A program made the position numbers and the translations under genes. The notes under the pieces were generated by a model. It was not told the origin of the DNA and did not search any database. It saw only the letters and a program-made list of their open reading frames with translations. Below, one piece after another: positions 1-64,000 of a DNA stretch of 64,000 nt (position 1 is its first letter; each line of letters begins with the position of its first letter). The DNA is from Bacteroidales bacterium (lineage in GTDB: Bacteria > Bacteroidota > Bacteroidia > Bacteroidales > UBA932). The stretch spans positions 62,001-126,000 of the forward strand of contig JAKSJN010000004.1 of NCBI GenBank assembly GCA_024402135.1, in the 5' to 3' direction.

Positions 1-1241
1 TTAGAGTAAGCCATGTTCATGCCGACCTTGAGCCAGTCCTTGGCCTGGTAGTCACCCTTGAGACGAGCGGTAAGACGCTGCATGTCTGACTTCTCGGTGA
101 TACCCTCGTTCTTGAGGTATGCGATAGAAGAGTAGTAAGAGATCTTGTCCTCGGCGCCTGAGAGGGTGAGGGTGTACTCGTTACGGATACCCTTGCGGTA
201 TGCATAGTCCTCCCAGTTGTCTGGCTGGATAAGGAAGTCGCCGCTTACGTAACCAAGAGTAGCTGCAGGGTTGAGCTTGCCATCGTTACCGATGAGCATC
301 TGGCCTGCAGGAACGGTGAAGATCTGGTAACCGGTACCGCCTGAGGTTGCGTTGTTGATGCTCTCATTTGCGCGGATGAAAGCCTCGGCTGAAGAGAGAC
401 CCATTCCGTCAGCGTTGGTGTAGTAGTTGTAGAGGGCGCGATACTGCTGCTCATAGTGACCTCTTGGGTCGTTGATGGTCTGATACTTCTGGAGAGCCTT
501 GGTGTTTACACCCATCTTTGCGTCGAATGAAACGAGTGCCTGGCCCTTCTTTGCTCTCTTGGTGGTAATCATGATGACACCGTTTGCACCACGTGCACCG
601 TAAAGTGCATTTGAAGCAGCATCCTTGAGGACGGTCATTGACTCGATATCGCTAGGAGCGATGTTGTTCATATCGCCATCATATGGAGCACCATCGACGA
701 TGATAAGCGGGCTGTTGCCTGCGTTGATGGAGCTGATACCACGGATTCGGATGGTTGGGTTTGAACCAGGAGCACCGTTGCTTGAGATGAGCTGCACACC
801 TGCAACCTGGCCGGCAAGAGCGCTGGTTGCGCTGCTGACCTGTGAGAGTGCGAGAGTCTCATCGCCGATAACCTTTGCGGAACCGGTGAATGCCTCCTTG
901 GTCGAGGTACCGAAAGCGACCACGATGGTCTCCTCCAGGAATTCAGCGTCAGGATCGAGGGTGACGTTTACTGTAGCCTTGCTTGCAACTGCAACTTCCT
1001 TGGTGGTGTAACCCACGGTAGAGAAGATGAGAGTTCCGTTGGCAGGTACAGAGATGGTGTAACGGCCATCTGCGTCAGTGCTAACACCAGTCATGGTGCC
1101 CTTAAGCTGAATTGAAGCGAATGGGATGCCCTCGCCGTTAGACGAGTCGGTAACGACACCGCTGACAGAGATGTTCTGGGCATATGCCAGAGTTGTCAGA
1201 AGCAACGCCATTGCTGCGAAAAATAACTTGATTTTTCTCAT
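1..1241 (-). CDS. SusC/RagA-family TonB-linked outer membrane receptor (C-terminal part outside window)
   Basis: Outer-membrane TonB-dependent transporter of the SusC/RagA type, which normally imports glycans or peptides together with a SusD-like lipoprotein. The first about 413 residues are visible; the rest runs off the left edge. The start MRKIKLFFAAMALLLTTLAYAQ is a clear signal peptide. A carboxypeptidase-regulatory-like beta domain follows (about residues 25-105, with GVVTDSSNGEGIPFASI), then the plug domain containing the SusC signature LYGARGANGVIMITTK near residue 210, then early barrel strands. The SusD partner would be expected beyond position 1. The gene has its own promoter inside an inverted repeat at 1375-1424, with a leader of about 130 nt. 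The family is certain; the substrate cannot be inferred. Confidence 0.93.
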   Translation of the reverse strand, partial: MRKIKLFFAAMALLLTTLAYAQNISVSGVVTDSSNGEGIPFASIQLKGTMTGVSTDADGRYTISVPANGTLIFSTVGYTTKEVAVASKATVNVTLDPDAEFLEETIVVAFGTSTKEAFTGSAKVIGDETLALSQVSSATSALAGQVAGVQLISSNGAPGSNPTIRIRGISSINAGNSPLIIVDGAPYDGDMNNIAPSDIESMTVLKDAASNALYGARGANGVIMITTKRAKKGQALVSFDAKMGVNTKALQKYQTINDPRGHYEQQYRALYNYYTNADGMGLSSAEAFIRANESINNATSGGTGYQIFTVPAGQMLIGNDGKLNPAATLGYVSGDFLIQPDNWEDYAYRKGIRNEYTLTLSGAEDKISYYSSIAYLKNEGITEKSDMQRLTARLKGDYQAKDWLKVGMNMAYS

Positions 1242-1374
1242 AAGGGTTGAACTTTTAATAATAATGTATAATAAAAACTTTATATGCGATAACAATTCGA
1301 AACCGAAACTTTGGAATTTGCTTTCAAATCATAATCAAAGTGACGGTTTCCGGTCTAGTTTTCCAGTACATTTT

Positions 1375-1424
1375 AAGCCACAAAGTTATTAAAGAATTTT
1401 AACAATCCCAAAACTTTGTGGCTT
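1375..1424 (-). promoter_or_regulatory. Promoter of the SusC-like gene inside a 13-bp inverted repeat
   Basis: Read on the minus strand, TTTG (1409-1412) lies 20 nt upstream of TAACTTTG (1381-1388), which matches the Bacteroidota -33/-7 consensus. The same interval carries a perfect 13-bp inverted repeat, AAGCCACAAAGTT (1375-1387) and AACTTTGTGGCTT (1412-1424). Its arms cover the -7 element and touch the -33 element. A dimeric regulator bound here would block or position RNA polymerase. The promoter match is seen directly; the operator role is inference. Confidence 0.6.
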
Positions 1425-1435
1425 ATAACGATTTG

Positions 1436-1470
1436 TGAAACACCTTTTCCCCGGCTGGGAAGAGGTTTCA
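1436..1470 (-). terminator. Stem-loop downstream of metK
   Basis: TGAAAC(A)CCTTTTCCC pairs with GGGAAGAGGTTTCA around a CGGCT loop, about 15 bp with one bulge and one G-T pair. It lies 17 nt past the metK stop and before the promoter of the next minus-strand gene. The T-tract on the minus side is poor, so termination may be weak. Confidence 0.5.
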
Positions 1471-1486
1471 TTTTGTAAGCTGACTG

Positions 1487-2824
1487 CTATTTGAGGAGCG
1501 CGGCCTTGATGGCGTCGACTGCGTCGAGCTTCTCCCATCCGAAGAACTGGATCTCCTGCTCGATTTCGCGGCGGCCGAGTCCGTCCCTGAGGTCGCGCTG
1601 GAGCTTCACTTTCTCAGTGTACGGCTCACGGCCGAAGTGGCCGTATGACGCGGTAGGGAGGTAGATAGGATTTTTCAGGCCGAAACGGCGGATGATGGCT
1701 GCCGGTCTGAGGTCGAAGATCTCGCCGATCTTCTCGGCGATGTATGCGTCGTCAAGGCCGTTCTTCGCGGTTCCGTATGAGTCAACGAAGATGCTGACAG
1801 GCTGAGCGACTCCGATTGCGTATGCAAGCTCGATGAGCATCTCGTCCGCTACTCCGGCTGCGACCATGTTCTTCGCGATATAGCGTGCTGCGTATGCTGC
1901 CGAACGGTCAACCTTTGAAGGGTCCTTTCCTGAAAAGGCTCCGCCGCCGTGTGCGCCCTTGCCACCGTAGGTATCCACGATGATCTTGCGTCCGGTCAGA
2001 CCGGTGTCGCCTGCGGGACCGCCGATCGCGAATTTTCCGGTCGGGTTGACGTGCAGTTTCCAGTCGCCCTTGAAGAGGATCGCGGTTTCTTCGGGGAGGG
2101 TGGCGATCAGGCGCGGGATCAGGATGTCTTTCACATCGCGCTCGATCTTGCGGCGTATCGCCTCGTCAACGCGCTTTTCTCCGTATTTCCTGGCTGCATC
2201 GGCATATGTGGCACCTTCCATCTTCTCCGGTACGAACTCGTCGTGCTGGGTGGAGAGGACGATGGTGTGGATGCGTACAGGCGCGTGGGTCTCGCTGTCA
2301 TACTCTACAGTGAACTGTGACTTTGCGTCCGGACGGAGGTATGGCATGATCTCGGGCTCGTTGCGGCGGATTTCTGAAAGAATCTTGAGCATTCTGTGCG
2401 AGAGCGCAAGCGCGAGCGGCATGTACTCCTTCGTGTCGCGGCATGCGTAGCCGAACATCATTCCCTGGTCGCCGGCGCCCTGCTCCTCGGGAACCTTGCG
2501 CTCTACGCCTCGGTTGATGTCGCCGCTTTGTTCGTGGATGGCTGAAAGGACGCCGCAGCTGTCGCCGCTGAACATGAGTTCGGCGCGGTTGTAGCCGATT
2601 TTATTGACTACTTCGCGGACTGTCTTCTGGATATCTACGTATGCGTGCTCAGCCTTGACCTCGCCGCCGACAATCACCTGTCCGGTGGTGCAGAAGGTCT
2701 CGCATGCTACCTTCGCCTCCGCATCCTGGCGGAGGAATTCGTCGAGTATTGCGTCAGAAATCTGGTCTGACACTTTGTCTGGGTGTCCCTCGGACACCGA
2801 TTCGCTTGTAAAAAGGTACTTCAT
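1487..2824 (-). CDS. metK: S-adenosylmethionine synthetase
   Basis: Makes S-adenosylmethionine from methionine and ATP in the cytoplasm. The 445-residue protein opens with the family hallmark [21 protein letters not shown] and contains the glycine-rich [19 protein letters not shown] segment and FGYACRDT, both diagnostic of MetK. The reading frame is open ten codons further upstream, but those codons lie in the terminator of the leader, and every family member starts near the MKYLF methionine, so the start is set at 2824. The gene stands alone with a promoter at 2950-2957 and a SAM-II-like riboswitch in its leader, so it should be shut off when SAM is abundant. Confidence 0.97.
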
Positions 2825-2830
2825 AGAAAT

Positions 2831-2940
2831 AAAAAAACTCCAACATCGGAACATGTGGAGCTACACCGCGAATGCGATTCGTACATATCGAATTTTAGCA
2901 TTTTTTAGTGTGGTTGCAAGCAGGCAAATCTCTCCACATT
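2831..2940 (-). promoter_or_regulatory. SAM-II-like riboswitch with intrinsic-terminator expression platform (metK leader)
   Basis: Read on the minus strand, the aptamer occupies about 2940-2891. P1 arms TGTGG (2938-2934) and CCACA (2913-2909) enclose a 20-nt loop with GAGATTT and TTGCAA, followed by CTAAAAAATGCTAAAA. This order (P1, GATTT, TTGCAA, P1', TAAA, GCTAAAA) is that of the SAM-II family. Downstream, CTCCACAT (2860-2853) pairs with ATGTTGGAG (2846-2838) and is followed by seven T (2837-2831), an intrinsic terminator. ATGTGGAG (2939-2932), which includes the P1 5' arm, is exactly complementary to CTCCACAT, giving an antiterminator that excludes both P1 and the terminator. SAM binding would therefore free the terminator. 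Family assignment was made by eye. Confidence 0.78.
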
Positions 2941-2949
2941 TTCTGTCTG

Positions 2950-2957
2950 CAAAATTA
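2950..2957 (-). promoter_or_regulatory. metK promoter -7 element
   Basis: TAATTTTG on the minus strand fits TAnnTTTG. A TTG (2978-2980) lies 20 nt upstream as a partial -33. Transcription would begin near 2944, just ahead of the aptamer P1 arm, which supports both calls. Confidence 0.6.
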
Positions 2958-3114
2958 CGCCTGTTTTTCGGAATCTGCAACTTTTGTTCAATAATTGTTA
3001 AATATTGATTTATAAAACGATAAATTTTTTAATAATCTGTTCTCTCGGCTTATTTTTGCTAATGCAATCCAGTTCGCGCGTACGCGTATTCTTTTATATA
3101 TCTTGAAAAAGCGG

Positions 3115-3122
3115 TATATTTG
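3115..3122 (+). promoter_or_regulatory. Promoter -7 element of the TonB-dependent receptor operon
   Basis: TATATTTG matches TAnnTTTG, 40 nt before the ATG at 3163. The upstream -33 is degenerate (T-rich). The intergenic stretch 2825-3162 is fully accounted for by this promoter plus the metK promoter and riboswitch. Confidence 0.55.
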
Positions 3123-3162
3123 CGGCTTGTTGCAATAATGCATATTACTTATCAACTAAAAT

Positions 3163-6100
3163 ATGTCTAACACATTCAAAAGAGTTCTGACTGCCTTCGT
3201 TGCAGTCTTGACAGGTTTCGTGGCCTTCGCACAGGTTACAACCTCAAGTCTCAATGGTCATGTTGTGGACAACCAGGGTGAGCCGGTGATCGGTGCAGCC
3301 GTGATCGCAGTCCACACACCTTCCGGCACCCAGTATGCCGCAGTGACCAACACCGATGGACATTACTTCATCAACGGTATGCGTGCCGGCGGCCCATACA
3401 CTGTTGAGGTATCATGCCTCGGTTACCGTACCATCCAGTACACCGACGTGACTCTCTCTCTCGCAGAGGCATATGCACTTAACGTGACCATGCCCGATGA
3501 TTCAGAGATGCTCGAGAGCGCGATTGTCGTTTCAGAAGGCGCTTCAAAGTTCGCCACTGAGAAGACCGGTGCTGCCACCAACATCAACAATCAGCAGATC
3601 GTCAATGTTCCGACTGTCAGCAGAAGCATCTCTGATGTCACCCGTCTTTCTCCTTACGGTGGCGGCGGCATGAGCTTCGCAGGTGCAGACGGACGTACCG
3701 CAAACTTCACTGTCGACGGTGCAAACTTCAACAACAACTTCGGTCTCAGCTCTAACCTTCCTGGTGGTGGCAACCCTATCTCTATCGACGCAATCGAGGA
3801 GCTCCAGGTCGTTATCTCTCCTTACGATGTACGTCAGACCAACTTCATCGGTGGTGGTGTGAATGCTATCACCAAGTCAGGTACCAACACCTTCAAGGGT
3901 TCGGCTTACGTATATCACAGAAACGAGAACATGCGTGGTGATACCGTTTACGGTGTTCCTATGTCAAGCGCCCGCGCTACCGACCGCAGCACAACCTATG
4001 GTTTCACTCTCGGTGGCCCTATCATCAAGAACAAGCTCTTCTTCTTCGTCAACGCAGAGTACGTGAACACTCCTACCGTCGCAAACCGTTGGAGAGGTTC
4101 AACCAACGGCAAGTTCAACGCCGCTGACTACATCTCACGTACCACTCTTGCCGACCTCGAGAAGGTTTCAGACTTCGCAAAGAGCAAGTACGGCTATGAC
4201 ACCGGTTCATGGACCGAGTGGCCAGCTGACCAGAGCAACATGAAGATGCTCGCACGCATCGACTGGAACATCAGCGACATGCACAAGCTCGCAGTTCGTT
4301 ACAACTACACCCTCAACAAGGCGTGGAACGCTCCGAACGGAACTTCTATGGACGGCGGTACCCGTATGCCTAGCAACCGTACCTCCCAGAATTCCATGTC
4401 ATATGCGAACTCCATGTATTCGATGGACAACCTGGTTCACACCATCTCAGTCGACCTCAACAGCCGTCTGAGCGACAATCTCTCAAACCAGTTCCTCGCT
4501 ACATACTCAAAGCTCGACGATATCCGCGGTACCAACTCTGATGAGTTCCCATTCATCGACATCCTCGATGGTGACCTCACCGGCGGCGCAGGCAACGATA
4601 ACTACATCGCTCTCGGTTACGAGCTCTTCACATGGAACAACGGTGTTCACAATACCATCGCAAACATCAAGGACGACCTTACCTGGTTCAACGGAAACCA
4701 CAAGGTTACCGGAGGTCTCAACCTCGAGTACCAGATGGCTGACAACGCCTACATGCGTAACGGTACCGGTTACTATCGTTACAACTCTGTAAGCGATTTC
4801 CTTAACGGCGCAGCCCCTGAGGTTGTCTGCCTTACCTACGGTTATGACGGCGAGAAGAATCCTGCAGCACGTGTTCAGTTCTACAAGGCAGGTCTCTACG
4901 CTCAGGACGAGTGGCAGGTTAATGACCGCGTAAAGCTTACCTATGGTACCCGTATCGACGGTCTTTTCTTCGACAATTCAGATCTTATGACCAACAATGC
5001 CATCCTTGACCTCAAGTATGATGATCACAAGGGTGGTGTCCGTACCATCGACACCGGAAAGTGGCCTTCAAACAGCATCACTTTCTCTCCACGTGTAGGT
5101 TTCACCTGGGACGTTCTCGGTGACAAGAGCCTCAAGGTTCGTGGCGGTACCGGTTTCTTCAGCGGCCGTCTCCCTCTCGTGTTCTTCACCAACATGCCTA
5201 CCAACGGCGGTATGGTTCAGTACCAGGCTCAGATCAATGCCAAGAACGCTCAGAAGATGGGCTTCAGCATGGATGAGTTCAAGGGCGGTCTCGTTACCGA
5301 CGCAAGCGGCAAGGCTACCACGCAGGCTCTCCTTGACAAGCTCATCAAGCTCGGATATCCTTCAACCGTTTCTCCTGAGGATGGTACCGTTCCATCAGCA
5401 GTCAACGGTGTCGATCCTAACTTCAAGATGCCTCAGGTATGGAAGACCTCTCTCGCAGTTGACTATGCATTCCCTACCTCATTCCCTCTCTCAGCAAGTG
5501 TCGAGGGTATCTACAACAAGACCATCAACGGTGTGAGCATCTCTGACTGGAGCATCATGCCTGTCGAGGGCTTCGCAAGATTCAATGGCGCTGACAACCG
5601 TCCTATCTACCCTTCAAGCGGTTACCGTACCGGTACCAAGGCATTCGTCCTTGAGAACACCAGCAAGGGTTATGGCTGGTCAGGCGTATTCTCTGTGAAC
5701 GCACAGCCTGCCGAGGCACTCAGCCTCTCTGCATCTTACACCCACACCGTAAGCAAGGAGGTTACCGGTATGCCTGGTTCTGCAGCTGAGTCTGCATTCA
5801 CCTACGTGCCTACCAACGAGGGTCCTAACAACATCAAGCTCCACAACTCGCAGTATGTTACTCCGGACCGCGTGATCTTCTCTGCAACCTATCATGACAA
5901 GGGTAACAACCACTTCAACCTCATCTACGAGGCAAGCCACGGTGGATACAACTACTCTTACATGACTACCAACGACATGAATGGTGACGGTTACAACTAC
6001 GATGCAATCTACATCCCAACCGATGAGCAGGTTGCAAACAAGGAGTTCCGTTTCAAGAGCCAGGACGATGCTGACCGCTTCATGGCATTCGTACACAACG

Positions 6101-6477
6101 ACAAGTACCTCAGCAAGCACCAGGGTCAGTACGCAGAGGGTTACAGCGTATACAACCCATGGCTCCATCGTGTTGACTTCAGCTACAAGCACGACTTCGA
6201 GGTGAAGGTTGGCCAGACCGTCAACAAGCTCCAGCTCAACGTCGACATCAAGAACCTCCTCAACCTCTTCAATTCAGAGTGGGGTGTCGTGAAGACTCTC
6301 AACACTGAGATCGGTACCGATGCACGTATCCTCAAGTATGAGGGTGTGGACACCGATGGTTACGCTACCTTCTCTACTCCTAAGGTTATCAACGGCAACA
6401 CCCAGACCTTCGCTCCTTATCATGCAATCGGTCAGTGCTGGTATGCTTCAGTCGGTATCAAGTACATGTTCAACTAA
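3163..6477 (+). CDS. Oar-like TonB-dependent receptor
   Basis: Large outer-membrane receptor of 1104 residues. Signal peptide 1-23 (ends VAFAQ), carboxypeptidase-regulatory-like domain about 28-110 (GHVVDNQGEPVIGAAV), plug domain about 115-230 (FTVDGANFNNNFG, then EELQVVISPYDVRQTNFIGGGVNAITKSGTN), and a long beta-barrel ending in WYASVGIKYMFN. It lacks the SusC signature and has no SusD gene behind it. The layout is that of Oar-like receptors, which are not confined to glycans. Codon use is strongly biased, as in highly expressed genes. It is followed after 15 nt by the OB-fold lipoprotein, so the two are co-transcribed up to the terminator at 8200. A role in taking up nucleic-acid-derived material is inferred only from that neighbour and the nuclease beyond it. 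Confidence 0.92.
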   Translation: MSNTFKRVLTAFVAVLTGFVAFAQVTTSSLNGHVVDNQGEPVIGAAVIAVHTPSGTQYAAVTNTDGHYFINGMRAGGPYTVEVSCLGYRTIQYTDVTLSLAEAYALNVTMPDDSEMLESAIVVSEGASKFATEKTGAATNINNQQIVNVPTVSRSISDVTRLSPYGGGGMSFAGADGRTANFTVDGANFNNNFGLSSNLPGGGNPISIDAIEELQVVISPYDVRQTNFIGGGVNAITKSGTNTFKGSAYVYHRNENMRGDTVYGVPMSSARATDRSTTYGFTLGGPIIKNKLFFFVNAEYVNTPTVANRWRGSTNGKFNAADYISRTTLADLEKVSDFAKSKYGYDTGSWTEWPADQSNMKMLARIDWNISDMHKLAVRYNYTLNKAWNAPNGTSMDGGTRMPSNRTSQNSMSYANSMYSMDNLVHTISVDLNSRLSDNLSNQFLATYSKLDDIRGTNSDEFPFIDILDGDLTGGAGNDNYIALGYELFTWNNGVHNTIANIKDDLTWFNGNHKVTGGLNLEYQMADNAYMRNGTGYYRYNSVSDFLNGAAPEVVCLTYGYDGEKNPAARVQFYKAGLYAQDEWQVNDRVKLTYGTRIDGLFFDNSDLMTNNAILDLKYDDHKGGVRTIDTGKWPSNSITFSPRVGFTWDVLGDKSLKVRGGTGFFSGRLPLVFFTNMPTNGGMVQYQAQINAKNAQKMGFSMDEFKGGLVTDASGKATTQALLDKLIKLGYPSTVSPEDGTVPSAVNGVDPNFKMPQVWKTSLAVDYAFPTSFPLSASVEGIYNKTINGVSISDWSIMPVEGFARFNGADNRPIYPSSGYRTGTKAFVLENTSKGYGWSGVFSVNAQPAEALSLSASYTHTVSKEVTGMPGSAAESAFTYVPTNEGPNNIKLHNSQYVTPDRVIFSATYHDKGNNHFNLIYEASHGGYNYSYMTTNDMNGDGYNYDAIYIPTDEQVANKEFRFKSQDDADRFMAFVHNDKYLSKHQGQYAEGYSVYNPWLHRVDFSYKHDFEVKVGQTVNKLQLNVDIKNLLNLFNSEWGVVKTLNTEIGTDARILKYEGVDTDGYATFSTPKVINGNTQTFAPYHAIGQCWYASVGIKYMFN

Positions 6478-6492
6478 TTCAAGGTCGATCAT

Positions 6493-8178
6493 ATGAAACT
6501 TAGAAATATTCTTGCAGCCCTCGTGGCTGGTGTATCTCTCTTCGCTTCATGCGTTGAAGAGGCTGATCACTACCTTGACGTAGTTAAGGTATCATCATCA
6601 TACGTTGCTCTGGACATGGGAGAAAGTTCACAGACTATCGACATGACCACCACCGACAGCTGGACCATCACCGATGTTCCGGACTGGCTCACCGTCAGCC
6701 CGCTCAGCGGCTCTGCAGGCAGCCAGAAGGTTACCTTCTCTGCAAAGAAGACCCTTGACGGCCGTAATTGCGAAATCAAGGTGAACTGCGGCGGCAAGGT
6801 TCAGTTCATCAATGTGATGCAGGGTCTTGCAACCATTTCAAAGGCTACCTGCGCTGAGGTAAACTCAGGTATCGAAGGCAAGTCTTATCTCGTTACCGGT
6901 GTTGTTACCAGAATTGCAAACACCAGCTATGGTAACTTCTACATCAATGATGGTACCGATGAGCTTTATATCTATGGTACCGTTGATTCAAAGGGTAACT
7001 ACAACTGGGGCGCTTTCGATGACATTCAGGTAGGCGACGAGGTTACCGTACAGGGCCCTCTCGCTATCTACAATGGCACATATGAGCTCAAGGACGCTCT
7101 CTGGATCAAGACAACCAAGTCTCTCCTCAAGATCGACAGTATCGATCCAGAGGATGCTACCATCCCTACCAAGGGTGGTGACCTTACCGTCACCCTCAGC
7201 AACAAGGGCAATGGTCTCAGCGTAGAGGTTCCAGAGTCTGCTGCTTCATGGCTCTCTATCAAGTCTGTAGATGGTGATGTTGTTACTTTCCATGCTACCG
7301 AGAATGTGGCTGGCCCACGCGTGGTCACCATCGTATTCAAGACCGCTGACAAGAAGTATTCAGCAGAGACAACTCTCACCCAGCTTGGCGCAGCAGGCTC
7401 ACTCGAGCTCCCTATGACTGTCGAGCAGGCTATCGCTGCTGCTCCATCACTTGGCAATACTCCTGTTTACGTGAAGGGTATCGTTTCCAAACTCGTCAGC
7501 AGCAAGGACAAGTCCAACAACTATGTTGACGGTTTCAATTCTGACTATGGCAACGGTTCATTCTGGATCTCAGCCGACGGCGTTTACAACAATGACAAGA
7601 CTCTTGATTTCGAGGCATACCAGGTTAACTGGATCGGCGGTGCCAAGTGGACCGATGGCTGCCCTCAGATCGAGGTAGGCGCAGAGGTTATCATCTATGG
7701 TCCTCTCACCACCTACAATGGTACTTCCGAGACTCAGGGCAAGGGTGCTGCTTACATCTACAGTATCAATGGCGTTACCTCTTCAGAGAATGGCGTCGGC
7801 ACTCCAAACGCACCATTCAATGTAGCTGGCGCAATCGCTTCTGCCAAGGCAGGCTTCTCGGGTCAGGCTTATGTCAAGGGTATCGTTTCTGACGTACTCT
7901 ATACATTCTCTGCTGACTATGGTACCGGTACATTCTGGATCTCTGATGACGGTACTTCAAGCGTGACAGAGAACAAGAAGTCTACAACCGATCCATCACA
8001 CGACTTTGAGGTTTACAGCTGCTACTATCTTGGCAACAAGCCTTGGGCAGCAGGCAACGATCAGATTGCTGCTGGCGACGAAGTAGTCATCTTCGGTAAC
8101 CTTACACTCTACAACGGTATTGCTGAAACAGCTTCAAAGAAGGCTTATATCTATAGCCACAACGGCAAGACTGAGTAA
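6493..8178 (+). CDS. BACON / OB-fold repeat lipoprotein
   Basis: Surface or periplasmic lipoprotein of 561 residues. Its signal MKLRNILAALVAGVSLFASC ends in a lipobox cysteine. After a short linker come a BACON-like immunoglobulin-fold domain (about 30-110, with WTITDVPDWLTVSPLSGSAGSQKVTFSA), an OB-fold-like domain (about 115-215; YLVTGVVTRIANTSYGNFYINDGTDELYIYG...VGDEVTVQGPL), a second BACON-like domain (about 218-305) and two further OB-like domains (about 310-430 and 440-561). The repeated pattern VKGIVS...GTFWISDDG...IAAGDEVVIFGNLTLYNG resembles OB folds that accompany secreted nucleases. The same domain recurs in the nuclease encoded next. It is paired with the receptor 15 nt upstream, as a SusD-like surface partner would be. 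The exact ligand is unknown. Confidence 0.82.
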   Translation: MKLRNILAALVAGVSLFASCVEEADHYLDVVKVSSSYVALDMGESSQTIDMTTTDSWTITDVPDWLTVSPLSGSAGSQKVTFSAKKTLDGRNCEIKVNCGGKVQFINVMQGLATISKATCAEVNSGIEGKSYLVTGVVTRIANTSYGNFYINDGTDELYIYGTVDSKGNYNWGAFDDIQVGDEVTVQGPLAIYNGTYELKDALWIKTTKSLLKIDSIDPEDATIPTKGGDLTVTLSNKGNGLSVEVPESAASWLSIKSVDGDVVTFHATENVAGPRVVTIVFKTADKKYSAETTLTQLGAAGSLELPMTVEQAIAAAPSLGNTPVYVKGIVSKLVSSKDKSNNYVDGFNSDYGNGSFWISADGVYNNDKTLDFEAYQVNWIGGAKWTDGCPQIEVGAEVIIYGPLTTYNGTSETQGKGAAYIYSINGVTSSENGVGTPNAPFNVAGAIASAKAGFSGQAYVKGIVSDVLYTFSADYGTGTFWISDDGTSSVTENKKSTTDPSHDFEVYSCYYLGNKPWAAGNDQIAAGDEVVIFGNLTLYNGIAETASKKAYIYSHNGKTE

Positions 8179-8199
8179 TAACTCACTTTCATACGAATG

Positions 8200-8231
8200 G
8201 CGCGGTTCCTTTTCGGGACCGCGCTTTTTTT
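8200..8231 (+). terminator. Intrinsic terminator of the receptor/lipoprotein operon
   Basis: GCGCGGTTCC pairs over 10 bp (one G-T) with GGGACCGCGC around a TTTTC loop, then seven T. It sits 22 nt after the lipoprotein stop. Confidence 0.92.
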
Positions 8232-8276
8232 GTTCCGGCGAGCCTTGTCCTTCATCCATAATTGGAGTATTTTCCG

Positions 8277-8284
8277 TATATTAG
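8277..8284 (+). promoter_or_regulatory. Possible -7 element for the nuclease operon
   Basis: TATATTAG differs from TAnnTTTG at one conserved position and lies 22 nt before the ATG at 8306, after the upstream terminator. No clear -33 is seen. Confidence 0.3.
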
Positions 8285-8305
8285 CAAGTTGAAAACTAGT
8301 GCTCT

Positions 8306-9925
8306 ATGAAACTCGATAAAATAATATCAGTTCTTCTTTCAGCAGTGATGTTTACTGTATCTTGTGGTGAAAACGGAAAAGATACTCCAACTCCTTCGGA
8401 AGCTAAGTTGGAAGTTTCCCCTGCAAGTATCGACGCTCCTGCAGCAGGTCAGGCCCAGACTATCCAGCTCAAGGCAACCCGCAACTGGACTGCTTCGGCA
8501 GACTCGTGGCTCATCCTTGACCAGACCAGCGGTTCTGCCTCTGACAGATCCCAGTTTCTCAACCTGGTGATCGGGGAGAACGAAGGTGCAGAACGCAAGG
8601 GAACCATCAGGTTCACTGCCGGTGATCTCACCGCCGAACTTGTCGTCAATCAGGCTGCGGCAAAGTTTCAGCTTGCCGGCAAGGGAGACGGTACCATGGA
8701 TTCGCCATTCAACATCGCCCGTGCCCAGGCAATCATCGCAGCCGGAGAAATGTCCGCTGATGCTGTATACATCAAGGGTATAATCTCCGAGATCACAGAG
8801 ATTTCAACAAGCTACGGAAACGCTACATACTATCTTTCCGATGATGGCAGCAAGGACAATCAGCTGCTGATCTATCGTGGAAAAGGTCTGAACGGCGATG
8901 CATTCATCTCAGCTGACGCACTCAAGGTCGGCGACGAGGTCCTGATTCTTGGCGTTCTTGTGCTTTATGAGAGTTCTTCTGACGGCAGCAAGACTCCTGA
9001 GGTTACTACAGGCAGCAAGATCATCCTGTTCAATGGCGCCGCTTCCGGCTCAAGTGATGCTGATGCGGCAAAGCGCGATGTCAAGGCTTCCTCCGCTCCT
9101 TTCGGCTGGCTGGAGCTCCCAGCAACATCTGCTGCTGACGGCATGGACTATATCGCCCACCATGTCGCTGCAAGCGGCACAATCGTACGAAATTTCTCGT
9201 ACTACTGGGACTACGACAACCTCGTCGCTCCATGGGTGGCGTATCCTCTTACCGGTGCATATATAGCGAGCGGTTCGCGTAATGATGCCTGGGGCCTCGA
9301 ACCTCTTCTTGACCGCAAGCAGCAGCCTGTGCTGATCAAGGGTTTCAAGAGCGGCAACGCGGAACTTGATGGAACACATTGCTTCTACGCACGTGGTCAC
9401 CAGATTCCGCAGGCTGACCGCCGCATCACTGCTCTGGCAAACGAGCAGACCTATTACGGAACCAACATGACTCCGCAGATCAACAAGAACACCGGTGACA
9501 GTGAAGCCAGTGCGGATTTCAACGGCGGCATTTGGTCGAATCTCGAGACCCAGGTACGTGACTGGGCCCGTGCCGATGGTACAGATACACTCTATGTGGT
9601 TACCGGCTGTGACCTCAAGGACGCGAAGTATACAGCTGAGGACAATGACGGCAAGAAGATAACTGTTCCGACAGGCTACTACAAGGCACTCATCCGTTAC
9701 AGCTCAAAGCAGACACCTCACTACAGCGGTTTTGCGGTATATCTCGTTCATGAGCCTACGACCAGATCTAACATCAGGAAAGAGGACGTGATGTCCATCG
9801 ACGCACTCGAAGAGAAACTTGGAATCGACTTCTTCGTCAATCTCCCTGCGGTAGTGGGTGCCGACGAAGCTGCCCAGATCGAGGCGGCCAGTCCTCTCGA
9901 GAACAAATTCTGGGGAATCAACTAG
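8306..9925 (+). CDS. Secreted DNA/RNA non-specific endonuclease lipoprotein (NUC1 family) with BACON and OB-fold domains
   Basis: Lipoprotein of 539 residues (MKLDKIISVLLSAVMFTVSC lipobox). Domains in order: BACON-like (about 35-115; WTASADSWLILDQTSGSASD), OB-fold-like (about 125-245; VYIKGIISEITEISTSYGNATYYLSDDG) and a C-terminal NUC1 beta-beta-alpha-metal nuclease (about 265-520). The catalytic block reads ARGHQIPQADR, with the general-base His at residue 365. The first Asp of the common DRGH form is Ala here, as in a minority of family members. The metal-site helix region follows (TNMTPQINKNTG...NGGIWSNLE). It would cut extracellular nucleic acids at the cell surface. The shared OB domain ties it to the lipoprotein encoded upstream. 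Only 9 nt separate it from the dipeptidase gene, so they form one transcript. Confidence 0.9.
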   Translation: MKLDKIISVLLSAVMFTVSCGENGKDTPTPSEAKLEVSPASIDAPAAGQAQTIQLKATRNWTASADSWLILDQTSGSASDRSQFLNLVIGENEGAERKGTIRFTAGDLTAELVVNQAAAKFQLAGKGDGTMDSPFNIARAQAIIAAGEMSADAVYIKGIISEITEISTSYGNATYYLSDDGSKDNQLLIYRGKGLNGDAFISADALKVGDEVLILGVLVLYESSSDGSKTPEVTTGSKIILFNGAASGSSDADAAKRDVKASSAPFGWLELPATSAADGMDYIAHHVAASGTIVRNFSYYWDYDNLVAPWVAYPLTGAYIASGSRNDAWGLEPLLDRKQQPVLIKGFKSGNAELDGTHCFYARGHQIPQADRRITALANEQTYYGTNMTPQINKNTGDSEASADFNGGIWSNLETQVRDWARADGTDTLYVVTGCDLKDAKYTAEDNDGKKITVPTGYYKALIRYSSKQTPHYSGFAVYLVHEPTTRSNIRKEDVMSIDALEEKLGIDFFVNLPAVVGADEAAQIEAASPLENKFWGIN

Positions 9926-9934
9926 AAATAAATA

Positions 9935-11974
9935 ATGAAGAAAACAATCCTTATCGCAGCAGCAGTCATGACACTCGCATCCTGCAGCAACAAGAGAGAG
10001 AATCCATTCCTTACCGAATGGGACACTCCATACGGCATTCCGCCATACTCCGAGATCCAGAACGCCGACTATGTTCCAGCCGTGAAGGCCGGCATCGCCC
10101 AGCAGGCAGCCGAGATCGAGGCTATCGTCTCCAACCCTGATGCACCAACCTTCGAGAACACCATTGCGGCTCTCGAGCTTTCCGGAGAGATCCTCAACAA
10201 GGTAGGTGGCGTGCTCTACAACATTTCCGAGACCGACAACACTCCTGAACTCGAGGCAATCATCGAAGAGGTGACCCCTCTCACCACCGAGCACAGCAGC
10301 AATATCTCCATGAACAAGGCTCTCTACGAGAGAGTGGCTGCCGTCTATAACGGCGACCAGGGCAACCTCACCCCGGAGCAGAAGATGGTCCTCAAGAAGC
10401 GCTACGAGAGCTTTGCACGCAACGGTATCGGTCTCAGCGAAGAGGATCAGGCTACTCTCAGAAAGATCAACTCGGAGGCTGCAGTCCTTACCAACAAGCT
10501 TGGAAACAACATCCTCGCCGAGAACAACGCATTCAAGGATAAGTTCGGAATCACCATCTCCGACTATCCTGATGCAATGACCAGCACCGCCGACCGCGAC
10601 CTCCGCGAGCAGATGTTCAAGGCATACTCTATGCGCTGCCACAACGGCAACGACAATGACAACGCAGAGCTCGTCCTCAAGATCATGGACCTCCGTCTCC
10701 AGAAGGCTAAGCTCATGGGCTACGACAGTCCTGCGGCATTCATCCTTGAGCCAAAGATGGCACATGACGAGGCTACTGTAGATGCATTCCTTTCCGACAT
10801 CATGACCGCTGCCATGTCCAAGGCCAAGGGCGAGGTTGCCGACATGCAGGTGATCATGGACCGTGACATCGAGGCAGGCATCCTCCCTGCCGGCAGCAAG
10901 ATCCAGCCATGGGACTGGTGGTATTACGCCGAGAAGGTCCGCAAGGAAAAGTATGATCTTGACGAGGAGCTTACCAAGCCTTATTTCGAGGTTAACAATG
11001 TCATCAGTGGAATCTTCGAGGCGGCTCACACCCTTTACGGAATCAACTTCGAGGAGATCCATGACGTTCCTGTATACAATCCTGAGGTACGCACCTTCAA
11101 GGTGACCGACGAGGCAGGAAAGCTCGTTTCAATCTTCACCATTGACTATTTCGTACGCCCAAGCAAGCGCGGTGGCGCATGGATGAACAATGTCCGCGAG
11201 CAGTACTATGATGCCGACGGCAACGATGTCCGTCCTATCGTAAGCAACACCTGCAACTTCCCTAAGCCGGACGAGAACGGCATTTCTCTCCTTACCATCG
11301 ACCAGGTCGAGACTGCCTTCCATGAGTTCGGACACGCGCTCCACGGAATGCTTACAAAGTGCCATTACCCTTCAGTCAGCGGTACAAATGTGACTGCAGA
11401 CTTTGTAGAGACCTTCTCGCAGATCAATGAGAACTGGGCGTTCCAGCCTAGCCTCCTCGCAAAGTACGCGAAGCACTACCAGACTGGTGAGGTCATTCCT
11501 CAGGAACTCGTAGACAAGATCCAGGCTTCAAGCACCTTCAACCAGGGTTTCACCACCGGTGAGCTTTGTGCAGCTTCGATCCTGGATATGAAGTGGCATG
11601 AAATCACCGAGTCTCCTCTCGCTTCAGGAAAGAGTGCGTCCGAGGTTATTGACGAGTTCGAGAAGAAGGCTGCAACCGAGATGGGTCTCATCGACGAGAT
11701 CATCCCTCGCTACCGTACCACATACTTCAACCATATCTTCAGCAGCGGCTACAGCGCAGGTTACTACGGCTACCTCTGGGCTGAGGTCATCGACAAGGAT
11801 GCATTCGCAGCCTTCGAGGAGCAGGGAATCTGGAACAAGGACCTTGCAAAGAGCTTCAAGGAGACCTTCCTCGAGCGTGGCGGCAGCATGGAGCCAATGG
11901 AGGCATACCGTGCATGGCGTGGCGCAGACCCTTCTACCGCAGCCTTCAAGCGTGGCCGCGGCCTTGATCAGTAA
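9935..11974 (+). CDS. dcp: M3-family peptidyl-dipeptidase (Dcp-like) lipoprotein
   Basis: Zinc metallopeptidase of 679 residues that removes dipeptides from the C-terminus of peptides. A short signal [17 protein letters not shown] with a lipobox suggests a periplasmic, membrane-anchored form. The helical N-terminal region ([21 protein letters not shown]...[12 protein letters not shown]) is typical of Dcp/oligopeptidase A. The zinc motif HEFGH begins at residue 463 ([18 protein letters not shown]), with the family's later segment [23 protein letters not shown]. Length matches the family. It sits 9 nt after the nuclease gene and 23 nt before gpmI, in the same direction with no terminator between. 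Confidence 0.95.
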
Positions 11975-11997
11975 TCAATAGACAAAACAACATAACA

Positions 11998-13521
11998 ATG
12001 AGCAAGAAAGTTCTTCTTATGATCCTCGACGGTTGGGGCGAGGGCAAGCATGACTACACCAACGCAATCTTCTCTCAGGGACAGCCATTCATCGACTCTC
12101 TCCGTGCGAAGTATCCTTTCAGCCACCTCAATGCATGTGGTGAGGCTGTAGGTCTTCCTGACGGACAGATGGGTAACTCGGAGGTAGGCCATATGAACCT
12201 TGGCGCAGGCCGCGTCATCTACCAGGACCTCGTCAAGATCAACATGGCAGCAAGAGACCACAAGTTCCTTGAGAACGCCGAGATCAAGGCTGTTTATGAT
12301 TATGTAAAGCAGAGTGGCAAGAAGCTCCACCTCATGGGTCTTACCTCTACAGGTGGTGTGCACTCTTCACTCGATCATGTATATGAGTTCCTTAATGTAG
12401 CCAAGGAGCAGGGTATCGAGAACGTGTTCGTACATGCATTCATGGACGGCCGTGACACTGACCCACGCAGCGGAAAGGGTTTCCTCGAGGACCTCGAGAA
12501 GCACATGGCAGAGTCTACCGGCAAGATCGCTTCAGTATGCGGACGCTTCTATGCTATGGACCGTGACAAGAGATGGAACCGCGTAAAGGAGGCATACGAC
12601 CTTCTCATTGAGGGCAAGGGTGACAAGTTCACCTCTGCTATCGAGGGTATCCAGGCTTCTTACGATGCTGATGTTACCGACGAGTTTGTAAAGCCTATCG
12701 TGATCACCGATGCAGCCGGCGAGCCTCTCGCAAAGGTTGAGGAAGGCGATGCAATCATCTTCTACAACTTCCGTAACGACCGCGCACGTGAGCTCACCAC
12801 CGCTCTCACCCAGAAGGATATGCCGGAAGAGGGCATGAAGACCCTTCCTCTCTACTTCTGCTGCCTTACTCCATACGACGCAGCATTCACCGGAGTACAC
12901 ATCCTCTTCGACAAGGAGCTCGTTGACCAGACTCTTGGCGAGGCTGTATCAAAGGCCGGCAAGAATCAGCTCCGTATCGCTGAGACCGAGAAGTACGCAC
13001 ACGTTACCTTCTTCTTCAACGGTGGTCTCGAGACCCCTTACGAGAATGAGGAGCGTATCCTTGTATCTTCTCCTAAGGTTCCTACCTATGACCTTCTCCC
13101 TCAGATGAGCGCACCAGAGGTTGCAGAGAAGCTTATCGCTGCCATCGAGACCGAGAAGCAGGATATGATCATCCTCAACTTCGCAAACGGCGACATGATC
13201 GGCCATACCGGTGTATACTCAGCTATCACCAAGGCTGTAGAGTGCATCGACAAGCTCGTGGAGAAGGTTGTGACCGCAGCTCTCGCACACGACTACGCTG
13301 TGCTCATCACCGCTGACCACGGTAACGCTGACAATGCAGTCAACACCGACGGTACCCCTAATACCGCTCACTCACTCAACCAGGTTCCTTTCATCGTGGT
13401 GAATGCCGGTGAGGACGTGAAGGAGGTTAAGGACGGTGCACTCTGCAACGTGGCTCCTACCATCCTCAAGCTGATGGGCATCCCTCAGCCTGCAAAGATG
13501 ACCGCAGAGCCTCTTATCTAA
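11998..13521 (+). CDS. gpmI: 2,3-bisphosphoglycerate-independent phosphoglycerate mutase
   Basis: Interconverts 3- and 2-phosphoglycerate in glycolysis without a bisphosphoglycerate cofactor, using two Mn ions and a phosphoserine. The 507-residue cytoplasmic protein begins [16 protein letters not shown] (metal-binding Asp in DGWG). The nucleophile is Ser61 in [16 protein letters not shown]. Alkaline-phosphatase-superfamily metal ligands are visible in [12 protein letters not shown] and [10 protein letters not shown]. Length and motifs are fully standard. It lies 23 nt behind the dipeptidase gene and ahead of the REP-like hairpin at 13538. Confidence 0.97.
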
Positions 13522-13537
13522 ATTTGCATGAAACAGG

Positions 13538-13566
13538 TGAATCAAGGGGGAGGACCCCTTGATTCA
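13538..13566. repeat. REP-like hairpin, copy A (before the fucosidase gene)
   Basis: Perfect 12-bp inverted repeat TGAATCAAGGGG / CCCCTTGATTCA with loop GAGGA. The 13-mer GTGAATCAAGGGG (from 13537) recurs exactly at 15934, directly behind the gene that follows. There is no T-tract, so it is unlikely to be a simple terminator. Confidence 0.7.
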
Positions 13567-13587
13567 TCGTTAATACACATTGATTCT

Positions 13588-15933
13588 ATGAAAAGATTAG
13601 CACTTTTGTTCAGCGCAGTCCTCTGTGCATGTGCAATCTCCTGCACCAGCGACAACGCAAGCTCTGCAGGTGTGAATGAGGTACTTTGGTATGATGCTCC
13701 GGCAACCGCATGGCTGGAGGCTCTGCCTCTCGGTAACTCGAATATGGGTGCCATGGTATACGGTGGCGTCCAGAAAGAGGAAATCCAGCTCAATGAAGAG
13801 ACATTCTGGAGCGGTGGTCCTCACAACAACAACAGCCCACGTGCCCTCGGACGTCTGGACGAGGTCCGCCAGCTCATCTTCAACGGCAAGGAAGCCGAGG
13901 CAAAGAAGATCATCGACGAGGATTTCGTCGTTGGCCCTCACGGAATGAGATTCCTCAATGCCGGCAGCATGTTCATCGAATTCGACGGCATGGGTGAGGC
14001 TGAGAACTATCATCGCCAGCTCGATCTCAGCAATGCAGTCAATACTACCAGTTTCACCTCAAACGGCGTGAACTATACAAGAACTGCATTTGCATCAATG
14101 CCTGAAAAGATCGTCGTAGTGCGCCTCACCGAGGACCAGAAGACATCTTTCACCCTTTCATACAGCGCCCGTCTTGACAATGAAGTCAAGGCTAGCGGCA
14201 ACGACCTCGTGGCAGTAGTCCAGGGCGATGCCCTCGAGGGAATCGACCCTCAGCTTGCAGCCGAGATCGTCATCAGAGTAAAGTCCAACGGTACGGTAAC
14301 AGCTGACGGTGACAAGATCAATGTCAGCGACGCAACCGAGACAACCCTCCTGATCTCTGCAGCTACCAACTTCGTGAACTATCATGATGTAAGCGGCAAT
14401 GCTTCTGCAAAGAACGCCGAGAGACTCGCAGCTGCCGAAAAGATGTCGTACAAGCAGCTTCTCAAGCGTCATGTAGATGCATACCAGGATCAGTATGGCA
14501 GAGTAGCTCTCGAGCTCCCTGCAGGTGCAAATGCATCTCTCCCAACCAACCAGCGCCTTGATTCATTTACAAACAGCGATGATATGGGTATGGTCGCTCT
14601 CATGTTCAACTACGGCCGCTACCTCCTTATCAGCTCTTCACAGCCAGGTGGCCAGGCTGCCAACCTCCAGGGCGTATGGAACCAGGAGCATATGGCACCA
14701 TGGGACAGTAAGTATACCATCAACATCAACGCCGAGATGAACTACTGGCCAGCGGAGGTATGCGGTCTTACCGAAAGCGCGGAGCCTCTGTTCTCAATGA
14801 TCAGAGACCTCAGCGAGACCGGAGCGATCACCGCACGCGAGATGTACGGCTGCGACGGCTGGATGGCACATCATAATACCGATGTCTGGAGAATCGCAGG
14901 CCCTGTGGACGCTTCTGACTGGGGTATGTATCCAAATGGTGGCGCTTGGCTTGCAACACATCTCTGGGAGCACTATCTCTTCACACAGGACAAGGCGTTC
15001 CTCAAGGAGTGGTATCCTGTGATCAAGGGTGCTGCTGACTTCTATCTCGACTACATGCAGGTTCATCCAGAGTTCGGATACCTCGTTGTTGTTCCTTCAG
15101 TAAGCCCTGAGCATGGTGGAGTAGGCAAGGACAATCCTCTTACCGCAGGCTGTACCATGGACAATCAGATCGTTACCGACATCATGACTGCTGCGAAGAC
15201 CGCAGCTGCCGAGCTCGGTATCGACGCTGAGTACCAGCAGACCCTCGCTGACGCAATGGCAAAGCTTCCTCCTATGCAGGTCGGCCAGTATGGTCAGCTC
15301 CAGGAGTGGATCGAGGATATGGATGATCCAACCGATGAGCACAGACATATCTCTCACCTCTACGGTCTCTATCCTTCCAACCAGATCAATCCGGAGACTC
15401 CAGAGCTCTTCGAGGCTGCAAGAGTCACCCTCAACCAGCGCGGTGATGCTGCGACTGGCTGGAGCCTTGGCTGGAAGACCAACTTCTGGGCACGTATGCT
15501 CGATGGAAACCATGCTTTCACGATCCTCAGCAACATGTTCACACTCATCGATCCTACTGTAGGCTTCGGCCGTCCAAGAATGGCAGGTGGCCGTCCGGTG
15601 AAGATGGGTAGAACCTATCCAAACCTTTTCGACGCACATCCACCATTCCAGATCGATGGTAACTTCGGTGCGACTGCAGGTATCGCCGAGATGCTTCTCC
15701 AGAGCCAGAACGGCTACATCCATCTTCTCCCAGCTCTTCCAGATGCATGGCAGGAGGGCAGTGTAAGAGGTTTCCGCGCACGTGGCGGTTTTATCGTGGA
15801 TATGACCTGGGCTGGTGGCAAGCTCGTTAGTGCCTGCATCAAGTCTCAGGTTGGCGGCCCTCTCAAGGTCCGCATCGGCGACAACTACACCGAGTACGAA
15901 ACCAAGGCCGGAGAGACCGTCAAGATCCTCTAA
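13588..15933 (+). CDS. Glycoside hydrolase family 95 alpha-L-fucosidase (lipoprotein)
   Basis: Releases alpha-linked L-fucose (GH95 enzymes are typically alpha-1,2-fucosidases, with some galactosidases) from host or plant glycans. The frame is open from 13528, but those codons are the REP-like hairpin. The ATG at 13588 gives a proper lipoprotein signal ([19 protein letters not shown]), so it is chosen; the product has 781 residues. The N-terminal beta domain starts [28 protein letters not shown]. The (alpha/alpha)6 core carries [21 protein letters not shown] (likely acid) and [11 protein letters not shown] with Asp690, which match the catalytic Asn pair, Glu and Asp regions of GH95. It ends the 8306-15933 run and is bracketed by REP-like hairpins. 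Confidence 0.93.
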
Positions 15934-15957
15934 GTGAATCAAGGGGCCTGACCCCTT
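15934..15957. repeat. REP-like hairpin, copy B (after the fucosidase gene)
   Basis: GTGAATCAAGGGG, loop CCTGA, CCCCTT. The left arm is identical to copy A; the right arm then diverges. It abuts the fucosidase stop codon. Confidence 0.7.
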
Positions 15958-15975
15958 TATCCACATCTCCAGAAT

Positions 15976-16004
15976 AAGGCTGCCCGCAAGGCAGCCTTTA
16001 TTTA
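15976..16004 (+). terminator. Terminator of the fucosidase transcript
   Basis: Perfect 9-bp stem AAGGCTGCC / GGCAGCCTT with loop CGCAA, followed by TATTTAT. It may also stop minus-strand transcription from the MATE gene. Confidence 0.8.
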
Positions 16005-16085
16005 TCAGTTTTCGGGCTCCAGTGAGAAGATTTCGTTGACGGGAATCCCAAAGACCAGAGAGATCTTCAGGGCAAGAACAGTGGA
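16005..16085 (-). pseudogene. Remnant C-terminus of an XRE-type HTH regulator
   Basis: Directly after the MATE stop and in the same frame, the minus strand encodes STVLALKISLVFGIPVNEIF followed by SLEPEN and a stop. This is a close fit to the last 26 residues of short XRE-family repressors, in which a PSTVLALKIA-like helix is followed by FGVPVEEIF. No helix-turn-helix part precedes it. It looks like the leftover of a deleted regulator gene whose 5' part was replaced by the MATE gene end. Confidence 0.65.
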
Positions 16086-17498
16086 TTAGGATTCTTCAAA
16101 CCATCGCTGGATGATGTCCTTGCGATAGCGGAGGGTAAGGACGGCAGCTCTGGCAAGCAGATGTGCGAAATATGCAGCCATGAGTACATGTATGGCTCTG
16201 TCTGCAATCACTGATGCGTTGCCGCCGGCAGCGAAGTCAAGCCCATCAGTCGATAGTCCGAAAGCGAAGAAACCGATAATCCAGACTGTAAAGAAGGACA
16301 CTGCCGCCCATATCATCGAGTATTTGAGTGATACAGAGGCGGTCGCTCCGACATAGATGCCATCCCAGGTGAACGCCGCGCAGCCGATAAGAGGCATGAG
16401 CAGCAGCCATGGCAGGAACTTCCCGCAAGCGTCGAGTACCTCCGGGTCCGAGGTCATTATACGGGTAAGCGGCTCGCTGCCCAGACCATAGACTGCGGTA
16501 AACAGCAGCACGACACCGCCGCTCCAGTAGAATACATAGCGTATTGCCTTTCTTGTATCTGCCAGGGATTTTTCGCCGATATAACGTCCTGTGAGCGCCT
16601 CTCCGGCATATGCAAAGCCATCCACGAAGAATGAGAAGATCATCAGGAGCTTCATAAGGATGGCGCTTGATGCCAGCATAAGGTCACCATAGCGGGCTGA
16701 GATGACCGTGAATCCCACATACACTGCAAGGAAGCAGAGCGAACGGTAGAACAGATCCTTGTTCATGGTCATGAAACGGCGGAGTTCCGATCCGCGGAAC
16801 GATTCGCGGCACTTCTCAAAGTTGAAGTCCGAGAACACCTTGCTGCGGTATTTGACAATGAGACGTGTTACAGCGAACGTGAGTCCGGAATACTGTGCCA
16901 GGAGCGTTCCGAGAGCCACGCCAGGGAAGCCGAAACCGGCAAACGAACCTATCCCAAGAGCCAGCACGATGCTGCCGACAATGTTCACGCTGTTGACGAT
17001 AAGGTCGGTCGCCATCGAGCTGACGGTATCCTGCATGCCGATGAACCAGCCACGCAGACACATCAGTGACAGGGTCGCCGGAGCTGCCCAGATTCGTATG
17101 TGGAAATATCTAAGTGCCAGGGCTTTCACCTCGGGAGAACACTTGACCAGCAGGAAGGCACCTTTCTCGAACGGCCATTGGATGATCCAGATTCCAAGAG
17201 CAATCGCGAGTGCCAGCGCGACTGAGCGTACAAGCAGGTTCGCACACTCCGTCATGTCCCCTCGACCCAGGGCCTGGGCAGTCATGCCGCCTGTGCCGGC
17301 TCGCAGGAATCCGAAGTTCCAGTAGAGGAGGTCGAAAAGCATGGTACCGACCGATATGGCGCCGATGAAGGCTGCCGCGGCAAGTCCTTCTGTGCCGTTC
17401 AGGTGGCCTGCGACGGCCACATCGACCATGCCGACTATCGGAACTGTGATGTTGGCGAGAATGCTGGGGATTGCCAGCTTCAATATCTGTCTGTTCAT
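16086..17498 (-). CDS. MATE-family multidrug/metabolite efflux transporter (DinF-like)
   Basis: Inner-membrane cation-coupled exporter of 470 residues with about 12 hydrophobic helices. The N-terminus MNRQILKLAIPSILANITVPIVGMVDVAVAGHL and the motif FGFLRAGTGGMTAQALGRGD are typical of the DinF branch of MATE proteins. The start codon overlaps the rsgA stop by 4 nt (ATGA, 17495-17498), so translation is coupled to rsgA. The product ends RWFEES and is followed at once by a regulator remnant, which suggests a deletion point at the 3' end; the C-terminus is nevertheless of normal length. Confidence 0.93.
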   Translation of the reverse strand: MNRQILKLAIPSILANITVPIVGMVDVAVAGHLNGTEGLAAAAFIGAISVGTMLFDLLYWNFGFLRAGTGGMTAQALGRGDMTECANLLVRSVALALAIALGIWIIQWPFEKGAFLLVKCSPEVKALALRYFHIRIWAAPATLSLMCLRGWFIGMQDTVSSMATDLIVNSVNIVGSIVLALGIGSFAGFGFPGVALGTLLAQYSGLTFAVTRLIVKYRSKVFSDFNFEKCRESFRGSELRRFMTMNKDLFYRSLCFLAVYVGFTVISARYGDLMLASSAILMKLLMIFSFFVDGFAYAGEALTGRYIGEKSLADTRKAIRYVFYWSGGVVLLFTAVYGLGSEPLTRIMTSDPEVLDACGKFLPWLLLMPLIGCAAFTWDGIYVGATASVSLKYSMIWAAVSFFTVWIIGFFAFGLSTDGLDFAAGGNASVIADRAIHVLMAAYFAHLLARAAVLTLRYRKDIIQRWFEES

Positions 17499-18448
17499 CG
17501 GAATTTCTTGTCTTCTTCGAGCATGCCGAGATATGACGAGTAGCGTTCCGGACTGATCAGTCCTTCTTCTACTGCCTGCTTGACGGCACAGCCCGGCTCA
17601 TGGGTGTGTGTGCATGGCGCGAACCTGCAGTCCTGGGCGTACTTCAGCATCTCGGGGAAATAGAGAGCGATCTCTTCCTTCTCCAGATCGACCAGACCGA
17701 AGCCACGGAGTCCCGGAGTGTCGATGAGAAAAACTGGATCTTCGTCACCGCACGCCTTGTACATCTCGTAAAAGGTGGTGGTGTGCTTGCCCTGGAGATG
17801 GGCCTCGGATATCATTCCAACCTTTGGGTCCAGGGAGGGATCGAGTGCCTTGATCAGCGAAGACTTGCCTACTCCGGACTCTCCGGAGAACAGGGTAACC
17901 TTGCCGCGGCATGCATCGCGCAGCTCATCTACACCTTCTCCTGTCTTTGCCGATGTCTCGATGACGCGATATCCTGCTCCTTCGTAGATACTGCGGAACG
18001 CTTCGATGTTCTCAGCGGCGAACTCGCGGTACATGTCGACTTTGTTGAGGACAATCACGGCAGGAACGTTGTAAACTTCGCAGGTCACGAGTATGCGGTC
18101 CAGGAACGGCAGCTTGATCTCAGGGAAGCAAAGTGATACGATGATGCAGGCCTGATCGACGTTGGCTGCGATCACATGGGCCTGGCGGGACAGGTTCGTG
18201 GACTTGCGGATGACGTAGTTGCTGCGGTCGAGGACTTCCGTGATGGTCGCCGGATTCTCCGCGCTGACATCCTCGGGAGCTTCGAAACGGACATGGTCGC
18301 CGACCGCTACAGGGTTGGTCGAACTGCCGCCCTTGAGGCGTATCTTTCCGCGCAGTACTGCTGGAAAGAGGTCCCATGAAGGGAGGCAGGAAAGCAGATA
18401 ATGGCTTCCCGTATTCCTTACTACCGTAGCTTCTCCTTTAATCGTCAT
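17495..18448 (-). CDS. rsgA: Small ribosomal subunit biogenesis GTPase RsgA
   Basis: Circularly permuted GTPase that checks the decoding centre of the maturing 30S subunit. An N-terminal OB domain is followed by the G4 motif NKVD, which precedes the P-loop GESGVGKSS (near residue 190), and DTPGLRGFG (G3). The C-terminal zinc module reads CRFAPCTHTHEPGC. At 317 residues it has the usual length. The frame extends 58 codons upstream into the ispB-like promoter region, but the family start and the promoter at 18493 both favour the ATG at 18448. It is the first gene of a two-gene operon with the MATE transporter. Confidence 0.96.
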   Translation of the reverse strand: MTIKGEATVVRNTGSHYLLSCLPSWDLFPAVLRGKIRLKGGSSTNPVAVGDHVRFEAPEDVSAENPATITEVLDRSNYVIRKSTNLSRQAHVIAANVDQACIIVSLCFPEIKLPFLDRILVTCEVYNVPAVIVLNKVDMYREFAAENIEAFRSIYEGAGYRVIETSAKTGEGVDELRDACRGKVTLFSGESGVGKSSLIKALDPSLDPKVGMISEAHLQGKHTTTFYEMYKACGDEDPVFLIDTPGLRGFGLVDLEKEEIALYFPEMLKYAQDCRFAPCTHTHEPGCAVKQAVEEGLISPERYSSYLGMLEEDKKFR

Positions 18449-18492
18449 CGGGCAAATGTTAAACTTGTCAGCAGCTTGGGATTGCTGCGCCG

Positions 18493-18500
18493 CAAAGTTA
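18493..18500 (-). promoter_or_regulatory. rsgA promoter -7 element
   Basis: TAACTTTG on the minus strand matches TAnnTTTG. It lies 45 nt upstream of the rsgA ATG chosen at 18448, within the otherwise open extension, and so excludes the longer start. Confidence 0.55.
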
Positions 18501-18533
18501 CGACAAAGTGAATTAATTGTACGCTTTTCTACG

Positions 18534-18541
18534 TATATTTG
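18534..18541 (+). promoter_or_regulatory. Promoter -7 element of the polyprenyl synthase operon
   Basis: TATATTTG matches TAnnTTTG, 19 nt upstream of the ATG at 18561. It lies inside the longer open frame that begins at 18456, so only the 18561 start is compatible with it. Confidence 0.6.
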
Positions 18542-18560
18542 TAAAAATAGCAACCAACTG

Positions 18561-19541
18561 ATGATTAGCGAAAGCACTCTTTCAAATACCGTGTCCGAAC
18601 TCTTCAGGACCATTGAATTCACCGCAGAACCTTCCGGCCTTTACGATCCGCTGAGATATATGATTTCAATCGGAGGAAAGCGTCTGCGTCCAAGGCTCTG
18701 CCTGCTTGCATACTCTCTCTTCAAGGATGAATTGAACGAGAGCATCCTTGAGCCTGCGTGTGCGCTTGAGGTGTTCCATACATTCACGCTCATTCATGAC
18801 GACATCATGGACAAATCGCCCATGCGCCGCGGCATGCCGACCGTATGGAAGAAATGGAATGACGATACCGCCATCCTGTCCGGAGACGTGATGAGCATCG
18901 AGAGCTACCGTCGCATCGCTATGGCTCCGAAGAACTGTCTCGCAGAGGTCCTTGCCCTTTTCTCCAAGACAGCGGCAGAGGTCTGCGAAGGACAGCAGTA
19001 CGACATGGACTTCGAGGATATCGACAAGGTCCCTATGGAGGACTACATGAAGATGATCGGACTGAAGACAGCAGTGCTCCTGGCGTGCTCGGCAAAGATG
19101 GGAGCTGTCATAGCCGGTGCTTCCGAGGCTGACGCTGATGCCCTGTACCGATATGGATACGAACTTGGACTTGCGTTCCAGGTCGCAGACGACTACCTTG
19201 ACACCTATGGAGATGAAAAGGTTTTCGGAAAGCCTATCGGCGGCGACATCGTGAACAACAAGAAGAGCTGGCTGCTCACCAAGGCCATGGAGGACGAGAA
19301 GGCTTGTGCCGAGCTCGAGCCACTCATGCAGATGCCTGTGGATACAGCCGAGGAGAGATCGGCAAAGATCGATGCCGTACGCAAGGTATATGCAGGACTC
19401 GAGATCGACAGGCTTGCCCGCGAGGAAGTCGCAAGACTGACTGCCAACGCGCTTGCCGCCGCCGACAGCCTGAGCGTCAAGGGAGTGCGCGTAGAGGCCC
19501 TCAAGCGTTTCGCGGAATCACTTGTATCCCGCGCCAAATAA
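18561..19541 (+). CDS. Trans-polyprenyl diphosphate synthase
   Basis: Condenses isopentenyl diphosphate units onto an allylic primer to give the side chain for menaquinone or a related long isoprenoid. The 326-residue protein carries the first Asp-rich motif in LIHDDIMDKSPMRRG (DDIMD) and the second in QVADDYLDTYGDEKVFGKPIGGD, with GGKRLRPRLCLLA near the N-terminus. The gene stops one base before the next start (TAA then ATG at 19542), so it is tightly coupled to the U32 gene. Chain length (farnesyl versus octaprenyl-like) cannot be read with certainty from the residues before DDIMD (FHTFTLIH). Confidence 0.92.
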   Translation: MISESTLSNTVSELFRTIEFTAEPSGLYDPLRYMISIGGKRLRPRLCLLAYSLFKDELNESILEPACALEVFHTFTLIHDDIMDKSPMRRGMPTVWKKWNDDTAILSGDVMSIESYRRIAMAPKNCLAEVLALFSKTAAEVCEGQQYDMDFEDIDKVPMEDYMKMIGLKTAVLLACSAKMGAVIAGASEADADALYRYGYELGLAFQVADDYLDTYGDEKVFGKPIGGDIVNNKKSWLLTKAMEDEKACAELEPLMQMPVDTAEERSAKIDAVRKVYAGLEIDRLAREEVARLTANALAAADSLSVKGVRVEALKRFAESLVSRAK

Positions 19542-20825
19542 ATGAAGATGGACAGAAAAGAACTGGAAATAATGGCCCCTGCAGGCAATTTCGAATGCCT
19601 GCATGCCGCGATACAGGGAGGCGCCGACTCGGTATATTTCGGCGTCGGCCAGTTGAACATGCGTTCCCACTCGGCCAACAACTTCTCTCCTGAAGATCTC
19701 GATGAGGTCGTAAGGATATGCCGCGAGAACGGCGTGAAGAGCTATCTCACACTCAACATCGTCCTCTATCCCGAGGATATGGAGGCCATGCGTGAGGCTC
19801 TCGATGCCGCCATGAAGGCAGGCGTTACCGCAGTGATCGCATCGGATATGGCGGCAATCATGTACGCCCGCAGCATAGGCATGGAGGTGCATATCTCAAC
19901 CCAGCTTAGCATCTCGAATGCTGAGTCACTGCGCTTCTATGCCCAGTTCGCCGATGTCATCGTGCTTGCCCGCGAACTCAATCTCGACCAGGTCAAGAAC
20001 ATACATGAGACCATCATCCGTGACGATATCCGAGGACCCAAGGGTGAACTCATCCGTATAGAGATGTTCGCCCACGGAGCACTTTGCATGGCTATTTCGG
20101 GCAAGTGCTATCTCAGCCTGCACAGCTATGGTGCTTCCGCCAACCGCGGCTCATGTTTCCAGGTATGCCGTCGCGGCTACGAGGTGACCGACCTGGAGAC
20201 CGGCAACCAGCTGAACATCGACAACAAGTATATCATGTCGCCGAAGGACCTTTGCACCATCGAGTTCATGGAGCGCATCATCGACTCCGGCGTCAAGGTG
20301 TTCAAGATCGAGGGCCGTGCGCGCGCTGCTGAATATGTGAAGCGCTGTGCCAGCTGCTACAGACGTGCGGCTGATGCTGTATGTGACGGCAACTACACCC
20401 CCGAGATGGCGGCATCCCTCAAGGGCGAGCTTGCGGAGGTATTCAACCGCGGCTTCTGGGACGGCTACTACCAGGGTGCCTACCTTGGCCAGTGGAGTGA
20501 TGTCTACGGCAGCCAGGCCACCCGCAAGAAGGTATACTGCGGCAAGGTCACCAACTGGTTCGACCGTATCGGTGTCGCCGAAATCCTTGTCGAATCTGCA
20601 AGCCTGAAGAAGGGTATGGACGCTATCGCGATCGGTGCCACAACCGGTGTCGTGGAGTTCCCTGTGGACGACATGAGAGTCAATCTCCAGCCTTGTGAAG
20701 AGGCCGGAAAGGGTACTCGCTGCTCGGTTGCAATCATGCCTGACGGCCAGATCCCTGAGGAGGGCTTCCGCCTCAGACGTGGCGACAAGATTTATATCTG
20801 GGAAGAAACAGAACCTGCTAAATAG
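19542..20825 (+). CDS. U32-family protein (TrhP/RlhA-like RNA hydroxylation factor)
   Basis: Family once called peptidase U32; characterised bacterial members (TrhP, RlhA) are needed to hydroxylate tRNA or 23S rRNA bases using prephenate. The 427-residue protein starts with MAPAGNFECLHAAIQGGADSVYFG. It carries the conserved EMFAHGALCMAISGKCYLS and the cysteine cluster region SCFQVCRRGYEV, then KDLCTIEFMERIIDSGVKVFKIEGRARAAEYV. These Cys residues fit the iron-sulfur ligands proposed for the family. It lies between an isoprenoid synthase and RNase R in one operon. Which RNA it modifies is not decided by the sequence. Confidence 0.9.
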   Translation: MKMDRKELEIMAPAGNFECLHAAIQGGADSVYFGVGQLNMRSHSANNFSPEDLDEVVRICRENGVKSYLTLNIVLYPEDMEAMREALDAAMKAGVTAVIASDMAAIMYARSIGMEVHISTQLSISNAESLRFYAQFADVIVLARELNLDQVKNIHETIIRDDIRGPKGELIRIEMFAHGALCMAISGKCYLSLHSYGASANRGSCFQVCRRGYEVTDLETGNQLNIDNKYIMSPKDLCTIEFMERIIDSGVKVFKIEGRARAAEYVKRCASCYRRAADAVCDGNYTPEMAASLKGELAEVFNRGFWDGYYQGAYLGQWSDVYGSQATRKKVYCGKVTNWFDRIGVAEILVESASLKKGMDAIAIGATTGVVEFPVDDMRVNLQPCEEAGKGTRCSVAIMPDGQIPEEGFRLRRGDKIYIWEETEPAK

Positions 20826-20833
20826 AAAAGACA

Positions 20834-23026
20834 ATGGCAGAAAGAAGAAGTGGCGGTGCAAAACCGCGCAGTACAGGAAAGGGCAGGGGCCAGTCAAAGG
20901 GACGCGGCTCGAAGACAGCAAAGGGCCCAAGAAAGAATTCACGTCAGTCCCGCGGCCACAAGTCGCTGGACAACTATCCTCAGTTCGAAGGAACGGTCCA
21001 GATGACCCGTGAGGGCTTCATCTTCGTCATCGTTCCCGGAGAGCAGGATGATATCTATGTAAAGCAGACCAGGACCAAGAACGCCCTGAATGGAGACAAG
21101 GTCAAGGTAGCACTTACCCGCGAGAAGGTCGGCGACAAGCGCCGTGAAGGCGAGGTTATCAGCATCATTGAGCGCAGCAGCCGCTCGCATGTCGGAGTTT
21201 ACCATACCATTGGAGCCCAGGCCTGGGTACTCATGCAGAGCAAGAACATGCCTTACGACATCGAGGTCGATGCCGAGGCTGCCGCTGCGATGGGTGCAAA
21301 GCAGGGTATGAAGGTAGCCGCTCTGGTCGATCGCTGGGAGAAGTATGACATGAGCCCGAAGGGACATCTTACCGATGTGCTCGGCATGCCAGGCGACAAC
21401 GACACCGAGATGCATGCCATCCTGGCTGAGTTCGGTCTCCCGTACCGCTTCGAGAAGGAGGTTGAGGATGCTGCTGACCAGATCAGCGAAGAGATTACCG
21501 CCAAGGACATGAAGGGACGCCGTGACTTCCGCGACACTCTCACTTTCACAATAGACCCTGCCGACGCGAAGGACTTCGACGATGCGCTGTCGTTCAAGAT
21601 TCTTCCGAACGGCAACTACGAGGTCGGTGTCCATATCGCTGACGTTTCGTGGTATGTGCTTCCTGGCACAGCAGTGGACAAGGAGGCACAGGAGCGAGGC
21701 ACTTCCGTATACCTCGTTGACCGTACAGTTCCGATGCTCCCTGAGAAGCTCTGCAACAAGCTCTGCTCGCTCCGTCCGAACGAGGACAAACTGACGTTCT
21801 CGGCGGTGTTCGAGATCACTCCGCTTGCAAAGATCGTTGACCGCTGGTTCGGCCGCACCGCGATCTGCTCAAGATACAGATTCTCTTACGAACAGGCTCA
21901 GGAGGTCATCGAGCGCAAGGTCGCCGAGACAAAGAGCAAGGAGAAGGCTCCTGCCGTATGGGGCGAAGAGATCGAGGAAGCCCTCCTCAAGCTCCACAAG
22001 CTTGCCCAGATGCTCAAGGACCGCCGTTTCCGCGCAGGTGCGATCAGTTTCGAGCGCCCTGAGATGAAGGTGGATGTCGATGAAAACGGCAAGCCTATTG
22101 GCGTACATCAGCATATCAGCAAGGAAGCAAACTGGCTCATCGAGGAGTTCATGCTTCTGGCCAACCGCAGCGTTGCCGAGTACATAGCTACAAGCGGCAA
22201 GATGAACGGCCGTGCTGCAAAGGATGCCAAGACCTTCGTCTATCGTATCCATGACGAGCCGAACGGCGAGAAGATCGAGTCGCTGCGCAAGTTCGCGGGC
22301 AATTTCGGTTACAAGATGGACGAGTCTAACGGCAACCGCGCCATCGCCAAATCACTCAATGAGCTGCTTACAAGCGCCAAGGACAAGCCTGAGTGCAACG
22401 CATTTGAGATGCTTGCTCTCCGCTCGATGGCAAAGGCAAAGTACAGTACCGTCAACATCGGTCACTATGGTCTTGCCTTCGACTTCTACACCCACTTCAC
22501 CTCGCCAATCCGCCGTTATCCAGATACCATGGTGCACCGTCTTCTTGCCATGTATCTCTCGGGGGAGAACAGCCAGAACCAGGCGTACTACGAGGAACAG
22601 TGCGTGCATGCCTCAGACCGCGAGTCCATCGCTGCCGAGGCAGAGAGAGCTTCCATCAAGTACAAGCTCGTCGAGTTCATGGAGGACAAGGTCGGCCAGG
22701 AGTTTGACGGTTCCATTTCCGGTCTCACCGATTGGGGCATCTATGTCGAGATCGAGCCGACAAAGATCGAGGGCATGGTTTCTCTGCGTGACATCAAGGC
22801 AGATTTCTTCGAGTTTGATGCCGAAAATTACCGCACAGTCGGCCGCAGGACCCGCAGGGTATTCCGTCTCGGTGACAAGGTCCGCATCCGCGTAAAGGGC
22901 ACCAACCTCGAGCAGAAGATTCTGGACTACGAGCTCGTAGAAGAAGCTCTTGAACCGATCCCTGTTGAAAAACGCGAAGAGGTCCGCGCTCCGAAGCAGC
23001 GCCGATCCCGCAACAAATACCGTTAA
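20834..23026 (+). CDS. rnr: Ribonuclease R
   Basis: Processive 3'-5' exoribonuclease of the RNB family, acting on structured RNA. In 730 residues: a basic, disordered N-terminus (RRSGGAKPRSTGKGRGQSKGRG), cold-shock domains, the RNB catalytic centre with TIDPADAKDFDDALSF (Asp ligands of the Mg site), the conserved HFTSPIRRYPDTMVHRLL, a C-terminal S1 domain (about 635-715; EFDGSISGLTDWGIYVEIE) and a basic tail KQRRSRNKYR. The frame and length are standard. It closes the 18561-23026 operon and is followed by the bidirectional hairpin at 23147. Confidence 0.96.
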   Translation: MAERRSGGAKPRSTGKGRGQSKGRGSKTAKGPRKNSRQSRGHKSLDNYPQFEGTVQMTREGFIFVIVPGEQDDIYVKQTRTKNALNGDKVKVALTREKVGDKRREGEVISIIERSSRSHVGVYHTIGAQAWVLMQSKNMPYDIEVDAEAAAAMGAKQGMKVAALVDRWEKYDMSPKGHLTDVLGMPGDNDTEMHAILAEFGLPYRFEKEVEDAADQISEEITAKDMKGRRDFRDTLTFTIDPADAKDFDDALSFKILPNGNYEVGVHIADVSWYVLPGTAVDKEAQERGTSVYLVDRTVPMLPEKLCNKLCSLRPNEDKLTFSAVFEITPLAKIVDRWFGRTAICSRYRFSYEQAQEVIERKVAETKSKEKAPAVWGEEIEEALLKLHKLAQMLKDRRFRAGAISFERPEMKVDVDENGKPIGVHQHISKEANWLIEEFMLLANRSVAEYIATSGKMNGRAAKDAKTFVYRIHDEPNGEKIESLRKFAGNFGYKMDESNGNRAIAKSLNELLTSAKDKPECNAFEMLALRSMAKAKYSTVNIGHYGLAFDFYTHFTSPIRRYPDTMVHRLLAMYLSGENSQNQAYYEEQCVHASDRESIAAEAERASIKYKLVEFMEDKVGQEFDGSISGLTDWGIYVEIEPTKIEGMVSLRDIKADFFEFDAENYRTVGRRTRRVFRLGDKVRIRVKGTNLEQKILDYELVEEALEPIPVEKREEVRAPKQRRSRNKYR

Positions 23027-23146
23027 AATCATAAAGCAATTATCTTCTTTGAAAAGACTACTCCTAAGTGTAGCAGCATGCCTACCGAACTTCAGCTGGA
23101 GGGTGCAGTTCTAGTGATGCGGAGGGTCTGGCCCTCGCCATATACG

Positions 23147-23178
23147 AAAGGCGGAGACTCAATCGAGCCTCCGTCTTT
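23147..23178. terminator. Bidirectional terminator between rnr and the rpn gene
   Basis: AAAGGCGGAG(A)CTC pairs with GAG(C)CTCCGTCTTT around AATC, 13 pairs with one mismatch. It lies between convergent genes, with A/T ends on both sides. The rest of 23027-23196 holds only a small GAGGG/CCCTC hairpin near 23122-23136 and no convincing gene. Confidence 0.65.
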
Positions 23179-23196
23179 CGGTATTGTCATAGTCCA

Positions 23197-24153
23197 TTAA
23201 AGTGATTTCACCGTCTCTATATCGAGGCCGGTGCACTCTGCGATGGTCTCCAGCGCGATGCCTGCGGCCTTCATCTTGATTGCCGTTTCGGTTCTGGCTT
23301 CCTCACGACCTTCTATACGACCTTCTATACGACCTTCTATACGACCTTCTTCGAGGCCTTGTATATGGCCTTGTTTACGGCCCTGTTCCACACCGTATCT
23401 GATCTGATTTCTTATGTCGCGTTCTGATGCCATTGCTCTTATGTATGCTTCGTATTCCTTTGCCGTCATGTTCGCGATATCCGCCGTCCTGAAGAGATTG
23501 TCGAAATACACTCCATCAAGATTACCTGGCCGGTTCTCAAGTTTGAACATGTGCCTCATGCAAAAGTATAGCTTTTCCTCGAAAGTCTCGCAATCATCGA
23601 TCTTTTTTGTGAAACGCTTAAGTTCAATGAACACGAACTGGAGCTTGTCCGTCATCATGTCGCCGCCATCCACCTCTTTCAATATATAGCGGCTCTTCAG
23701 CTTCGGTTCCCATTCGGGAGCGTGTTCCATCTTGAAATTCAGGAACGCGATTACAATGACCGGGTCAAGGCCGTACTCATCTCCTTCACCAACCTGGCTC
23801 ACTATGGGCATGCTGCCGTAGTAGAGGGCCCGGTCCCTGAAGTTCAACTGATCCTTCTGCTGCACCTCCACGATTACATACGTCCCGTCCGCGAGCTTGC
23901 AGCGCACGTCATACACGCTCTTTTTTGTGTCCGTGCCCTGATGCGGGGCATTGTTGCTGATGTAGGTCAGCGACACGATGTCCAGTTCCGGGAGCACCGC
24001 CTTGATCAGTCCGATCATCAGATCCTCCTTTCCCTCCTCTCCAAAGACGCGCTTGAACGCATCGTCTATCAGCAGATGCTGATACCTGTCCTTCTCGGAA
24101 GGCTGACGCTCGAAGTCTGACTCCTGCGTCATGGCTTTAATGTACTTATCCAT
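23197..24153 (-). CDS. Rpn-family PD-(D/E)XK nuclease / transposase-like protein, left copy
   Basis: Member of the Rpn (recombination-promoting nuclease, YhgA-like) family, DNA endonucleases that raise RecA-independent recombination. The 318-residue protein opens near YQHLLIDDAFKRVFGEEGKEDLMIGLIKAVL. The nuclease core is KSVYDVRCKLADGTYVIVEVQQKDQLNFRDRALYYGS (Asp...Glu-Val-Gln active-site pattern). A helical region with four EGRI-type tetrapeptide repeats follows, then a conserved tail ending ETIAECTGLDIETVKSL. The frame is open to 24240, but alignment with the right copy (46486-47394) places the start at the Met of MDKYIKAM (24153). It is A+T-richer than rnr and marks the left edge of the accessory island. 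Confidence 0.88.
   Translation of the reverse strand: MDKYIKAMTQESDFERQPSEKDRYQHLLIDDAFKRVFGEEGKEDLMIGLIKAVLPELDIVSLTYISNNAPHQGTDTKKSVYDVRCKLADGTYVIVEVQQKDQLNFRDRALYYGSMPIVSQVGEGDEYGLDPVIVIAFLNFKMEHAPEWEPKLKSRYILKEVDGGDMMTDKLQFVFIELKRFTKKIDDCETFEEKLYFCMRHMFKLENRPGNLDGVYFDNLFRTADIANMTAKEYEAYIRAMASERDIRNQIRYGVEQGRKQGHIQGLEEGRIEGRIEGRIEGREEARTETAIKMKAAGIALETIAECTGLDIETVKSL
23305..23352 (-). repeat. 12-bp tandem repeat inside the left rpn gene
   Basis: The unit ACGACCTTCTAT (plus strand) occurs three times exactly and a fourth time with two changes. It is in frame and encodes repeated EGRI tetrapeptides. The copy number is prone to slippage but would keep the frame. Confidence 0.85.
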
Positions 24154-24187
24154 GGCCGCAAGTTCCGGCAAGAAAACATATCTTCCA

Positions 24188-24237
24188 GTAAAAAATCTAC
24201 AAATCGTGTTTTTTACTTTGTGCGATATGTTTTTTAC
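24188..24237 (-). promoter_or_regulatory. Repeated GTTTTTTAC motifs upstream of the left rpn gene
   Basis: GTTTTTTAC occurs at 24208-24216 and 24229-24237 (21-bp period), and a near-inverse GTAAAAAAT at 24188-24196. A similar trio lies upstream of the right copy. No good TAnnTTTG is seen, so this set may hold the promoter or a regulator site. Confidence 0.4.
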
Positions 24238-24406
24238 CAAAGTGGCGCGGAGGTTAAGATCCTCTCACGTTCTAAGCAAGACCATGCTCTGCGTTACAGT
24301 TTGTTCAATTGGCTAATATACAATAGAATAAATAATGTATTTGTTAGTGATATTTGTTGTTTTGTATCCAAAACGAATCAAAAAACATCCGAAAGAGGTA
24401 GAATAG

Positions 24407-24468
24407 TGTAACGCGATTTCTCTTCACTACCTTCCAGTAATGGAAGGTATTTGCTTTATTTGTGAAAA
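24407..24468 (+). promoter_or_regulatory. Two-block promoter of the TPR/HTH regulator gene
   Basis: TGTAACGCGAT (24407-24417) and TTTGTGAAAA (24459-24468, overlapping a weak -7 TTTATTTG at 24455-24462) are separated by 41 nt. Both blocks recur upstream of the gene at 26352 with exactly the same spacing. An inverted partial site CGTTACA lies at 24292-24298. Between the blocks is a hairpin with arms TACCTTCCA and TGGAAGGTA and a GTAA loop (24428-24449). The rest of 24154-24478 shows nothing else. Confidence 0.6.
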
Positions 24469-24478
24469 TGCGCATTAG

Positions 24479-26137
24479 ATGAGACCACTTTCCCTTATAC
24501 TCATTCTCCTTGTATTTTCATGCTCCTCTCCGGTCATGAAGCAGTTGGAGGAGATAGACTCGCATCTTGCGGACAAACCAGAAGAAGCCCTGTCACTTCT
24601 AGAGGAGATGAAGGACAATCCTGCAATCAAATCCGGTAAGGATAGACGTTCCATTGCAAAGCACTCGCTTCTCTATGTGATTGCGATGGATAAATGTTAC
24701 ATTGATACGGCGGGGCTGTCTGTGATACAACCGGCAGTCGATTACTATGCCAGGCATGGAAACACGTCCGACAGGAAGAGTATGCATTACTACTATGGTC
24801 GTGTCTTGGAACATGCGAAAGATTACCAGAATGCCATATTGACGTTTGAGAAGGCTCTTTCACTGTCGGAAACGGATGATTACTATTTCAATGGTCTAAC
24901 CTATTCTGCGATAGGAAGATTGTTCGTGCGGTCTCATAATGACAAAGAGGCGTTGGAGTATACCAAGAAGGCCTATGATTCATTTGCGACATTAGGACAT
25001 AAGGGAAACATGAGAGCAACAAAATATTCGCTCGCTCTAATAATGCATAACCTTAGAGACTTTGAGGCAGCTGATTCTCTCTTGAGAGAAGTGATAGGAG
25101 GAATCGACTCTCTTCAGTACAGGAGATATGCTGCGTCTCAATTTGCACGGAATCTCATGTATTGCCAACCACCGCGATTGGGTGAGACTGTTGAAGTGTA
25201 TGGGAGGATGCTGGATTTGGGCATTCCGCTAGATGCAGAGGATAAGGCCTGTTATGCCTATGCCCTCCTACTGGAAAATGACAAGAGCCGTGCGAGACAG
25301 TTGTTGACAGAGGTTGGAGAAATCCCATCTGATTATAAAGCTCAGCATTGGAGGAGATTGGCGGCAGTCCATGAAGGAGATTATGAGCTTGCACATATTC
25401 TGATAGAGAAGATACGCTCATACGAAGACGTATATGTCAAGGAAAAGCTGGAGCAATCCCTCTTCAAGACGCAAAGTGACAATGCCAGACTTATTGCAGA
25501 AGGAGCCGTTCAAAAACGCCGTCTCGCAATTATAACAGCGGCTCTTGTTTCATTGTTATTCATCCTGATAGCCGTAATGGTTGGAATCATTGCAGCAAGA
25601 AAACGACGGGAATCAGATATTGAGATAAAGCGGCTCATATCCGCAGCGGAAGAATCCACCCGCATGCTTTCAGATATGGAAAAAGAAATGACGTTGACAA
25701 GGGAACAGCAAGAAGAAGTACTGTCACAGCTGCGTACGTCATATATTTCTCTATTCAGGAAACAGTTTGAACAGATCAGCAAGGCATTTGATCCGAACAA
25801 TCTAGTAAACAGCAACGAAATACATAAGCGATTGTACAAGTGTGTTGATGACTTGCTTGTATCATTATCTGAACCTTCCTCGCTAAAGGTTCTTGAAGGA
25901 ATGATAGATTCCTGCTTGTCTGGCATCATCACATCAATCCGAATGGACTTCCCGAAAATGACTGACGATGACATCAGATTTTTATGCTACCTGATCATGG
26001 GCTTCGACAATACATCCATTTCTGTTCTCATGAATATCTCGCGTGAGAATGTCCGGGTCAAGAGACATAGGCTGAAAAACAAAATCATATCTTACGAAAA
26101 TGGAAAGTATATGGATTATCTACCTTGCTTTTTGTAG
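24479..26137 (+). CDS. Membrane-bound TPR regulator with C-terminal HTH
   Basis: A 552-residue one-protein sensor-regulator of a type common in Bacteroidales. A lipoprotein-like signal (MRPLSLILILLVFSC) is followed by TPR-type helices (about 20-335; ALSLLEEM, MHYYYGRVLEHAKDYQNAILTFEKAL, AIGRLFVRSHNDKEALEYTKKAYD). One membrane helix (about 347-370; IITAALVSLLFILIAVMVGIIAA), a coiled coil (KRRESDIEIKRLISAAEEST) and a cytoplasmic C-terminal domain follow. The domain ends in a LuxR/NarL-like HTH (MTDDDIRFLCYLIMGFDNTSISVLMNISRENVRVKRHRLKNKI). The TPRs would face the periplasm. It is the first gene inside the island and shares its promoter architecture with the next gene, so autoregulation and control of the peptide operon are likely (inference). 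Confidence 0.85.
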   Translation: MRPLSLILILLVFSCSSPVMKQLEEIDSHLADKPEEALSLLEEMKDNPAIKSGKDRRSIAKHSLLYVIAMDKCYIDTAGLSVIQPAVDYYARHGNTSDRKSMHYYYGRVLEHAKDYQNAILTFEKALSLSETDDYYFNGLTYSAIGRLFVRSHNDKEALEYTKKAYDSFATLGHKGNMRATKYSLALIMHNLRDFEAADSLLREVIGGIDSLQYRRYAASQFARNLMYCQPPRLGETVEVYGRMLDLGIPLDAEDKACYAYALLLENDKSRARQLLTEVGEIPSDYKAQHWRRLAAVHEGDYELAHILIEKIRSYEDVYVKEKLEQSLFKTQSDNARLIAEGAVQKRRLAIITAALVSLLFILIAVMVGIIAARKRRESDIEIKRLISAAEESTRMLSDMEKEMTLTREQQEEVLSQLRTSYISLFRKQFEQISKAFDPNNLVNSNEIHKRLYKCVDDLLVSLSEPSSLKVLEGMIDSCLSGIITSIRMDFPKMTDDDIRFLCYLIMGFDNTSISVLMNISRENVRVKRHRLKNKIISYENGKYMDYLPCFL

Positions 26138-26150
26138 TTGATTCGTTACA

Positions 26151-26159
26151 GGGGGGGGG
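26151..26159. repeat. Nine-G homopolymer tract
   Basis: A run of nine G lies 13 nt after the regulator stop and directly after CGTTACA (26144-26150), an inverted partial copy of the TGTAACG motif. It could be a slippage site or an assembly artefact. Confidence 0.8.
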
Positions 26160-26273
26160 TAAATAGTTGATAATAAGCCTGTTAAGTATATGATATGCGC
26201 AAGAGTGTATATTATGTAATTGACTGACGCCCGTTGAAAATCAATAAGTTAGTACCATTTAAATGCCATACTT

Positions 26274-26335
26274 TGTAACGCGATATTACGGCATTTTCGT
26301 ACATGAAGAATAATAGGTTCATAATTTTGTGAAAA
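26274..26335 (+). promoter_or_regulatory. Two-block promoter of the 26352 gene
   Basis: TGTAACGCGAT (26274-26284), then after 41 nt TTTGTGAAAA (26326-26335), which overlaps a perfect -7 TAATTTTG (26322-26329). Both the blocks and the spacing equal those at 24407-24468. Confidence 0.65.
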
Positions 26336-26351
26336 CAAATAACTCAAAAAT

Positions 26352-26741
26352 ATGAATCTCACGAAAAGTCTTCGGACAATCTTTTTTCTGACCATGTTCT
26401 TGGTCTCGATCAACTTGATAGCGGACGATAATAACCCACCTAAGGAGATTGTGATACATGAAAATTCACAAGATGGAGGAATCCCTAGAATGCCCGATTA
26501 TGGTCAGACATTATCCTGCTACCTATTTGAAGATGGTATTCGTTTCTATGCCCCTTATAATGATGTGCTAAATGTTGTGATATATAATATTGACAATGGC
26601 GAACAAATGATATATGAGGCTGTAATATTGAACGGTTTTTCAAATACCCTTGGACTTGTTGGAGAAGGATATTATGAAATCTCGATTAATACTTACTATG
26701 GTAAGTCCTATTTTGGAAGCTTTAATATAGAGGCAAACTGA
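26352..26741 (+). CDS. Small secreted DUF3244-like protein
   Basis: Secreted protein of 129 residues with a signal peptide (MNLTKSLRTIFFLTMFLVSINLIAD) and one beta-sandwich-like domain. The pattern LNVVIYNIDNGEQMIYEAVILNGFSNTL...GEGYYEISINTYYGKSYFGSFNIE resembles the DUF3244 domain of Bacteroidales exported proteins. The assignment is by pattern and not certain. It has its own promoter, which matches that of the regulator, and a 193-nt gap follows before the long operon. It has no cysteine in the mature part, unlike the peptides downstream. Its job is unknown. Confidence 0.6.
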   Translation: MNLTKSLRTIFFLTMFLVSINLIADDNNPPKEIVIHENSQDGGIPRMPDYGQTLSCYLFEDGIRFYAPYNDVLNVVIYNIDNGEQMIYEAVILNGFSNTLGLVGEGYYEISINTYYGKSYFGSFNIEAN

Positions 26742-26746
26742 TTTGT

Positions 26747-26769
26747 GTCTTTTTTCAAGGGAAAAAGAC
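26747..26769 (+). terminator. Weak hairpin after the DUF3244-like gene
   Basis: GTCTTTTTTC and GAAAAAGAC pair around AAGG with one bulged T, 5 nt after the stop. There is no T-tract behind it. It may attenuate read-through into the long operon. No good promoter motif was found in 26770-26934. Confidence 0.3.
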
Positions 26770-26934
26770 CTAAGATAGGTAGGGACGTCTTCTGAATTCT
26801 GTTTGGTCCTGTATATAAAGCCCATTGCTCAACGGAAATCGTATAATAACAGAGTAGAGACTCTTATGTCATTATTCATTCATACGCTGTTTGACAGAAA
26901 GGATATGATAGAGTCTAATTCTCAATAATTGCGA

Positions 26935-27813
26935 ATGGTATTTAGAGGATTGGGAAGAGCCATATTAGGTATTACTTTTATCTTTTCAGGTCTGTTGAAA
27001 GGGCTTGATCCATATGGTTTATCTTTGAAGATAGATGAGTATCTTCAAGTTTATGGAATTGGTCCCTCATCCGCTTGTGCTGACATTCTGTCAATATTTT
27101 TATGTGGGCTAGAAATGCTGCTAGGTTCCATGCTGCTTCTTGGCCTGATGAAGCCTTTTCCTATACTGGGCATTCTTTCAATGCTTTCTTTTTTCACTGT
27201 CTTAACAGCATTATCGACTTTCATCCCTCAATACCGAATAGAGGAGTGTGGGTGTTTTGGAAACCTGTTTCCAATGTCCTCTGAGAAGAGTTTGTTCAAA
27301 AATGGAGTCCTGATTGTAATAGCTGCGCTATACCTATTTTCAGAGCGTAACATAACATGTGCGAATTGCAACAATTTTCTTCTTGAAGCATTTACATTAG
27401 TACTTGTTGTGTCCATATCCTTTGGTATTCCTGTGTATGGAACTTTGCAACAATCCATATTAGACACAGGTGGCTATAAGATAGGAGTTGATGTCAAATC
27501 CATGCCTACATTTCGTATAGTTGACAACCAGTACAGAGATATCACAGATACTGTCACCAAGGCATCCAACTTCATTATTCTTGTTCAAAAGCAATCTTTT
27601 ACGACGGAAGAACGTAAAAGGGTAAGCCATATCAGTCATAACAAAGGGCCTCTCGTCGTCCTCCGTTATGAAGCATGCGACACAATACCAGGATTACCTA
27701 ATTATGTTTCTAACCCAAACCTTCTAAAGTCTCTAATACGTAGCAGGCATAATGCTGTAATTGAAATGAGTAACGGAACCATTCAAAAGAAAAAACTCTT
27801 GCATGGATATTAA
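26935..27813 (+). CDS. MauE/DoxX-type redox-associated membrane protein
   Basis: Integral membrane protein of 292 residues. The first about 165 residues form four to five helices with the DoxX/MauE pattern (ILGITFIFSGLLKGLDPYGLSLKIDEYL; GLEMLLGSMLLLG). The conserved ECGCFGNLFP loop (Cys105, Cys107) and a CxxC at 142-145 (TCANCNNF) are well placed for passing disulfides. The last about 120 residues are periplasmic and resemble a degenerate thioredoxin fold. MauE-type proteins support disulfide formation in methylamine dehydrogenase. Here the likely clients are the Cys-rich peptides of the operon (inference). The ATG at 26935 is preferred over an in-frame TTG at 26929. The end overlaps the next gene by 11 nt. 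Confidence 0.82.
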   Translation: MVFRGLGRAILGITFIFSGLLKGLDPYGLSLKIDEYLQVYGIGPSSACADILSIFLCGLEMLLGSMLLLGLMKPFPILGILSMLSFFTVLTALSTFIPQYRIEECGCFGNLFPMSSEKSLFKNGVLIVIAALYLFSERNITCANCNNFLLEAFTLVLVVSISFGIPVYGTLQQSILDTGGYKIGVDVKSMPTFRIVDNQYRDITDTVTKASNFIILVQKQSFTTEERKRVSHISHNKGPLVVLRYEACDTIPGLPNYVSNPNLLKSLIRSRHNAVIEMSNGTIQKKKLLHGY

Positions 27814-28372
27814 TATTAAATTAAGCATACGGCATATATCAATAAAAATGATTCTATGTTATCTCGTTTTGGCCATGGCATGTTCTTGCCAGAACAGTAG
27901 GTTCAAGACGAAGTACCTAAATTTCGTCAGGCATGAAATTAACTTACCGGACAGCTTAACTGAGGTAATGAACGGTGAGGTTTTCCCTTACTATCTTGAT
28001 GGTTCTCGCCCAAAGTTGATTATTTATAATGACAGTACGGCGTGCTCTTCTTGCCGTATCAATCACTTGCCTGAGTACGACAAACTATTTCATTTGGCAG
28101 AAGATTCAGGATTATTCGATGTCGTAATTCTATTCTGTCCGAAGCCAGAGGAATATGATAAAGTAATAAGGGACATAAGACTGTCCGCATCCGATCATAG
28201 CGTGTTTGTCGATAGAGAAGGTTCCTTTGCAAGACTAAATCAACATATTCCCTCGGATGAACGTTTCCATGTATTCTTATTAAACAAAGACAGACTTCCA
28301 GCCTTTGTTGGAAATCCTTTGGATTCGGATAGACTATGGGAGATCTTTACAGAAACAATTTTAAATCAATAA
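27803..28372 (+). CDS. Thioredoxin-fold lipoprotein with CxxC
   Basis: A 189-residue exported protein. A hydrophobic N-terminus ends in a cysteine-rich lipobox-like stretch (ILCYLVLAMACSCQNS). The domain reads PKLIIYNDSTACSSCRINHLPEYDKLFHL, with the redox pair Cys81-Cys84 after a beta strand, as in TlpA/ResA-like proteins. The later segment SVFVDREGSFARLNQHIPSDERFHVFLLNKDRLPAFVGNP fits the rest of a thioredoxin fold. It overlaps the MauE-like gene by 11 nt, so the two are probably made together as a membrane oxidase and its soluble partner. Whether it oxidises, reduces or isomerises cannot be told. Confidence 0.8.
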   Translation: MDINIKLSIRHISIKMILCYLVLAMACSCQNSRFKTKYLNFVRHEINLPDSLTEVMNGEVFPYYLDGSRPKLIIYNDSTACSSCRINHLPEYDKLFHLAEDSGLFDVVILFCPKPEEYDKVIRDIRLSASDHSVFVDREGSFARLNQHIPSDERFHVFLLNKDRLPAFVGNPLDSDRLWEIFTETILNQ

Positions 28373-28382
28373 ATCTTTGTAT

Positions 28383-28667
28383 ATGACAATTATACGCTCT
28401 AACACCACATGGATTTGTGTTATTTGCGCATGTCTTGCATCTATGGTAGTTTTATCAAAAAGAACACTTGAAGAACAATTAGGACAACTGTTCGCCAACT
28501 ATGAAGCCCTATCTCAGACTGAAGGAGCTGTCATTTCCTGTTCTGCAGGACGATGTGGAAAATGTTTCTACGAAAAGACAGCGTTTCCCTATTATAGGTG
28601 CATTTGGTCTGGTATCCCATCTGATAATTGCAGTTGCGATAAATGGGGTTATACTCTAATGCCATAA
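28383..28667 (+). CDS. NVEALA-type Cys-rich small peptide 1
   Basis: Peptide of 94 residues: an N-terminal membrane/leader helix (about 8-25, TTWICVICACLASMVVL), then LFANYEALSQTE (residues 37-47), a variant of the NVEAL core, then a mature part with six cysteines (53, 58, 61, 73, 83, 85) that includes CGKC. NVEALA proteins are short Bacteroidales exports of unknown function, found next to propeller lipoproteins. The Cys spacing differs from that of the other three peptides, so this is the divergent member. The start is set at the ATG 28383 rather than an in-frame TTG two codons upstream. It follows the thioredoxin-like gene by 10 nt. Confidence 0.78.
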   Translation: MTIIRSNTTWICVICACLASMVVLSKRTLEEQLGQLFANYEALSQTEGAVISCSAGRCGKCFYEKTAFPYYRCIWSGIPSDNCSCDKWGYTLMP

Positions 28668-28702
28668 TTTCCTCGAGCGAGTATTTTTCTAAATGACACT
28701 AT

Positions 28703-29851
28703 ATGGCGCATAAAGGGGTAATTAGTCACATTCTCATCTTGTCTTTACTATTTGTGATGGTAAGCTGTCACAAGAAACAGAATGCTCCGACTATCATTAT
28801 ACCGGTCGATATCAACGAGAACCTTCAAAAAGAGGTCTCAATATATGATATATGTTCGGAAATCCACGTAATTGGCTTAGGTACGACACAGCCAATCAGT
28901 AATGATGTATATTCAGGTTCTACTTGGATGGATTGCGATGGAGAATATTTTTATATCCTGGACGAGAACTCCATGACCTTACATAAATATGACATGGATG
29001 GCCAATTAGTGTCTTTTGCTAACAAAGTCGGACGTGGACCAGGTGAGTATACTATGGCATGCCAGATTCATTACAATATGGATCTTGGCTTGATTGAAGT
29101 TCTCAACCCTATGGGCAAGATAATGAGGTATACCCGTGATTCACTTGATTTCCATTCAGAATTGGGCTATATAGGCAAAGGTCCGCTCTCTTCATATAAT
29201 TACCTCCAATTGGGGAACAACTACATAATTTATTCATTCCGCGAGGATGATAAAATCTGGTTACTGAACTCTGAACTCGAGGAAATCAGTTCTTTTGCGT
29301 ATCAACCTCCGATATATCTAAAGGACTATCTTACTGCGAGATCGCAGTTATTTACCCAAGATGGGCAGCCGTATGTTTATCGCACATATGATGGTGCGAT
29401 AGAACATATTGACGTCACAAAGGGAAGAGTCACGCCTTATATTGAGTGGGATTTCGGTGGTTTTCAGGCCAAATTGAAAGATATTCCTACGGATAATTCT
29501 GCTCGAGACTATGGTAGTTTTATGATGGATTATTCGATTCATAAGCTATCTCCGTTTATTGACATAAAGGCCAGGTTTGGAAAGATCTATGCTATGATAT
29601 TATTTAATGGAGGAAAGATTTACACGTTTATATATGACCTTGAAAAAAGGTCGTCCCTTATTTTTGAGAAGACTAAAGAAGGAATGAGTTTCTTTCCCGA
29701 AGTATTCGTGGACGAGTTCATGTATAAATACGTTGATAGTGCCAACCTCCCATCTTTTGTCTCACGTGAATTATTGGATTCGGAATCAAAAAAAGAATAC
29801 GATAAGATAATTGCAAACAAAAGCTCTGCAATACTAAAATACAAGATGTAG
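28703..29851 (+). CDS. Six-bladed beta-propeller lipoprotein 1
   Basis: Exported lipoprotein of 382 residues (MAHKGVISHILILSLLFVMVSC). Repeats are of the six-bladed propeller type found beside NVEALA peptides: SGSTWMDCDGEYFYILDENSMTLHKYDMDGQLVSFANKVGRGPGEYTMACQ is one complete blade with the signature GRGPGEY. Such propellers usually form rigid binding platforms. It lies 35 nt after peptide 1 and 44 nt before peptide 2, so each propeller in the operon stands beside a peptide gene. A receptor, immunity or docking role for that peptide is plausible but inferred only from position. Confidence 0.85.
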   Translation: MAHKGVISHILILSLLFVMVSCHKKQNAPTIIIPVDINENLQKEVSIYDICSEIHVIGLGTTQPISNDVYSGSTWMDCDGEYFYILDENSMTLHKYDMDGQLVSFANKVGRGPGEYTMACQIHYNMDLGLIEVLNPMGKIMRYTRDSLDFHSELGYIGKGPLSSYNYLQLGNNYIIYSFREDDKIWLLNSELEEISSFAYQPPIYLKDYLTARSQLFTQDGQPYVYRTYDGAIEHIDVTKGRVTPYIEWDFGGFQAKLKDIPTDNSARDYGSFMMDYSIHKLSPFIDIKARFGKIYAMILFNGGKIYTFIYDLEKRSSLIFEKTKEGMSFFPEVFVDEFMYKYVDSANLPSFVSRELLDSESKKEYDKIIANKSSAILKYKM

Positions 29852-29895
29852 AGCGTTTTCAATAATTACGGTTTAAATAAAAATCTTTTCAATTT

Positions 29896-30168
29896 ATGAG
29901 TAAAACAAAATTAATTACCGCTGTTAGCGGCTTGGTGTTTTCACTATCGCTGTCATTCCTTGTTTACGTAATGAACGCAAATTCCAAAGAAAGCAGTTAT
30001 GAAGCTAATATTGATGCTCTTGCTTCGATAGAATGGCCTTGGCAGAAGAATCATGACTGTTATGATTCGATATTTGCGGCTCCTGGGATGCAGGTGTATT
30101 ATTGCCCAGAGTGTAGATATATTAATGGTTGTGGAGATCCTGACACTTTGAACAAATGTTACAAATAG
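29896..30168 (+). CDS. NVEALA-type Cys-rich small peptide 2
   Basis: Peptide of 90 residues with a leader helix (about 5-25; KLITAVSGLVFSLSLSFLVYV) and the core YEANIDALASIE (ANIDALA at 37-43). Five cysteines follow (55, 70, 73, 79, 88). C55, C70, C73 and C88 give C-x14-C-x2-C-x14-C, the same frame as peptides 3 and 4. The 3' end overlaps the next propeller gene by 13 nt. Secretion is near certain; the function is unknown. Confidence 0.85.
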   Translation: MSKTKLITAVSGLVFSLSLSFLVYVMNANSKESSYEANIDALASIEWPWQKNHDCYDSIFAAPGMQVYYCPECRYINGCGDPDTLNKCYK

Positions 30169-31235
30169 TTAGATACTCTCCTTTTTGGGTGACAATGGCT
30201 CTTGTTTGTGGCTGCTCATCCGAACAATCTCCTGAATTAATATTTGAGGATGTTACAGTTGTGTCTGAAACACCCTATGATGTTCATGTTGGGGAAACGC
30301 AGAAGATTGAGCTTGCCACGATCGGTTGTACTGACTTTACAGTCAAGAATGATAAACTGCTGGTTACAACCAGCAACAAGGAGGGGCTGGTAGATGTCTA
30401 CAATTGGCCGGAAATGGAATTCAAGGGTAGTTTTATTCAAATAGGTAACGGGCCACTTGAAGTCTATAATCAATTATTCACTAATGATTTCAGCTATTAT
30501 ACACAGGATGACGACCTTCATGTAAACTTTTATGATGGCTATACCAGTGCGATAGATTGGAATGTAGACGAGTCTGTGAGAAACCAGAAGATTTCAATGG
30601 TCAAAAGCAAAATCAATTTACCAGTTGAGGATGGCGGTGTCATATCGTATTCATATCTTGGAGATAATGATTGCCTATACAGACATATTTCGGACGATGC
30701 CACCTCTCAGATACGTGTGTTGAGTTTAGCAGGCGGCGAATCGTCCAACGAATATATTGATCATTTGAATTCTGTTTCGATCCCGAAGATAAAAGATTCG
30801 TTCCTGTTTAACATCATGTCGACTTATACAAGAGTAAACAAAGAACGGAATCTTGTTGTAGAAGTACCATTGTTCATGAATCACATCAACATCTACGGTA
30901 TCAGAGGGAAATCTTTCGCCAAGTCTATTCGTATCGGAGAAAAGGTAGAGTCTGTCAAGAAACTATTTAACGAAGGTGCCACAAGCATGCAACTTGTCTT
31001 TTATGATGCAAGAGCCTATGATGATTTCTTCGGTGTTGTTTACAAGGACAAGTATGATTTGAAAGCCCTTCCAGTCATTTATTTCTTTAACTGGGATGGT
31101 TACCCGTTGTGTTCGGTGAAAATGGATCGAAACATAAACTTTTTTGACATTGATTTTGTTCATGAAAAATTGCTTGTGTTTGATTCTACTACAGAGTCAT
31201 TATTCGCATGTGATTTCAGACTGCCAAACAACTGA
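30156..31235 (+). CDS. BF3164-type / six-bladed propeller lipoprotein 2
   Basis: Lipoprotein of up to 359 residues. The first Met (30156) overlaps peptide 2; an internal Met (30195) would give the shorter signal MALVCGCSS. The lipobox region is clear either way. Propeller-like repeats include LLVTTSNKEGLVDVYNWPEMEFKGSFIQIGNGPLEVYNQ and, near the end, LPVIYFFNWDGYPLCSVKMDRNINFFDIDFVHEKLLVF. The last pattern is shared with propeller 3 (EVHLFSWNGAPIAKITLPEPALYFDIDIEERQLYVV). Its stop and the next start overlap as TGATG. Proposed as an outer-envelope partner of the peptides, by context. Confidence 0.82.
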   Translation: MLQIVRYSPFWVTMALVCGCSSEQSPELIFEDVTVVSETPYDVHVGETQKIELATIGCTDFTVKNDKLLVTTSNKEGLVDVYNWPEMEFKGSFIQIGNGPLEVYNQLFTNDFSYYTQDDDLHVNFYDGYTSAIDWNVDESVRNQKISMVKSKINLPVEDGGVISYSYLGDNDCLYRHISDDATSQIRVLSLAGGESSNEYIDHLNSVSIPKIKDSFLFNIMSTYTRVNKERNLVVEVPLFMNHINIYGIRGKSFAKSIRIGEKVESVKKLFNEGATSMQLVFYDARAYDDFFGVVYKDKYDLKALPVIYFFNWDGYPLCSVKMDRNINFFDIDFVHEKLLVFDSTTESLFACDFRLPNN

Positions 31236-32512
31236 TGATATTTAGTTTGGTGATAATCATCTTTAACGTTATAGCCCTTTACGAATCAGTAACAGGGCTA
31301 TTTCAGGTTATGGGGCTTGCTAGTTCTCGCAATTCAATCTTCTTACTGACAGGCACGTTCACCAATCCCGGTCCCTATGGCGGCTGCTTGGCGATTCTTA
31401 TCGCCGTACTGGCCGCATATGCACTTAAACACAGAAAAACGACAGGATTGTTGAATAGAACTTTGCTGTGTATTTCGCTTGTTTCATGTACGCTTTGTTT
31501 CATTGTTCTTCCGGCTACTATGAGTAGGGCCGCGTGGCTTGGTATAGCCGTAGCGATGGTCATTTTGGTTTTTCACGAGTTTGATCCCAGTTTGTGGATT
31601 GCACAAAACCGGGGCTGGACAACAGCCATTGTTGTCGCTCTGGCGATAATTATGACGGCGTCTTTCTACATGAAAAAAGATTCGGCGTTGGGCAGGCTTC
31701 ATATATGGCATATGGAACTGCTTGCGATAGCAGACAATCCGTGGCATGGGTATGGAGCAGGCAGTGTATTAGGCGTTTATGGTAAAACGCAAGCTGCCTT
31801 TTTTTCGGAGAAGCAGAGACATGAAAAAGTTATTCAGACTGCGGGGTGTCCGGAATATGCTTTCAATGAATACCTTAAAGTCGGGGTTGAGCATGGTGTT
31901 CCAGCCATGCTTGGCTTAATAGTAGGAGTCTTGACATTGACCTCTATTCTTCTTCATTTCCAATCACCTTTTGCATATGGCGTCATCGTACTTGCTGTAT
32001 TTGCCTTCTTCTCATACCCCTCAGAATGCATACATTTCAAGACCGACGCAGAGAAGCATTGGGATAATGTACGCTACCTCAGCACGATGGAGCTTTATGA
32101 AGACGCGGTGGAAGAGTATCGTCCATTATACTCGCGACTCAAAGGTAATTATCGCTTTCTATATGATTATGGGTACGCATTGCATAAAACAGAGCGTTAT
32201 GATGAAAGTACTATCATTCTCACTGAAGGACTCAGGATTTCTTCTGATCCAATGTTCAGCAACATCATAGGAAAGAATTATGAGGCATTGGGCGAGTACG
32301 AAGTTGCAGAACGATGGTATCTTCATGCCCATTATATGGTACCATGCAGGTTGTATCCTCTTGTTCTGTTAATGGAGTTAAAAAACAAGACAGGAGATTC
32401 AGACGCAGCCCTTGACTATGCAGAAATTATATTGTCCATGCCGTACAATAAACGTCTATCCAGCATGACCGACCTTCGTAAAAGGGCGGAAGCGGTTTTG
32501 AATAAAGAGTAA
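31235..32512 (+). CDS. O-antigen ligase-like (Wzy_C) membrane protein with C-terminal TPRs
   Basis: A 425-residue protein. The first about 260 residues contain seven or so membrane helices and the Wzy_C loop pattern: FTNPGPYGGCLAILIAVLAAY, then TMSRAAWLGI, and a periplasmic loop RLHIWHMELLAIADNPWHGYGAGSV...NEYLKVGVEHGVPAMLGL. These are hallmarks of O-antigen ligases and polymerases, which transfer lipid-linked glycans. The last about 150 residues are TPR-like helices (ELYEDAVEEYRPLYSRLKGNYRFLYDYGYALHKTERYDESTIIL). It is short at the N-terminus compared with full ligases. The presence of a glycan-transfer fold in a peptide-export operon is unexpected; it could glycosylate or anchor the exported product (inference). 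Confidence 0.75.
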   Translation: MIFSLVIIIFNVIALYESVTGLFQVMGLASSRNSIFLLTGTFTNPGPYGGCLAILIAVLAAYALKHRKTTGLLNRTLLCISLVSCTLCFIVLPATMSRAAWLGIAVAMVILVFHEFDPSLWIAQNRGWTTAIVVALAIIMTASFYMKKDSALGRLHIWHMELLAIADNPWHGYGAGSVLGVYGKTQAAFFSEKQRHEKVIQTAGCPEYAFNEYLKVGVEHGVPAMLGLIVGVLTLTSILLHFQSPFAYGVIVLAVFAFFSYPSECIHFKTDAEKHWDNVRYLSTMELYEDAVEEYRPLYSRLKGNYRFLYDYGYALHKTERYDESTIILTEGLRISSDPMFSNIIGKNYEALGEYEVAERWYLHAHYMVPCRLYPLVLLMELKNKTGDSDAALDYAEIILSMPYNKRLSSMTDLRKRAEAVLNKE

Positions 32513-32533
32513 TGGATAAATGAATCTTGATGT

Positions 32534-34435
32534 ATGCGGAGAAATGAACTAACATTATTCACGGCCCTGATTGCGGTCTTGGTTTTTGTCGGTTGTTCAC
32601 GAATTGACGAATCTCGTGCCATAAGGAAGACTCTCGCACTGGCAGGGAGAAATAAGGTTGAATTGTTAAAGGTGCTGGATCATTATTCAAATGACCCTCT
32701 CAAGTTGAAAGCCGCGCGATATCTTATTGCAAACATGCAGGACGCATCATACTTTGTAGGATCTGGTATTGACAGTATCAAGGCCGCCATGGCAGATATC
32801 TCTGTCTATGGAGCAATTGACCCCGCCAGAAAACAGCGTTGGACTGAATACCGCTATGAAATCGGTGTTGATCGCATTTATGATGCTCAGACATTGTCAT
32901 CCGACTACCTTATAGAGAATATCGACATGACGTTCGAAGCCGTTGAAAAATGGCCATGGGGTAAATATTATTCCTTTGATGACATTTGCAGATATATTCT
33001 GCCTTACAGAATAGGGGATGAAAAACCGGAGAGATGGAGACGTGCCTTTGCCGATAAGTATGTTCCTGTAATGGACTCAATTTATGCGGGCACAGATGTC
33101 GTCGATGCTGTAATAAGTCTGCATAAGTATCTAAAGAACAGTACAACATTTGTATATGAGAATGATTTTCACTCTCCACGATTGGGAGGCGAATATCTGT
33201 TCAAGTACTCCGTCGGTGCTTGCCGGGAAGGAACCGACATGGTCACGTACATTCTACGATCTCTGGGAATACCGGCATCAGCGGATCTATATGTCTATGC
33301 CCCGGATTCGTATCTTGGGCATAGCTGGAATGTCTTCATGGATACGACAGGAGTCATGCTCCCTACAGAGTATGGTCGTGAAACAACATCGCGAGACTGG
33401 TTCAATCATTGTTCAAAGGGAAAGGTATATAGAAATGGTGAAGATGTCACGAAAATGTATTACCCGCACAACAAGATCCGTCTATCACATCTTGACCGAT
33501 GCTTGGCAGGAGGACTCATTGGCGTTTTTTCGATTAATGGATGGGTCCCTATAGGAACGTATTCCCGCTCAATGATGGGACAGGCTTTTATCGAGGATAT
33601 CGAGACAGAACAGGTCTATCAACCGTTGTCCGTATCCAATACCGGACAGAACCAGCCATCCGGCTATCCGTTCTATTTGGAGTCGGACAACATAGTGACT
33701 CCACTCATTCCTGACTTTGACAATCCTCAGACTATTCGTCTTACTAGAAAACATCCATTGACAGAGTATTGGGTTATAGCCAGTGAATATCAAGATAGTA
33801 CGACGATACAAGGCAGTACAAACGGTATAGATTGGGATGTGCTGACGACCACTTATACTGCAAAAGGAGTCCCACGAAAGCGAGTCTCTTATCCGGAACT
33901 GTCAACTGAATATAGGTACATTAAAGTCTGCCATCCGAAAAAGGCTCGGCTGAGTCTGGCTGAATTGGAAGTGTTTGCAGACAGAGATGGAATGAAAAAA
34001 ATCCCTCTTCACGTGAAGGAAGCGGATGAGCCATTATATAGCCAGGAGGCATACTCGGCCGAGAAGGCCATCGATGGAGAGAATCTAACCAGATATGAAG
34101 CCGGATCCCGAGAAGGAAGCATCACATTCGAAATGGAACGCGCATCGAGAGTTTTACGCATAGACCATGTGCCTCACAATGACGATAACTATGTCAGTCC
34201 GGGTGATACTTACGAACTTTTCTATCAGGACGGAATCCATGGCTGGGTTTCACTTGGTAGAAAGACTGCGACCGAGGATTGGCTAGAGTATGACAATGTC
34301 CCGGGTGGAGCTCTTCTATGGCTCCATGACCATACCAAGGGACAAGAGGAGCAGACTTTCAGATGGATTGATGGCAGACAGGTTTTTTGCTATGAAGAAT
34401 ATTTCAAAAGACGTGGCAATAAGCGTTATCTGTAA
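32534..34435 (+). CDS. Transglutaminase-like lipoprotein with discoidin-like C-terminal domains
   Basis: Lipoprotein of 633 residues (MRRNELTLFTALIAVLVFVGC). The transglutaminase-like core (about 170-290) shows the Cys-His-Asp order: Cys230 in VGACREGTDMVTYILRSLGIPA, His263 in YLGHSWNVFMDTTG and Asp270. The C-terminal half has two regions resembling discoidin (F5/8C-like) jelly-rolls (about 395-470 and 500-600; YWVIASEYQDSTTIQGSTNGIDWDVL...EYRYIKVCHPKKARLSLAELEVFAD). Bacterial members may be peptidases or cross-linkers. In this operon it could process or couple the secreted peptides. The 3' end overlaps the signal peptidase gene by 44 nt. Confidence 0.83.
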   Translation: MRRNELTLFTALIAVLVFVGCSRIDESRAIRKTLALAGRNKVELLKVLDHYSNDPLKLKAARYLIANMQDASYFVGSGIDSIKAAMADISVYGAIDPARKQRWTEYRYEIGVDRIYDAQTLSSDYLIENIDMTFEAVEKWPWGKYYSFDDICRYILPYRIGDEKPERWRRAFADKYVPVMDSIYAGTDVVDAVISLHKYLKNSTTFVYENDFHSPRLGGEYLFKYSVGACREGTDMVTYILRSLGIPASADLYVYAPDSYLGHSWNVFMDTTGVMLPTEYGRETTSRDWFNHCSKGKVYRNGEDVTKMYYPHNKIRLSHLDRCLAGGLIGVFSINGWVPIGTYSRSMMGQAFIEDIETEQVYQPLSVSNTGQNQPSGYPFYLESDNIVTPLIPDFDNPQTIRLTRKHPLTEYWVIASEYQDSTTIQGSTNGIDWDVLTTTYTAKGVPRKRVSYPELSTEYRYIKVCHPKKARLSLAELEVFADRDGMKKIPLHVKEADEPLYSQEAYSAEKAIDGENLTRYEAGSREGSITFEMERASRVLRIDHVPHNDDNYVSPGDTYELFYQDGIHGWVSLGRKTATEDWLEYDNVPGGALLWLHDHTKGQEEQTFRWIDGRQVFCYEEYFKRRGNKRYL

Positions 34436-35213
34436 TACAGTAAGCATCATTTCTCTATTGTTCGCATCATATCTTCTGATGCGAATGTATTGTGTGATGT
34501 CTTTCAGGATACCGACTGATTCGATGACACCCGCTCTACTGCCAGGTGATTGCGTTCTTGCTTCCCAGCTTCGACATGACAGGATAGATCATGGAGATAT
34601 AATATTTTTTCACTTCCCATACCCTGAGAGGTGGGATAGTATTGCAAATCCGGAAAGCGGACGTTTCTATGCTAAGCGTTGTATTGGGCTCCCTGGGGAA
34701 ACACTTGAAATCAGAAATGGACATTATTTCATCGATGGTGAGAAAAGAGACATCGGCAACATCGAATCGCAAGACATTTTGGTCGAAAGGCTGAAGGGAA
34801 TAGTATCTGACTCTGTAGCACGCAGCATCGGTATTTGTCTAGACGCTTGGCCAGGACATGAGGAGAATCCAGGATGGACAGTGTTGAATTTTGGACCATT
34901 GCTCATACCATCAAAAGGGACAACCATAGAGATAAATGCCAGAACGTGGCTTTTGTATAAGACTTTGATTGAATGGGAGACGGGGACGAAGAAGGATAGC
35001 ATCTCACAATTATGTAAAGAACAGAAGTCGGACTATACTTTTAGAAAGAATTATTATTTCGTTGCGGGAGACAACACAGAGGATTCGCAAGATTCTCGGT
35101 ATTGGGGTCTTCTCCCGGAAGATCATATTAGGGCAAAAGGATTATTCATTTGGAAATCCAAGGACCCAGAGACCCATAAAATTCGATGGGATAGAATATG
35201 GAAACATTTATGA
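34392..35213 (+). CDS. Signal peptidase I (operon-dedicated paralogue)
   Basis: Membrane serine peptidase that removes signal peptides on the periplasmic side. The 273-residue form starts at MKNISKDVAISVIC (34392). The frame is open from 34290, but that part is out-of-frame coding for the transglutaminase gene. It has one membrane helix (about 8-36) and the catalytic Ser44 in RIPTDSMTPALLPGD, then general-base Lys95 in GRFYAKRCIGLPGETLEI and the box-E-like VAGDNTEDSQDSRYWGLLPEDHI. An insertion between boxes D and E (about 120-215) makes it longer than minimal enzymes. A lone signal peptidase inside an accessory peptide operon, immediately before two peptide genes, suggests that it matures them. 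Confidence 0.92.
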   Translation: MKNISKDVAISVICNTVSIISLLFASYLLMRMYCVMSFRIPTDSMTPALLPGDCVLASQLRHDRIDHGDIIFFHFPYPERWDSIANPESGRFYAKRCIGLPGETLEIRNGHYFIDGEKRDIGNIESQDILVERLKGIVSDSVARSIGICLDAWPGHEENPGWTVLNFGPLLIPSKGTTIEINARTWLLYKTLIEWETGTKKDSISQLCKEQKSDYTFRKNYYFVAGDNTEDSQDSRYWGLLPEDHIRAKGLFIWKSKDPETHKIRWDRIWKHL

Positions 35214-35233
35214 ACTAACTAAATTATCAAGAT

Positions 35234-35488
35234 ATGAAACATCAAACTATTTATGTTATTACTGTGTTTGCATTAGGCATCGCTTTCTTATCTGGCATAT
35301 GCCTAAGATTGCCCCAAGAAAGCCGTTTGTATTTTGCGAATGTTGATGCTTTGTCGTCAGTTGAGAGTGGAGGTAAAGAGTGTAGCCGCATTCTCATAGA
35401 AGATCCTTCGGATATGGTTGTTTATTGTGGTACATGTAGCGAGCAGCCGGGAAGAGGAAAGAAAAAAAGCGTTTGTTATTCATGGTAA
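35234..35488 (+). CDS. NVEALA-type Cys-rich small peptide 3
   Basis: Peptide of 84 residues with a leader helix (about 5-25) and the core YFANVDALSSVE (ANVDALS at 35-41), the closest of the four to canonical NVEALA. The mature part has four cysteines (50, 65, 68, 81) in C-x14-C-x2-C-x12-C, with the local motif VVYCGTC shared with peptide 4 (ELYCGTC). It follows the signal peptidase gene by 20 nt. Confidence 0.88.
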   Translation: MKHQTIYVITVFALGIAFLSGICLRLPQESRLYFANVDALSSVESGGKECSRILIEDPSDMVVYCGTCSEQPGRGKKKSVCYSW

Positions 35489-35503
35489 ATTGGTTCAGTA
35501 TAT

Positions 35504-35767
35504 ATGGATAAGCAGCGATTCGTCTCTTTATTGATATTCATTTTATCAGTTTTTTTATGCTCTTTCGTTCTATTCAGTAGCAAAGATAAGACTGCTCTGT
35601 ATGAGGCTAATATTGAGTCTCTATGTGAAGTGGAACACGGTAGTTACGTACGTTGTTATAAATCAATAATTTCGGATCCCGCTGATACAGAGTTGTATTG
35701 TGGTACCTGTACTGAGATACCAGGACGGATCCACGGGGGTATGAGTTACTGCAAACCAAATAAGTAA
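35504..35767 (+). CDS. NVEALA-type Cys-rich small peptide 4
   Basis: Peptide of 87 residues with a leader helix (about 6-26; FVSLLIFILSVFLCSFVLF) and the core YEANIESLCEVE (ANIESLC at 35-41). Cysteines are at 41, 51, 66, 69 and 83; the last four give C-x14-C-x2-C-x13-C. It is clearly a tandem duplicate of peptide 3, 15 nt downstream, but has diverged at most other positions. Only 4 nt separate it from propeller 3. Confidence 0.86.
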   Translation: MDKQRFVSLLIFILSVFLCSFVLFSSKDKTALYEANIESLCEVEHGSYVRCYKSIISDPADTELYCGTCTEIPGRIHGGMSYCKPNK

Positions 35768-35771
35768 TGTT

Positions 35772-36839
35772 ATGAGCAATAGCGTTTGTAAGTTGGTTCG
35801 TACTATTCTTTATATGTCATTGGTAGTATCGTCCGTAAGTTGTTCTGGTATTAGTGATGCATTTGTTTTAGATGAAAATGTATTAATAGATTCTTTCCCT
35901 GCAACAGTACAGGTTAAGGAACCTGATATCGTCCCGATCAATGTAGTTGGAGTTCAAGGGATAAAACTCGTTGAGAATTATATATTATTATCGGTGAGAG
36001 ATAGTATCGGATGTCTGATTCCATATACGAAAGATGGTTCCGCGTTAAGCAGCCCGCTTTTGAAGATTGGACGTGGTCCCGGTGAGGTGTTGTATCAACC
36101 TTTTATGTCATGGATATGTATTCAAGGAGGGGAAGCTGGCTTGTATGATTGGAAAGGCAATTATTTAATAATAGATCTCGATGCCAGTGTTGAATCCGAT
36201 GCACTCGTTTGGAACTATATGTTTGAGAATTTGCCCATGGAGCAAGGCTCAAGATATTATTTTATCGCGGAAGGCCAATCTCTTCTATGCAGACGAATCA
36301 AATCAGATAACAGTGGATATGAAAGATGTATTATTGGTAACCAGATATCGACAAATCATTCTATTGATATACTGAATAATTTCAGTGCGGTTGATGCAAA
36401 CATACTATCGACGGAAATCGTATTGGATGGTAAAGGACGTGTGGCCGAATTCGGATCCAGGATGAATGTGGTCCATTTCTACTCATTGTTTGGTAATGAT
36501 TCAAAAACGGCGATTATTGGAAAGAAAAAAGAGTCGATACAAAAGATGGGGATGATTGACGAAACTGAAATGAGGAAAATATATTATGATGCCAAGCCAT
36601 TTGATTCTTTTGTCGCCGGCCTGTACCTGGGGGCAACGTTTGACGAGTTGGACCGTGGCATGCTTCCATTTGCTGAAGTTCATCTATTTTCTTGGAATGG
36701 CGCCCCGATTGCTAAGATTACTCTGCCCGAACCGGCACTGTACTTTGATATCGATATAGAAGAAAGGCAATTATATGTAGTGAACTATCATACCGAGGAG
36801 CTTCATCGGTATGACATTACTGAATTGTTCAGTAAGTAG
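35772..36839 (+). CDS. BF3164-type / six-bladed propeller lipoprotein 3
   Basis: Lipoprotein of 355 residues (signal to SSVSC at about residue 24). It resembles propeller 2 along its length: GIKLVENYILLSVRDSIGCLIPYTKDGSALSSPLLKIGRGPGEVLYQPF at the front, and a closing blade FAEVHLFSWNGAPIAKITLPEPALYFDIDIEERQLYVVNYHTEELHRYDI. It lies 4 nt after peptide 4 and 33 nt before the TolC-type gene, so it is translated with the peptide pair. It was probably duplicated together with a peptide gene. Confidence 0.83.
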   Translation: MSNSVCKLVRTILYMSLVVSSVSCSGISDAFVLDENVLIDSFPATVQVKEPDIVPINVVGVQGIKLVENYILLSVRDSIGCLIPYTKDGSALSSPLLKIGRGPGEVLYQPFMSWICIQGGEAGLYDWKGNYLIIDLDASVESDALVWNYMFENLPMEQGSRYYFIAEGQSLLCRRIKSDNSGYERCIIGNQISTNHSIDILNNFSAVDANILSTEIVLDGKGRVAEFGSRMNVVHFYSLFGNDSKTAIIGKKKESIQKMGMIDETEMRKIYYDAKPFDSFVAGLYLGATFDELDRGMLPFAEVHLFSWNGAPIAKITLPEPALYFDIDIEERQLYVVNYHTEELHRYDITELFSK

Positions 36840-36872
36840 TTTTTTCTGTGTTATCGCCAAATATAGTATGAT

Positions 36873-38354
36873 ATGATTAGGTATATAACTGCATGCTTTG
36901 TGTCTTTGATGCTGTTGTGTGACGTATTAAGAGCTCAAAGTCAGTCAATGACCTTGTCAGAGGCAATAGTTGTTGCACGTAACCAATCTGTCGCTGCTTT
37001 GGAAGCCAAACATGCTTTCATCTCGGTATATTGGTCATATAGAGCATACAAGGCGACTTTCCTTCCATCGCTGTCAATCTACGGAGACTTGATGAACTAT
37101 GACCGTTCGCTCACATTACTTCAAAGCTATCAAGACGGATCATTTAATTATGCTGCTACCAATAATCTTCGCAACAGCGTCGGCGTCAGGGCTTCACAGA
37201 ATCTGTCATTGACTGGAGGAACCGTTTCTCTCTACTCTGACTTAAACCGTCTTGACCAGTTCGGACATGACCGTAGCCTTACATGGTATAGCCAGCCAAT
37301 TACCATTTCATATAGTCAACCGTTGTTTGCCTATAACAAGTTCAAATGGGACAAAAAGATACAGCCACAGGAGTACGAGCATGGGCGTCGAAGATACATC
37401 GAATCGATGGAGGAAATCACAGTAAACTCAGTGGTCGCTTTTTTCAATCTCATTCTAGAAAGGATGAGACTGGATGTCGCAAAATTCAATTATGAAAATA
37501 CTTCTAAGATGTACCGCATTGCAAAGGAGAGACTCAACATCGGTACCGTGACCCGTGATGAATGTCTCCAGCTCGAGCTAAGAATGCTCAATGACAGTAT
37601 TTCTATTAATGAACAGCAGGTTAAAGTTCGAGAAGCTCAGATGGCATTCAATTCAGTGCTGGGCTATAGCGAGACACAAGAAATTGTACCTATCCTTGAG
37701 GATGCTCTTCCTGATCTGATGATGGATTATGATATGGTCATAGACAGGGCCTTGAATAATTCTATCTTTGGTCTAAACAACGAAATCAACCTTCTCAATG
37801 CCGAATCCGATATAGCAAAAGCGAAAGCAGACCGTGGCGTATCTATGTCAGTATATGCCCGTTTCGGTCTATCACAGAAAGACAATACATTCAACGGAGC
37901 TTATCGCAATCCTTTGGATCAGGAAATTGTGGGAATGACGTTCAATATCCCGATTTTCGACTGGGGACTTGGACGAGGTAAGGTCCAGAAGGCAAAAGCC
38001 GCTCAAGAGGTCGTCAAGGCTCAGGTACAGCAGGCAGAAAATGACCTCCGCCGTGTTATTTTTACTGCAGTTGGGCAGTTCAACAATCAACGTAATCAGT
38101 GTCAGGTGTCTAGCCGTGCGCGACATATTGCCTCGGAGAGACTGGACCTAATGGTGGATAAATTCCGTTCAGGAAATGCGACTGTGACCGATCTGAACAC
38201 TGCTCAGAGCGAAAATGACACAGCCATTGAGAAGTACGTGACGGATATCAGCAATTACTGGAAATACTATTATACCCTCAGACAGTATACGTTATATGAT
38301 TTCATAAAACAGAGTGACATAGACGTGGATGTCATGGAAATGGTTGAAGAATGA
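36873..38354 (+). CDS. TolC-family outer membrane channel
   Basis: Outer-membrane efflux/secretion duct of 493 residues with a signal peptide (MIRYITACFVSLMLLCDVLRAQS). The two halves of the TolC fold begin with MTLSEAIVVARNQSVAALEAKHAF and IDRALNNSIFGLNNEINLLNAESDIAKAKADRG; long coiled helices follow each. The late helix SERLDLMVDKFRSGNATVTDLNTAQSENDTAIEKYVTDISNYWKYYYTLRQYTLYDF is diagnostic. It is followed after 1 nt by the adaptor gene, so the four export genes form one translational block. Confidence 0.93.
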   Translation: MIRYITACFVSLMLLCDVLRAQSQSMTLSEAIVVARNQSVAALEAKHAFISVYWSYRAYKATFLPSLSIYGDLMNYDRSLTLLQSYQDGSFNYAATNNLRNSVGVRASQNLSLTGGTVSLYSDLNRLDQFGHDRSLTWYSQPITISYSQPLFAYNKFKWDKKIQPQEYEHGRRRYIESMEEITVNSVVAFFNLILERMRLDVAKFNYENTSKMYRIAKERLNIGTVTRDECLQLELRMLNDSISINEQQVKVREAQMAFNSVLGYSETQEIVPILEDALPDLMMDYDMVIDRALNNSIFGLNNEINLLNAESDIAKAKADRGVSMSVYARFGLSQKDNTFNGAYRNPLDQEIVGMTFNIPIFDWGLGRGKVQKAKAAQEVVKAQVQQAENDLRRVIFTAVGQFNNQRNQCQVSSRARHIASERLDLMVDKFRSGNATVTDLNTAQSENDTAIEKYVTDISNYWKYYYTLRQYTLYDFIKQSDIDVDVMEMVEE

Positions 38355-38355
38355 T

Positions 38356-39438
38356 ATGAGAGGAAGCATCAATATTATGTTGGCACTGGCATTGCTGGCA
38401 ACAGTGTCGTGCGGGAATAGCGGAGATTCTGCATTGAGGGATGATGGCAGGCTTGAGCAGACTGCATATGAGAATGAGGTGGAGGTGATGACTCTTGAAA
38501 TGAAGGACTTTCATAGGCAGCTACTGACCAACGGCATCGTCCATGCGAGAACACGTGCAGGTATGGTGTTTACGACTGCGGGTGTGCTCTCGTCTGTGAA
38601 GGTTTCCAATGGAGATTATGTGTCAAAAGGACAGAGAATTGCAGAGGTGAATCGTCCGGATCTCGTCCTTTCTCTACGGGAGGCGGAGAATTCCATGTCC
38701 AAGGCAGAGTTTGATCTGCTTGATTTCCTTGCCGGGCAGGGTCACTATGGAAGCGATACGACCGATGTCTCGAAGGAGGTCATGTCCATGGCGAGGATGC
38801 GCTCCGGGTACAATGCGGCGCGTATTTCTCTCGCACGTATCCGTAACGAGGTTGCAGGTACACAGCTTGTGGCTCCGTTTTCGGGCAGGGTGGCTGGTAT
38901 TAGCCTTAAGTCATACGATCAAGCATCGACATCTCAGGTGTTCTGTACGATATTGGACGATTCGGTCTTGGATGTCGATTTCAAAGTCATGGAATCCGAG
39001 TATTCTTTCCTGGAAAAGGGGCTCACTGTTATAATCTCACCGTATGCGGATATCACAAAGGCCTATTATGGTAAGATATCCGAAATCAACCCTGTGGTTG
39101 AAAGCAACGGTCAGATTTCTGTGCGTGCACAGATGTACAACGATGGTGCTCTGCTTGATGGAATGAATGTCAAGGTAATGGTCGAGAGGACCGTGTCTGG
39201 ACAGCTTGTCGTGCCGAAGAGCGCTGTCGTTATTCGTGACGACATGGACGTCCTTTTCACTTATACCGATGACGGTAAGGCTCATTGGACCTATGTCAAT
39301 GTTCTCCAGTCCAACAGCGACTCCTATGTCGTGTCAGCAAATGCCGACAGAGGTGCAGCCCTCCAGGTTGGAGACCATGTTATCGTGTCCGGCAATCTCA
39401 ATCTTGCTGATGGATCAGAAGTCGTCCTCAAGAAATAA
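38356..39438 (+). CDS. RND periplasmic adaptor (membrane fusion protein, lipoprotein)
   Basis: Links the RND permeases to the TolC-type channel. The 360-residue protein has a lipoprotein signal (MRGSINIMLALALLATVSC). An upstream in-frame Met at 38329 lies within the TolC-type gene and is rejected. The lipoyl/barrel-sandwich halves (GVLSSVKVSNGDYVSKGQRIAEVNRPDL and TQLVAPFSGRVAGISLKSYDQAST) flank a short alpha hairpin; a beta-barrel (VDFKVMESEYSFLEKGLTVIISPYA) and a membrane-proximal domain (LVVPKSAVVIRDDMDVLFTYTDDGKAHWTYV) follow. It is 9 nt from the first permease. Confidence 0.93.
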   Translation: MRGSINIMLALALLATVSCGNSGDSALRDDGRLEQTAYENEVEVMTLEMKDFHRQLLTNGIVHARTRAGMVFTTAGVLSSVKVSNGDYVSKGQRIAEVNRPDLVLSLREAENSMSKAEFDLLDFLAGQGHYGSDTTDVSKEVMSMARMRSGYNAARISLARIRNEVAGTQLVAPFSGRVAGISLKSYDQASTSQVFCTILDDSVLDVDFKVMESEYSFLEKGLTVIISPYADITKAYYGKISEINPVVESNGQISVRAQMYNDGALLDGMNVKVMVERTVSGQLVVPKSAVVIRDDMDVLFTYTDDGKAHWTYVNVLQSNSDSYVVSANADRGAALQVGDHVIVSGNLNLADGSEVVLKK

Positions 39439-39447
39439 GATGATCCG

Positions 39448-42400
39448 ATGTTGAAGACACTGTTAGACAGGCCTATTATGGTCACAATGATCGCCCTGGT
39501 GGCAATCGTACTAGGAGTGGTCAGTATGAAACTTCTTCCGATATCTCTTATTCCGGAAGTGGACGTGCCATATATTACTGTTCAGGTTGAGGCTCCTGGG
39601 ATGTCGGCCAGGGAGCTTGATGAAAGTATCATCACGCCTCTTCGTCATCAGCTCGTCCAAGTATCCGGGCTTGAGGATATCAGCACGGAGTCGAAAGACG
39701 GTGGTTCGACCATAACGTTGGCTTTCTCACATGGCACAGACATAAGTTACAGTTTCATTGAAGTCAATGAAAAGATAGACCGTTCTATGTCATACCTATC
39801 AGGAATAGAACGTCCCAAGGTACAGAAATTCCGTGCTTCAGACATCCCAGCCTTCTATCTGGATATGACTCTCTCTGAGGGCTCGTCAAGCACGTTCACA
39901 GACATGAGCCGTTTTGCCCAGGATGTTGTGAGCCGCCGCATCGAACAACTGGATGAAGTGGCGATGGTAGACATCAGTGGCCTTGTTCGGGAGGAAGTAT
40001 TCATATCCCCTGATTCTGAGAAGTTGAAACAGGTCGGCATGACGCTGGCAGACTTCGAAAACGTCATACGAGGGTCCAACATCCAGCTTGGAATTCTGTC
40101 CATCCATGACGGGGAATACAGCTACAATGTGCGTTTTTTATCCAATGTAGGCTCAGAAGATGACATCCGAGATATATGGTTCTCCCATAACGGCCGTTTG
40201 CTTCAGGTGGGCGATGTCGCAGATGTATCTGTACGCCCGGCCAAGAGGACGGGTCTAGTCCGGTCCAACGGCCAGGAGGCATTAAGCCTCGCGGTCATCA
40301 AACAGAGCGAGGCCAGAATGGCTGATCTTAAATCAGGAATAGGTTCGTTGTTGGAGCAGTTCTCTGCTGATTATCCTGATGTCAGATTCGAGCTGACACG
40401 TGACCAGACCGAGTTGCTACAGTTTTCCATCAACAACCTAATACGCAATATCATAATGGCAATCATCTTAGCCTGTATGGTCATATTCTTTTTCATGAAA
40501 GACTTCCGGTCTCCTGCCCTTGTCTCTCTGACCATACCTGTAGCACTGGTGATTTCCATGAACGCCTTTCACCTCCTCGGACTTTCCATCAATATCATAT
40601 CCCTGTCCGGTCTGCTGCTCGGTGTAGGAATGATGGTGGACAACTCCATCATTCTTGTCGACAATATCACAGACCGTTGGCTCCGATACGGCGACCTTAA
40701 GAACGCTGTCGTTGATGGCACACGTGAGGTTGCTGCTCCTATGCTCAGCTCTGTCCTGACCACCTGTGCAGTATTCATCCCTCTGGTATTCACTAGCGGC
40801 ATCGCGGGCTCCCTTTTTTACGATCAAGCGATGACTATCACCGTAGTCCTTCTGGTCTCATATTTTGTCACGGTAACCGTCATCCCCGTCTATTATTGGT
40901 GTCTGTACAAAGGTATGACACGTTTCCGGGAGAATCCGTTGCTTGCAAGGCTTTCAGTGCAGGAAGCTCTCTTCAGATGGGACAACCGCGTGATTGGACA
41001 TATGTTAAATCATCCGGGACGTGCCTGGAGTATACTCGTTCTGTCGCTTATCGGCTTGGCAATATGCTTTGCCTTCATACCCAAGGAAAGACTACCTGAA
41101 ATGAGGTATTCGGAGAGCATTCTCAAGGTGGATTGGAATAGTCATGTCTCCGTTGAGGAGAATGAACGCCGCACGGCTATGCTTGAAAGTTGTGTCTGTT
41201 CTGAAGCCCTACATACGACATCTTATGTGGGAAGTCAGCAGTTTCTACTCAGCCACAGTGATGATCAGTCATCCTCAGAGTCTTCTATCTACATGAAATT
41301 TGCTGATCAGCAATCGCTTCTGGCTGCCCAGGCGAGGCTTCAAGAACTGATATCTAAGGAATATCCTGATGCTATCGTCGGTTTCAAGGCATCAGGTAAT
41401 ATCTTCGATATGGTTTTCGCCGACCGTGAGAACATACTGATAGCACGATTACGTCCATCCAACCGTCCGGATATTGATCCTGGATTACTGGATGGCACAA
41501 TAAGGGCAATTAGAGAAGCTCTCCCAGATTGTGGCATTGACCATGCTCCGATGAAGACGGACGTGTTGTTCGTCGCCGATCCTGAGAGAATGGCTTTGTA
41601 TGGTGTGACTTACAGCCAATTAGATGCAGTATTACGTAATGCACTGAATGAGAATAATCTGTTTGATATAGTCCAAGGTGCCCGCACCCTTCCGGTAGTC
41701 ACAGGAAACGGCCACGATGACCTGAATACGGTCCTATCTAGAACCGTTGTTGAGGCAGATGGTTTCGACATTCCTGTTTCAGAAGTGATGCGGCAGACTT
41801 TCATTCATGATTTGAAATCTATCATGTCCGGTCCTGATGGCAACTACTATCCTCTAGATATGGACATGCCGGGTTCAAAAGTCCGTGAGACGATAACATC
41901 GGTGTCATCGATTGTGAGATCCATGGGTAACTTTGACGTAACATTTGCCGGTTCTTGGTTCTCAAGCCGTAAAATGGTCAAGGAACTCTCTATTTTGCTG
42001 ATAATCGCTATTCTCCTACTGTATCTTATCCTGGCGTCTCAATTTGAGTCTCTCTCCCAACCTCTGATAATTCTTTCTGAGGTTGTGATCGACATATTTG
42101 TATCGCTACTTTCTCTGTGGCTGCTCGGCATTTCCATCAACATCATGTCCATGATCGGCCTTATCGTGATATGCGGTATCGTCGTCAACGATTCCATCTT
42201 GAAGATAGATACAATCAATAGAATGATACGTGACGGTAAGGAACTTCAAGATGCCATCTTTCTTGCCGGCAAGCGTCGTCTTAAGGCTATTGTCATGACT
42301 TCACTTACCACGGTCCTGTCTGTCCTACCGTTCCTGTCACGCGGCAGTATGGGTGCAGATCTACAGTATCCTATGTCAGTAGTGATTATTGTCGGCATGT

Positions 42401-42474
42401 CAGTAGGCACTTTAGTCAGCCTCTTCGTGCTCCCGGCGATGTATTATTCAATCCATAGGAAACAGACCAGATGA
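39448..42474 (+). CDS. RND efflux permease, subunit A
   Basis: Inner-membrane transporter of 1008 residues with the 12-helix, two-porter-loop RND layout (MLKTLLDRPIMVTMIALVAIVLGVVSMKLLPISLIPEVDVPYITVQVEAPG). In TM4 the proton-relay pair reads Asp398-Asn399 (GMMVDNSIILVDN), against Asp-Asp in AcrB. The TM10 lysine position is Asn (GIVVNDSILKID). This pattern is common in non-AcrB RND pumps. It is followed with a 4-nt ATGA overlap by a second, dissimilar RND gene, so a heteromeric permease is likely. Confidence 0.93.
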   Translation: MLKTLLDRPIMVTMIALVAIVLGVVSMKLLPISLIPEVDVPYITVQVEAPGMSARELDESIITPLRHQLVQVSGLEDISTESKDGGSTITLAFSHGTDISYSFIEVNEKIDRSMSYLSGIERPKVQKFRASDIPAFYLDMTLSEGSSSTFTDMSRFAQDVVSRRIEQLDEVAMVDISGLVREEVFISPDSEKLKQVGMTLADFENVIRGSNIQLGILSIHDGEYSYNVRFLSNVGSEDDIRDIWFSHNGRLLQVGDVADVSVRPAKRTGLVRSNGQEALSLAVIKQSEARMADLKSGIGSLLEQFSADYPDVRFELTRDQTELLQFSINNLIRNIIMAIILACMVIFFFMKDFRSPALVSLTIPVALVISMNAFHLLGLSINIISLSGLLLGVGMMVDNSIILVDNITDRWLRYGDLKNAVVDGTREVAAPMLSSVLTTCAVFIPLVFTSGIAGSLFYDQAMTITVVLLVSYFVTVTVIPVYYWCLYKGMTRFRENPLLARLSVQEALFRWDNRVIGHMLNHPGRAWSILVLSLIGLAICFAFIPKERLPEMRYSESILKVDWNSHVSVEENERRTAMLESCVCSEALHTTSYVGSQQFLLSHSDDQSSSESSIYMKFADQQSLLAAQARLQELISKEYPDAIVGFKASGNIFDMVFADRENILIARLRPSNRPDIDPGLLDGTIRAIREALPDCGIDHAPMKTDVLFVADPERMALYGVTYSQLDAVLRNALNENNLFDIVQGARTLPVVTGNGHDDLNTVLSRTVVEADGFDIPVSEVMRQTFIHDLKSIMSGPDGNYYPLDMDMPGSKVRETITSVSSIVRSMGNFDVTFAGSWFSSRKMVKELSILLIIAILLLYLILASQFESLSQPLIILSEVVIDIFVSLLSLWLLGISINIMSMIGLIVICGIVVNDSILKIDTINRMIRDGKELQDAIFLAGKRRLKAIVMTSLTTVLSVLPFLSRGSMGADLQYPMSVVIIVGMSVGTLVSLFVLPAMYYSIHRKQTR

Positions 42475-45400
42475 CCCATAGTCTTTCTTCGTACTCTGTA
42501 TTGATTGTGATGGTTGCGTTGTCCATAATAGGCATTGCTACCATCGGTATGTTAAATATTCAGTACATGCCGGAGACGGAGGAACGTAGCATCACCGTGA
42601 CATACTCGATGGGGACTGCCTCTGCTGAGATCGTCGAGTCGGAAGCTACAGCTCTGATAGAGGGAGTACTTTCCGGCACCAGTAGATGCTGCAGAACAAG
42701 ATCTGTGTCTACTAGGGGAGGAGGATCTGTAATAGCCAGGTTCTCTAAAGGTACCGACATGACGGCAGCACGCTTCGATGTGGCATCTGCAATCAGGAAC
42801 ATCAGTGGAAGTTTGCCCAAGGGGATGACCTACCCGGAGATCTCAATGGGGGCAGGAGGCAAGATTACCACAGTGTTGGTCTACAATATCAGGAGTGAAC
42901 TTCCTTCCCGTGAAATCGAACGCTATGTGACCTCGTATATCATGACGCCGATATCATCAATCAAAGGAGTTGCCAGTGTCAGACTGGCCGGTGTCACCCC
43001 GTATGAGGTTGAAATAGAGTTTGATGCAGATAAAGCATCATTACATGGGATAAGTGCTGATGATATTGCATCTGCGTTTAAGGACTCATTCGATGACCAT
43101 GTGCTCGGTATGACTCAAGTAGGGGACAGGCTCATAACGGTCAGAATGTCGGGGACCTCAAAAGAGGATTTCGGTGCTATTCCTATCAAAAACTGCAATG
43201 GGATGATGGTTTTTCTCCGTGATATTGCTTGTTGGCATTATCAAGAGGCACTTCCGGAGTCATATTACCGCATTAATGGTTTGAATACCATAAATATGGC
43301 TGTCAGTGTGACAACCAATTCCAATATCATTTCCACTGCTGATACCATCAAAGAAGAGATGTTGCGTTTGCAGGAATCTTTCCCGCCAGAAATCAGTGTA
43401 GGTATTGATTACGATGCATCCGAATATATGAGTTCGGAACTTGAAAAGATATATCTCCGGACTGGATTTTGCCTGCTCATACTTCTGCTCTTCGTGTTCT
43501 TCTTCAGCAGGTCCTGGCGGTACGTACTCATTGCTATCATCACCATAGCGGTCAACCTGTTGAGCGCTGTAGTGATATACAATATTGTAGGACTCCAAGT
43601 GCATATTTATACGCTTGCCGGCATCACCGTATCGTTGGGAATCATCATTGACACATCGATAATGATGATTGACCACTATAGTCGTTTCCATAACAAGAAG
43701 GCATTCGGGTCTCTGGTATGTGCTGTTGCAACTACCATCGTCGCCGTGCTGCCTGTTATGCTGCTGCCTGAAGAAGAGAGATTAAATCTTACGGATTTCA
43801 TATGGGTAATCGCCATAAATCTCGTATTGTCCCTCGTTGTGTCATATTTTTTTGCTCCTGCTCTAATTGATTATATTCCGGTTGAGTATGGAAAAGGAGG
43901 CCAACGATTGGTAGGATTTCGATGTCGAGCCAAGCTACAGAGAATATACAGAGACTACATCGACTGGGGAGTGAAACACAGATGGATGTATGTCTTCATT
44001 ATTGTAGCGATGTTCGGCATCCCGACATGTCTTCTTCCAAACGCCAAGGAGTACGACAGCAAGGAAGATCTGTCAATATTAGACAATATACTGAAGAGGA
44101 TGGTCACATGGGGTCCGTACAGGGACAACAGAGAAACTGTCGACAATGTATTAGGAACATCATTCGCCCTCTTTAACAAAGTTTTGAACCGATCGAACTT
44201 CTATCGCGAGCCTGAAAAGGCTGTGCTCTATATAAGTGCCGGCATGCTCGAAGGTAGTTCTGTACACCAACTAAACGAGGTTATCAAGTCTATGGAGAAT
44301 TATCTTGCAGGCTTCAAGGAGATATCCACATTTCGTACAGAAGTGAATGACTATGATGACGCCCGTATCGCTGTAGAGTTCAAACCAGAATATGAACATA
44401 CAGCTACACCCATAGAGATAAAGGGATTGGTGACAGGTATGGCCGTCAATTTTGGTGGTGCAAATTGGTCAATAAGTGGCCTCGACAATAACTATTTTTC
44501 TAATCATGTCGTACTTGACAGGAAGAGCTACGGTATCGAGCTCCATGGGTACAATTACAGACAGTTGTTGAAGTTTGGCGAGGTGTTAGTGAACAAATTG
44601 TCAGAAAACAAACGAGTGATTGGACCGGAAATCCGTGGTGGGAACGGTGATAGACCGTCCACAGAATTCAACATGAAATATGATTTCGAAAAGCTTGCAG
44701 CATACGGTATCAGTCCGTACGAATATTATTCGGCCATTGAGTCAAAGCTGTTCGAACGCTCCGTTGGTTCTGTGGTGTTGGAAGGAGCCCCCACTCCTGT
44801 AATGCTCCGTTCTTCTGCCCGTGACGAATATGACCTTTGGCATGCACTTAATGATCCAGTCGCAGCTGATAGTACACTCATTTCGTTAAGGAATGTTGGC
44901 GGCATAGAGAAACGCCGCACAGGCATTGATATCGTTAAGGACAACCAGTCATATGAAATCAATGTAATGTTTGATGTTATTGGGAATTACGAGATCACGA
45001 AACAGATAGTTTCAGAGGCAGTGGATTATATGAACGGATTTGTGCTCCCCGTCGGCTACAAGGCTGAAGGACTAGGTGGCGCCCGGAATTATGGGCAGAA
45101 AAGCAACTATGCATGGCTTATATTACTGATAATACTTGCCATCTATGTAATGCTATGCATAGCCTTCGAGTCTATGAAGTATCCTTTGGCCGTGATAAGT
45201 ATGATTCCAGTGTCATTTGTGGGGGTATTATTGACTTTCGGATTCTCCAGATTGTCTTTCGATCAGGGAGGCTTCGCCGCCTTTGTGATGCTCTGCGGAA
45301 TAACCGTAAATGCAGGAATATATCTTGTTCATGCGTCCAGAAAAACGAACATAAAACACCGGAATGTAATAGACATCAGAGCATATCTTTCTGCATTTAA

Positions 45401-45578
45401 ACAAAAGATTGCCCCAATTTTACTAACTGTTCTTTCAACTGTCCTTGGACTTCTTCCGTTCTTGATAGATGGGCCAACTGAGGTTTTCTGGTTTGACTTT
45501 GCAATTGGAACAGTTTCAGGTCTGATCATGTCAATAATTGCTGTTATTTTCGTTCTCCCGATATTTGTGTGCACCTAA
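42471..45578 (+). CDS. RND efflux permease, subunit B
   Basis: Second RND permease of 1035 residues (SYSVLIVMVALSIIGIATIGMLNIQYMPETEERSITVTYSMG). It is clearly different in sequence from subunit A. TM4 reads GIIIDTSIMMIDHY, so only Asp394 is kept and the neighbour is Thr; TM10 reads GITVNAGIYLVHA. The product ends soon after TM12 (VIFVLPIFVCT), slightly short of most RND proteins. The IS remnant begins 125 nt later, so 3' erosion is conceivable, though the last helix is present. It is the last gene of the long operon. Confidence 0.9.
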   Translation: MTHSLSSYSVLIVMVALSIIGIATIGMLNIQYMPETEERSITVTYSMGTASAEIVESEATALIEGVLSGTSRCCRTRSVSTRGGGSVIARFSKGTDMTAARFDVASAIRNISGSLPKGMTYPEISMGAGGKITTVLVYNIRSELPSREIERYVTSYIMTPISSIKGVASVRLAGVTPYEVEIEFDADKASLHGISADDIASAFKDSFDDHVLGMTQVGDRLITVRMSGTSKEDFGAIPIKNCNGMMVFLRDIACWHYQEALPESYYRINGLNTINMAVSVTTNSNIISTADTIKEEMLRLQESFPPEISVGIDYDASEYMSSELEKIYLRTGFCLLILLLFVFFFSRSWRYVLIAIITIAVNLLSAVVIYNIVGLQVHIYTLAGITVSLGIIIDTSIMMIDHYSRFHNKKAFGSLVCAVATTIVAVLPVMLLPEEERLNLTDFIWVIAINLVLSLVVSYFFAPALIDYIPVEYGKGGQRLVGFRCRAKLQRIYRDYIDWGVKHRWMYVFIIVAMFGIPTCLLPNAKEYDSKEDLSILDNILKRMVTWGPYRDNRETVDNVLGTSFALFNKVLNRSNFYREPEKAVLYISAGMLEGSSVHQLNEVIKSMENYLAGFKEISTFRTEVNDYDDARIAVEFKPEYEHTATPIEIKGLVTGMAVNFGGANWSISGLDNNYFSNHVVLDRKSYGIELHGYNYRQLLKFGEVLVNKLSENKRVIGPEIRGGNGDRPSTEFNMKYDFEKLAAYGISPYEYYSAIESKLFERSVGSVVLEGAPTPVMLRSSARDEYDLWHALNDPVAADSTLISLRNVGGIEKRRTGIDIVKDNQSYEINVMFDVIGNYEITKQIVSEAVDYMNGFVLPVGYKAEGLGGARNYGQKSNYAWLILLIILAIYVMLCIAFESMKYPLAVISMIPVSFVGVLLTFGFSRLSFDQGGFAAFVMLCGITVNAGIYLVHASRKTNIKHRNVIDIRAYLSAFKQKIAPILLTVLSTVLGLLPFLIDGPTEVFWFDFAIGTVSGLIMSIIAVIFVLPIFVCT

Positions 45579-45658
45579 TCTGGAATGTTACCCAAAACAA
45601 TGGGCAATATTGTCAATTGAAAGGGTTGAATTAAATGATAATGAGGTTGAAATTTGAC

Positions 45659-45695
45659 AATTTTACCATTAATGCTTCTTGAATTTGGTAAAATT
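45659..45695 (+). other. AT-rich 10-bp inverted repeat after the operon
   Basis: AATTTTACCA and TGGTAAAATT, perfect, 17-nt loop. It could be a weak terminator or the edge of another insertion. Nothing else is recognised in 45579-45703. Confidence 0.4.
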
Positions 45696-45703
45696 TACTA
45701 TTA

Positions 45704-46433
45704 CTGTCCGCTGAAACTTTTTGACACAGCAAAAAATTAGGCTGAATCTCCGAAATGGAGGTCCAGCCTTTTAGTTATCTTTGTTTCTGCGACAAAACAC
45801 AAGTAACCATGAACAGAGGTAGCCATTTTATCGGACAGCCGGAAGAATCCATAGTCAAATTGGATAAACAGGCTGCAGATCATAGACTCCACGACTGTAA
45901 CCCTGTTCTCCAACATGCTTTTCAAGGGCGTCGGACGCCATCCAAAGACAGGAAAGAAGAAAGGCGGCATCAAAGTCCATACGAACATACACGCCAACGA
46001 AGGCGTCCCGTCTGACGTTAGGTTCACATCTGCAGCAACAAACGACAGCTTCATGCTCAAGCCCACGAACTATATCGAAGGTGATATCCTGGCTCTGGAC
46101 AGGGCCTATATCGACTATGGAAAGTTCGAGGAACAGACCATCCGTGGCGTAATCTATGTCACGAAGATGAAGAAGAACCTTGTGTATCATTACTGATGAT
46201 ACCGCCTACATGACGCCGGAAGGCCTTATGGAGTATAGAGTGAAGCCACCATTGACCTGAATAAAGTATTAATGGACAAAGCTGCTTCTAGAAGCTGAGT
46301 CGGATCCAAATCCGCCTCCAGAAGAACTGCTTCTCTTCAGTTAAGGGGCTTACCTTCAGAAAAATCATCCGCAATGTCGTTATAACAACACTGCGGATGG
46401 ATATCTTATTACTTGCTAACTTTTAGCGGACAG
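45704..46433 (+). mobile_element. Internally deleted IS4-type insertion sequence
   Basis: Terminal inverted repeats CTGTCCGCTGAAA (45704-45716) and, inverted, CTGTCCGCTAAAA (right end at 46433) enclose about 730 bp, roughly half of a normal IS of this type. Inside the left end is a hairpin AGGCTG...CTCC / GGAG...CAGCCT (45739-45769), as used by IS elements to stop read-in, then a -7 TATCTTTG (45776-45783). No target-site duplication is visible. The element is inactive. Confidence 0.82.
45809..46260 (+). pseudogene. Transposase remnant (IS4 family, DDE)
   Basis: Starts with MNRGSHFIGQP, typical of IS4-family N-termini. It then loses most of the N-terminal half and shifts frame. From about 45873 the correct frame reads LQIIDSTTVTLFSNMLFKGVGRHPKTGKKKGGIKVHT (first catalytic Asp), then GDILALDRAYIDYGKFEEQ (second Asp). 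A further shift near 46190 moves the third-acid region to DDTAYMTPEGLMEYRVK before a stop at 46258-46260. There are thus at least two lesions plus a deletion. Confidence 0.85.
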
Positions 46434-46485
46434 CAATATATCAAAAACTACCTGACGGGTGGTCCCTATTCAATCTAAGGGGGTG

Positions 46486-47394
46486 CTACAATGACTTCAC
46501 TATTTCTAACTCCAGCCCAGTACATTCTGCGATGGTCTCCAAAGCGATGCCGGCAGTTTTAAGTTTTTTTGCTGTTTCAAGCTTTTCCTCAGCTTTACCT
46601 TGCTGGATGCCTTGCTGGATGCCTTGCTGGATGCCGTATTTGATCTGGTTTCTTATGTCGCGTTCTGATGCCATGGCTCTTACGTATGCTTCGTGTTCCT
46701 TTGCCGTCATGTTCGCGGTGTCCGCGGTCCAGAAGAGATTGTCAAAGTATTCTCCACTAAGGTTCTCGGGACGGTTCTCCAGCTTGAACATGTGCCGCAT
46801 ACAAAAGTATAGCTTTTCCTCGAAAGTCTCGCACTCCTCGACCTTTTTTGTGAAGCGCTTGAGTTCGATGAACACGAACTGAAGTTTGTCCGTCATCGTG
46901 TCCCTGCCCTCGGCATCCTTGAGCATGTAGTGGCTCTTTATCCTCGGCTTCCACTCGGGGCCGTGCTTCAGCTTGAAATTAAGGAATGCGATTACAATTA
47001 CAGGGTCAAGGGCATACTCACCTCCATCGCCAACCTGGTTCGATATCGGCATGCTGCCGTAGTAGAGCGCGCGGTCCATGAAGTTCAACTGGTCTTTCTG
47101 CTGTACCTCCACTATGACATACGTCCCGTCCGCGAGTTTGCATCGCACATCATAAACGCTTTTCTTCGTGTCCGTGCCTTGGTGTGGGGCGGTGTTGGAA
47201 ATGTATGTCAACGACACGATGTCCAGTTCCGGGAGCACCGCTTTGATCAGTCCGATCATCAGGTCTTCCTTTCCCTCCTCTCCAAAGACGCGCTTGAACG
47301 CGTCGTCAATCAATAGATGTTGATACTTGTCCTTCCTTGAAGGCTCGCGCTCGAAGTCTGACTCCGGCGCATGTATTCTGCGATAGTTTTCCAT
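46486..47394 (-). CDS. Rpn-family PD-(D/E)XK nuclease / transposase-like protein, right copy
   Basis: Close paralogue of the 23197-24153 gene, in the same orientation; long blocks are identical at the DNA level. It encodes 302 residues with the same core (KSVYDVRCKLADGTYVIVEVQQKDQLNFMDRALYYGS) and tail (GIALETIAECTGLELEIVKSL). The linker repeat differs: GIQQ three times instead of EGRI. A TTG-initiated extension to 47412 is possible, but the ATG of MENYRRIH (47394) aligns with the left copy. The gene looks intact. It forms the right border of the island and could recombine with the left copy. Confidence 0.88.
   Translation of the reverse strand: MENYRRIHAPESDFEREPSRKDKYQHLLIDDAFKRVFGEEGKEDLMIGLIKAVLPELDIVSLTYISNTAPHQGTDTKKSVYDVRCKLADGTYVIVEVQQKDQLNFMDRALYYGSMPISNQVGDGGEYALDPVIVIAFLNFKLKHGPEWKPRIKSHYMLKDAEGRDTMTDKLQFVFIELKRFTKKVEECETFEEKLYFCMRHMFKLENRPENLSGEYFDNLFWTADTANMTAKEHEAYVRAMASERDIRNQIKYGIQQGIQQGIQQGKAEEKLETAKKLKTAGIALETIAECTGLELEIVKSL
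46598..46633 (-). repeat. 12-bp tandem repeat inside the right rpn gene
   Basis: CCTTGCTGGATG occurs three times exactly, in frame, and encodes GIQQ repeats. It sits at the same place in the protein as the unrelated repeat of the left copy. Confidence 0.85.
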
Positions 47395-47428
47395 GGACGC
47401 AAGGTCAGACAAGTAACCATATCTTCTT

Positions 47429-47500
47429 GTAAAAAACGGAAAAACTTTCGGTTACGTGTTTAGAAAGATAAGATTTTTACCTTTCGTATCTGTTTTTTAC
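47429..47500 (-). promoter_or_regulatory. Repeated GTTTTTTAC motifs upstream of the right rpn gene
   Basis: GTTTTTTAC at 47492-47500, ATTTTTAC at 47473-47480, and inverted GTAAAAAAC at 47429-47437. The two direct copies are about 20 bp apart, as upstream of the left rpn gene. Confidence 0.4.
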
Positions 47501-47521
47501 GGTGAATTCAAAGCTGAATTC

Positions 47522-48895
47522 CTATTTCTGTCTTGCCTTGATGATATTCCAGCCGATGACCGGGATGAGGAAGGATAGGATGGCGGCGGAGGTCCAGAAG
47601 ACTGACGCCGTGGTGAAGTTGTAGACTTTCATGCCGTTCTCGATGACTGCGCCGGCGTCGATGAGGTGGCCGCTGATGATATCCTGGATGCCGGCAACGA
47701 CATATCCCGAGATGCCGATGATGCCGAGCGCGGCTCCTGTAGCCTTGCGTGGAACTAGGTCAAGCGCCATCATGCCAGTAACGGTACAGTGCTGCATTCC
47801 TATGGTCAGGCTGAACACGGCCACGAGTATCATGTTGATCAGTGAATTGTCGCCGCATAGAAGGAATCCCGCGAGAGACAGGCTGGCAAGCACACCGGAG
47901 ATGAATACGGGCATTACGCGGTTGCCCTTCATGACCTTGTCGGAAAGCCATCCGGCACTCACTGTTCCAAGCACGCCGAAGAAGGTTGACAGGGCTATGA
48001 TCTGTGATGCGTCGGCAAGTGAGAACGCCTTCTCCTTCTGGAGGAAGAAGATTCCCCAGTCAGTCACGGCATACTGTGCGATGTAGTCGAATGCGCCCGA
48101 GAGTGCGATGACCCAGATGCCCGGGCTGAGAAGCACCCCCCACTGGGCGTCTTTGGTGCTCTTCTTCTCGGCGGCGGTCATCTGTTCCCCTGAGATCTCC
48201 TGGATTGAAGGAAGACCAACGCTTTCAGGTGTGTCCGAGATGAAATATGCTGCGAGAGCGGCTCCGATCAGGCCTGCGATACCGCTGGCTACAAAGCCCC
48301 ATTGCCACCCGATGGTGCTGACCACGGCACCGAGCATCATGAGGCCGAGCGACTTGCCAAGGTATGGGGTCGCGCAGAAGATGCCGTACCAGGTGCCACG
48401 TTCCCTCAGAGGGAACCAGCGGGAGATCTGGATGACTCCGGGAGGAGATCCCATTGACTGCATCAGTCCGTTGACACCCCAGAGAAGGGCGAACACCACG
48501 AACATAAGCCCGGATCCGCCTGCACCGATGCCGGAGAATACTCCCAGACATCCGAGGATGAGATTTATGACGGCTGATATAAGAAGGCCGAAGGCCATGA
48601 AACGGCGGATGTTGCAATGGTCGCCGATGAAGCCGTTTATGAACTTGCCTATTGCGTAGACGAACAGCATGGACGAACCGATCAGTCCGAGCTGGCTGGC
48701 GGTAAGCATGCCTCCGTCAATGAGGGGCTGCTTGACCACGCTGAGACTGAGGCGGCAGACATAGTAAAGGCTGTATGCCGCGGTCGCGCTCCAGAAGGTC
48801 CTGCGTCGATATGTCATATATAGATCGTGAACCTTGTCGGCAGGAACTTTCTCCCTGGCAGGCTCACTGATCTTGAAGTATGAAAATATACTCAT
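47522..48895 (-). CDS. OPA-family MFS transporter (GlpT/UhpT-like)
   Basis: Inner-membrane organophosphate:phosphate antiporter type, 457 residues with 12 helices. The N-terminal region TFWSATAAYSLYYVCRLSLSVVKQPLIDGGMLTASQLGLIGSSMLFVYAIGKFINGFIGDH is characteristic of GlpT/UhpT/UhpC. The family's paired Arg positions are plausible (YVCRLSLS). The substrate is probably a sugar or glycerol phosphate and cannot be named. It ends the 53419-47522 minus-strand operon, 21 nt after the kinase gene. A short GAATTCA/TGAATTC repeat (47504-47521) abuts its stop. Confidence 0.9.
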   Translation of the reverse strand: MSIFSYFKISEPAREKVPADKVHDLYMTYRRRTFWSATAAYSLYYVCRLSLSVVKQPLIDGGMLTASQLGLIGSSMLFVYAIGKFINGFIGDHCNIRRFMAFGLLISAVINLILGCLGVFSGIGAGGSGLMFVVFALLWGVNGLMQSMGSPPGVIQISRWFPLRERGTWYGIFCATPYLGKSLGLMMLGAVVSTIGWQWGFVASGIAGLIGAALAAYFISDTPESVGLPSIQEISGEQMTAAEKKSTKDAQWGVLLSPGIWVIALSGAFDYIAQYAVTDWGIFFLQKEKAFSLADASQIIALSTFFGVLGTVSAGWLSDKVMKGNRVMPVFISGVLASLSLAGFLLCGDNSLINMILVAVFSLTIGMQHCTVTGMMALDLVPRKATGAALGIIGISGYVVAGIQDIISGHLIDAGAVIENGMKVYNFTTASVFWTSAAILSFLIPVIGWNIIKARQK

Positions 48896-48916
48896 TTATA
48901 CGGTTGGGAATGGTTT

Positions 48917-49915
48917 TTACCAGAGTTTCTGGCCTCCTATGAACTCGCGCATGATCGAGGTTGGAGGAATCACGGCGATCTCGGCAGGAGTGAGCGCCTT
49001 GATGTTCTCAAGGAACTTCAGCAGCTGCTGAGCCTTTTCATACGCAGGTGAGGTCTCCGCGATTTCGTGGAGCAGAGGCTCTGCATAATACTTGAGGACC
49101 GGCAGGTCGTACAATGTTGAAGAATTGAACACCATCCTGGCGTTTTCCTCGTAAGGGAAGATATAAAGCTTTTCTCCTCTGCGGACGCTTGGCCAGCGGA
49201 GAATGTTGGCCTCAGGCGATGTTCCACGGGTTCTGTAGTCGCGGACGATTCGGCGGAGAAGTCGCTTGTCAACAGTAGAGTTGTGAACCTTCTCGCCGCC
49301 TGGGAGAGCGGACAGGGCCGAAATATAGATACGGAAGATCTTGCTCTGGTCTACCGCCGGGGTAAGGTCAGGGTTGAGTGCGTGAATGCCTTCCATGAAG
49401 AGGACATCCTTCTCTTCAAGCTTCATCTTGCGGCTCTCGTCGAATTTCTTGTAACCGCTGACGAAGTCGTATTTCGGAATGATTACTTCCTTGCCGTTGA
49501 GCAGGTCATTGATCTGCTGGTTGAGAAGCTCGATATCCATGGCTCCGAGACACTCGAAGTCATACTCTCCGTTCTCGTCCCTTGGAGTCTGGTCACGGTC
49601 AACAAAGTAGTTGTCAAGCTCGATTACCTTTGGAGACATGCCCAGCACGCGGCACTGCTGCGCAATACGAAGCGATGACGAGGTCTTGCCACTGGAAGAA
49701 GGTCCGGACATCATGACGATGGGCATTCTCTTCCTGTTCCAGAAAATCTGGTTGGCCACGCCGGCATATTTGCGCTCCTGGCGTGCCTCACAGAGGTTTA
49801 TGAGTTCCATGCCCTTTCCCTCCTCAAGTACTTCGCGGAGACGGTCAAGGCTTTCGATCCCTATTGCTTCACACCAGTCATGGTATTCCTGTCTTGCTGC
49901 TTCTATCTTTGTCAT
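48917..49915 (-). CDS. Uridine-kinase-like nucleoside kinase (short form)
   Basis: P-loop kinase of the phosphoribulokinase/uridine kinase family. The 332-residue protein has Walker A GPSSSGKTSSS (near residue 70), DNYFVDRDQTPRDENGEYDFECLGAMDIELLNQQI (substrate-binding region of Udk-like enzymes), and DVLFMEGIHALNPDLT (Walker B-like). Many relatives in Bacteroidales are about 550 residues long, with an N-terminal TGS/editing-like part; only a stub of about 55 residues is present here. The gene is 4 nt downstream of uvrA. It would phosphorylate uridine/cytidine or another nucleoside for salvage. Confidence 0.83.
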   Translation of the reverse strand: MTKIEAARQEYHDWCEAIGIESLDRLREVLEEGKGMELINLCEARQERKYAGVANQIFWNRKRMPIVMMSGPSSSGKTSSSLRIAQQCRVLGMSPKVIELDNYFVDRDQTPRDENGEYDFECLGAMDIELLNQQINDLLNGKEVIIPKYDFVSGYKKFDESRKMKLEEKDVLFMEGIHALNPDLTPAVDQSKIFRIYISALSALPGGEKVHNSTVDKRLLRRIVRDYRTRGTSPEANILRWPSVRRGEKLYIFPYEENARMVFNSSTLYDLPVLKYYAEPLLHEIAETSPAYEKAQQLLKFLENIKALTPAEIAVIPPTSIMREFIGGQKLW

Positions 49916-49919
49916 GATA

Positions 49920-52700
49920 TCAATTGTTGTTCAGTATTTCGTTGAGGTATGGTCCTGTAGGGGTGTCCGCCATTCCGGCTATCTCTTCCGGAGTGCCGGC
50001 TGCAAGTATGCGTCCTCCTGCAGCACCGCCCGCCGGACCCATGTCGATCAGGTGGTCGACGCTCTTGAGAACGTCAAGATTATGTTCGATGACAATCACG
50101 GTGTTACCCTGGTCTACCAACCTCTGGAGCACTTCGAGCAATGCTCTGATGTCTTCGGAGTGGAGACCCGTGGTCGGCTCGTCCAGGATGTAAAGAGTGC
50201 TGCCTGTCGCTTTCTTGAAGAACTCTGCAGCAAGTTTCATGCGCTGGCTCTCACCGCCCGAAAGGGTGACGGTAGACTGGCCGAGACGTACGTATCCAAG
50301 ACCGACATCGACAAGCGCCTTGAGCTTCTGGGCAATCTTCGGTACAGGCTTGAAGAACTCGTAGGCCTCGGTGATGCTCATCTCAAGCACGTCGCTGATG
50401 TTCTTGCCTTTGTATTTTACGGCAAGAGTGTCAGGCTTGTACCGCTTTCCGCCGCATTCGTCGCAGACGACGTTGACCGAAGGCAGGAAACGCATCTCGA
50501 TGACGCTGATTCCTGCACCCTTGCACTTCTCGCAACGGCCTTCGGCCACGTTGAATGAGAATCGTCCGGTCTTGAAGCCGCGTACCTTGGCGTCAGGGGT
50601 GTTCTCGAAGAGGGCGCGTATGTCGGTCATCACTCCCGTGAAGGTGGCAGGATTGCTGCGAGGGGAGCGTCCGATAGGACTCTGGTCGATCTGTATTATC
50701 TTGTCTATGTTCTCGAGACCGACTATCTCGTCATATGGCAGAGGCTTTTCATGGCTGCGGTAGAAGTGAGCCATCAGGGCTGGTACCAGCGTCTCGTTGA
50801 TGAGACTGGATTTGCCGCTTCCGCTTACTCCGCTGATGCCGATCAGGCAGCCGAGAGGGAAGTCCACATCAACATTCTTGAGGTTGTTGCCGCGGGCTCC
50901 GCGTATGCCGAGTATCTTGCCGCTGCCTTTCCTTCGCTCAGCCGGAATCTCTATGCTTCGTTCGCCGCTCAGGTAGTCCAGGGTTATGGATTCCGCGCCG
51001 TCCACCTTGCTGCCCGGCTCGGGTGCAGGTCCGTTGAAACAGATCTCACCGCCTTCGATGCCGGCTCCCGGACCGACGTCGACCAGCCAGTCGGCACTGC
51101 ACATGGTCTCGTAATCATGCTCGACGACGATGACACTGTTGCCCTCGTCGCGGAGCTTCTTGAGCGAGCTGATCAGCTTGCGGTTGTCCTTCTGGTGCAG
51201 TCCGATGCTGGGTTCGTCCAGGATGTACAGGACGTTGACGAGCTTGGAACCGATCTGGGTCGCCAGTCGGATGCGCTGCCCCTCGCCGCCCGAAAGGGAA
51301 ATGGTCTGTCTGTCCAGGGTAAGATAATCGAGTCCGACGTCCAGCAGGAACGACACCCTGTCCTTGAGCTCCTTCAGTATGTCGCGGGCTATTGTGTTTT
51401 CCTTCTTGTTCAGCTTGCCGGGAAGGCTCTCCAGCCAGGTCATCAGGTCGGAAATCTCCATTGCAGACACATCGGCAATCGTCTTGCCATCGACCTTGAA
51501 GCACATGGCTGCGCTGTTCAGGCGCGTTCCGCCGCAGACAGGACAGGTTATCTTGTCCTCTACATCCTCGGCGATGCCTGCGAAGCTGATCATTTCCGAA
51601 TAGACGCCTTCGCCGATACGGAGAAGGTCCTCGGAACCGAAGATGATGTGGCTGATTCCTTCCTCCGGGACCAGTTCGACAGGGTCGAAGAGTGAGAAGT
51701 TATATTTGCGGGCGATAGCACGTATCGCGTCGAATTTCTTGCTTTCGCGAACCTTGCCGAGCGGCACGATACCTCCGTCTGCGATGGATACGCTGCGGTC
51801 CGGTATGATGCTGTCGATGTCTATGTTCTTGACCATGCCCAGACCCTTGCAATGTGGGCAGTAGCCTTCGGGAGAATTAAACGAAAAAGAGTGCGGCGCC
51901 GGCTCCTTCAGCGAAATGCCAGTCTCTGGATCCACGAAATGCTTTGAGTAGTGGTGCAGTTCACCGCTTGCAGGATCCATGATCGCAAGAGATCCCTTGC
52001 CCATGGAAAGTGCTGTGGCAACGGACTCGCGTATGCGCTTCTCGTCTCCGTCACCTGGCTTGAGCTTGTCTATCACCAGCTCGATGAAATGGCCCTTGTA
52101 GCGGTCCAGGGCATCGACCGTGTTTAGCTGCATGAGCTCGCCATCGATGCGCACCTGGGTGTAGCCTCGCTTGCGCAGCTGGTCGAAGAGCTCGCGGTAA
52201 TGTCCTTTTCGGCCGTTCACGAGCGGAGCCAGCAGCATGCATTTCACACCGTGATAGCTCTCCATGATCATGTCCACGATCTGGGCGTCGGTGTAGCGGA
52301 CCATCTCCTTACCTGTCTCAGGGGAGTAAGCGCGTGAAGCCCTGGCGAACAGAAGGCGCAGGAAGTCGTAGATTTCGGTGATGGTGCCGACAGTGGATCG
52401 TGGGTTGTTTCCGGTGGTCTTCTGCTCGATGGCGATGATCGGGCTGAGTCCTGTGATGTTGTCGACCTCAGGCTTCTCCAGTACGCCCATGAACTGCTTC
52501 GCATATGGCGACAGTGTGTTCATATAGCGGCGCTGACCTTCGGCGTAGATGGTGTCGAATGCCAGCGACGACTTGCCGCTGCCGCTCAATCCGGTTATCA
52601 CCACGAACTTGCCTCGAGGTATGCGCAGATCGACTCCGCGCAGGTTGTTGGCCTTGGCACCTTCGATGGTGATCCATCCGCTGTACTTCTCTTCTTCCAT
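49920..52700 (-). CDS. uvrA: Excinuclease ABC subunit A
   Basis: Damage-recognition ATPase of nucleotide excision repair, 926 residues. Two ABC modules: Walker A GLSGSGKSSLAFDT near residue 35 and GVSGSGKSSLINETLVP near 635; ABC signatures LSGGEGQRIRLA and LSGGESQRMKLA; zinc-finger cysteines in CPHCKGLG and CEKCKGAG...CDECGGKRYKPDTL. All domains of a normal UvrA are present. It starts 5 nt after the MBL gene and ends 4 nt before the kinase gene. Confidence 0.97.
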   Translation of the reverse strand: MEEEKYSGWITIEGAKANNLRGVDLRIPRGKFVVITGLSGSGKSSLAFDTIYAEGQRRYMNTLSPYAKQFMGVLEKPEVDNITGLSPIIAIEQKTTGNNPRSTVGTITEIYDFLRLLFARASRAYSPETGKEMVRYTDAQIVDMIMESYHGVKCMLLAPLVNGRKGHYRELFDQLRKRGYTQVRIDGELMQLNTVDALDRYKGHFIELVIDKLKPGDGDEKRIRESVATALSMGKGSLAIMDPASGELHHYSKHFVDPETGISLKEPAPHSFSFNSPEGYCPHCKGLGMVKNIDIDSIIPDRSVSIADGGIVPLGKVRESKKFDAIRAIARKYNFSLFDPVELVPEEGISHIIFGSEDLLRIGEGVYSEMISFAGIAEDVEDKITCPVCGGTRLNSAAMCFKVDGKTIADVSAMEISDLMTWLESLPGKLNKKENTIARDILKELKDRVSFLLDVGLDYLTLDRQTISLSGGEGQRIRLATQIGSKLVNVLYILDEPSIGLHQKDNRKLISSLKKLRDEGNSVIVVEHDYETMCSADWLVDVGPGAGIEGGEICFNGPAPEPGSKVDGAESITLDYLSGERSIEIPAERRKGSGKILGIRGARGNNLKNVDVDFPLGCLIGISGVSGSGKSSLINETLVPALMAHFYRSHEKPLPYDEIVGLENIDKIIQIDQSPIGRSPRSNPATFTGVMTDIRALFENTPDAKVRGFKTGRFSFNVAEGRCEKCKGAGISVIEMRFLPSVNVVCDECGGKRYKPDTLAVKYKGKNISDVLEMSITEAYEFFKPVPKIAQKLKALVDVGLGYVRLGQSTVTLSGGESQRMKLAAEFFKKATGSTLYILDEPTTGLHSEDIRALLEVLQRLVDQGNTVIVIEHNLDVLKSVDHLIDMGPAGGAAGGRILAAGTPEEIAGMADTPTGPYLNEILNNN

Positions 52701-52705
52701 GTGTG

Positions 52706-53419
52706 CTATTCCAGTCCGTTGATCGTGATGCCGTCAGCGTCCCAGTTGATTTCTTCTTTCTCGTTGAACGGTACCAGGAACGGGTTGTGTGTGCGTTCGT
52801 GGCTGATCGAGGTAGGACCTCCGTGACCGGGAAGGATGTCTGTGCTTCCATCCAGTCCCATCACCTTCTCCATGATGGCCACGATGAGCTTGTCATAGTC
52901 TCCGTAGCTGAAGTCGGTGCGGCCAATGGTATCGCGGAAGATGGTATCTCCGGTGAAGATTATGTGGAGGGAAGGAATATGCCAGCAGACGCCGCCCGGA
53001 GTGTGCCCGGGTGTTCCGATCACTTCCCATTCAAGTCCTATGAGCTCGATCCTGTCGCCGTCGGCGATATCCTTGGTGACAACATGGAGCGGCTCGTCCT
53101 GGAATCCAAGGTCCTTGGCATAAGCAAGAGTCTCGGTCATGATGGGGTGGTCCTCTGGCTGCATGTATGCTGGTATGCCGAAGTCATCGCAGAGACGGTA
53201 CGCACCATAGACGTGGTCGAAGTGTCCGTGGGTGAGGACTACGGCTGCCGGCTTCAGTCCCTTTGACTCTATGAACGAGTAAAGCCTATCCTTCTCTTCC
53301 TGGTTGCTGAACCCGGGATCGATTATGACGGTCTCGGGCGTTCCGTTCCATATCAGATAGCAATTGGCTCCAAGCGGATTGAAGCAGAATTGTTTTATAT
53401 CGGGTATCGTGTTTGTCAT
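52706..53419 (-). CDS. Metallo-beta-lactamase-fold hydrolase (glyoxalase II-like)
   Basis: A 237-residue cytoplasmic hydrolase with the metal motif THGHFDH (near residue 63-69), GTPGHTPGG, FTGDTIFRDTIGRTDF and PGHGG, which supply the other metal ligands. The spacing is that of glyoxalase II / YcbL-type thioesterases. At 237 residues it has the usual length of the short form. It is the first gene of the operon that carries uvrA, with its own promoter at 53437. Confidence 0.92.
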   Translation of the reverse strand: MTNTIPDIKQFCFNPLGANCYLIWNGTPETVIIDPGFSNQEEKDRLYSFIESKGLKPAAVVLTHGHFDHVYGAYRLCDDFGIPAYMQPEDHPIMTETLAYAKDLGFQDEPLHVVTKDIADGDRIELIGLEWEVIGTPGHTPGGVCWHIPSLHIIFTGDTIFRDTIGRTDFSYGDYDKLIVAIMEKVMGLDGSTDILPGHGGPTSISHERTHNPFLVPFNEKEEINWDADGITINGLE

Positions 53420-53436
53420 AAGTAATAAGTAGATGG

Positions 53437-53465
53437 CAAAAATACGAAAAAGCTTGTTAAATTTG
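53437..53465. promoter_or_regulatory. Back-to-back promoters of the MBL and deoxynucleoside kinase operons
   Basis: TATTTTTG on the minus strand (53437-53444) and TAAATTTG on the plus strand (53458-53465) both match TAnnTTTG and are 13 nt apart. The two polymerase footprints must overlap. Confidence 0.55.
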
Positions 53466-53495
53466 CATCTGGTGTATAATTAATAGACTGACAGG

Positions 53496-54131
53496 ATGCA
53501 CATAGGCATTGCAGGAAATATCGGTTGCGGCAAGACTACTCTGACCAGGATGCTCGCCGAGCATTACGGATGGATTCCCAGGTTCGAGTCTGTCACCTAC
53601 AACCCCTATCTCGAGGACTATTACAAGGATATCCCGCGCTGGTCATTTGCGCTCGAGACCTATTTCCTGGCTCAGCGTTTCGATGACATGCGTGCCATCT
53701 CCGAGAGCAAGGATGTCATAGTGCAGGACCGTACAATCATGGAAGGCGTGCGTATATTTGTCGCCAACAACCATGACATGGGCAATCTGGACGACAGGGA
53801 TTTCGAGACATACATGGAACTTTTCGAGCTGATGATGTCGACGGTCAAGGCTCCGGATCTCCTTGTGTATCTCCGATGTTCCGTCCCTGAACTTGTGGGA
53901 CGCATCCAGAAGCGGGGCAGGGATTATGAACAGAGCATGGGGCTGGACTACCTGACCGGCCTGAATTCCAGATACGAGAAGTGGATCTCCGAATACAAGG
54001 ACAGGCTGCTGGTCATCGATGCCGACGGGCTGGATTTCGAGAACCGTCCCGAGGATTTCGCTCTTGTCCGCGACAAGATAGACGGTGCACTTTTCGGACT
54101 GTTAAGTTTTGATGATAATAAACTTTTGTAA
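53496..54131 (+). CDS. Deoxynucleoside kinase 1
   Basis: Phosphorylates deoxynucleosides for salvage (dNK/dGK/dAK family). The 211-residue protein has Walker A GNIGCGKTTL at residues 6-15, the FALETYFLAQRF substrate segment, the DR-S-like VQDRTIMEGVRIF and the lid RIQKRGRDYEQ. It is followed after 3 nt by a paralogue. Paired subunits of this family in other bacteria form dAK/dGK heterodimers, so the two may act together. Confidence 0.92.
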   Translation: MHIGIAGNIGCGKTTLTRMLAEHYGWIPRFESVTYNPYLEDYYKDIPRWSFALETYFLAQRFDDMRAISESKDVIVQDRTIMEGVRIFVANNHDMGNLDDRDFETYMELFELMMSTVKAPDLLVYLRCSVPELVGRIQKRGRDYEQSMGLDYLTGLNSRYEKWISEYKDRLLVIDADGLDFENRPEDFALVRDKIDGALFGLLSFDDNKLL

Positions 54132-54134
54132 CTC

Positions 54135-54758
54135 ATGCATATAGCTATAGCTGGTAATATTGGCAGCGGTAAGACGACCCTTACCAAGATGCTTGCAGAG
54201 CATTACGGCTGGACTCCAAAGTACGAGTCTGTCGACTACAATCCATATCTCGCCGACTTCTACGAGGATATGGAGAGATGGTCGTTCAATCTCCAGGTAT
54301 ATTTCCTCAACAAGCGTTTCAAGGACATAGTGGATATCTCCAAGCTCGATGAGGTCATCATCCAGGACAGGACAATCTATGAGGATGCCAAGATATTTGC
54401 TCCGAATCTTCACGGCATGGGACTGATGAGTACCAGGGATTTCGAGAACTACAGCCATCTTTTCGAGCTGATGATGTCACTCGTCAAGGCTCCGGATCTC
54501 CTGATCTATCTCCGCTCATCCATCCCGAATCTGGTCGCTCAGATCCAGAAACGTGGCCGCGAGTATGAACAGGGCATGAGCATCGAGTACCTTACAGGTC
54601 TCAACAAGCGCTACGAAGAATTCATTTCGGAATACAAAGGCAAGCTTCTGGTCATCGATGCCGACAATATCAAGTTCGGCAACCGTCCGGAAGACTTTGT
54701 GAAAGTTACTGACATGATCGACGGCCAGCTCTTCGGCCTGTTCCCAGATATTGATTAA
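54135..54758 (+). CDS. Deoxynucleoside kinase 2
   Basis: Paralogue of the preceding gene, 207 residues, co-linear throughout: GNIGSGKTTL (6-15), FNLQVYFLNKRF, IQDRTIYEDAKIFAPN and the lid QIQKRGREYEQGMS. The substrate-pocket residues differ (FNLQVYFLN against FALETYFLA), which suggests a different base preference. Tandem position and 3-nt spacing point to joint expression. Confidence 0.92.
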   Translation: MHIAIAGNIGSGKTTLTKMLAEHYGWTPKYESVDYNPYLADFYEDMERWSFNLQVYFLNKRFKDIVDISKLDEVIIQDRTIYEDAKIFAPNLHGMGLMSTRDFENYSHLFELMMSLVKAPDLLIYLRSSIPNLVAQIQKRGREYEQGMSIEYLTGLNKRYEEFISEYKGKLLVIDADNIKFGNRPEDFVKVTDMIDGQLFGLFPDID

Positions 54759-54776
54759 TCAAATAACCGTATATTT

Positions 54777-56684
54777 ATGACAGAAAGACCGACCATTATC
54801 GAATTTGTAGACCACTATACCCACAAATTCGCAGACCACACTTTCCTGCGTGAGAAGATCGACGGCGTGTGGACCGAAACATCATTTGCGCAGACTCGTG
54901 AGGAAGGCCGTATCTATGGAGCCGGTTTGATGGCTCTTGGACTTGAGAAGGGCGAGAAGGTATCTCTCCTTTCTGAGGGCAGAAATCTCTGGATCCTTTC
55001 CGAACTTGGAATCCTTAACGCAGGAGCCGTGAACGTTCCGCTTTCAGCAAAGCTCGAGGAAAGCAACGACCTGCTCTTCCGCATCAATCATTCTGACAGC
55101 CGTTTCATCATTGTTTCCGGCCAGCAGCTTCCAAAGATCCGCAAGATCGAGGACCAGATTCCTGCCGTCGAGAAGATCATCATCCTTGACCCTGTCGAGA
55201 ATCTCGGCGAGAAGGAAATGTTCATCGGCGAACTCCGCGAAATGGGTGTGAAGTTCATGGCAGAGAATCCAAAGGCTCTTGACGAGCGCATCGCCCTCAT
55301 ACAGCCTGACGATTATGCTACCTTCAGCTATACCTCCGGTACCACCGCTGACCCTAAGGGTGTAATCCTTACCCACCGCAACTATACCGCGAATGTGGCT
55401 CAGGGTGCATCGGTAATCAGCATCGACGAGAACGACATCATGCTCATCGTCCTGCCTCTTGACCACTGTTTCGCTCATGTGGCGGGTTTCTATACCATGA
55501 TGTCATATGGCGGAAGCATCGCTACCGTTCCTGTCGGCAAGACTCCTCTTGCAACCCTCAAGAACCTTCCTATCGCGATCAACGAGATCCGTCCTCATGT
55601 GATGCTGTCAGTTCCTGCAATTGCCCGCAACTTCAAGAAGAACATCGAGAAGGGCATTGCAGCAAAGGGCCCTACCGTAGAGAAGCTCTACAACTTCGCG
55701 CTCAAGAATGCTATCGCTTATAACAAGGAGTACTATAATGCCGGCGGCATTCTCAACCTTTGGAGAAAGCCTCTGATGGCTCTCTTCGACAAGATCATCT
55801 TCAAGAATGTCCGTCAGGGTCTGGGCGGCCGCATCAAGTTCTTCGTGGGTGGCGGTGCGCTCCTCGACATTGAACTCCAGAGATATTTCTGCGCTATCGG
55901 AATGCCTATGTTCCAGGGCTACGGCCTCTCCGAGGCTACCCCTATCATCTGCGCCAACTCGATGGGCCACGCAATCTTCGGATCATCTGGACGTATTGTG
56001 AAGCCTATGGACATCAAGATCTGTGATGACGAGGGAAATGCACTTCCATACGGTCAGCGTGGTGAGATCGTAATCCGCGGAGAGAACGTGATGGCAGGCT
56101 ACTGGAAGAATCCGGAGTCAACAGCAAGCACCGTAGTGGACGGATGGCTCCATACCGGAGACATGGGATATATTCTCGAGGAGCATCCTGAGTACCTTTG
56201 GGTGACCGGACGTTTCAAGTCTCTTCTCATTTCTTCTGACGGCGAGAAGTACAGTCCTGAGGGATTCGAGGATTCACTTGCAGATGGTTCAAAGTATATC
56301 GAGTCTGTAATCCTCCACAACGAGCAGAATCCATATACCATCGCTCTCATCGTTCCTAACAAGGACGCTCTTCGCGACCTCGTGAAGAAGGCAGGTCTTG
56401 ATCCAGAGTCCGCAGAAGGAAAGAAGAAGATGCTTGAGCAGATCCAGGCAGAGGTCGACTCATACAAGAAGGGCGGCTCACATGCCGGCATGTTCCCTGA
56501 GAGATGGCTTCCTGCTGCTCTCGCAGTCCTTCCTGAGCCATTCACCGAGAAGTACGGTCTCGTAAACAGCACCATGAAGGTTGTCCGCGGCAAGGTCGAG
56601 AAGCATTATGCCGACCGCATCGAGTACGCATACAGCGCCGAGGGCAAGGAACTCATGAACCCTAAGAACATTGAATCAGTTTAA
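54777..56684 (+). CDS. Long-chain acyl-CoA synthetase (AMP-forming)
   Basis: Activates fatty acids to acyl-CoA through acyl-AMP, at the inner membrane face. The 635-residue protein contains the P-loop-like A3 motif YTSGTTADPKGVILTHRNY, then FQGYGLSEATPIICANS (A5), LHTGDMGYI (A7) and the late GLVNSTMKVVRGKVEKHYADRIE with the C-terminal lysine region. It is 18 nt after the second kinase gene and 18 nt before the PspC gene. Confidence 0.94.
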   Translation: MTERPTIIEFVDHYTHKFADHTFLREKIDGVWTETSFAQTREEGRIYGAGLMALGLEKGEKVSLLSEGRNLWILSELGILNAGAVNVPLSAKLEESNDLLFRINHSDSRFIIVSGQQLPKIRKIEDQIPAVEKIIILDPVENLGEKEMFIGELREMGVKFMAENPKALDERIALIQPDDYATFSYTSGTTADPKGVILTHRNYTANVAQGASVISIDENDIMLIVLPLDHCFAHVAGFYTMMSYGGSIATVPVGKTPLATLKNLPIAINEIRPHVMLSVPAIARNFKKNIEKGIAAKGPTVEKLYNFALKNAIAYNKEYYNAGGILNLWRKPLMALFDKIIFKNVRQGLGGRIKFFVGGGALLDIELQRYFCAIGMPMFQGYGLSEATPIICANSMGHAIFGSSGRIVKPMDIKICDDEGNALPYGQRGEIVIRGENVMAGYWKNPESTASTVVDGWLHTGDMGYILEEHPEYLWVTGRFKSLLISSDGEKYSPEGFEDSLADGSKYIESVILHNEQNPYTIALIVPNKDALRDLVKKAGLDPESAEGKKKMLEQIQAEVDSYKKGGSHAGMFPERWLPAALAVLPEPFTEKYGLVNSTMKVVRGKVEKHYADRIEYAYSAEGKELMNPKNIESV

Positions 56685-56702
56685 CAGTTAATTTAACATA
56701 TT

Positions 56703-56885
56703 ATGGCAAAGCAGCTTACAAAGTCACTTTCTGACAAGAAACTCACCGGAGTCTGCGGCGGTATCGCTGAGTACTTCAACATCGATCCTATCATCATCAG
56801 AATCGCATTCATCATTCTTGTATTCGGCTACGGTGTAGGTCTTCTTGCATACATCCTTCTTGCAATCCTTCTCCCTGCGAAGTAA
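56703..56885 (+). CDS. PspC-domain small membrane protein
   Basis: A 60-residue protein made up of one PspC domain: KKLTGVCGGIAEYFNIDPIIIRIAFIILVFGYGVGLLAYILLAILLPAK. Two hydrophobic segments fit a membrane location. PspC proteins sense or buffer envelope stress. It is the last gene of the 53496-56885 operon, directly before a strong terminator. Confidence 0.93.
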   Translation: MAKQLTKSLSDKKLTGVCGGIAEYFNIDPIIIRIAFIILVFGYGVGLLAYILLAILLPAK

Positions 56886-56906
56886 TCCGGGAAGAACCCG
56901 ATACAG

Positions 56907-56937
56907 AAAAATGGCGACCTCTCGAGGCCGCCATTTT
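56907..56937. terminator. Bidirectional terminator between pspC and rdgB
   Basis: AAAATGGCG(A)CCT and AGG(C)CGCCATTTT pair around CTCG, with T-runs in both directions, between convergent genes. Confidence 0.9.
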
Positions 56938-56944
56938 AATTTCA

Positions 56945-56967
56945 TGAGTCAAGGGTTCGCCCCCCCC
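56945..56967. repeat. REP-like hairpin, copy C (divergent)
   Basis: TGAGTCAAGGG, loop TTCG, then a run of eight C. Ten of the first eleven bases equal the left arm TGAATCAAGGG of copies A and B at 13538 and 15935. It lies 7 nt before the end of rdgB, again beside a gene end. Confidence 0.45.
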
Positions 56968-56973
56968 TGGCCA

Positions 56974-57606
56974 TTATTTATTTTCAGCCAGCCATGCGGC
57001 CATGGCTCTGAGAGCCTTGCCTCTATGTGACACTGCGTTCTTCAGGTCATCAGGACATTCGGCAACCGTGCAGCCTTCCGGACATACAGTGTCCATGCCG
57101 GCCTCGGAAAGCTGGCTCCGTTCAGGGATGAAGACGGGATCGTATCCGAATCCGCCGCATCCTGCTTTCTCAAATGCGATATAGCCTTCAAATGAACCTT
57201 CAAAGAAATGCTTCTCGCCTTTCCAGATGAGTGTTATCACGCTGCGGAAGCGGGCAGTACGCTGCTCCAGAGTCATCGCTCCGACCTTCTCCAGTTCAGC
57301 CAGAAGCTTATCCATGTTCGCTGCGAAGTCGTGCCCATCAGTGGCATAACGTGCGGAATGCACGCCAGGTGCACCGCCAAGAGCGTCCACCTCAAGGCCT
57401 GTGTCATCGGCGAAACAGTCGCATCCGAGGCGTTCGAACAGATAATCCGCTTTCTGGATCGAGTTCTCCTGGAGAGTATCTCCTGTTTCCGGAATATCTT
57501 CGGTGATTCCCATCATTGCAGGGGTCACAAGCTCGAAGCCTTCCCCAAGAATCTCCGCAGCTTCGCGGAGCTTGCCTTTATTGCCTGTGGCGAATATGAT
57601 TTTCAT
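56974..57606 (-). CDS. rdgB: XTP/dITP diphosphatase (RdgB/HAM1)
   Basis: House-cleaning enzyme that hydrolyses dITP and XTP so that they are not built into DNA or RNA. The 210-residue protein opens MKIIFATGNKGKLREAAEIL and has CFADDTGLEVDALGGAPGVHSARYA, then GGFGYDPVFIPE and SHRGKALRAMAAWL, all diagnostic of the family. Length is standard. It is transcribed away from the S41 protease gene from overlapping promoters. Confidence 0.95.
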   Translation of the reverse strand: MKIIFATGNKGKLREAAEILGEGFELVTPAMMGITEDIPETGDTLQENSIQKADYLFERLGCDCFADDTGLEVDALGGAPGVHSARYATDGHDFAANMDKLLAELEKVGAMTLEQRTARFRSVITLIWKGEKHFFEGSFEGYIAFEKAGCGGFGYDPVFIPERSQLSEAGMDTVCPEGCTVAECPDDLKNAVSHRGKALRAMAAWLAENK

Positions 57607-57635
57607 CTTTGACAGTCTGTTTTGATTTGATTCAC

Positions 57636-57663
57636 GAATGTAATCATTTTTTGGTTACATTTG
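57636..57663. promoter_or_regulatory. Back-to-back promoters of rdgB and the S41 protease in an inverted repeat
   Basis: Minus-strand TACATTCG (57636-57643, one mismatch) and plus-strand TACATTTG (57656-57663) lie 12 nt apart. Together they form an imperfect inverted repeat, CGAATGTAA / TTACATTTG. The S41 start at 57714 lies downstream of the plus element, which supports that start over the open frame from 57609. Confidence 0.5.
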
Positions 57664-57713
57664 TGGTATGTAGTTTGCTTGCTTTCTTCGCGGCAGACAA
57701 AAACCAAGTGCAC

Positions 57714-59327
57714 ATGAAGAAAATCATCATATCAGCCCTTTCAATCTGCGTCGCCTGCCTTAGCGCGTCGGCTCAGTCCAAGGACTTCAAGCTCGGACAG
57801 TGGTCCGAAATCGAGAACTCCATAGTCAAGGAACTCAACAAGTGGTACGTCGACTCGCTCCCTGTCGACCGTATGCATCGTGCCGCCATCGATGCCATGC
57901 TGAATGAGCTCGATCCTTATACCGTTTACGTTCCTGAAGAGGATAACGAGGATATGGAGATGCTGATCAACAAGACATACGGCGGAATCGGCGCAGTGAT
58001 TTACAAGGCTGGACGCGAGGAACCTCTCTACATCAATGAGCCATATAAGAACAGTCCTGCCGCAAAGGCCGGACTGGTATGCGGAGACGAGATAATCGCT
58101 GTGGATGGATTCCTTACCAAAGGTCATCTGGCCGCTGAATGTACAGAAAAGATGAAAGGCAAACCTGGTACTCAGGTTGTATTCCGTGTAAAGAAGGTCC
58201 GCACCGGAGAAGAATGCAACGTGACCATTACGCGTGAGCGCATCCACCTTCCGGATGTCGAGTATGCAGGAATGCTGGACAAGGAGACAGGATATATTCT
58301 CCAGACCGGCTTTACCGATAACGTGAGCAACGATATCCGCAATGCAGTGCTCGATCTCAAGAAACAGGGCATGAAGAAGCTCATTCTCGATCTTCGCGGC
58401 AACGGAGGCGGTCTTCTCAATGAGGCAGTGAACATCGTCGGCCTGTTTGTTCCTAAAGGCTCAGTCGTGGTAACCCAGCGTGGAAACAATGACGAGGAGG
58501 TCGTGATGAAGACCAGCAACAATCCTGTAGATACTGAAATTCCGATTGTCGTCCTTGTCGATTCCGGCAGTGCATCTGCTTCTGAAATCGTCTCGGGTGC
58601 TCTCCAGGACTATGACCGTGCCACCATCATGGGCCACAGGACATACGGAAAGGGTCTGGTTCAGTCCTTCCGCAAGCTCCCATACAACGGCAGCATGAAG
58701 CTTACCATCGCCAAGTACTACACTCCTTCGGGACGCTGTGTGCAGGCTCTTGATTACAGTCACCGTAACGAAGATGGTTCGGTAGGCGCGATTCCGGACT
58801 CTCTTACCCATGAATTCAAGACTGCCGGAGGACGAACCGTACGCGATGGCGGCGGAATCACACCTGATGTCAAACTCAAGGACGTCAATTACAGCCGACT
58901 GACATATTCTCTTGTACTCAACGGCATCGTGGAACAGTATGCACTCAGATATGTCATGAATCATGAGAGCATCCCGGCCGTGGATGACTTCCATTTCAGC
59001 GACAAGGATTATGAGGATTTCATCGACTTTGCGAAGACAAAGGAATTTGACTACCGTTCAAGCGCACGTACCCTCTTTGACCAGATGAAGAGAGAGCTCG
59101 AGAAAGACGGCCTCAAGGACAACATGGGAGATGAACTTGCAGCGCTTGAGAAGGCTCTGGAGATGGATAAGGAGACTTTCCTCAAGCTCAAGAAGGACGA
59201 GGTCATCCCATTCATCGAAGAAGAGATCGTTGTCCGCTATTATTTCCAGGAGGCTGGAGTCCGTATCCGTACCCGTTACGACGAGCAGCTCAAAGAGGCT
59301 ATGAAAGCCGATCTGATCAAGCTTTAA
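57714..59327 (+). CDS. S41-family C-terminal processing protease
   Basis: Periplasmic serine protease of the CtpA/tail-specific type, 537 residues. Signal peptide 1-20 (MKKIIISALSICVACLSASAQ), PDZ domain (about 80-170; SPAAKAGLVCGDEIIAVDGFLTKG), catalytic domain with Ser288 in DSGSASASEIVSGALQDYD and Lys313 in MGHRTYGKGLVQS. A C-terminal helical domain (LFDQMKRELEKDG...) follows. The last 11 nt overlap the 3' end of the convergent MFS gene. Confidence 0.94.
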   Translation: MKKIIISALSICVACLSASAQSKDFKLGQWSEIENSIVKELNKWYVDSLPVDRMHRAAIDAMLNELDPYTVYVPEEDNEDMEMLINKTYGGIGAVIYKAGREEPLYINEPYKNSPAAKAGLVCGDEIIAVDGFLTKGHLAAECTEKMKGKPGTQVVFRVKKVRTGEECNVTITRERIHLPDVEYAGMLDKETGYILQTGFTDNVSNDIRNAVLDLKKQGMKKLILDLRGNGGGLLNEAVNIVGLFVPKGSVVVTQRGNNDEEVVMKTSNNPVDTEIPIVVLVDSGSASASEIVSGALQDYDRATIMGHRTYGKGLVQSFRKLPYNGSMKLTIAKYYTPSGRCVQALDYSHRNEDGSVGAIPDSLTHEFKTAGGRTVRDGGGITPDVKLKDVNYSRLTYSLVLNGIVEQYALRYVMNHESIPAVDDFHFSDKDYEDFIDFAKTKEFDYRSSARTLFDQMKRELEKDGLKDNMGDELAALEKALEMDKETFLKLKKDEVIPFIEEEIVVRYYFQEAGVRIRTRYDEQLKEAMKADLIKL

Positions 59328-60504
59328 CCTTTATCGTACTTGCGTAAGCGCTGTTGCACAGACCCAGGATTGCCGAGAGAATGAACAGGGTCTCGATGCC
59401 GAGGACTTTCCAGATCCATCCACCCAGCAGGGCGATGAAGATGGTGATGAGATGGTTCACCGAGATTCCGGTGGAGATTGTCGCTCTCATCTCTTCCTTG
59501 CTGTCCGAGATGTCCTGGACATAAACGTTTGATGCCATCGATGCAAGTGAAATAACCGAGTCCAGTACGTAGTTGAGGCAGCAGATCAGGAACGCTGTCT
59601 TCATCGGGAACAGATGGTGTGCGAATCCGTAGAAGAAGCACACGATTACGAGAATCAGAGTGTCTGCAATCATCACCGGCTTATATCCTATCCTGTCGAT
59701 AAGCTTGCCTACAAGAGGGGAGATGAAGAAGCATGCAATCGCCGATACTGCGAAAAGCAGGCTTATGATTCCGGCGCTTGCCCCGTAGAAAAGTATGAGC
59801 ACGTAAGGTCCGAACGTGAAGAAGACCTGTTTGCGTGCGCCATAGAATATCTCGAGCATGTAATATTTCCTGAACTTCTTGCGGAAATAGAAGCGGCTTT
59901 TGCTCTTGTCGGTTTCGCTTTTTCCTGTGAGGCTTAGTGCGACAAGCATTGACATCAGCATGAAAATGGCGGCAACCATGAACACAGGCTTGAAGAGTTT
60001 TGTGCCCAGGCTTGCTGCGATTGCGAAAAGGGCGATCACGGCTCCGTAGCCTGCCAGGTTTCCGATCTGATATATGGCGTTCTGGTATCCGAGTGCCTGT
60101 CCGCCGAATCCGTCCCGTGAGTATTCAAGCGACAGCGTGTTTTTCATTCCAAGCTGAATGTGCTCGCCGAGAGAGTATATGAATATTGCGGCTATGATCA
60201 GAGCCTTGTACGGAGCGATCAGAGCCTGGAGCGTCATGCCGGCCACCATGATTATCATGCCCATCTTGTACATCTTCTCGGCGGAGAAACGGTAGAACAG
60301 AGCAAGGATGAAAATCAGCATCAGGCCAGGCAGTTCCCTGAAGAACTCGGTAATGCCTCGGTCCATTTCGCCCATCCTGGCAACTTCTGCCATATAGTTG
60401 TCGATCACGCCTTTGTATAAGCCGAATCCTATCGCAGACAGGAGCAGGGACAGGAAAAAGGCCTTGTATCGGGTTTCTTTTTTGAATACGTTTGATAGGG
60501 TCAT
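59317..60504 (-). CDS. Major facilitator superfamily transporter
   Basis: Inner-membrane transporter of 395 residues with about 12 helices (YKAFFLSLLLSAIGFGLYKGVIDNYMAEVARMGEMDRGITEFFRELPGLM). The sequence LVGKLIDRIGYKPVMIADTLI is an MFS loop signature. The start is set at MTLSNVF (60504), because the 13 codons upstream contain the -7 region of its own promoters. The substrate is unknown. It converges on the S41 gene with an 11-bp overlap and no separate terminator. Confidence 0.87.
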   Translation of the reverse strand: MTLSNVFKKETRYKAFFLSLLLSAIGFGLYKGVIDNYMAEVARMGEMDRGITEFFRELPGLMLIFILALFYRFSAEKMYKMGMIIMVAGMTLQALIAPYKALIIAAIFIYSLGEHIQLGMKNTLSLEYSRDGFGGQALGYQNAIYQIGNLAGYGAVIALFAIAASLGTKLFKPVFMVAAIFMLMSMLVALSLTGKSETDKSKSRFYFRKKFRKYYMLEIFYGARKQVFFTFGPYVLILFYGASAGIISLLFAVSAIACFFISPLVGKLIDRIGYKPVMIADTLILVIVCFFYGFAHHLFPMKTAFLICCLNYVLDSVISLASMASNVYVQDISDSKEEMRATISTGISVNHLITIFIALLGGWIWKVLGIETLFILSAILGLCNSAYASTIKVKA

Positions 60505-60529
60505 ACGGTCGCTTGTGTCAGTTTTCGCG

Positions 60530-60548
60530 CAAATATAGGACAAATCTA
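60530..60548 (-). promoter_or_regulatory. Two -7 elements for the MFS gene
   Basis: On the minus strand TATATTTG (60530-60537) and TAGATTTG (60541-60548) both match TAnnTTTG, 3 nt apart. Either could serve, giving leaders of about 20-30 nt. Confidence 0.5.
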
Positions 60549-60585
60549 CTGCACCTTTCCTATATTTATAGCTTTATTGAGCCAA

Positions 60586-60605
60586 CTGCCACGGGTCCGT
60601 GGCAG
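60586..60605. promoter_or_regulatory. 20-bp palindrome before the DUF6057-like gene (candidate operator)
   Basis: CTGCCACGG and CCGTGGCAG are perfect 9-bp arms separated by only GT. The loop is too small for a good RNA hairpin, so a DNA-binding dimer site is more likely. A weak plus-strand -7 (TATATTTA, 60561-60568) lies just upstream. Confidence 0.5.
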
Positions 60606-60628
60606 CCCACCTAACCGACAGAAGTAAA

Positions 60629-62401
60629 ATGAAATACTGGAAAACAGACCTAGGATTCGCGGGTGCATGCATGGCGTTGCTGTGTGTATTCAAGAGTGAG
60701 CTGCTGTATCATATGGAGCAGTATTCGCTCTTCATTTACAGCCGTGAATTCTTTTGTGAGTGTATGGAGCAGCCTGGAGGTCTCCTGCAGTACCTTGGCG
60801 CATTCCTGACACAGTTCTGCCATTTCCCATGGCTTGGCGCGGCTCTGCTTGCTGCCCTCCTGTGGCTGCTGGCCTTCCTGACGCGCAAGGCCATGCGCCT
60901 GGAAGGAACGGAATCGTGGGCTCTGTCATTTCTGCCGTCCCTGATGCTTCTCCTCTTTATCACCAGGCTTGACTATTCGGTCTATCTAATGACGGCATAC
61001 GGACTCCTGTTCTCGCAGATATTGGGGCTTGTTGCGGTCATGGTCATGCACCTCACATACATGACGTGGGCGGAGGGGAAAAAGGCAGGCTTGCCGGTCA
61101 TCTGTCTGGCACCAGTCATTTTCTTCCCTCTTATTGGCGCATATGCGTTCATCGCAGCTCTGATGATGGCAGTTTCGTCAAGGAATAATAAGATTGCCGG
61201 GGTTGGCGCTGCATTGGTTGCATGTGCTGCCGTTCTTCTCTTCTGTTCGTATATCCCGGGCGTGTATGAAAGGATTCACAGGAGATATCTCTTGTTCGCC
61301 GGTCTGCCATATCTTGATTTCGAGGACAATCTTGTTGCGCTTATCCCGGTGGGGACAGCGCTTGCAACACCATTTCTCATTATGTTTGCCCGTAGACTGC
61401 CTCTGAAGCCTTCAATCGCGGTTTTGGCGCTTGTTGCCGCTCTTGTATGCGGTCTTACCAACTGGGACAGGAATTTCAAGGCAGTGCTGGGAATGGAAAA
61501 GGCTTGTCTGGAGCAGGACTGGGAACGGGTTCTTGATATAGCCAGGAAGAGTGAGAACCCGACCAGGGCACAGGTCATCTACAGAAATATCGCTTTGTAC
61601 CAGAAGGGCAGGCTGACCGAAGAGATGTTTACATACCCGGACGGCTGTGAGCCGTTCCGTACTGGTGCCCAGTTCCCGCTTTCATACGTCTGCGCAGCTC
61701 CTGCCTTGCACTATTGCGGCATGTCTCTCAGCAGTGACAGGCTTGCCATGGAAACGTCTTCGACGTATTCAAAGAACATATATTTCTATAAGTATCAGGC
61801 GAAGAACGCCCTCGTGAGGGGAGAGTATGACCTGGCACGCAAGTATATCGGCATAGTATCGCAGAACTGGTTTCAGGGCTCCTGGGTGAAGCGATACAAG
61901 GCTCTTGCCGATGATCCCGAGGCTTTGCCGACAGATGATGAGTTCGCTCCGACCCTGGCCCTGACCCAGGTCAATTCGGACAGATTCGACACAGTCGAAC
62001 CTCTTGAGGTAATGATCTTCAGACGTTTTTCAGATCAGGATTATGTCAACGAACAGATTTATGAGTGGCAGATGGCCTGCTATATGATGTGGAAGGATCC
62101 GTCAAATGTCATGTACTGTCTCTTTCAGCGTGAGCGCCTGAAGCCTGGTTCGCATATTACTGAAGGTATCGCGGAGGCGGCGGTCCTGTTTGCCAATACT
62201 TCCGGAGATGCCTCCATGGTGCAGCAGGTCGCGGAGATGCTGTCAGGACATCAGGCTACACTCAAGCGCTTCAACAGTTTCAGCAATGCAATGAACATGG
62301 TCAAGGATCCCGCAGCGCCTGGTATCAGGGAAAGATTCATTTCTCAGTCAGGCAGGTCCTACTGGTTCTATTCGGTTTTTAACGAGATGGTGGCTTTATG
62401 A
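60629..62401 (+). CDS. DUF6057-like polytopic membrane protein
   Basis: A 590-residue protein: about ten membrane helices in the first 290 residues (LGFAGACMALLCVFKSELLYHMEQYSLF; FLTQFCHFPWLGAALLAALLWLLAFLTRK; LMLLLFITRLDYSVYLM), then a helical, TPR-like soluble half (ACLEQDWERVLDIARKSENPTRAQVIYRNIALYQKGRL). This matches Bacteroidales proteins annotated DUF6057; I know of no function. The ATG at 60629 is preferred over an in-frame GTG at 60599 that lies inside the palindrome. The stop overlaps the start of the next gene (ATGATG), so the pair is translationally coupled. Confidence 0.75.
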   Translation: MKYWKTDLGFAGACMALLCVFKSELLYHMEQYSLFIYSREFFCECMEQPGGLLQYLGAFLTQFCHFPWLGAALLAALLWLLAFLTRKAMRLEGTESWALSFLPSLMLLLFITRLDYSVYLMTAYGLLFSQILGLVAVMVMHLTYMTWAEGKKAGLPVICLAPVIFFPLIGAYAFIAALMMAVSSRNNKIAGVGAALVACAAVLLFCSYIPGVYERIHRRYLLFAGLPYLDFEDNLVALIPVGTALATPFLIMFARRLPLKPSIAVLALVAALVCGLTNWDRNFKAVLGMEKACLEQDWERVLDIARKSENPTRAQVIYRNIALYQKGRLTEEMFTYPDGCEPFRTGAQFPLSYVCAAPALHYCGMSLSSDRLAMETSSTYSKNIYFYKYQAKNALVRGEYDLARKYIGIVSQNWFQGSWVKRYKALADDPEALPTDDEFAPTLALTQVNSDRFDTVEPLEVMIFRRFSDQDYVNEQIYEWQMACYMMWKDPSNVMYCLFQRERLKPGSHITEGIAEAAVLFANTSGDASMVQQVAEMLSGHQATLKRFNSFSNAMNMVKDPAAPGIRERFISQSGRSYWFYSVFNEMVAL

Positions 62402-63888
62402 TGAAAGACAGAATAATCCTGGCGATGATTGCAGGAATGATGATTTCCTGCACGGGCAATGCATACAAAAATGCGGAGAGGACATCAAGCACTGCCCATA
62501 TCTATCCTGACTATGCAGAGACTGTCGTACCTGTCAATATCGCTCCGCTGAATTTCGACATCCTGGATAGCTCCCAGTCAAGCGTGGTGGAGGTTTCCGG
62601 CAAGTCTGGAAAACTTGTCCTCAAAGGTCCAAGAGTAAGAATTCCGATAAGGAAATGGAAGCGGATCCTTCAGGAGAACGCCGGCGGAGATATCCATGTC
62701 AAGATTTTTCTTAAAGAAAATGGAAAGTGGACGGCCTGTGAACCATTCACTATCGGCGTGGCAGAGGAGGAGATTGACGGCTACCTCACATACAGACTTA
62801 TCGAGCCCGGCTATTCCAGCTACGGTTTCCTCACTCTCAGGCAGAGAGACATAAGATCATTTGAAGAGCGTGACCTGTATAACAATAACCTTATAAAAGG
62901 AAGAATGGAGGGACAGTGCATCAACTGCCACTCTTTCCAGAACTACAGGACGGATAATTTCCAGTTCCATGCCCGTCATAATGAGGGAGGAACCATGGTC
63001 TTCACCGGAAAGGAGGGAAAACGGCTTGATTTCAAGACAGGAGACCTTTTGTCGGGGGCGGTGTATCCATCATGGCACCCGCAGCAGAACCTGATTGCAT
63101 ATTCAGTGAACACCACGCTCCAGCTGTTTTATTCGCATGGAATCCAGAAGACAGAAGTCTATGACGGATCCTCGGATCTTGTGCTCTATGATGTTGAAAG
63201 CAATGATGTGAGTTATATCGTTCATGACAGTCTGAGCATGGAAACGTTCCCGTATTGGTCTGCTGACGGAAAGACTCTTTATTATGCAGCGGCATACCTT
63301 CCGGATTTCGGAGCGGACGCCTCATCGGACACAAAACTGATGACCGACAGTATCCGCTACAACATATGGTCAATCGGTTTCGATCCTTCGACCAGGAGGT
63401 TCGGTACCCCCGAACTGATTTTCGATGCTGTCTCAGACAGTCTCAGCGCAGTTACTCCGAGACCTTCTCCGGATGGACGGTATCTGCTCAGCGGAGTCGG
63501 AGACCACGGCTCCTTCCATATCTGGAATGAATCTTCGGATATCTACCTGACGGATCTCCAGAGCGGTGAGACACGTCCTCTGGACGAGATAAATTCCGAG
63601 AGAGCGGACAGTTTCAAATCATGGTCATCGAACTCAAGGTGGATCGCTTTCACTTCGAGACGTGAGGACGGTAACTATTCGAGAATATACATAGCGTATT
63701 TCGGGAAGGACGGCAAGGCCGGCAAGCCATTCCTGCTTCCACAGAAGGACCCGCAGCAGAACAAGAGGTTCTTCAGGTCATACAATGTTCCTGAGTTCAC
63801 CGTCGAGAAGATCAAGTGGACCCCCAAGCAGATTGAAAAGGTGGTCCTGTCGGAGCCGGTACATACCCGGCAGGTCGATCCCAGATAG
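62398..63888 (+). CDS. PD40/TolB-like propeller lipoprotein with a CxxCH haem motif
   Basis: Exported protein of 496 residues with a lipoprotein signal (MMKDRIILAMIAGMMISC). The N-terminal beta region is followed by a single c-type haem motif, Cys174-x2-Cys177-His178 (GQCINCHSFQNY). A TolB/PD40-type beta-propeller follows (about 205-480; AVYPSWHPQQNLIAYSVNTTLQLF, FPYWSADGKTLYYAAAYLP, TPRPSPDGRYLLSGVGDHG, SFKSWSSNSRWIAFTSRREDGNYSRIYIAYFG). The propeller repeats are the usual WSPDG-type strands. It is coupled to the DUF6057-like gene by a 4-nt overlap. The haem suggests a redox or sensing role at the envelope, by inference only. Confidence 0.82.
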   Translation: MMKDRIILAMIAGMMISCTGNAYKNAERTSSTAHIYPDYAETVVPVNIAPLNFDILDSSQSSVVEVSGKSGKLVLKGPRVRIPIRKWKRILQENAGGDIHVKIFLKENGKWTACEPFTIGVAEEEIDGYLTYRLIEPGYSSYGFLTLRQRDIRSFEERDLYNNNLIKGRMEGQCINCHSFQNYRTDNFQFHARHNEGGTMVFTGKEGKRLDFKTGDLLSGAVYPSWHPQQNLIAYSVNTTLQLFYSHGIQKTEVYDGSSDLVLYDVESNDVSYIVHDSLSMETFPYWSADGKTLYYAAAYLPDFGADASSDTKLMTDSIRYNIWSIGFDPSTRRFGTPELIFDAVSDSLSAVTPRPSPDGRYLLSGVGDHGSFHIWNESSDIYLTDLQSGETRPLDEINSERADSFKSWSSNSRWIAFTSRREDGNYSRIYIAYFGKDGKAGKPFLLPQKDPQQNKRFFRSYNVPEFTVEKIKWTPKQIEKVVLSEPVHTRQVDPR

Positions 63889-63923
63889 GTGCAAGACCCT
63901 CAGAATCCATCGTATACAAAAGA

Positions 63924-63955
63924 AAGAAGGCGCCCTTCCCCAAAGACGCCTTCTT
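63924..63955 (+). terminator. Hairpin after the PD40 lipoprotein gene
   Basis: Perfect 9-bp arms AAGAAGGCG and CGCCTTCTT with a 14-nt loop, 35 nt after the stop. The T-tract is poor. No gene is recognised from 63956 to the window end. Confidence 0.6.
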
Positions 63956-64000
63956 GTATATAAAACGAACTTAACAAATAGACACGAAAAAGATTCTTCC

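What the first reader, a model, noticed from the sequence alone, without database searches (positions are those of the whole stretch)
24154..45578. Self-contained Cys-rich peptide production and export island
A regulator and a 15-gene, nearly gapless operon combine four NVEALA-type peptides, a MauE-like membrane protein with a CxxC thioredoxin-fold lipoprotein, a dedicated signal peptidase I, a transglutaminase-like lipoprotein, a Wzy_C/TPR membrane protein, three propeller lipoproteins and a complete TolC/adaptor/two-RND exporter. Each step of a secretion pathway for small disulfide peptides is present: oxidation, cleavage, possible coupling, export and surface partners. I know of no experimental account of such a system.
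Basis: inference. Interest (0 to 1): 0.9.

Follow-up and report, generated by a model that had tools for sequence, protein, structure and literature searches.

The report
Secreted cysteine-rich peptide and partner system
A Bacteroidales bacterium carries a gene cluster, with relatives in many other Bacteroidota, that looks built to make, trim and export small cysteine-rich peptides, most of them encoded beside their own partner protein, much like a bacterial weapon-and-antidote or signal-and-receptor kit.

Summary
The genes are there as described (16 tightly packed genes, not 15, plus a regulator and a small secreted protein). The set is no chance assembly: related clusters combining peptides, propellers, signal peptidase, Wzy_C/TPR protein, transglutaminase-fold and thioredoxin-fold lipoproteins and a TolC-adaptor-RND-RND exporter recur in Bacteroides, Phocaeicola, Parabacteroides and on plasmids.

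The peptides are leader/core precursors: a Sec-anchor-like leader ending in a signal-peptidase-type A-L-A site ('NVEALA' box), then a hypervariable cysteine-rich core (even Cys number in 70 of 87). Within loci leaders average 60% identity, cores 22%.

New result: the core, hardly the leader, covaries with the propeller gene just downstream (r=0.40, 0 of 2000 permutations, also within loci; nine held-out plasmid pairs r=0.33, 1 of 5000). Each peptide probably has a cognate lipoprotein partner.

Best reading: two-step secreted disulfide peptides, bacteriocin-like, with propellers as immunity or receptor proteins. MauE is dispensable (1 of 80 loci). Cleavage, disulfides, RND export and biological role are inferred. 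Against: the exporter also occurs without detected peptides, the transglutaminase/Wzy_C pair also serves other clusters, and simple linkage of core and propeller is not excluded.

The parts
24479..26137 (+). Regulator: lipoprotein-like N terminus, TPR repeats, transmembrane segment, C-terminal HTH-like region
   Evidence: TPR_12 31.9 bits; partial match to BT3442 family NF053779 (63.5 bits, cut-off 940); homologues, some short, in the same loci as TGase in L057, L066, L080, L087, L110, L115, L137, L138 and plasmid L183
26352..26741 (+). Small secreted protein (129 aa) after the regulator; similar-looking small proteins follow the regulator in L057, L080, L087, L138, L183 (by eye)
   Evidence: No Pfam or NCBIfam match; positions
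26929..27813 (+). MauE/DoxX-like membrane protein; accessory, not part of the conserved set
   Evidence: MauE 59.8 bits, BT_3928 family 135.1 bits (cut-off 250); 1 of 80 loci
27803..28372 (+). Thioredoxin-fold-like lipoprotein with CSSC (fold judged by eye; no Pfam hit)
   Evidence: Sequence, no Pfam match; family keeps CxxC in 41 of 47
28377..28667 (+). Precursor peptide NV1; proposed site after ...NYEALS; core of 50 aa with 6 Cys, class 'VxC..C....C..YxCxW(S/T)G..sdnC'
   Evidence: PF14055 18.6 bits, below cut-off; directly upstream of PROP1; not a hit of the leader model
28703..29851 (+). Propeller lipoprotein PROP1, proposed partner of NV1
   Evidence: DUF5128 51.9 bits; of its five closest relatives here (L047, L068, L076, L089, L057) four lie just after NV1-class peptides (by eye), L076 after none detected
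29896..30168 (+). Precursor peptide NV2; proposed site after ...NIDALA; core with 5 Cys including CPEC
   Evidence: leader model E 4e-8; PF14055 16.7 bits, below cut-off
30156..31235 (+). Propeller lipoprotein PROP2, proposed partner of NV2
   Evidence: Aligned in A4; overlaps NV2 by 13 bases
31235..32512 (+). Wzy_C (O-antigen-ligase-like) membrane protein with TPR tail
   Evidence: Wzy_C 70.0 bits; 52 of 80 loci; no His at the 'FN' position in 62 of 62
32534..34435 (+). Transglutaminase-fold lipoprotein with discoidin-like C-terminal region
   Evidence: Transglut_core 21.3 bits, F5_F8_type_C 24.2, both below cut-off; Cys and His kept in 98 of 98; model pLDDT 78, TGL-fold matches at low TM
34290..35213 (+). 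Dedicated signal peptidase I (true start probably near 34371-34392, judged from alignment A2)
   Evidence: Peptidase_S26 104.2 bits; catalytic Ser and Lys in 45 of 45; one other S26 gene in the genome
35234..35488 (+). Precursor peptide NV3; proposed site after ...NVDALS; core with 4 Cys including CGTC
   Evidence: leader model E 3e-7; no PF14055 hit
35504..35767 (+). Precursor peptide NV4; proposed site after ...NIESLC; core with 4 Cys including CGTC
   Evidence: leader model E 4e-8; no PF14055 hit
35772..36839 (+). Propeller lipoprotein PROP3, proposed partner of NV3/NV4
   Evidence: AlphaFold2 model pLDDT 81, NHL-type propeller; lipobox Cys24 invariant in 21 of 21
36873..38354 (+). TolC-type outer-membrane channel
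   Evidence: OEP 106.2 bits
38329..39438 (+). RND periplasmic adaptor
   Evidence: RND_mfp 147.4 bits, above cut-off 94.9
39448..42474 (+). RND permease 1
   Evidence: ACR_tran 531.0 bits
42471..45578 (+). RND permease 2, divergent
   Evidence: ACR_tran 369.2 bits
23197..24240 (-). Flanking PDDEXK_2 transposase-family gene (not part of the pathway)
   Evidence: 151.9 bits; 300-nt direct repeat with the other flank, 85%
46486..47412 (-). Flanking PDDEXK_2 transposase-family gene (not part of the pathway)
   Evidence: 156.2 bits

Best explanation
The cluster makes and exports several small disulfide-rich peptides, bacteriocin-like in organisation. Each precursor is inserted through Sec by an N-terminal hydrophobic anchor; a conserved ~20-residue stretch beyond the anchor ends in A-L-A/S/C ('NVEALA'), where the dedicated signal peptidase I is proposed to cut and free the hypervariable core into the periplasm (inferred; the site obeys the -3,-1 rule but lies unusually far from the membrane, which would explain why a dedicated enzyme is kept). 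The CxxC thioredoxin-fold lipoprotein helps form or proof-read the disulfides (inferred). The transglutaminase-fold lipoprotein and the Wzy_C/TPR protein act on the secreted peptide in a way shared with other Bacteroidota peptide clusters (association shown, chemistry unknown). TolC-adaptor-RND-RND carries the folded peptide out of the periplasm (inferred by analogy). Most peptides have their own partner, the propeller lipoprotein encoded just downstream, which binds that core: most likely as self-immunity or, second, as a receptor (covariation shown; binding and role inferred).
For: Co-inheritance: 80 loci; peptide-anchored, 43 of 77 within 20 kb, expected 2.3; 15 of 18 NVEALA genomes carry the TGase versus 18 of 63 others; of 36 loci with leader peptides 36 have propellers, 25 SPase, 17 RND; plasmid copies in P. 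vulgatus, P. dorei, P. massiliensis. Leader/core: 59 same-locus pairs, leader identity 0.60 versus core 0.22, leader higher in 56; Cys 8.3% in cores versus 0.66% in leaders; even Cys number 70 of 87 (binomial 4e-9); in 5 pairs chosen for near-identical leaders DNA identity falls from 0.90-0.96 to 0.56-0.70 at the boundary. Cleavage box: -1 position A69 S8 T6 C2 G1 of 86, -3 position A81 of 87; the four window peptides read ALS, ALA, ALS, SLC; Mucilaginibacter peptides with a different leader have AQA before YC in three of four, STA in the fourth. SPase Ser/Lys 45 of 45, TGase Cys/His 98 of 98. Cognate partner: core-propeller r=0.40 over 2371 between-locus pairs of 70 units, 0 of 2000 free and 0 of 2000 within-locus permutations; leader-propeller 0.098, 2 of 2000 free, 145 of 2000 within locus; with the 59 units whose core boundary comes from the leader model r=0.455, 0 of 2000 free, 2 of 2000 within locus, leader 0.109, 4 free, 696 within; unchanged after controlling for TGase similarity (0.425), while the leader follows the TGase (0.156) more than the core does (0.065); nine held-out plasmid units r=0.33, 1 of 5000, and the two with a clear core match both had the matching propeller ranked 1 of 70. 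Bacteriocin context: a fulvocin C-related protein (NF033852, 111.9 bits, cut-off 35) is encoded two genes after the TGase on a B. finegoldii plasmid. Analogy: E. coli STII goes by Sec, Dsb disulfides, then MacAB-TolC (PMC5985334, passages).
Against: No secretion, cleavage or activity has been measured. The exporter occurs with propellers and no peptide found here in L149, L150, L151, L154, and without either in L144, L148, L152, L155, L157, some on cut contigs. 26 of 80 TGase loci have no SPase, propeller, RND or peptide in the stretch held; 34 of 77 NVEALA matches are not within 20 kb of a TGase; 19 of 36 peptide loci show no RND in the stretch held. 30 of 100 peptides have no propeller assigned to them (the first of a tandem pair, such as NV3, counts among these), some precede a Trx-fold lipoprotein instead. 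The covariation could arise if core and propeller simply move together as a cassette; the control meant to exclude this (upstream propeller) had only 17 units and neither direction was significant. The Spearman coefficient of the core-propeller comparison is near zero (0.044): the signal sits in the minority of similar pairs. Seven of nine held-out units gave no clear match. In 11 of the 70 units the core was simply the last 50 residues. The cleavage-box count starts from motif-selected seeds and is partly circular.
Confidence: 0.55

Rival explanations
1. Peptide signalling: the cores are pheromones or cell-density signals and the propeller lipoproteins are their cognate receptors, with the TPR/HTH membrane regulator reading the result.
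For: Same covariation; a membrane TPR/HTH regulator and small secreted protein lie in the cluster here and in L057 and L183, and in radical-SAM clusters L080, L087; several peptide-propeller pairs per strain.
Against: Six different peptides in one locus (L048, L183) is more like an arsenal than one signal; the regulator is found in only 7 of 80 loci; plasmid carriage and the fulvocin-related neighbour fit toxins better.
Confidence: 0.22
2. Surface structure or adhesin: peptides stay cell-bound, are crosslinked or ligated by the transglutaminase-fold and Wzy_C proteins and are displayed on propeller lipoproteins; hypervariability is antigenic.
For: TGase fold with conserved Cys/His; discoidin-like region (below cut-off); Wzy_C family includes ligases (recalled); lipoproteins nearby.
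Against: The His recalled as catalytic in O-antigen ligases is absent in 62 of 62; a TolC-RND exporter is not a display route that I know of; no sorting signal noticed.
Confidence: 0.13
3. Unrelated neighbours: a multidrug RND pump and envelope genes sit beside peptide genes by chance or simple linkage.
For: RND pumps of the same type also occur without peptides or propellers (L144, L148, L152, L155, L157); MauE is not conserved.
Against: Repeated association in different gene orders (TolC-MFP-RND-RND and MFP-RND-TolC-RND), in several genera and on a plasmid; of 25 loci with RND among the 80, 22 have propellers, 17 SPase and 17 peptides; 12 control loci have none of the markers except TolC (2) and adaptor (1).
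Confidence: 0.05
4. Metal or cofactor handling: the CxxC-bearing cores bind a metal in the periplasm and the RND pump is an HME-type metal exporter with propellers as chaperones.
For: Cores of the NV2-4 class carry C..CxxC..C patterns; permease 1 also matches CusA/CzcA models below cut-off; a table of iron-responsive genes lists BT0662, BT0664, BT0667 and BT0669 (O-antigen ligase family, propeller, SPase I, RND adaptor), but in opposite directions and with second-column values of 0.11-0.35, probably p values (PMC10434189, passages).
Against: Core classes have unrelated Cys spacings, and hypervariability of cores but not leaders is hard to explain for a chaperone.
Confidence: 0.05

Closest known systems
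NVEALA protein family (PF14055) and BF3164 / 6-bladed beta-propeller lipoproteins
   Same: Peptides of related loci score above the family cut-off (56.0 and 27.7 bits in L075, 39.9 in L065), and plasmid annotations name NVEALA genes next to BF3164 or propeller genes
   Different: The window's own four peptides are below the cut-off; Pfam's name gives no function, and no paper holding 'NVEALA' was found in the library searched
E. coli heat-stable enterotoxin II secretion (Sec, Dsb, MacAB-TolC)
   Same: Small disulfide peptide taken to the periplasm by Sec, oxidised there, ejected through TolC (PMC5985334, passages)
   Different: There the pump is of ABC type and also handles antibiotics; here an RND pair, a dedicated signal peptidase, a leader/core design and partner lipoproteins are encoded together
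Class II bacteriocins / microcins with immunity proteins (features recalled)
   Same: Conserved leader, hypervariable core, adjacent partner gene that covaries with the core, plasmid carriage of relatives
   Different: Leader is a membrane anchor ending in A-x-A, not a double-glycine leader; no ABC exporter among the 18 genes; activity untested
Fulvocin C-related proteins (NF033852)
   Same: One occurs two genes after the TGase, near O-antigen-ligase-family and TlpA-type genes, on a B. finegoldii plasmid
   Different: A 234-aa protein, not a leader/NVEALA peptide; not in the window
Radical SAM peptide (RiPP) clusters of Bacteroidota
   Same: Share the TGase-fold gene in L080, L087 and L181, the regulator in L080 and L087, a Wzy_C gene in L181 (the L181 maturase judged by eye)
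   Different: No radical SAM or other RiPP-modifying enzyme among the 18 window genes

Membership tests
PF14055 NVEALA | Score above curated cut-off (27 bits) | tested here: not met
   18.6 and 16.7 bits, two peptides without a hit; met by homologues in L065 and L075
Leader/core precursor peptide | Conserved leader with hypervariable core | tested here: met
   Leader 0.60 versus core 0.22 identity, leader higher in 56 of 59 same-locus pairs
Signal peptidase I substrate | Small residues at -3 and -1 | tested here: met
   -1 small in 86 of 86, -3 Ala in 81 of 87; partly circular because seeds were chosen by motif; of 17 hits found by the model alone 16 reach this column, all small at -1
Signal peptidase I substrate | Cleavage 3-7 residues after the hydrophobic segment (recalled rule) | tested here: not met
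   About 17-20 residues in the window peptides and leader model, counted by eye
Signal peptidase I (S26) | Catalytic Ser and Lys | tested here: met
   45 of 45
Bacteriocin with cognate immunity | Partner gene covaries with the peptide core | tested here: met
   linkage as the cause not excluded
Bacteriocin with cognate immunity | Killing of related strains and protection by the partner | not testable with these tools
   Needs culture
Classical RiPP | Dedicated modifying enzyme in the cluster | tested here: not met
   None recognised in 18 genes by Pfam/NCBIfam; TGase-fold and Wzy_C proteins could still modify
O-antigen ligase / O-oligosaccharyltransferase | Catalytic His of the HN motif (recalled) | tested here: not met
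   0 of 62 have His there (F54 Y4 L3 A1)
Transglutaminase-like superfamily | Cys-His-Asp triad and fold | tested here: inconclusive
   Cys, His 98 of 98; Asp column 61 of 98; fold matches with low TM
Tripartite RND exporter | TolC, adaptor, RND permease together | tested here: met
Tripartite RND exporter | Transports these peptides | not testable with these tools
   Association only

The most novel reading that the evidence does not exclude
A Bacteroidota-wide class of peptide weapons or signals, found in Bacteroides and Phocaeicola and on their plasmids: interchangeable cassettes of 'disulfide core + cognate propeller lipoprotein' are plugged behind one shared leader, and a common machine (dedicated signal peptidase cutting far from the membrane, transglutaminase-fold and Wzy_C processing pair, RND-TolC pump) secretes any of them in two steps; the propeller is a new family of immunity or receptor proteins.
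Probability: 0.42. Interest if true: 0.9.

Novelty: new variant of a known kind. Interest (0 to 1): 0.74.

Why it matters
If right, it gives a function to several orphan families of Bacteroidota (NVEALA peptides, BF3164/propeller lipoproteins, Wzy_C-TPR and transglutaminase-fold lipoproteins), adds RND pumps as dedicated peptide secretion machines, and names many candidate disulfide peptides with their likely partner proteins in tractable strains such as Phocaeicola vulgatus ATCC 8482. It makes directly testable how Bacteroidales compete or communicate.

Tried and rejected
MauE as a core component: rejected (1 of 80 loci; relatives in 111 of 119 family genomes). Peptides as classical RiPPs: no modifying enzyme recognised in the window cluster. 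Wzy_C protein as an ordinary O-antigen ligase: unlikely, the recalled catalytic His is absent. Clean insertion site: in 12 RNase R neighbourhoods of genus relatives no ORF matched a cluster gene by BLAST, but the crude gene calls recovered RNase R itself in only 9 of 12, two contigs end just after it, and gene order varies too much to show the empty site. Bacteroides-type promoter search: 1 match in the window, outside the cluster, chance expectation 0.63; sigma-70-like sites 63 against 50.4 (sd 7.5) and terminator-like 18 against 13.1 (sd 3.1) in shuffles, little above chance. Upstream-propeller control for cassette linkage: 17 units, r=0.092 downstream and 0.021 upstream, neither significant. 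Papers: NVEALA 0 papers, BF3164 1, seen in the listing only, other combinations nothing on such a system in the listings; the library holds open-licence papers only.

Rows dropped and limits: in the peptide and propeller analyses loci L082, L084, L102, L119, L121 (same contigs as L044, L047, L049, L053, L050), L136 and L160 were left out, and peptide candidates of L087, L128, L155 were discarded by eye as false. Because of this L084 and L102, which do hold peptides, are not in the peptide count of 36 of 80. L057/L159 and L048/L161 overlap, so the list of 34 'system loci' holds repeats. The 80 loci are what one search kept of 485 relatives; many contigs are cut short, so absences are upper bounds. 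Held-out test: nine units; the P. dorei plasmid was left out as carrying proteins with the same accessions as the P. vulgatus one, and one of the six P. massiliensis peptides because a Trx-fold gene, not a propeller, follows it. Checking this report I found that NV1 is not a leader-model hit and that 11 cores were set by length; I reran the covariation without those 11.

Full report
What is there. The window lies in a 2.6-Mb genome of 34 contigs. From 26929 to 45578 sixteen genes follow each other on the + strand with gaps of at most 44 bases; a TPR/HTH regulator and a small secreted protein lie just upstream. Two PDDEXK_2 transposase-family genes flank the whole, with a 300-nt direct repeat at 85%.

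Co-inheritance. Starting from the transglutaminase-fold protein (TGase), relatives occur in 23 of 119 genomes of the family, 2 of the 9 of the genus among them (genus members). A scan of named genomes found 485 relatives, 80 kept. With profiles built here, these 80 loci hold Wzy_C/TPR 52, propellers 45, SPase 36, leader peptides 36, Trx-fold lipoprotein 33, RND 25, adaptor 24, TolC 21; SPase with Wzy_C 33; SPase, Wzy_C and RND 17, of which 16 with propellers and 14 also with peptides; MauE 1; none of SPase, propeller, RND or peptide 26. Of the 25 RND loci 22 have propellers, 17 SPase, 17 peptides; of the 36 peptide loci 36 have propellers, 25 SPase, 17 RND (adjacency to a propeller was one way of finding peptides, so the first figure is partly built in). 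Twelve control loci of the same genus had none of the markers except TolC (2) and adaptor (1). Starting from the peptides avoids the bias of the TGase scan: in 81 genomes of one family of the same order 18 have PF14055 matches and 33 the TGase, 15 both (Fisher 4e-5), and 43 of 77 peptide matches lie within 20 kb of a TGase gene against 2.3 expected; in an order-wide draw of 148 genomes 5 have PF14055 matches, 19 the TGase, 4 both (Fisher 9e-4), and 12 of 20 matches are near. The PF14055 counts are lower bounds, since the model misses the window's own peptides.

The peptides. One search lists 87 candidates; a 45-column leader model gave 90 hits, including NV2, NV3 and NV4 but not NV1. Leaders are a hydrophobic segment, a polar linker and a conserved stretch ending N-V-E-A-L-A. 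The residue at the last position is A, S, T, C or G in 86 of 86, the one two before is A in 81 of 87: the -3,-1 pattern of signal peptidase I. The site lies some 17-20 residues beyond the hydrophobic segment, much further than in ordinary signal peptides (recalled rule). The counts are partly circular, but of the 17 sequences found by the model alone the 16 that reach this column also have a small residue at -1, and Mucilaginibacter peptides with a different leader have A-Q-A before the first Cys in three of four and S-T-A in the fourth. Cores hold 8.3% Cys against 0.66% in leaders; 70 of 87 have an even number (binomial 4e-9). Same-locus pairs share leaders (0.60) and not cores (0.22), leader higher in 56 of 59 pairs. 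In five pairs chosen for near-identical leaders DNA identity drops from 0.90-0.96 to 0.56-0.70 at the boundary.

Core and propeller belong together. Seventy peptide-propeller units from 43 loci gave r=0.400 between core similarity and propeller similarity over 2371 between-locus pairs; 0 of 2000 free permutations and 0 of 2000 permutations within loci (mean 0.206, sd 0.067) reached it; for leaders r=0.098, 2 of 2000 free and 145 of 2000 within loci. In 11 units the core was set as the last 50 residues; with the other 59 units r=0.455, 0 of 2000 free and 2 of 2000 within loci, and for leaders r=0.109, 4 and 696. The rank correlation is only 0.044, so the signal comes from the minority of recognisably similar pairs. 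It survives removing the four units of the most similar class (0.249, 0 of 2000), two near-duplicate loci as well (0.237, 0 of 2000) and controlling for TGase similarity (0.425); leaders follow the TGase (0.156, 0 of 2000) more than cores do (0.065, 22 of 2000). Nine units from plasmids not used before gave r=0.335 (1 of 5000); the two with a clear core match had the matching propeller at rank 1 of 70, the other seven ranks were 21, 52, 2, 7, 12, 49, 18. The window fits: of the five closest relatives of PROP1 four sit just after NV1-class peptides (L076 after none detected), and of the six closest of PROP3/PROP2 outside the window four sit after CxxC-class peptides (L095, L055, L129, L111; the second of L129 and L056 after none detected) (classes by eye). 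Cassette linkage remains possible; the upstream-propeller control was underpowered (17 units).

The enzymes. SPase Ser and Lys are kept in 45 of 45; the genome, 98% complete, has one other S26 gene. TGase Cys and His are kept in 98 of 98, the Asp column in 61 of 98; the model (pLDDT 78) matches the TGL fold, including a putative cysteine protease, 3isr, and factor XIII, all at low TM-scores, so protease and transglutaminase cannot be told apart. The Wzy_C protein lacks the His recalled as catalytic in 62 of 62. The Trx-fold lipoprotein keeps CxxC in 41 of 47. PROP3 is predicted as an NHL-like propeller (pLDDT 81, best match at TM 0.48) with a lipobox Cys invariant in 21 of 21.

Wider setting. 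The TGase/Wzy_C pair is not confined to these peptides: it occurs with Mucilaginibacter Cys peptides and a CGGC lipoprotein (L078), with a glycine-rich peptide and a MacB-type permease and adaptor (L120) and, on a B. finegoldii plasmid, with a fulvocin C-related protein; the TGase also with radical SAM maturases (L080, L087). Plasmids of P. vulgatus, P. dorei and P. massiliensis carry NVEALA-propeller pairs with SPase, O-antigen-ligase-type and TGase genes; that of P. massiliensis also the exporter, the regulator and six leader peptides, while no exporter gene is annotated in the stretches of the other two that I saw. This points to peptide secretion as the common theme and to mobile, bacteriocin-like cargo. 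Conversely the exporter occurs with propellers and no detected peptide in L149, L150, L151, L154, and without either in L144, L148, L152, L155, L157, some on cut contigs, which tells against an exclusive peptide role.

Mechanism. Proposed: Sec insertion; cut at A-x-A by the dedicated signal peptidase; oxidation helped by the CxxC lipoprotein; action of the TGase-fold and Wzy_C proteins (unknown); ejection from the periplasm through RND-TolC; recognition by the cognate propeller. Shown here: gene association, leader/core design, Cys enrichment, retained active-site residues, covariation. Inferred: every transport and chemical step, and the role. The nearest experimental parallel I know is enterotoxin STII, which uses Sec, Dsb and MacAB-TolC (PMC5985334, passages only). 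A published expression table lists, for B. thetaiotaomicron, BT0662 as O-antigen ligase family, BT0664 as propeller, BT0667 as signal peptidase I and BT0669 as RND adaptor (PMC10434189, passages only), so a model strain probably has the locus; I did not check its sequence. Ten searches of an open-licence library listed no paper describing such a system.

Verdict. New variant of a known kind; interest 0.74.

Noticed in passing
window 23197-24240 and 46486-47412: Two PDDEXK_2 transposase-family genes in the same orientation flank the cluster and share a 300-nt direct repeat at 85%; possible route of gain or loss.
   Followed up: partly
window 2885-2943 (-): SAM-II riboswitch, 62 bits against a gathering score of 44.
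   Followed up: no
L078:2612-3902: Mucilaginibacter dorajii: four Cys peptides with a different shared leader, near a CGGC lipoprotein, Wzy_C and TGase genes.
   Followed up: partly
L120:14771-19134: Glycine-rich 97-aa peptide near a MacB-type permease, adaptor, TGase and Wzy_C: the same processing pair with another exporter type.
   Followed up: partly
L080:2532-4152, L087:11909-13460, L181:3665-5023: Radical SAM/SPASM maturase (L080, L087) or similar-looking gene (L181, by eye) near a TGase, in L181 on an 18.8-kb mobilizable Muribaculaceae plasmid.
   Followed up: partly
L182:17461-18165: Fulvocin C-related protein in a TGase, TlpA and O-antigen-ligase-family cluster on a B. finegoldii plasmid.
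   Followed up: partly
L149, L150, L151, L154: Exporter with one to four large propellers (about 400-445 aa) upstream and no detected peptide.
   Followed up: no
L179:38968-42408: RloB, TIR and SIR2 genes, which look like a defence cluster, on the same P. vulgatus plasmid as the peptide cassettes.
   Followed up: no
window 53496-54758: Two tandem, similar genes that look like deoxynucleoside kinases (name recalled; sequence starts).
   Followed up: no
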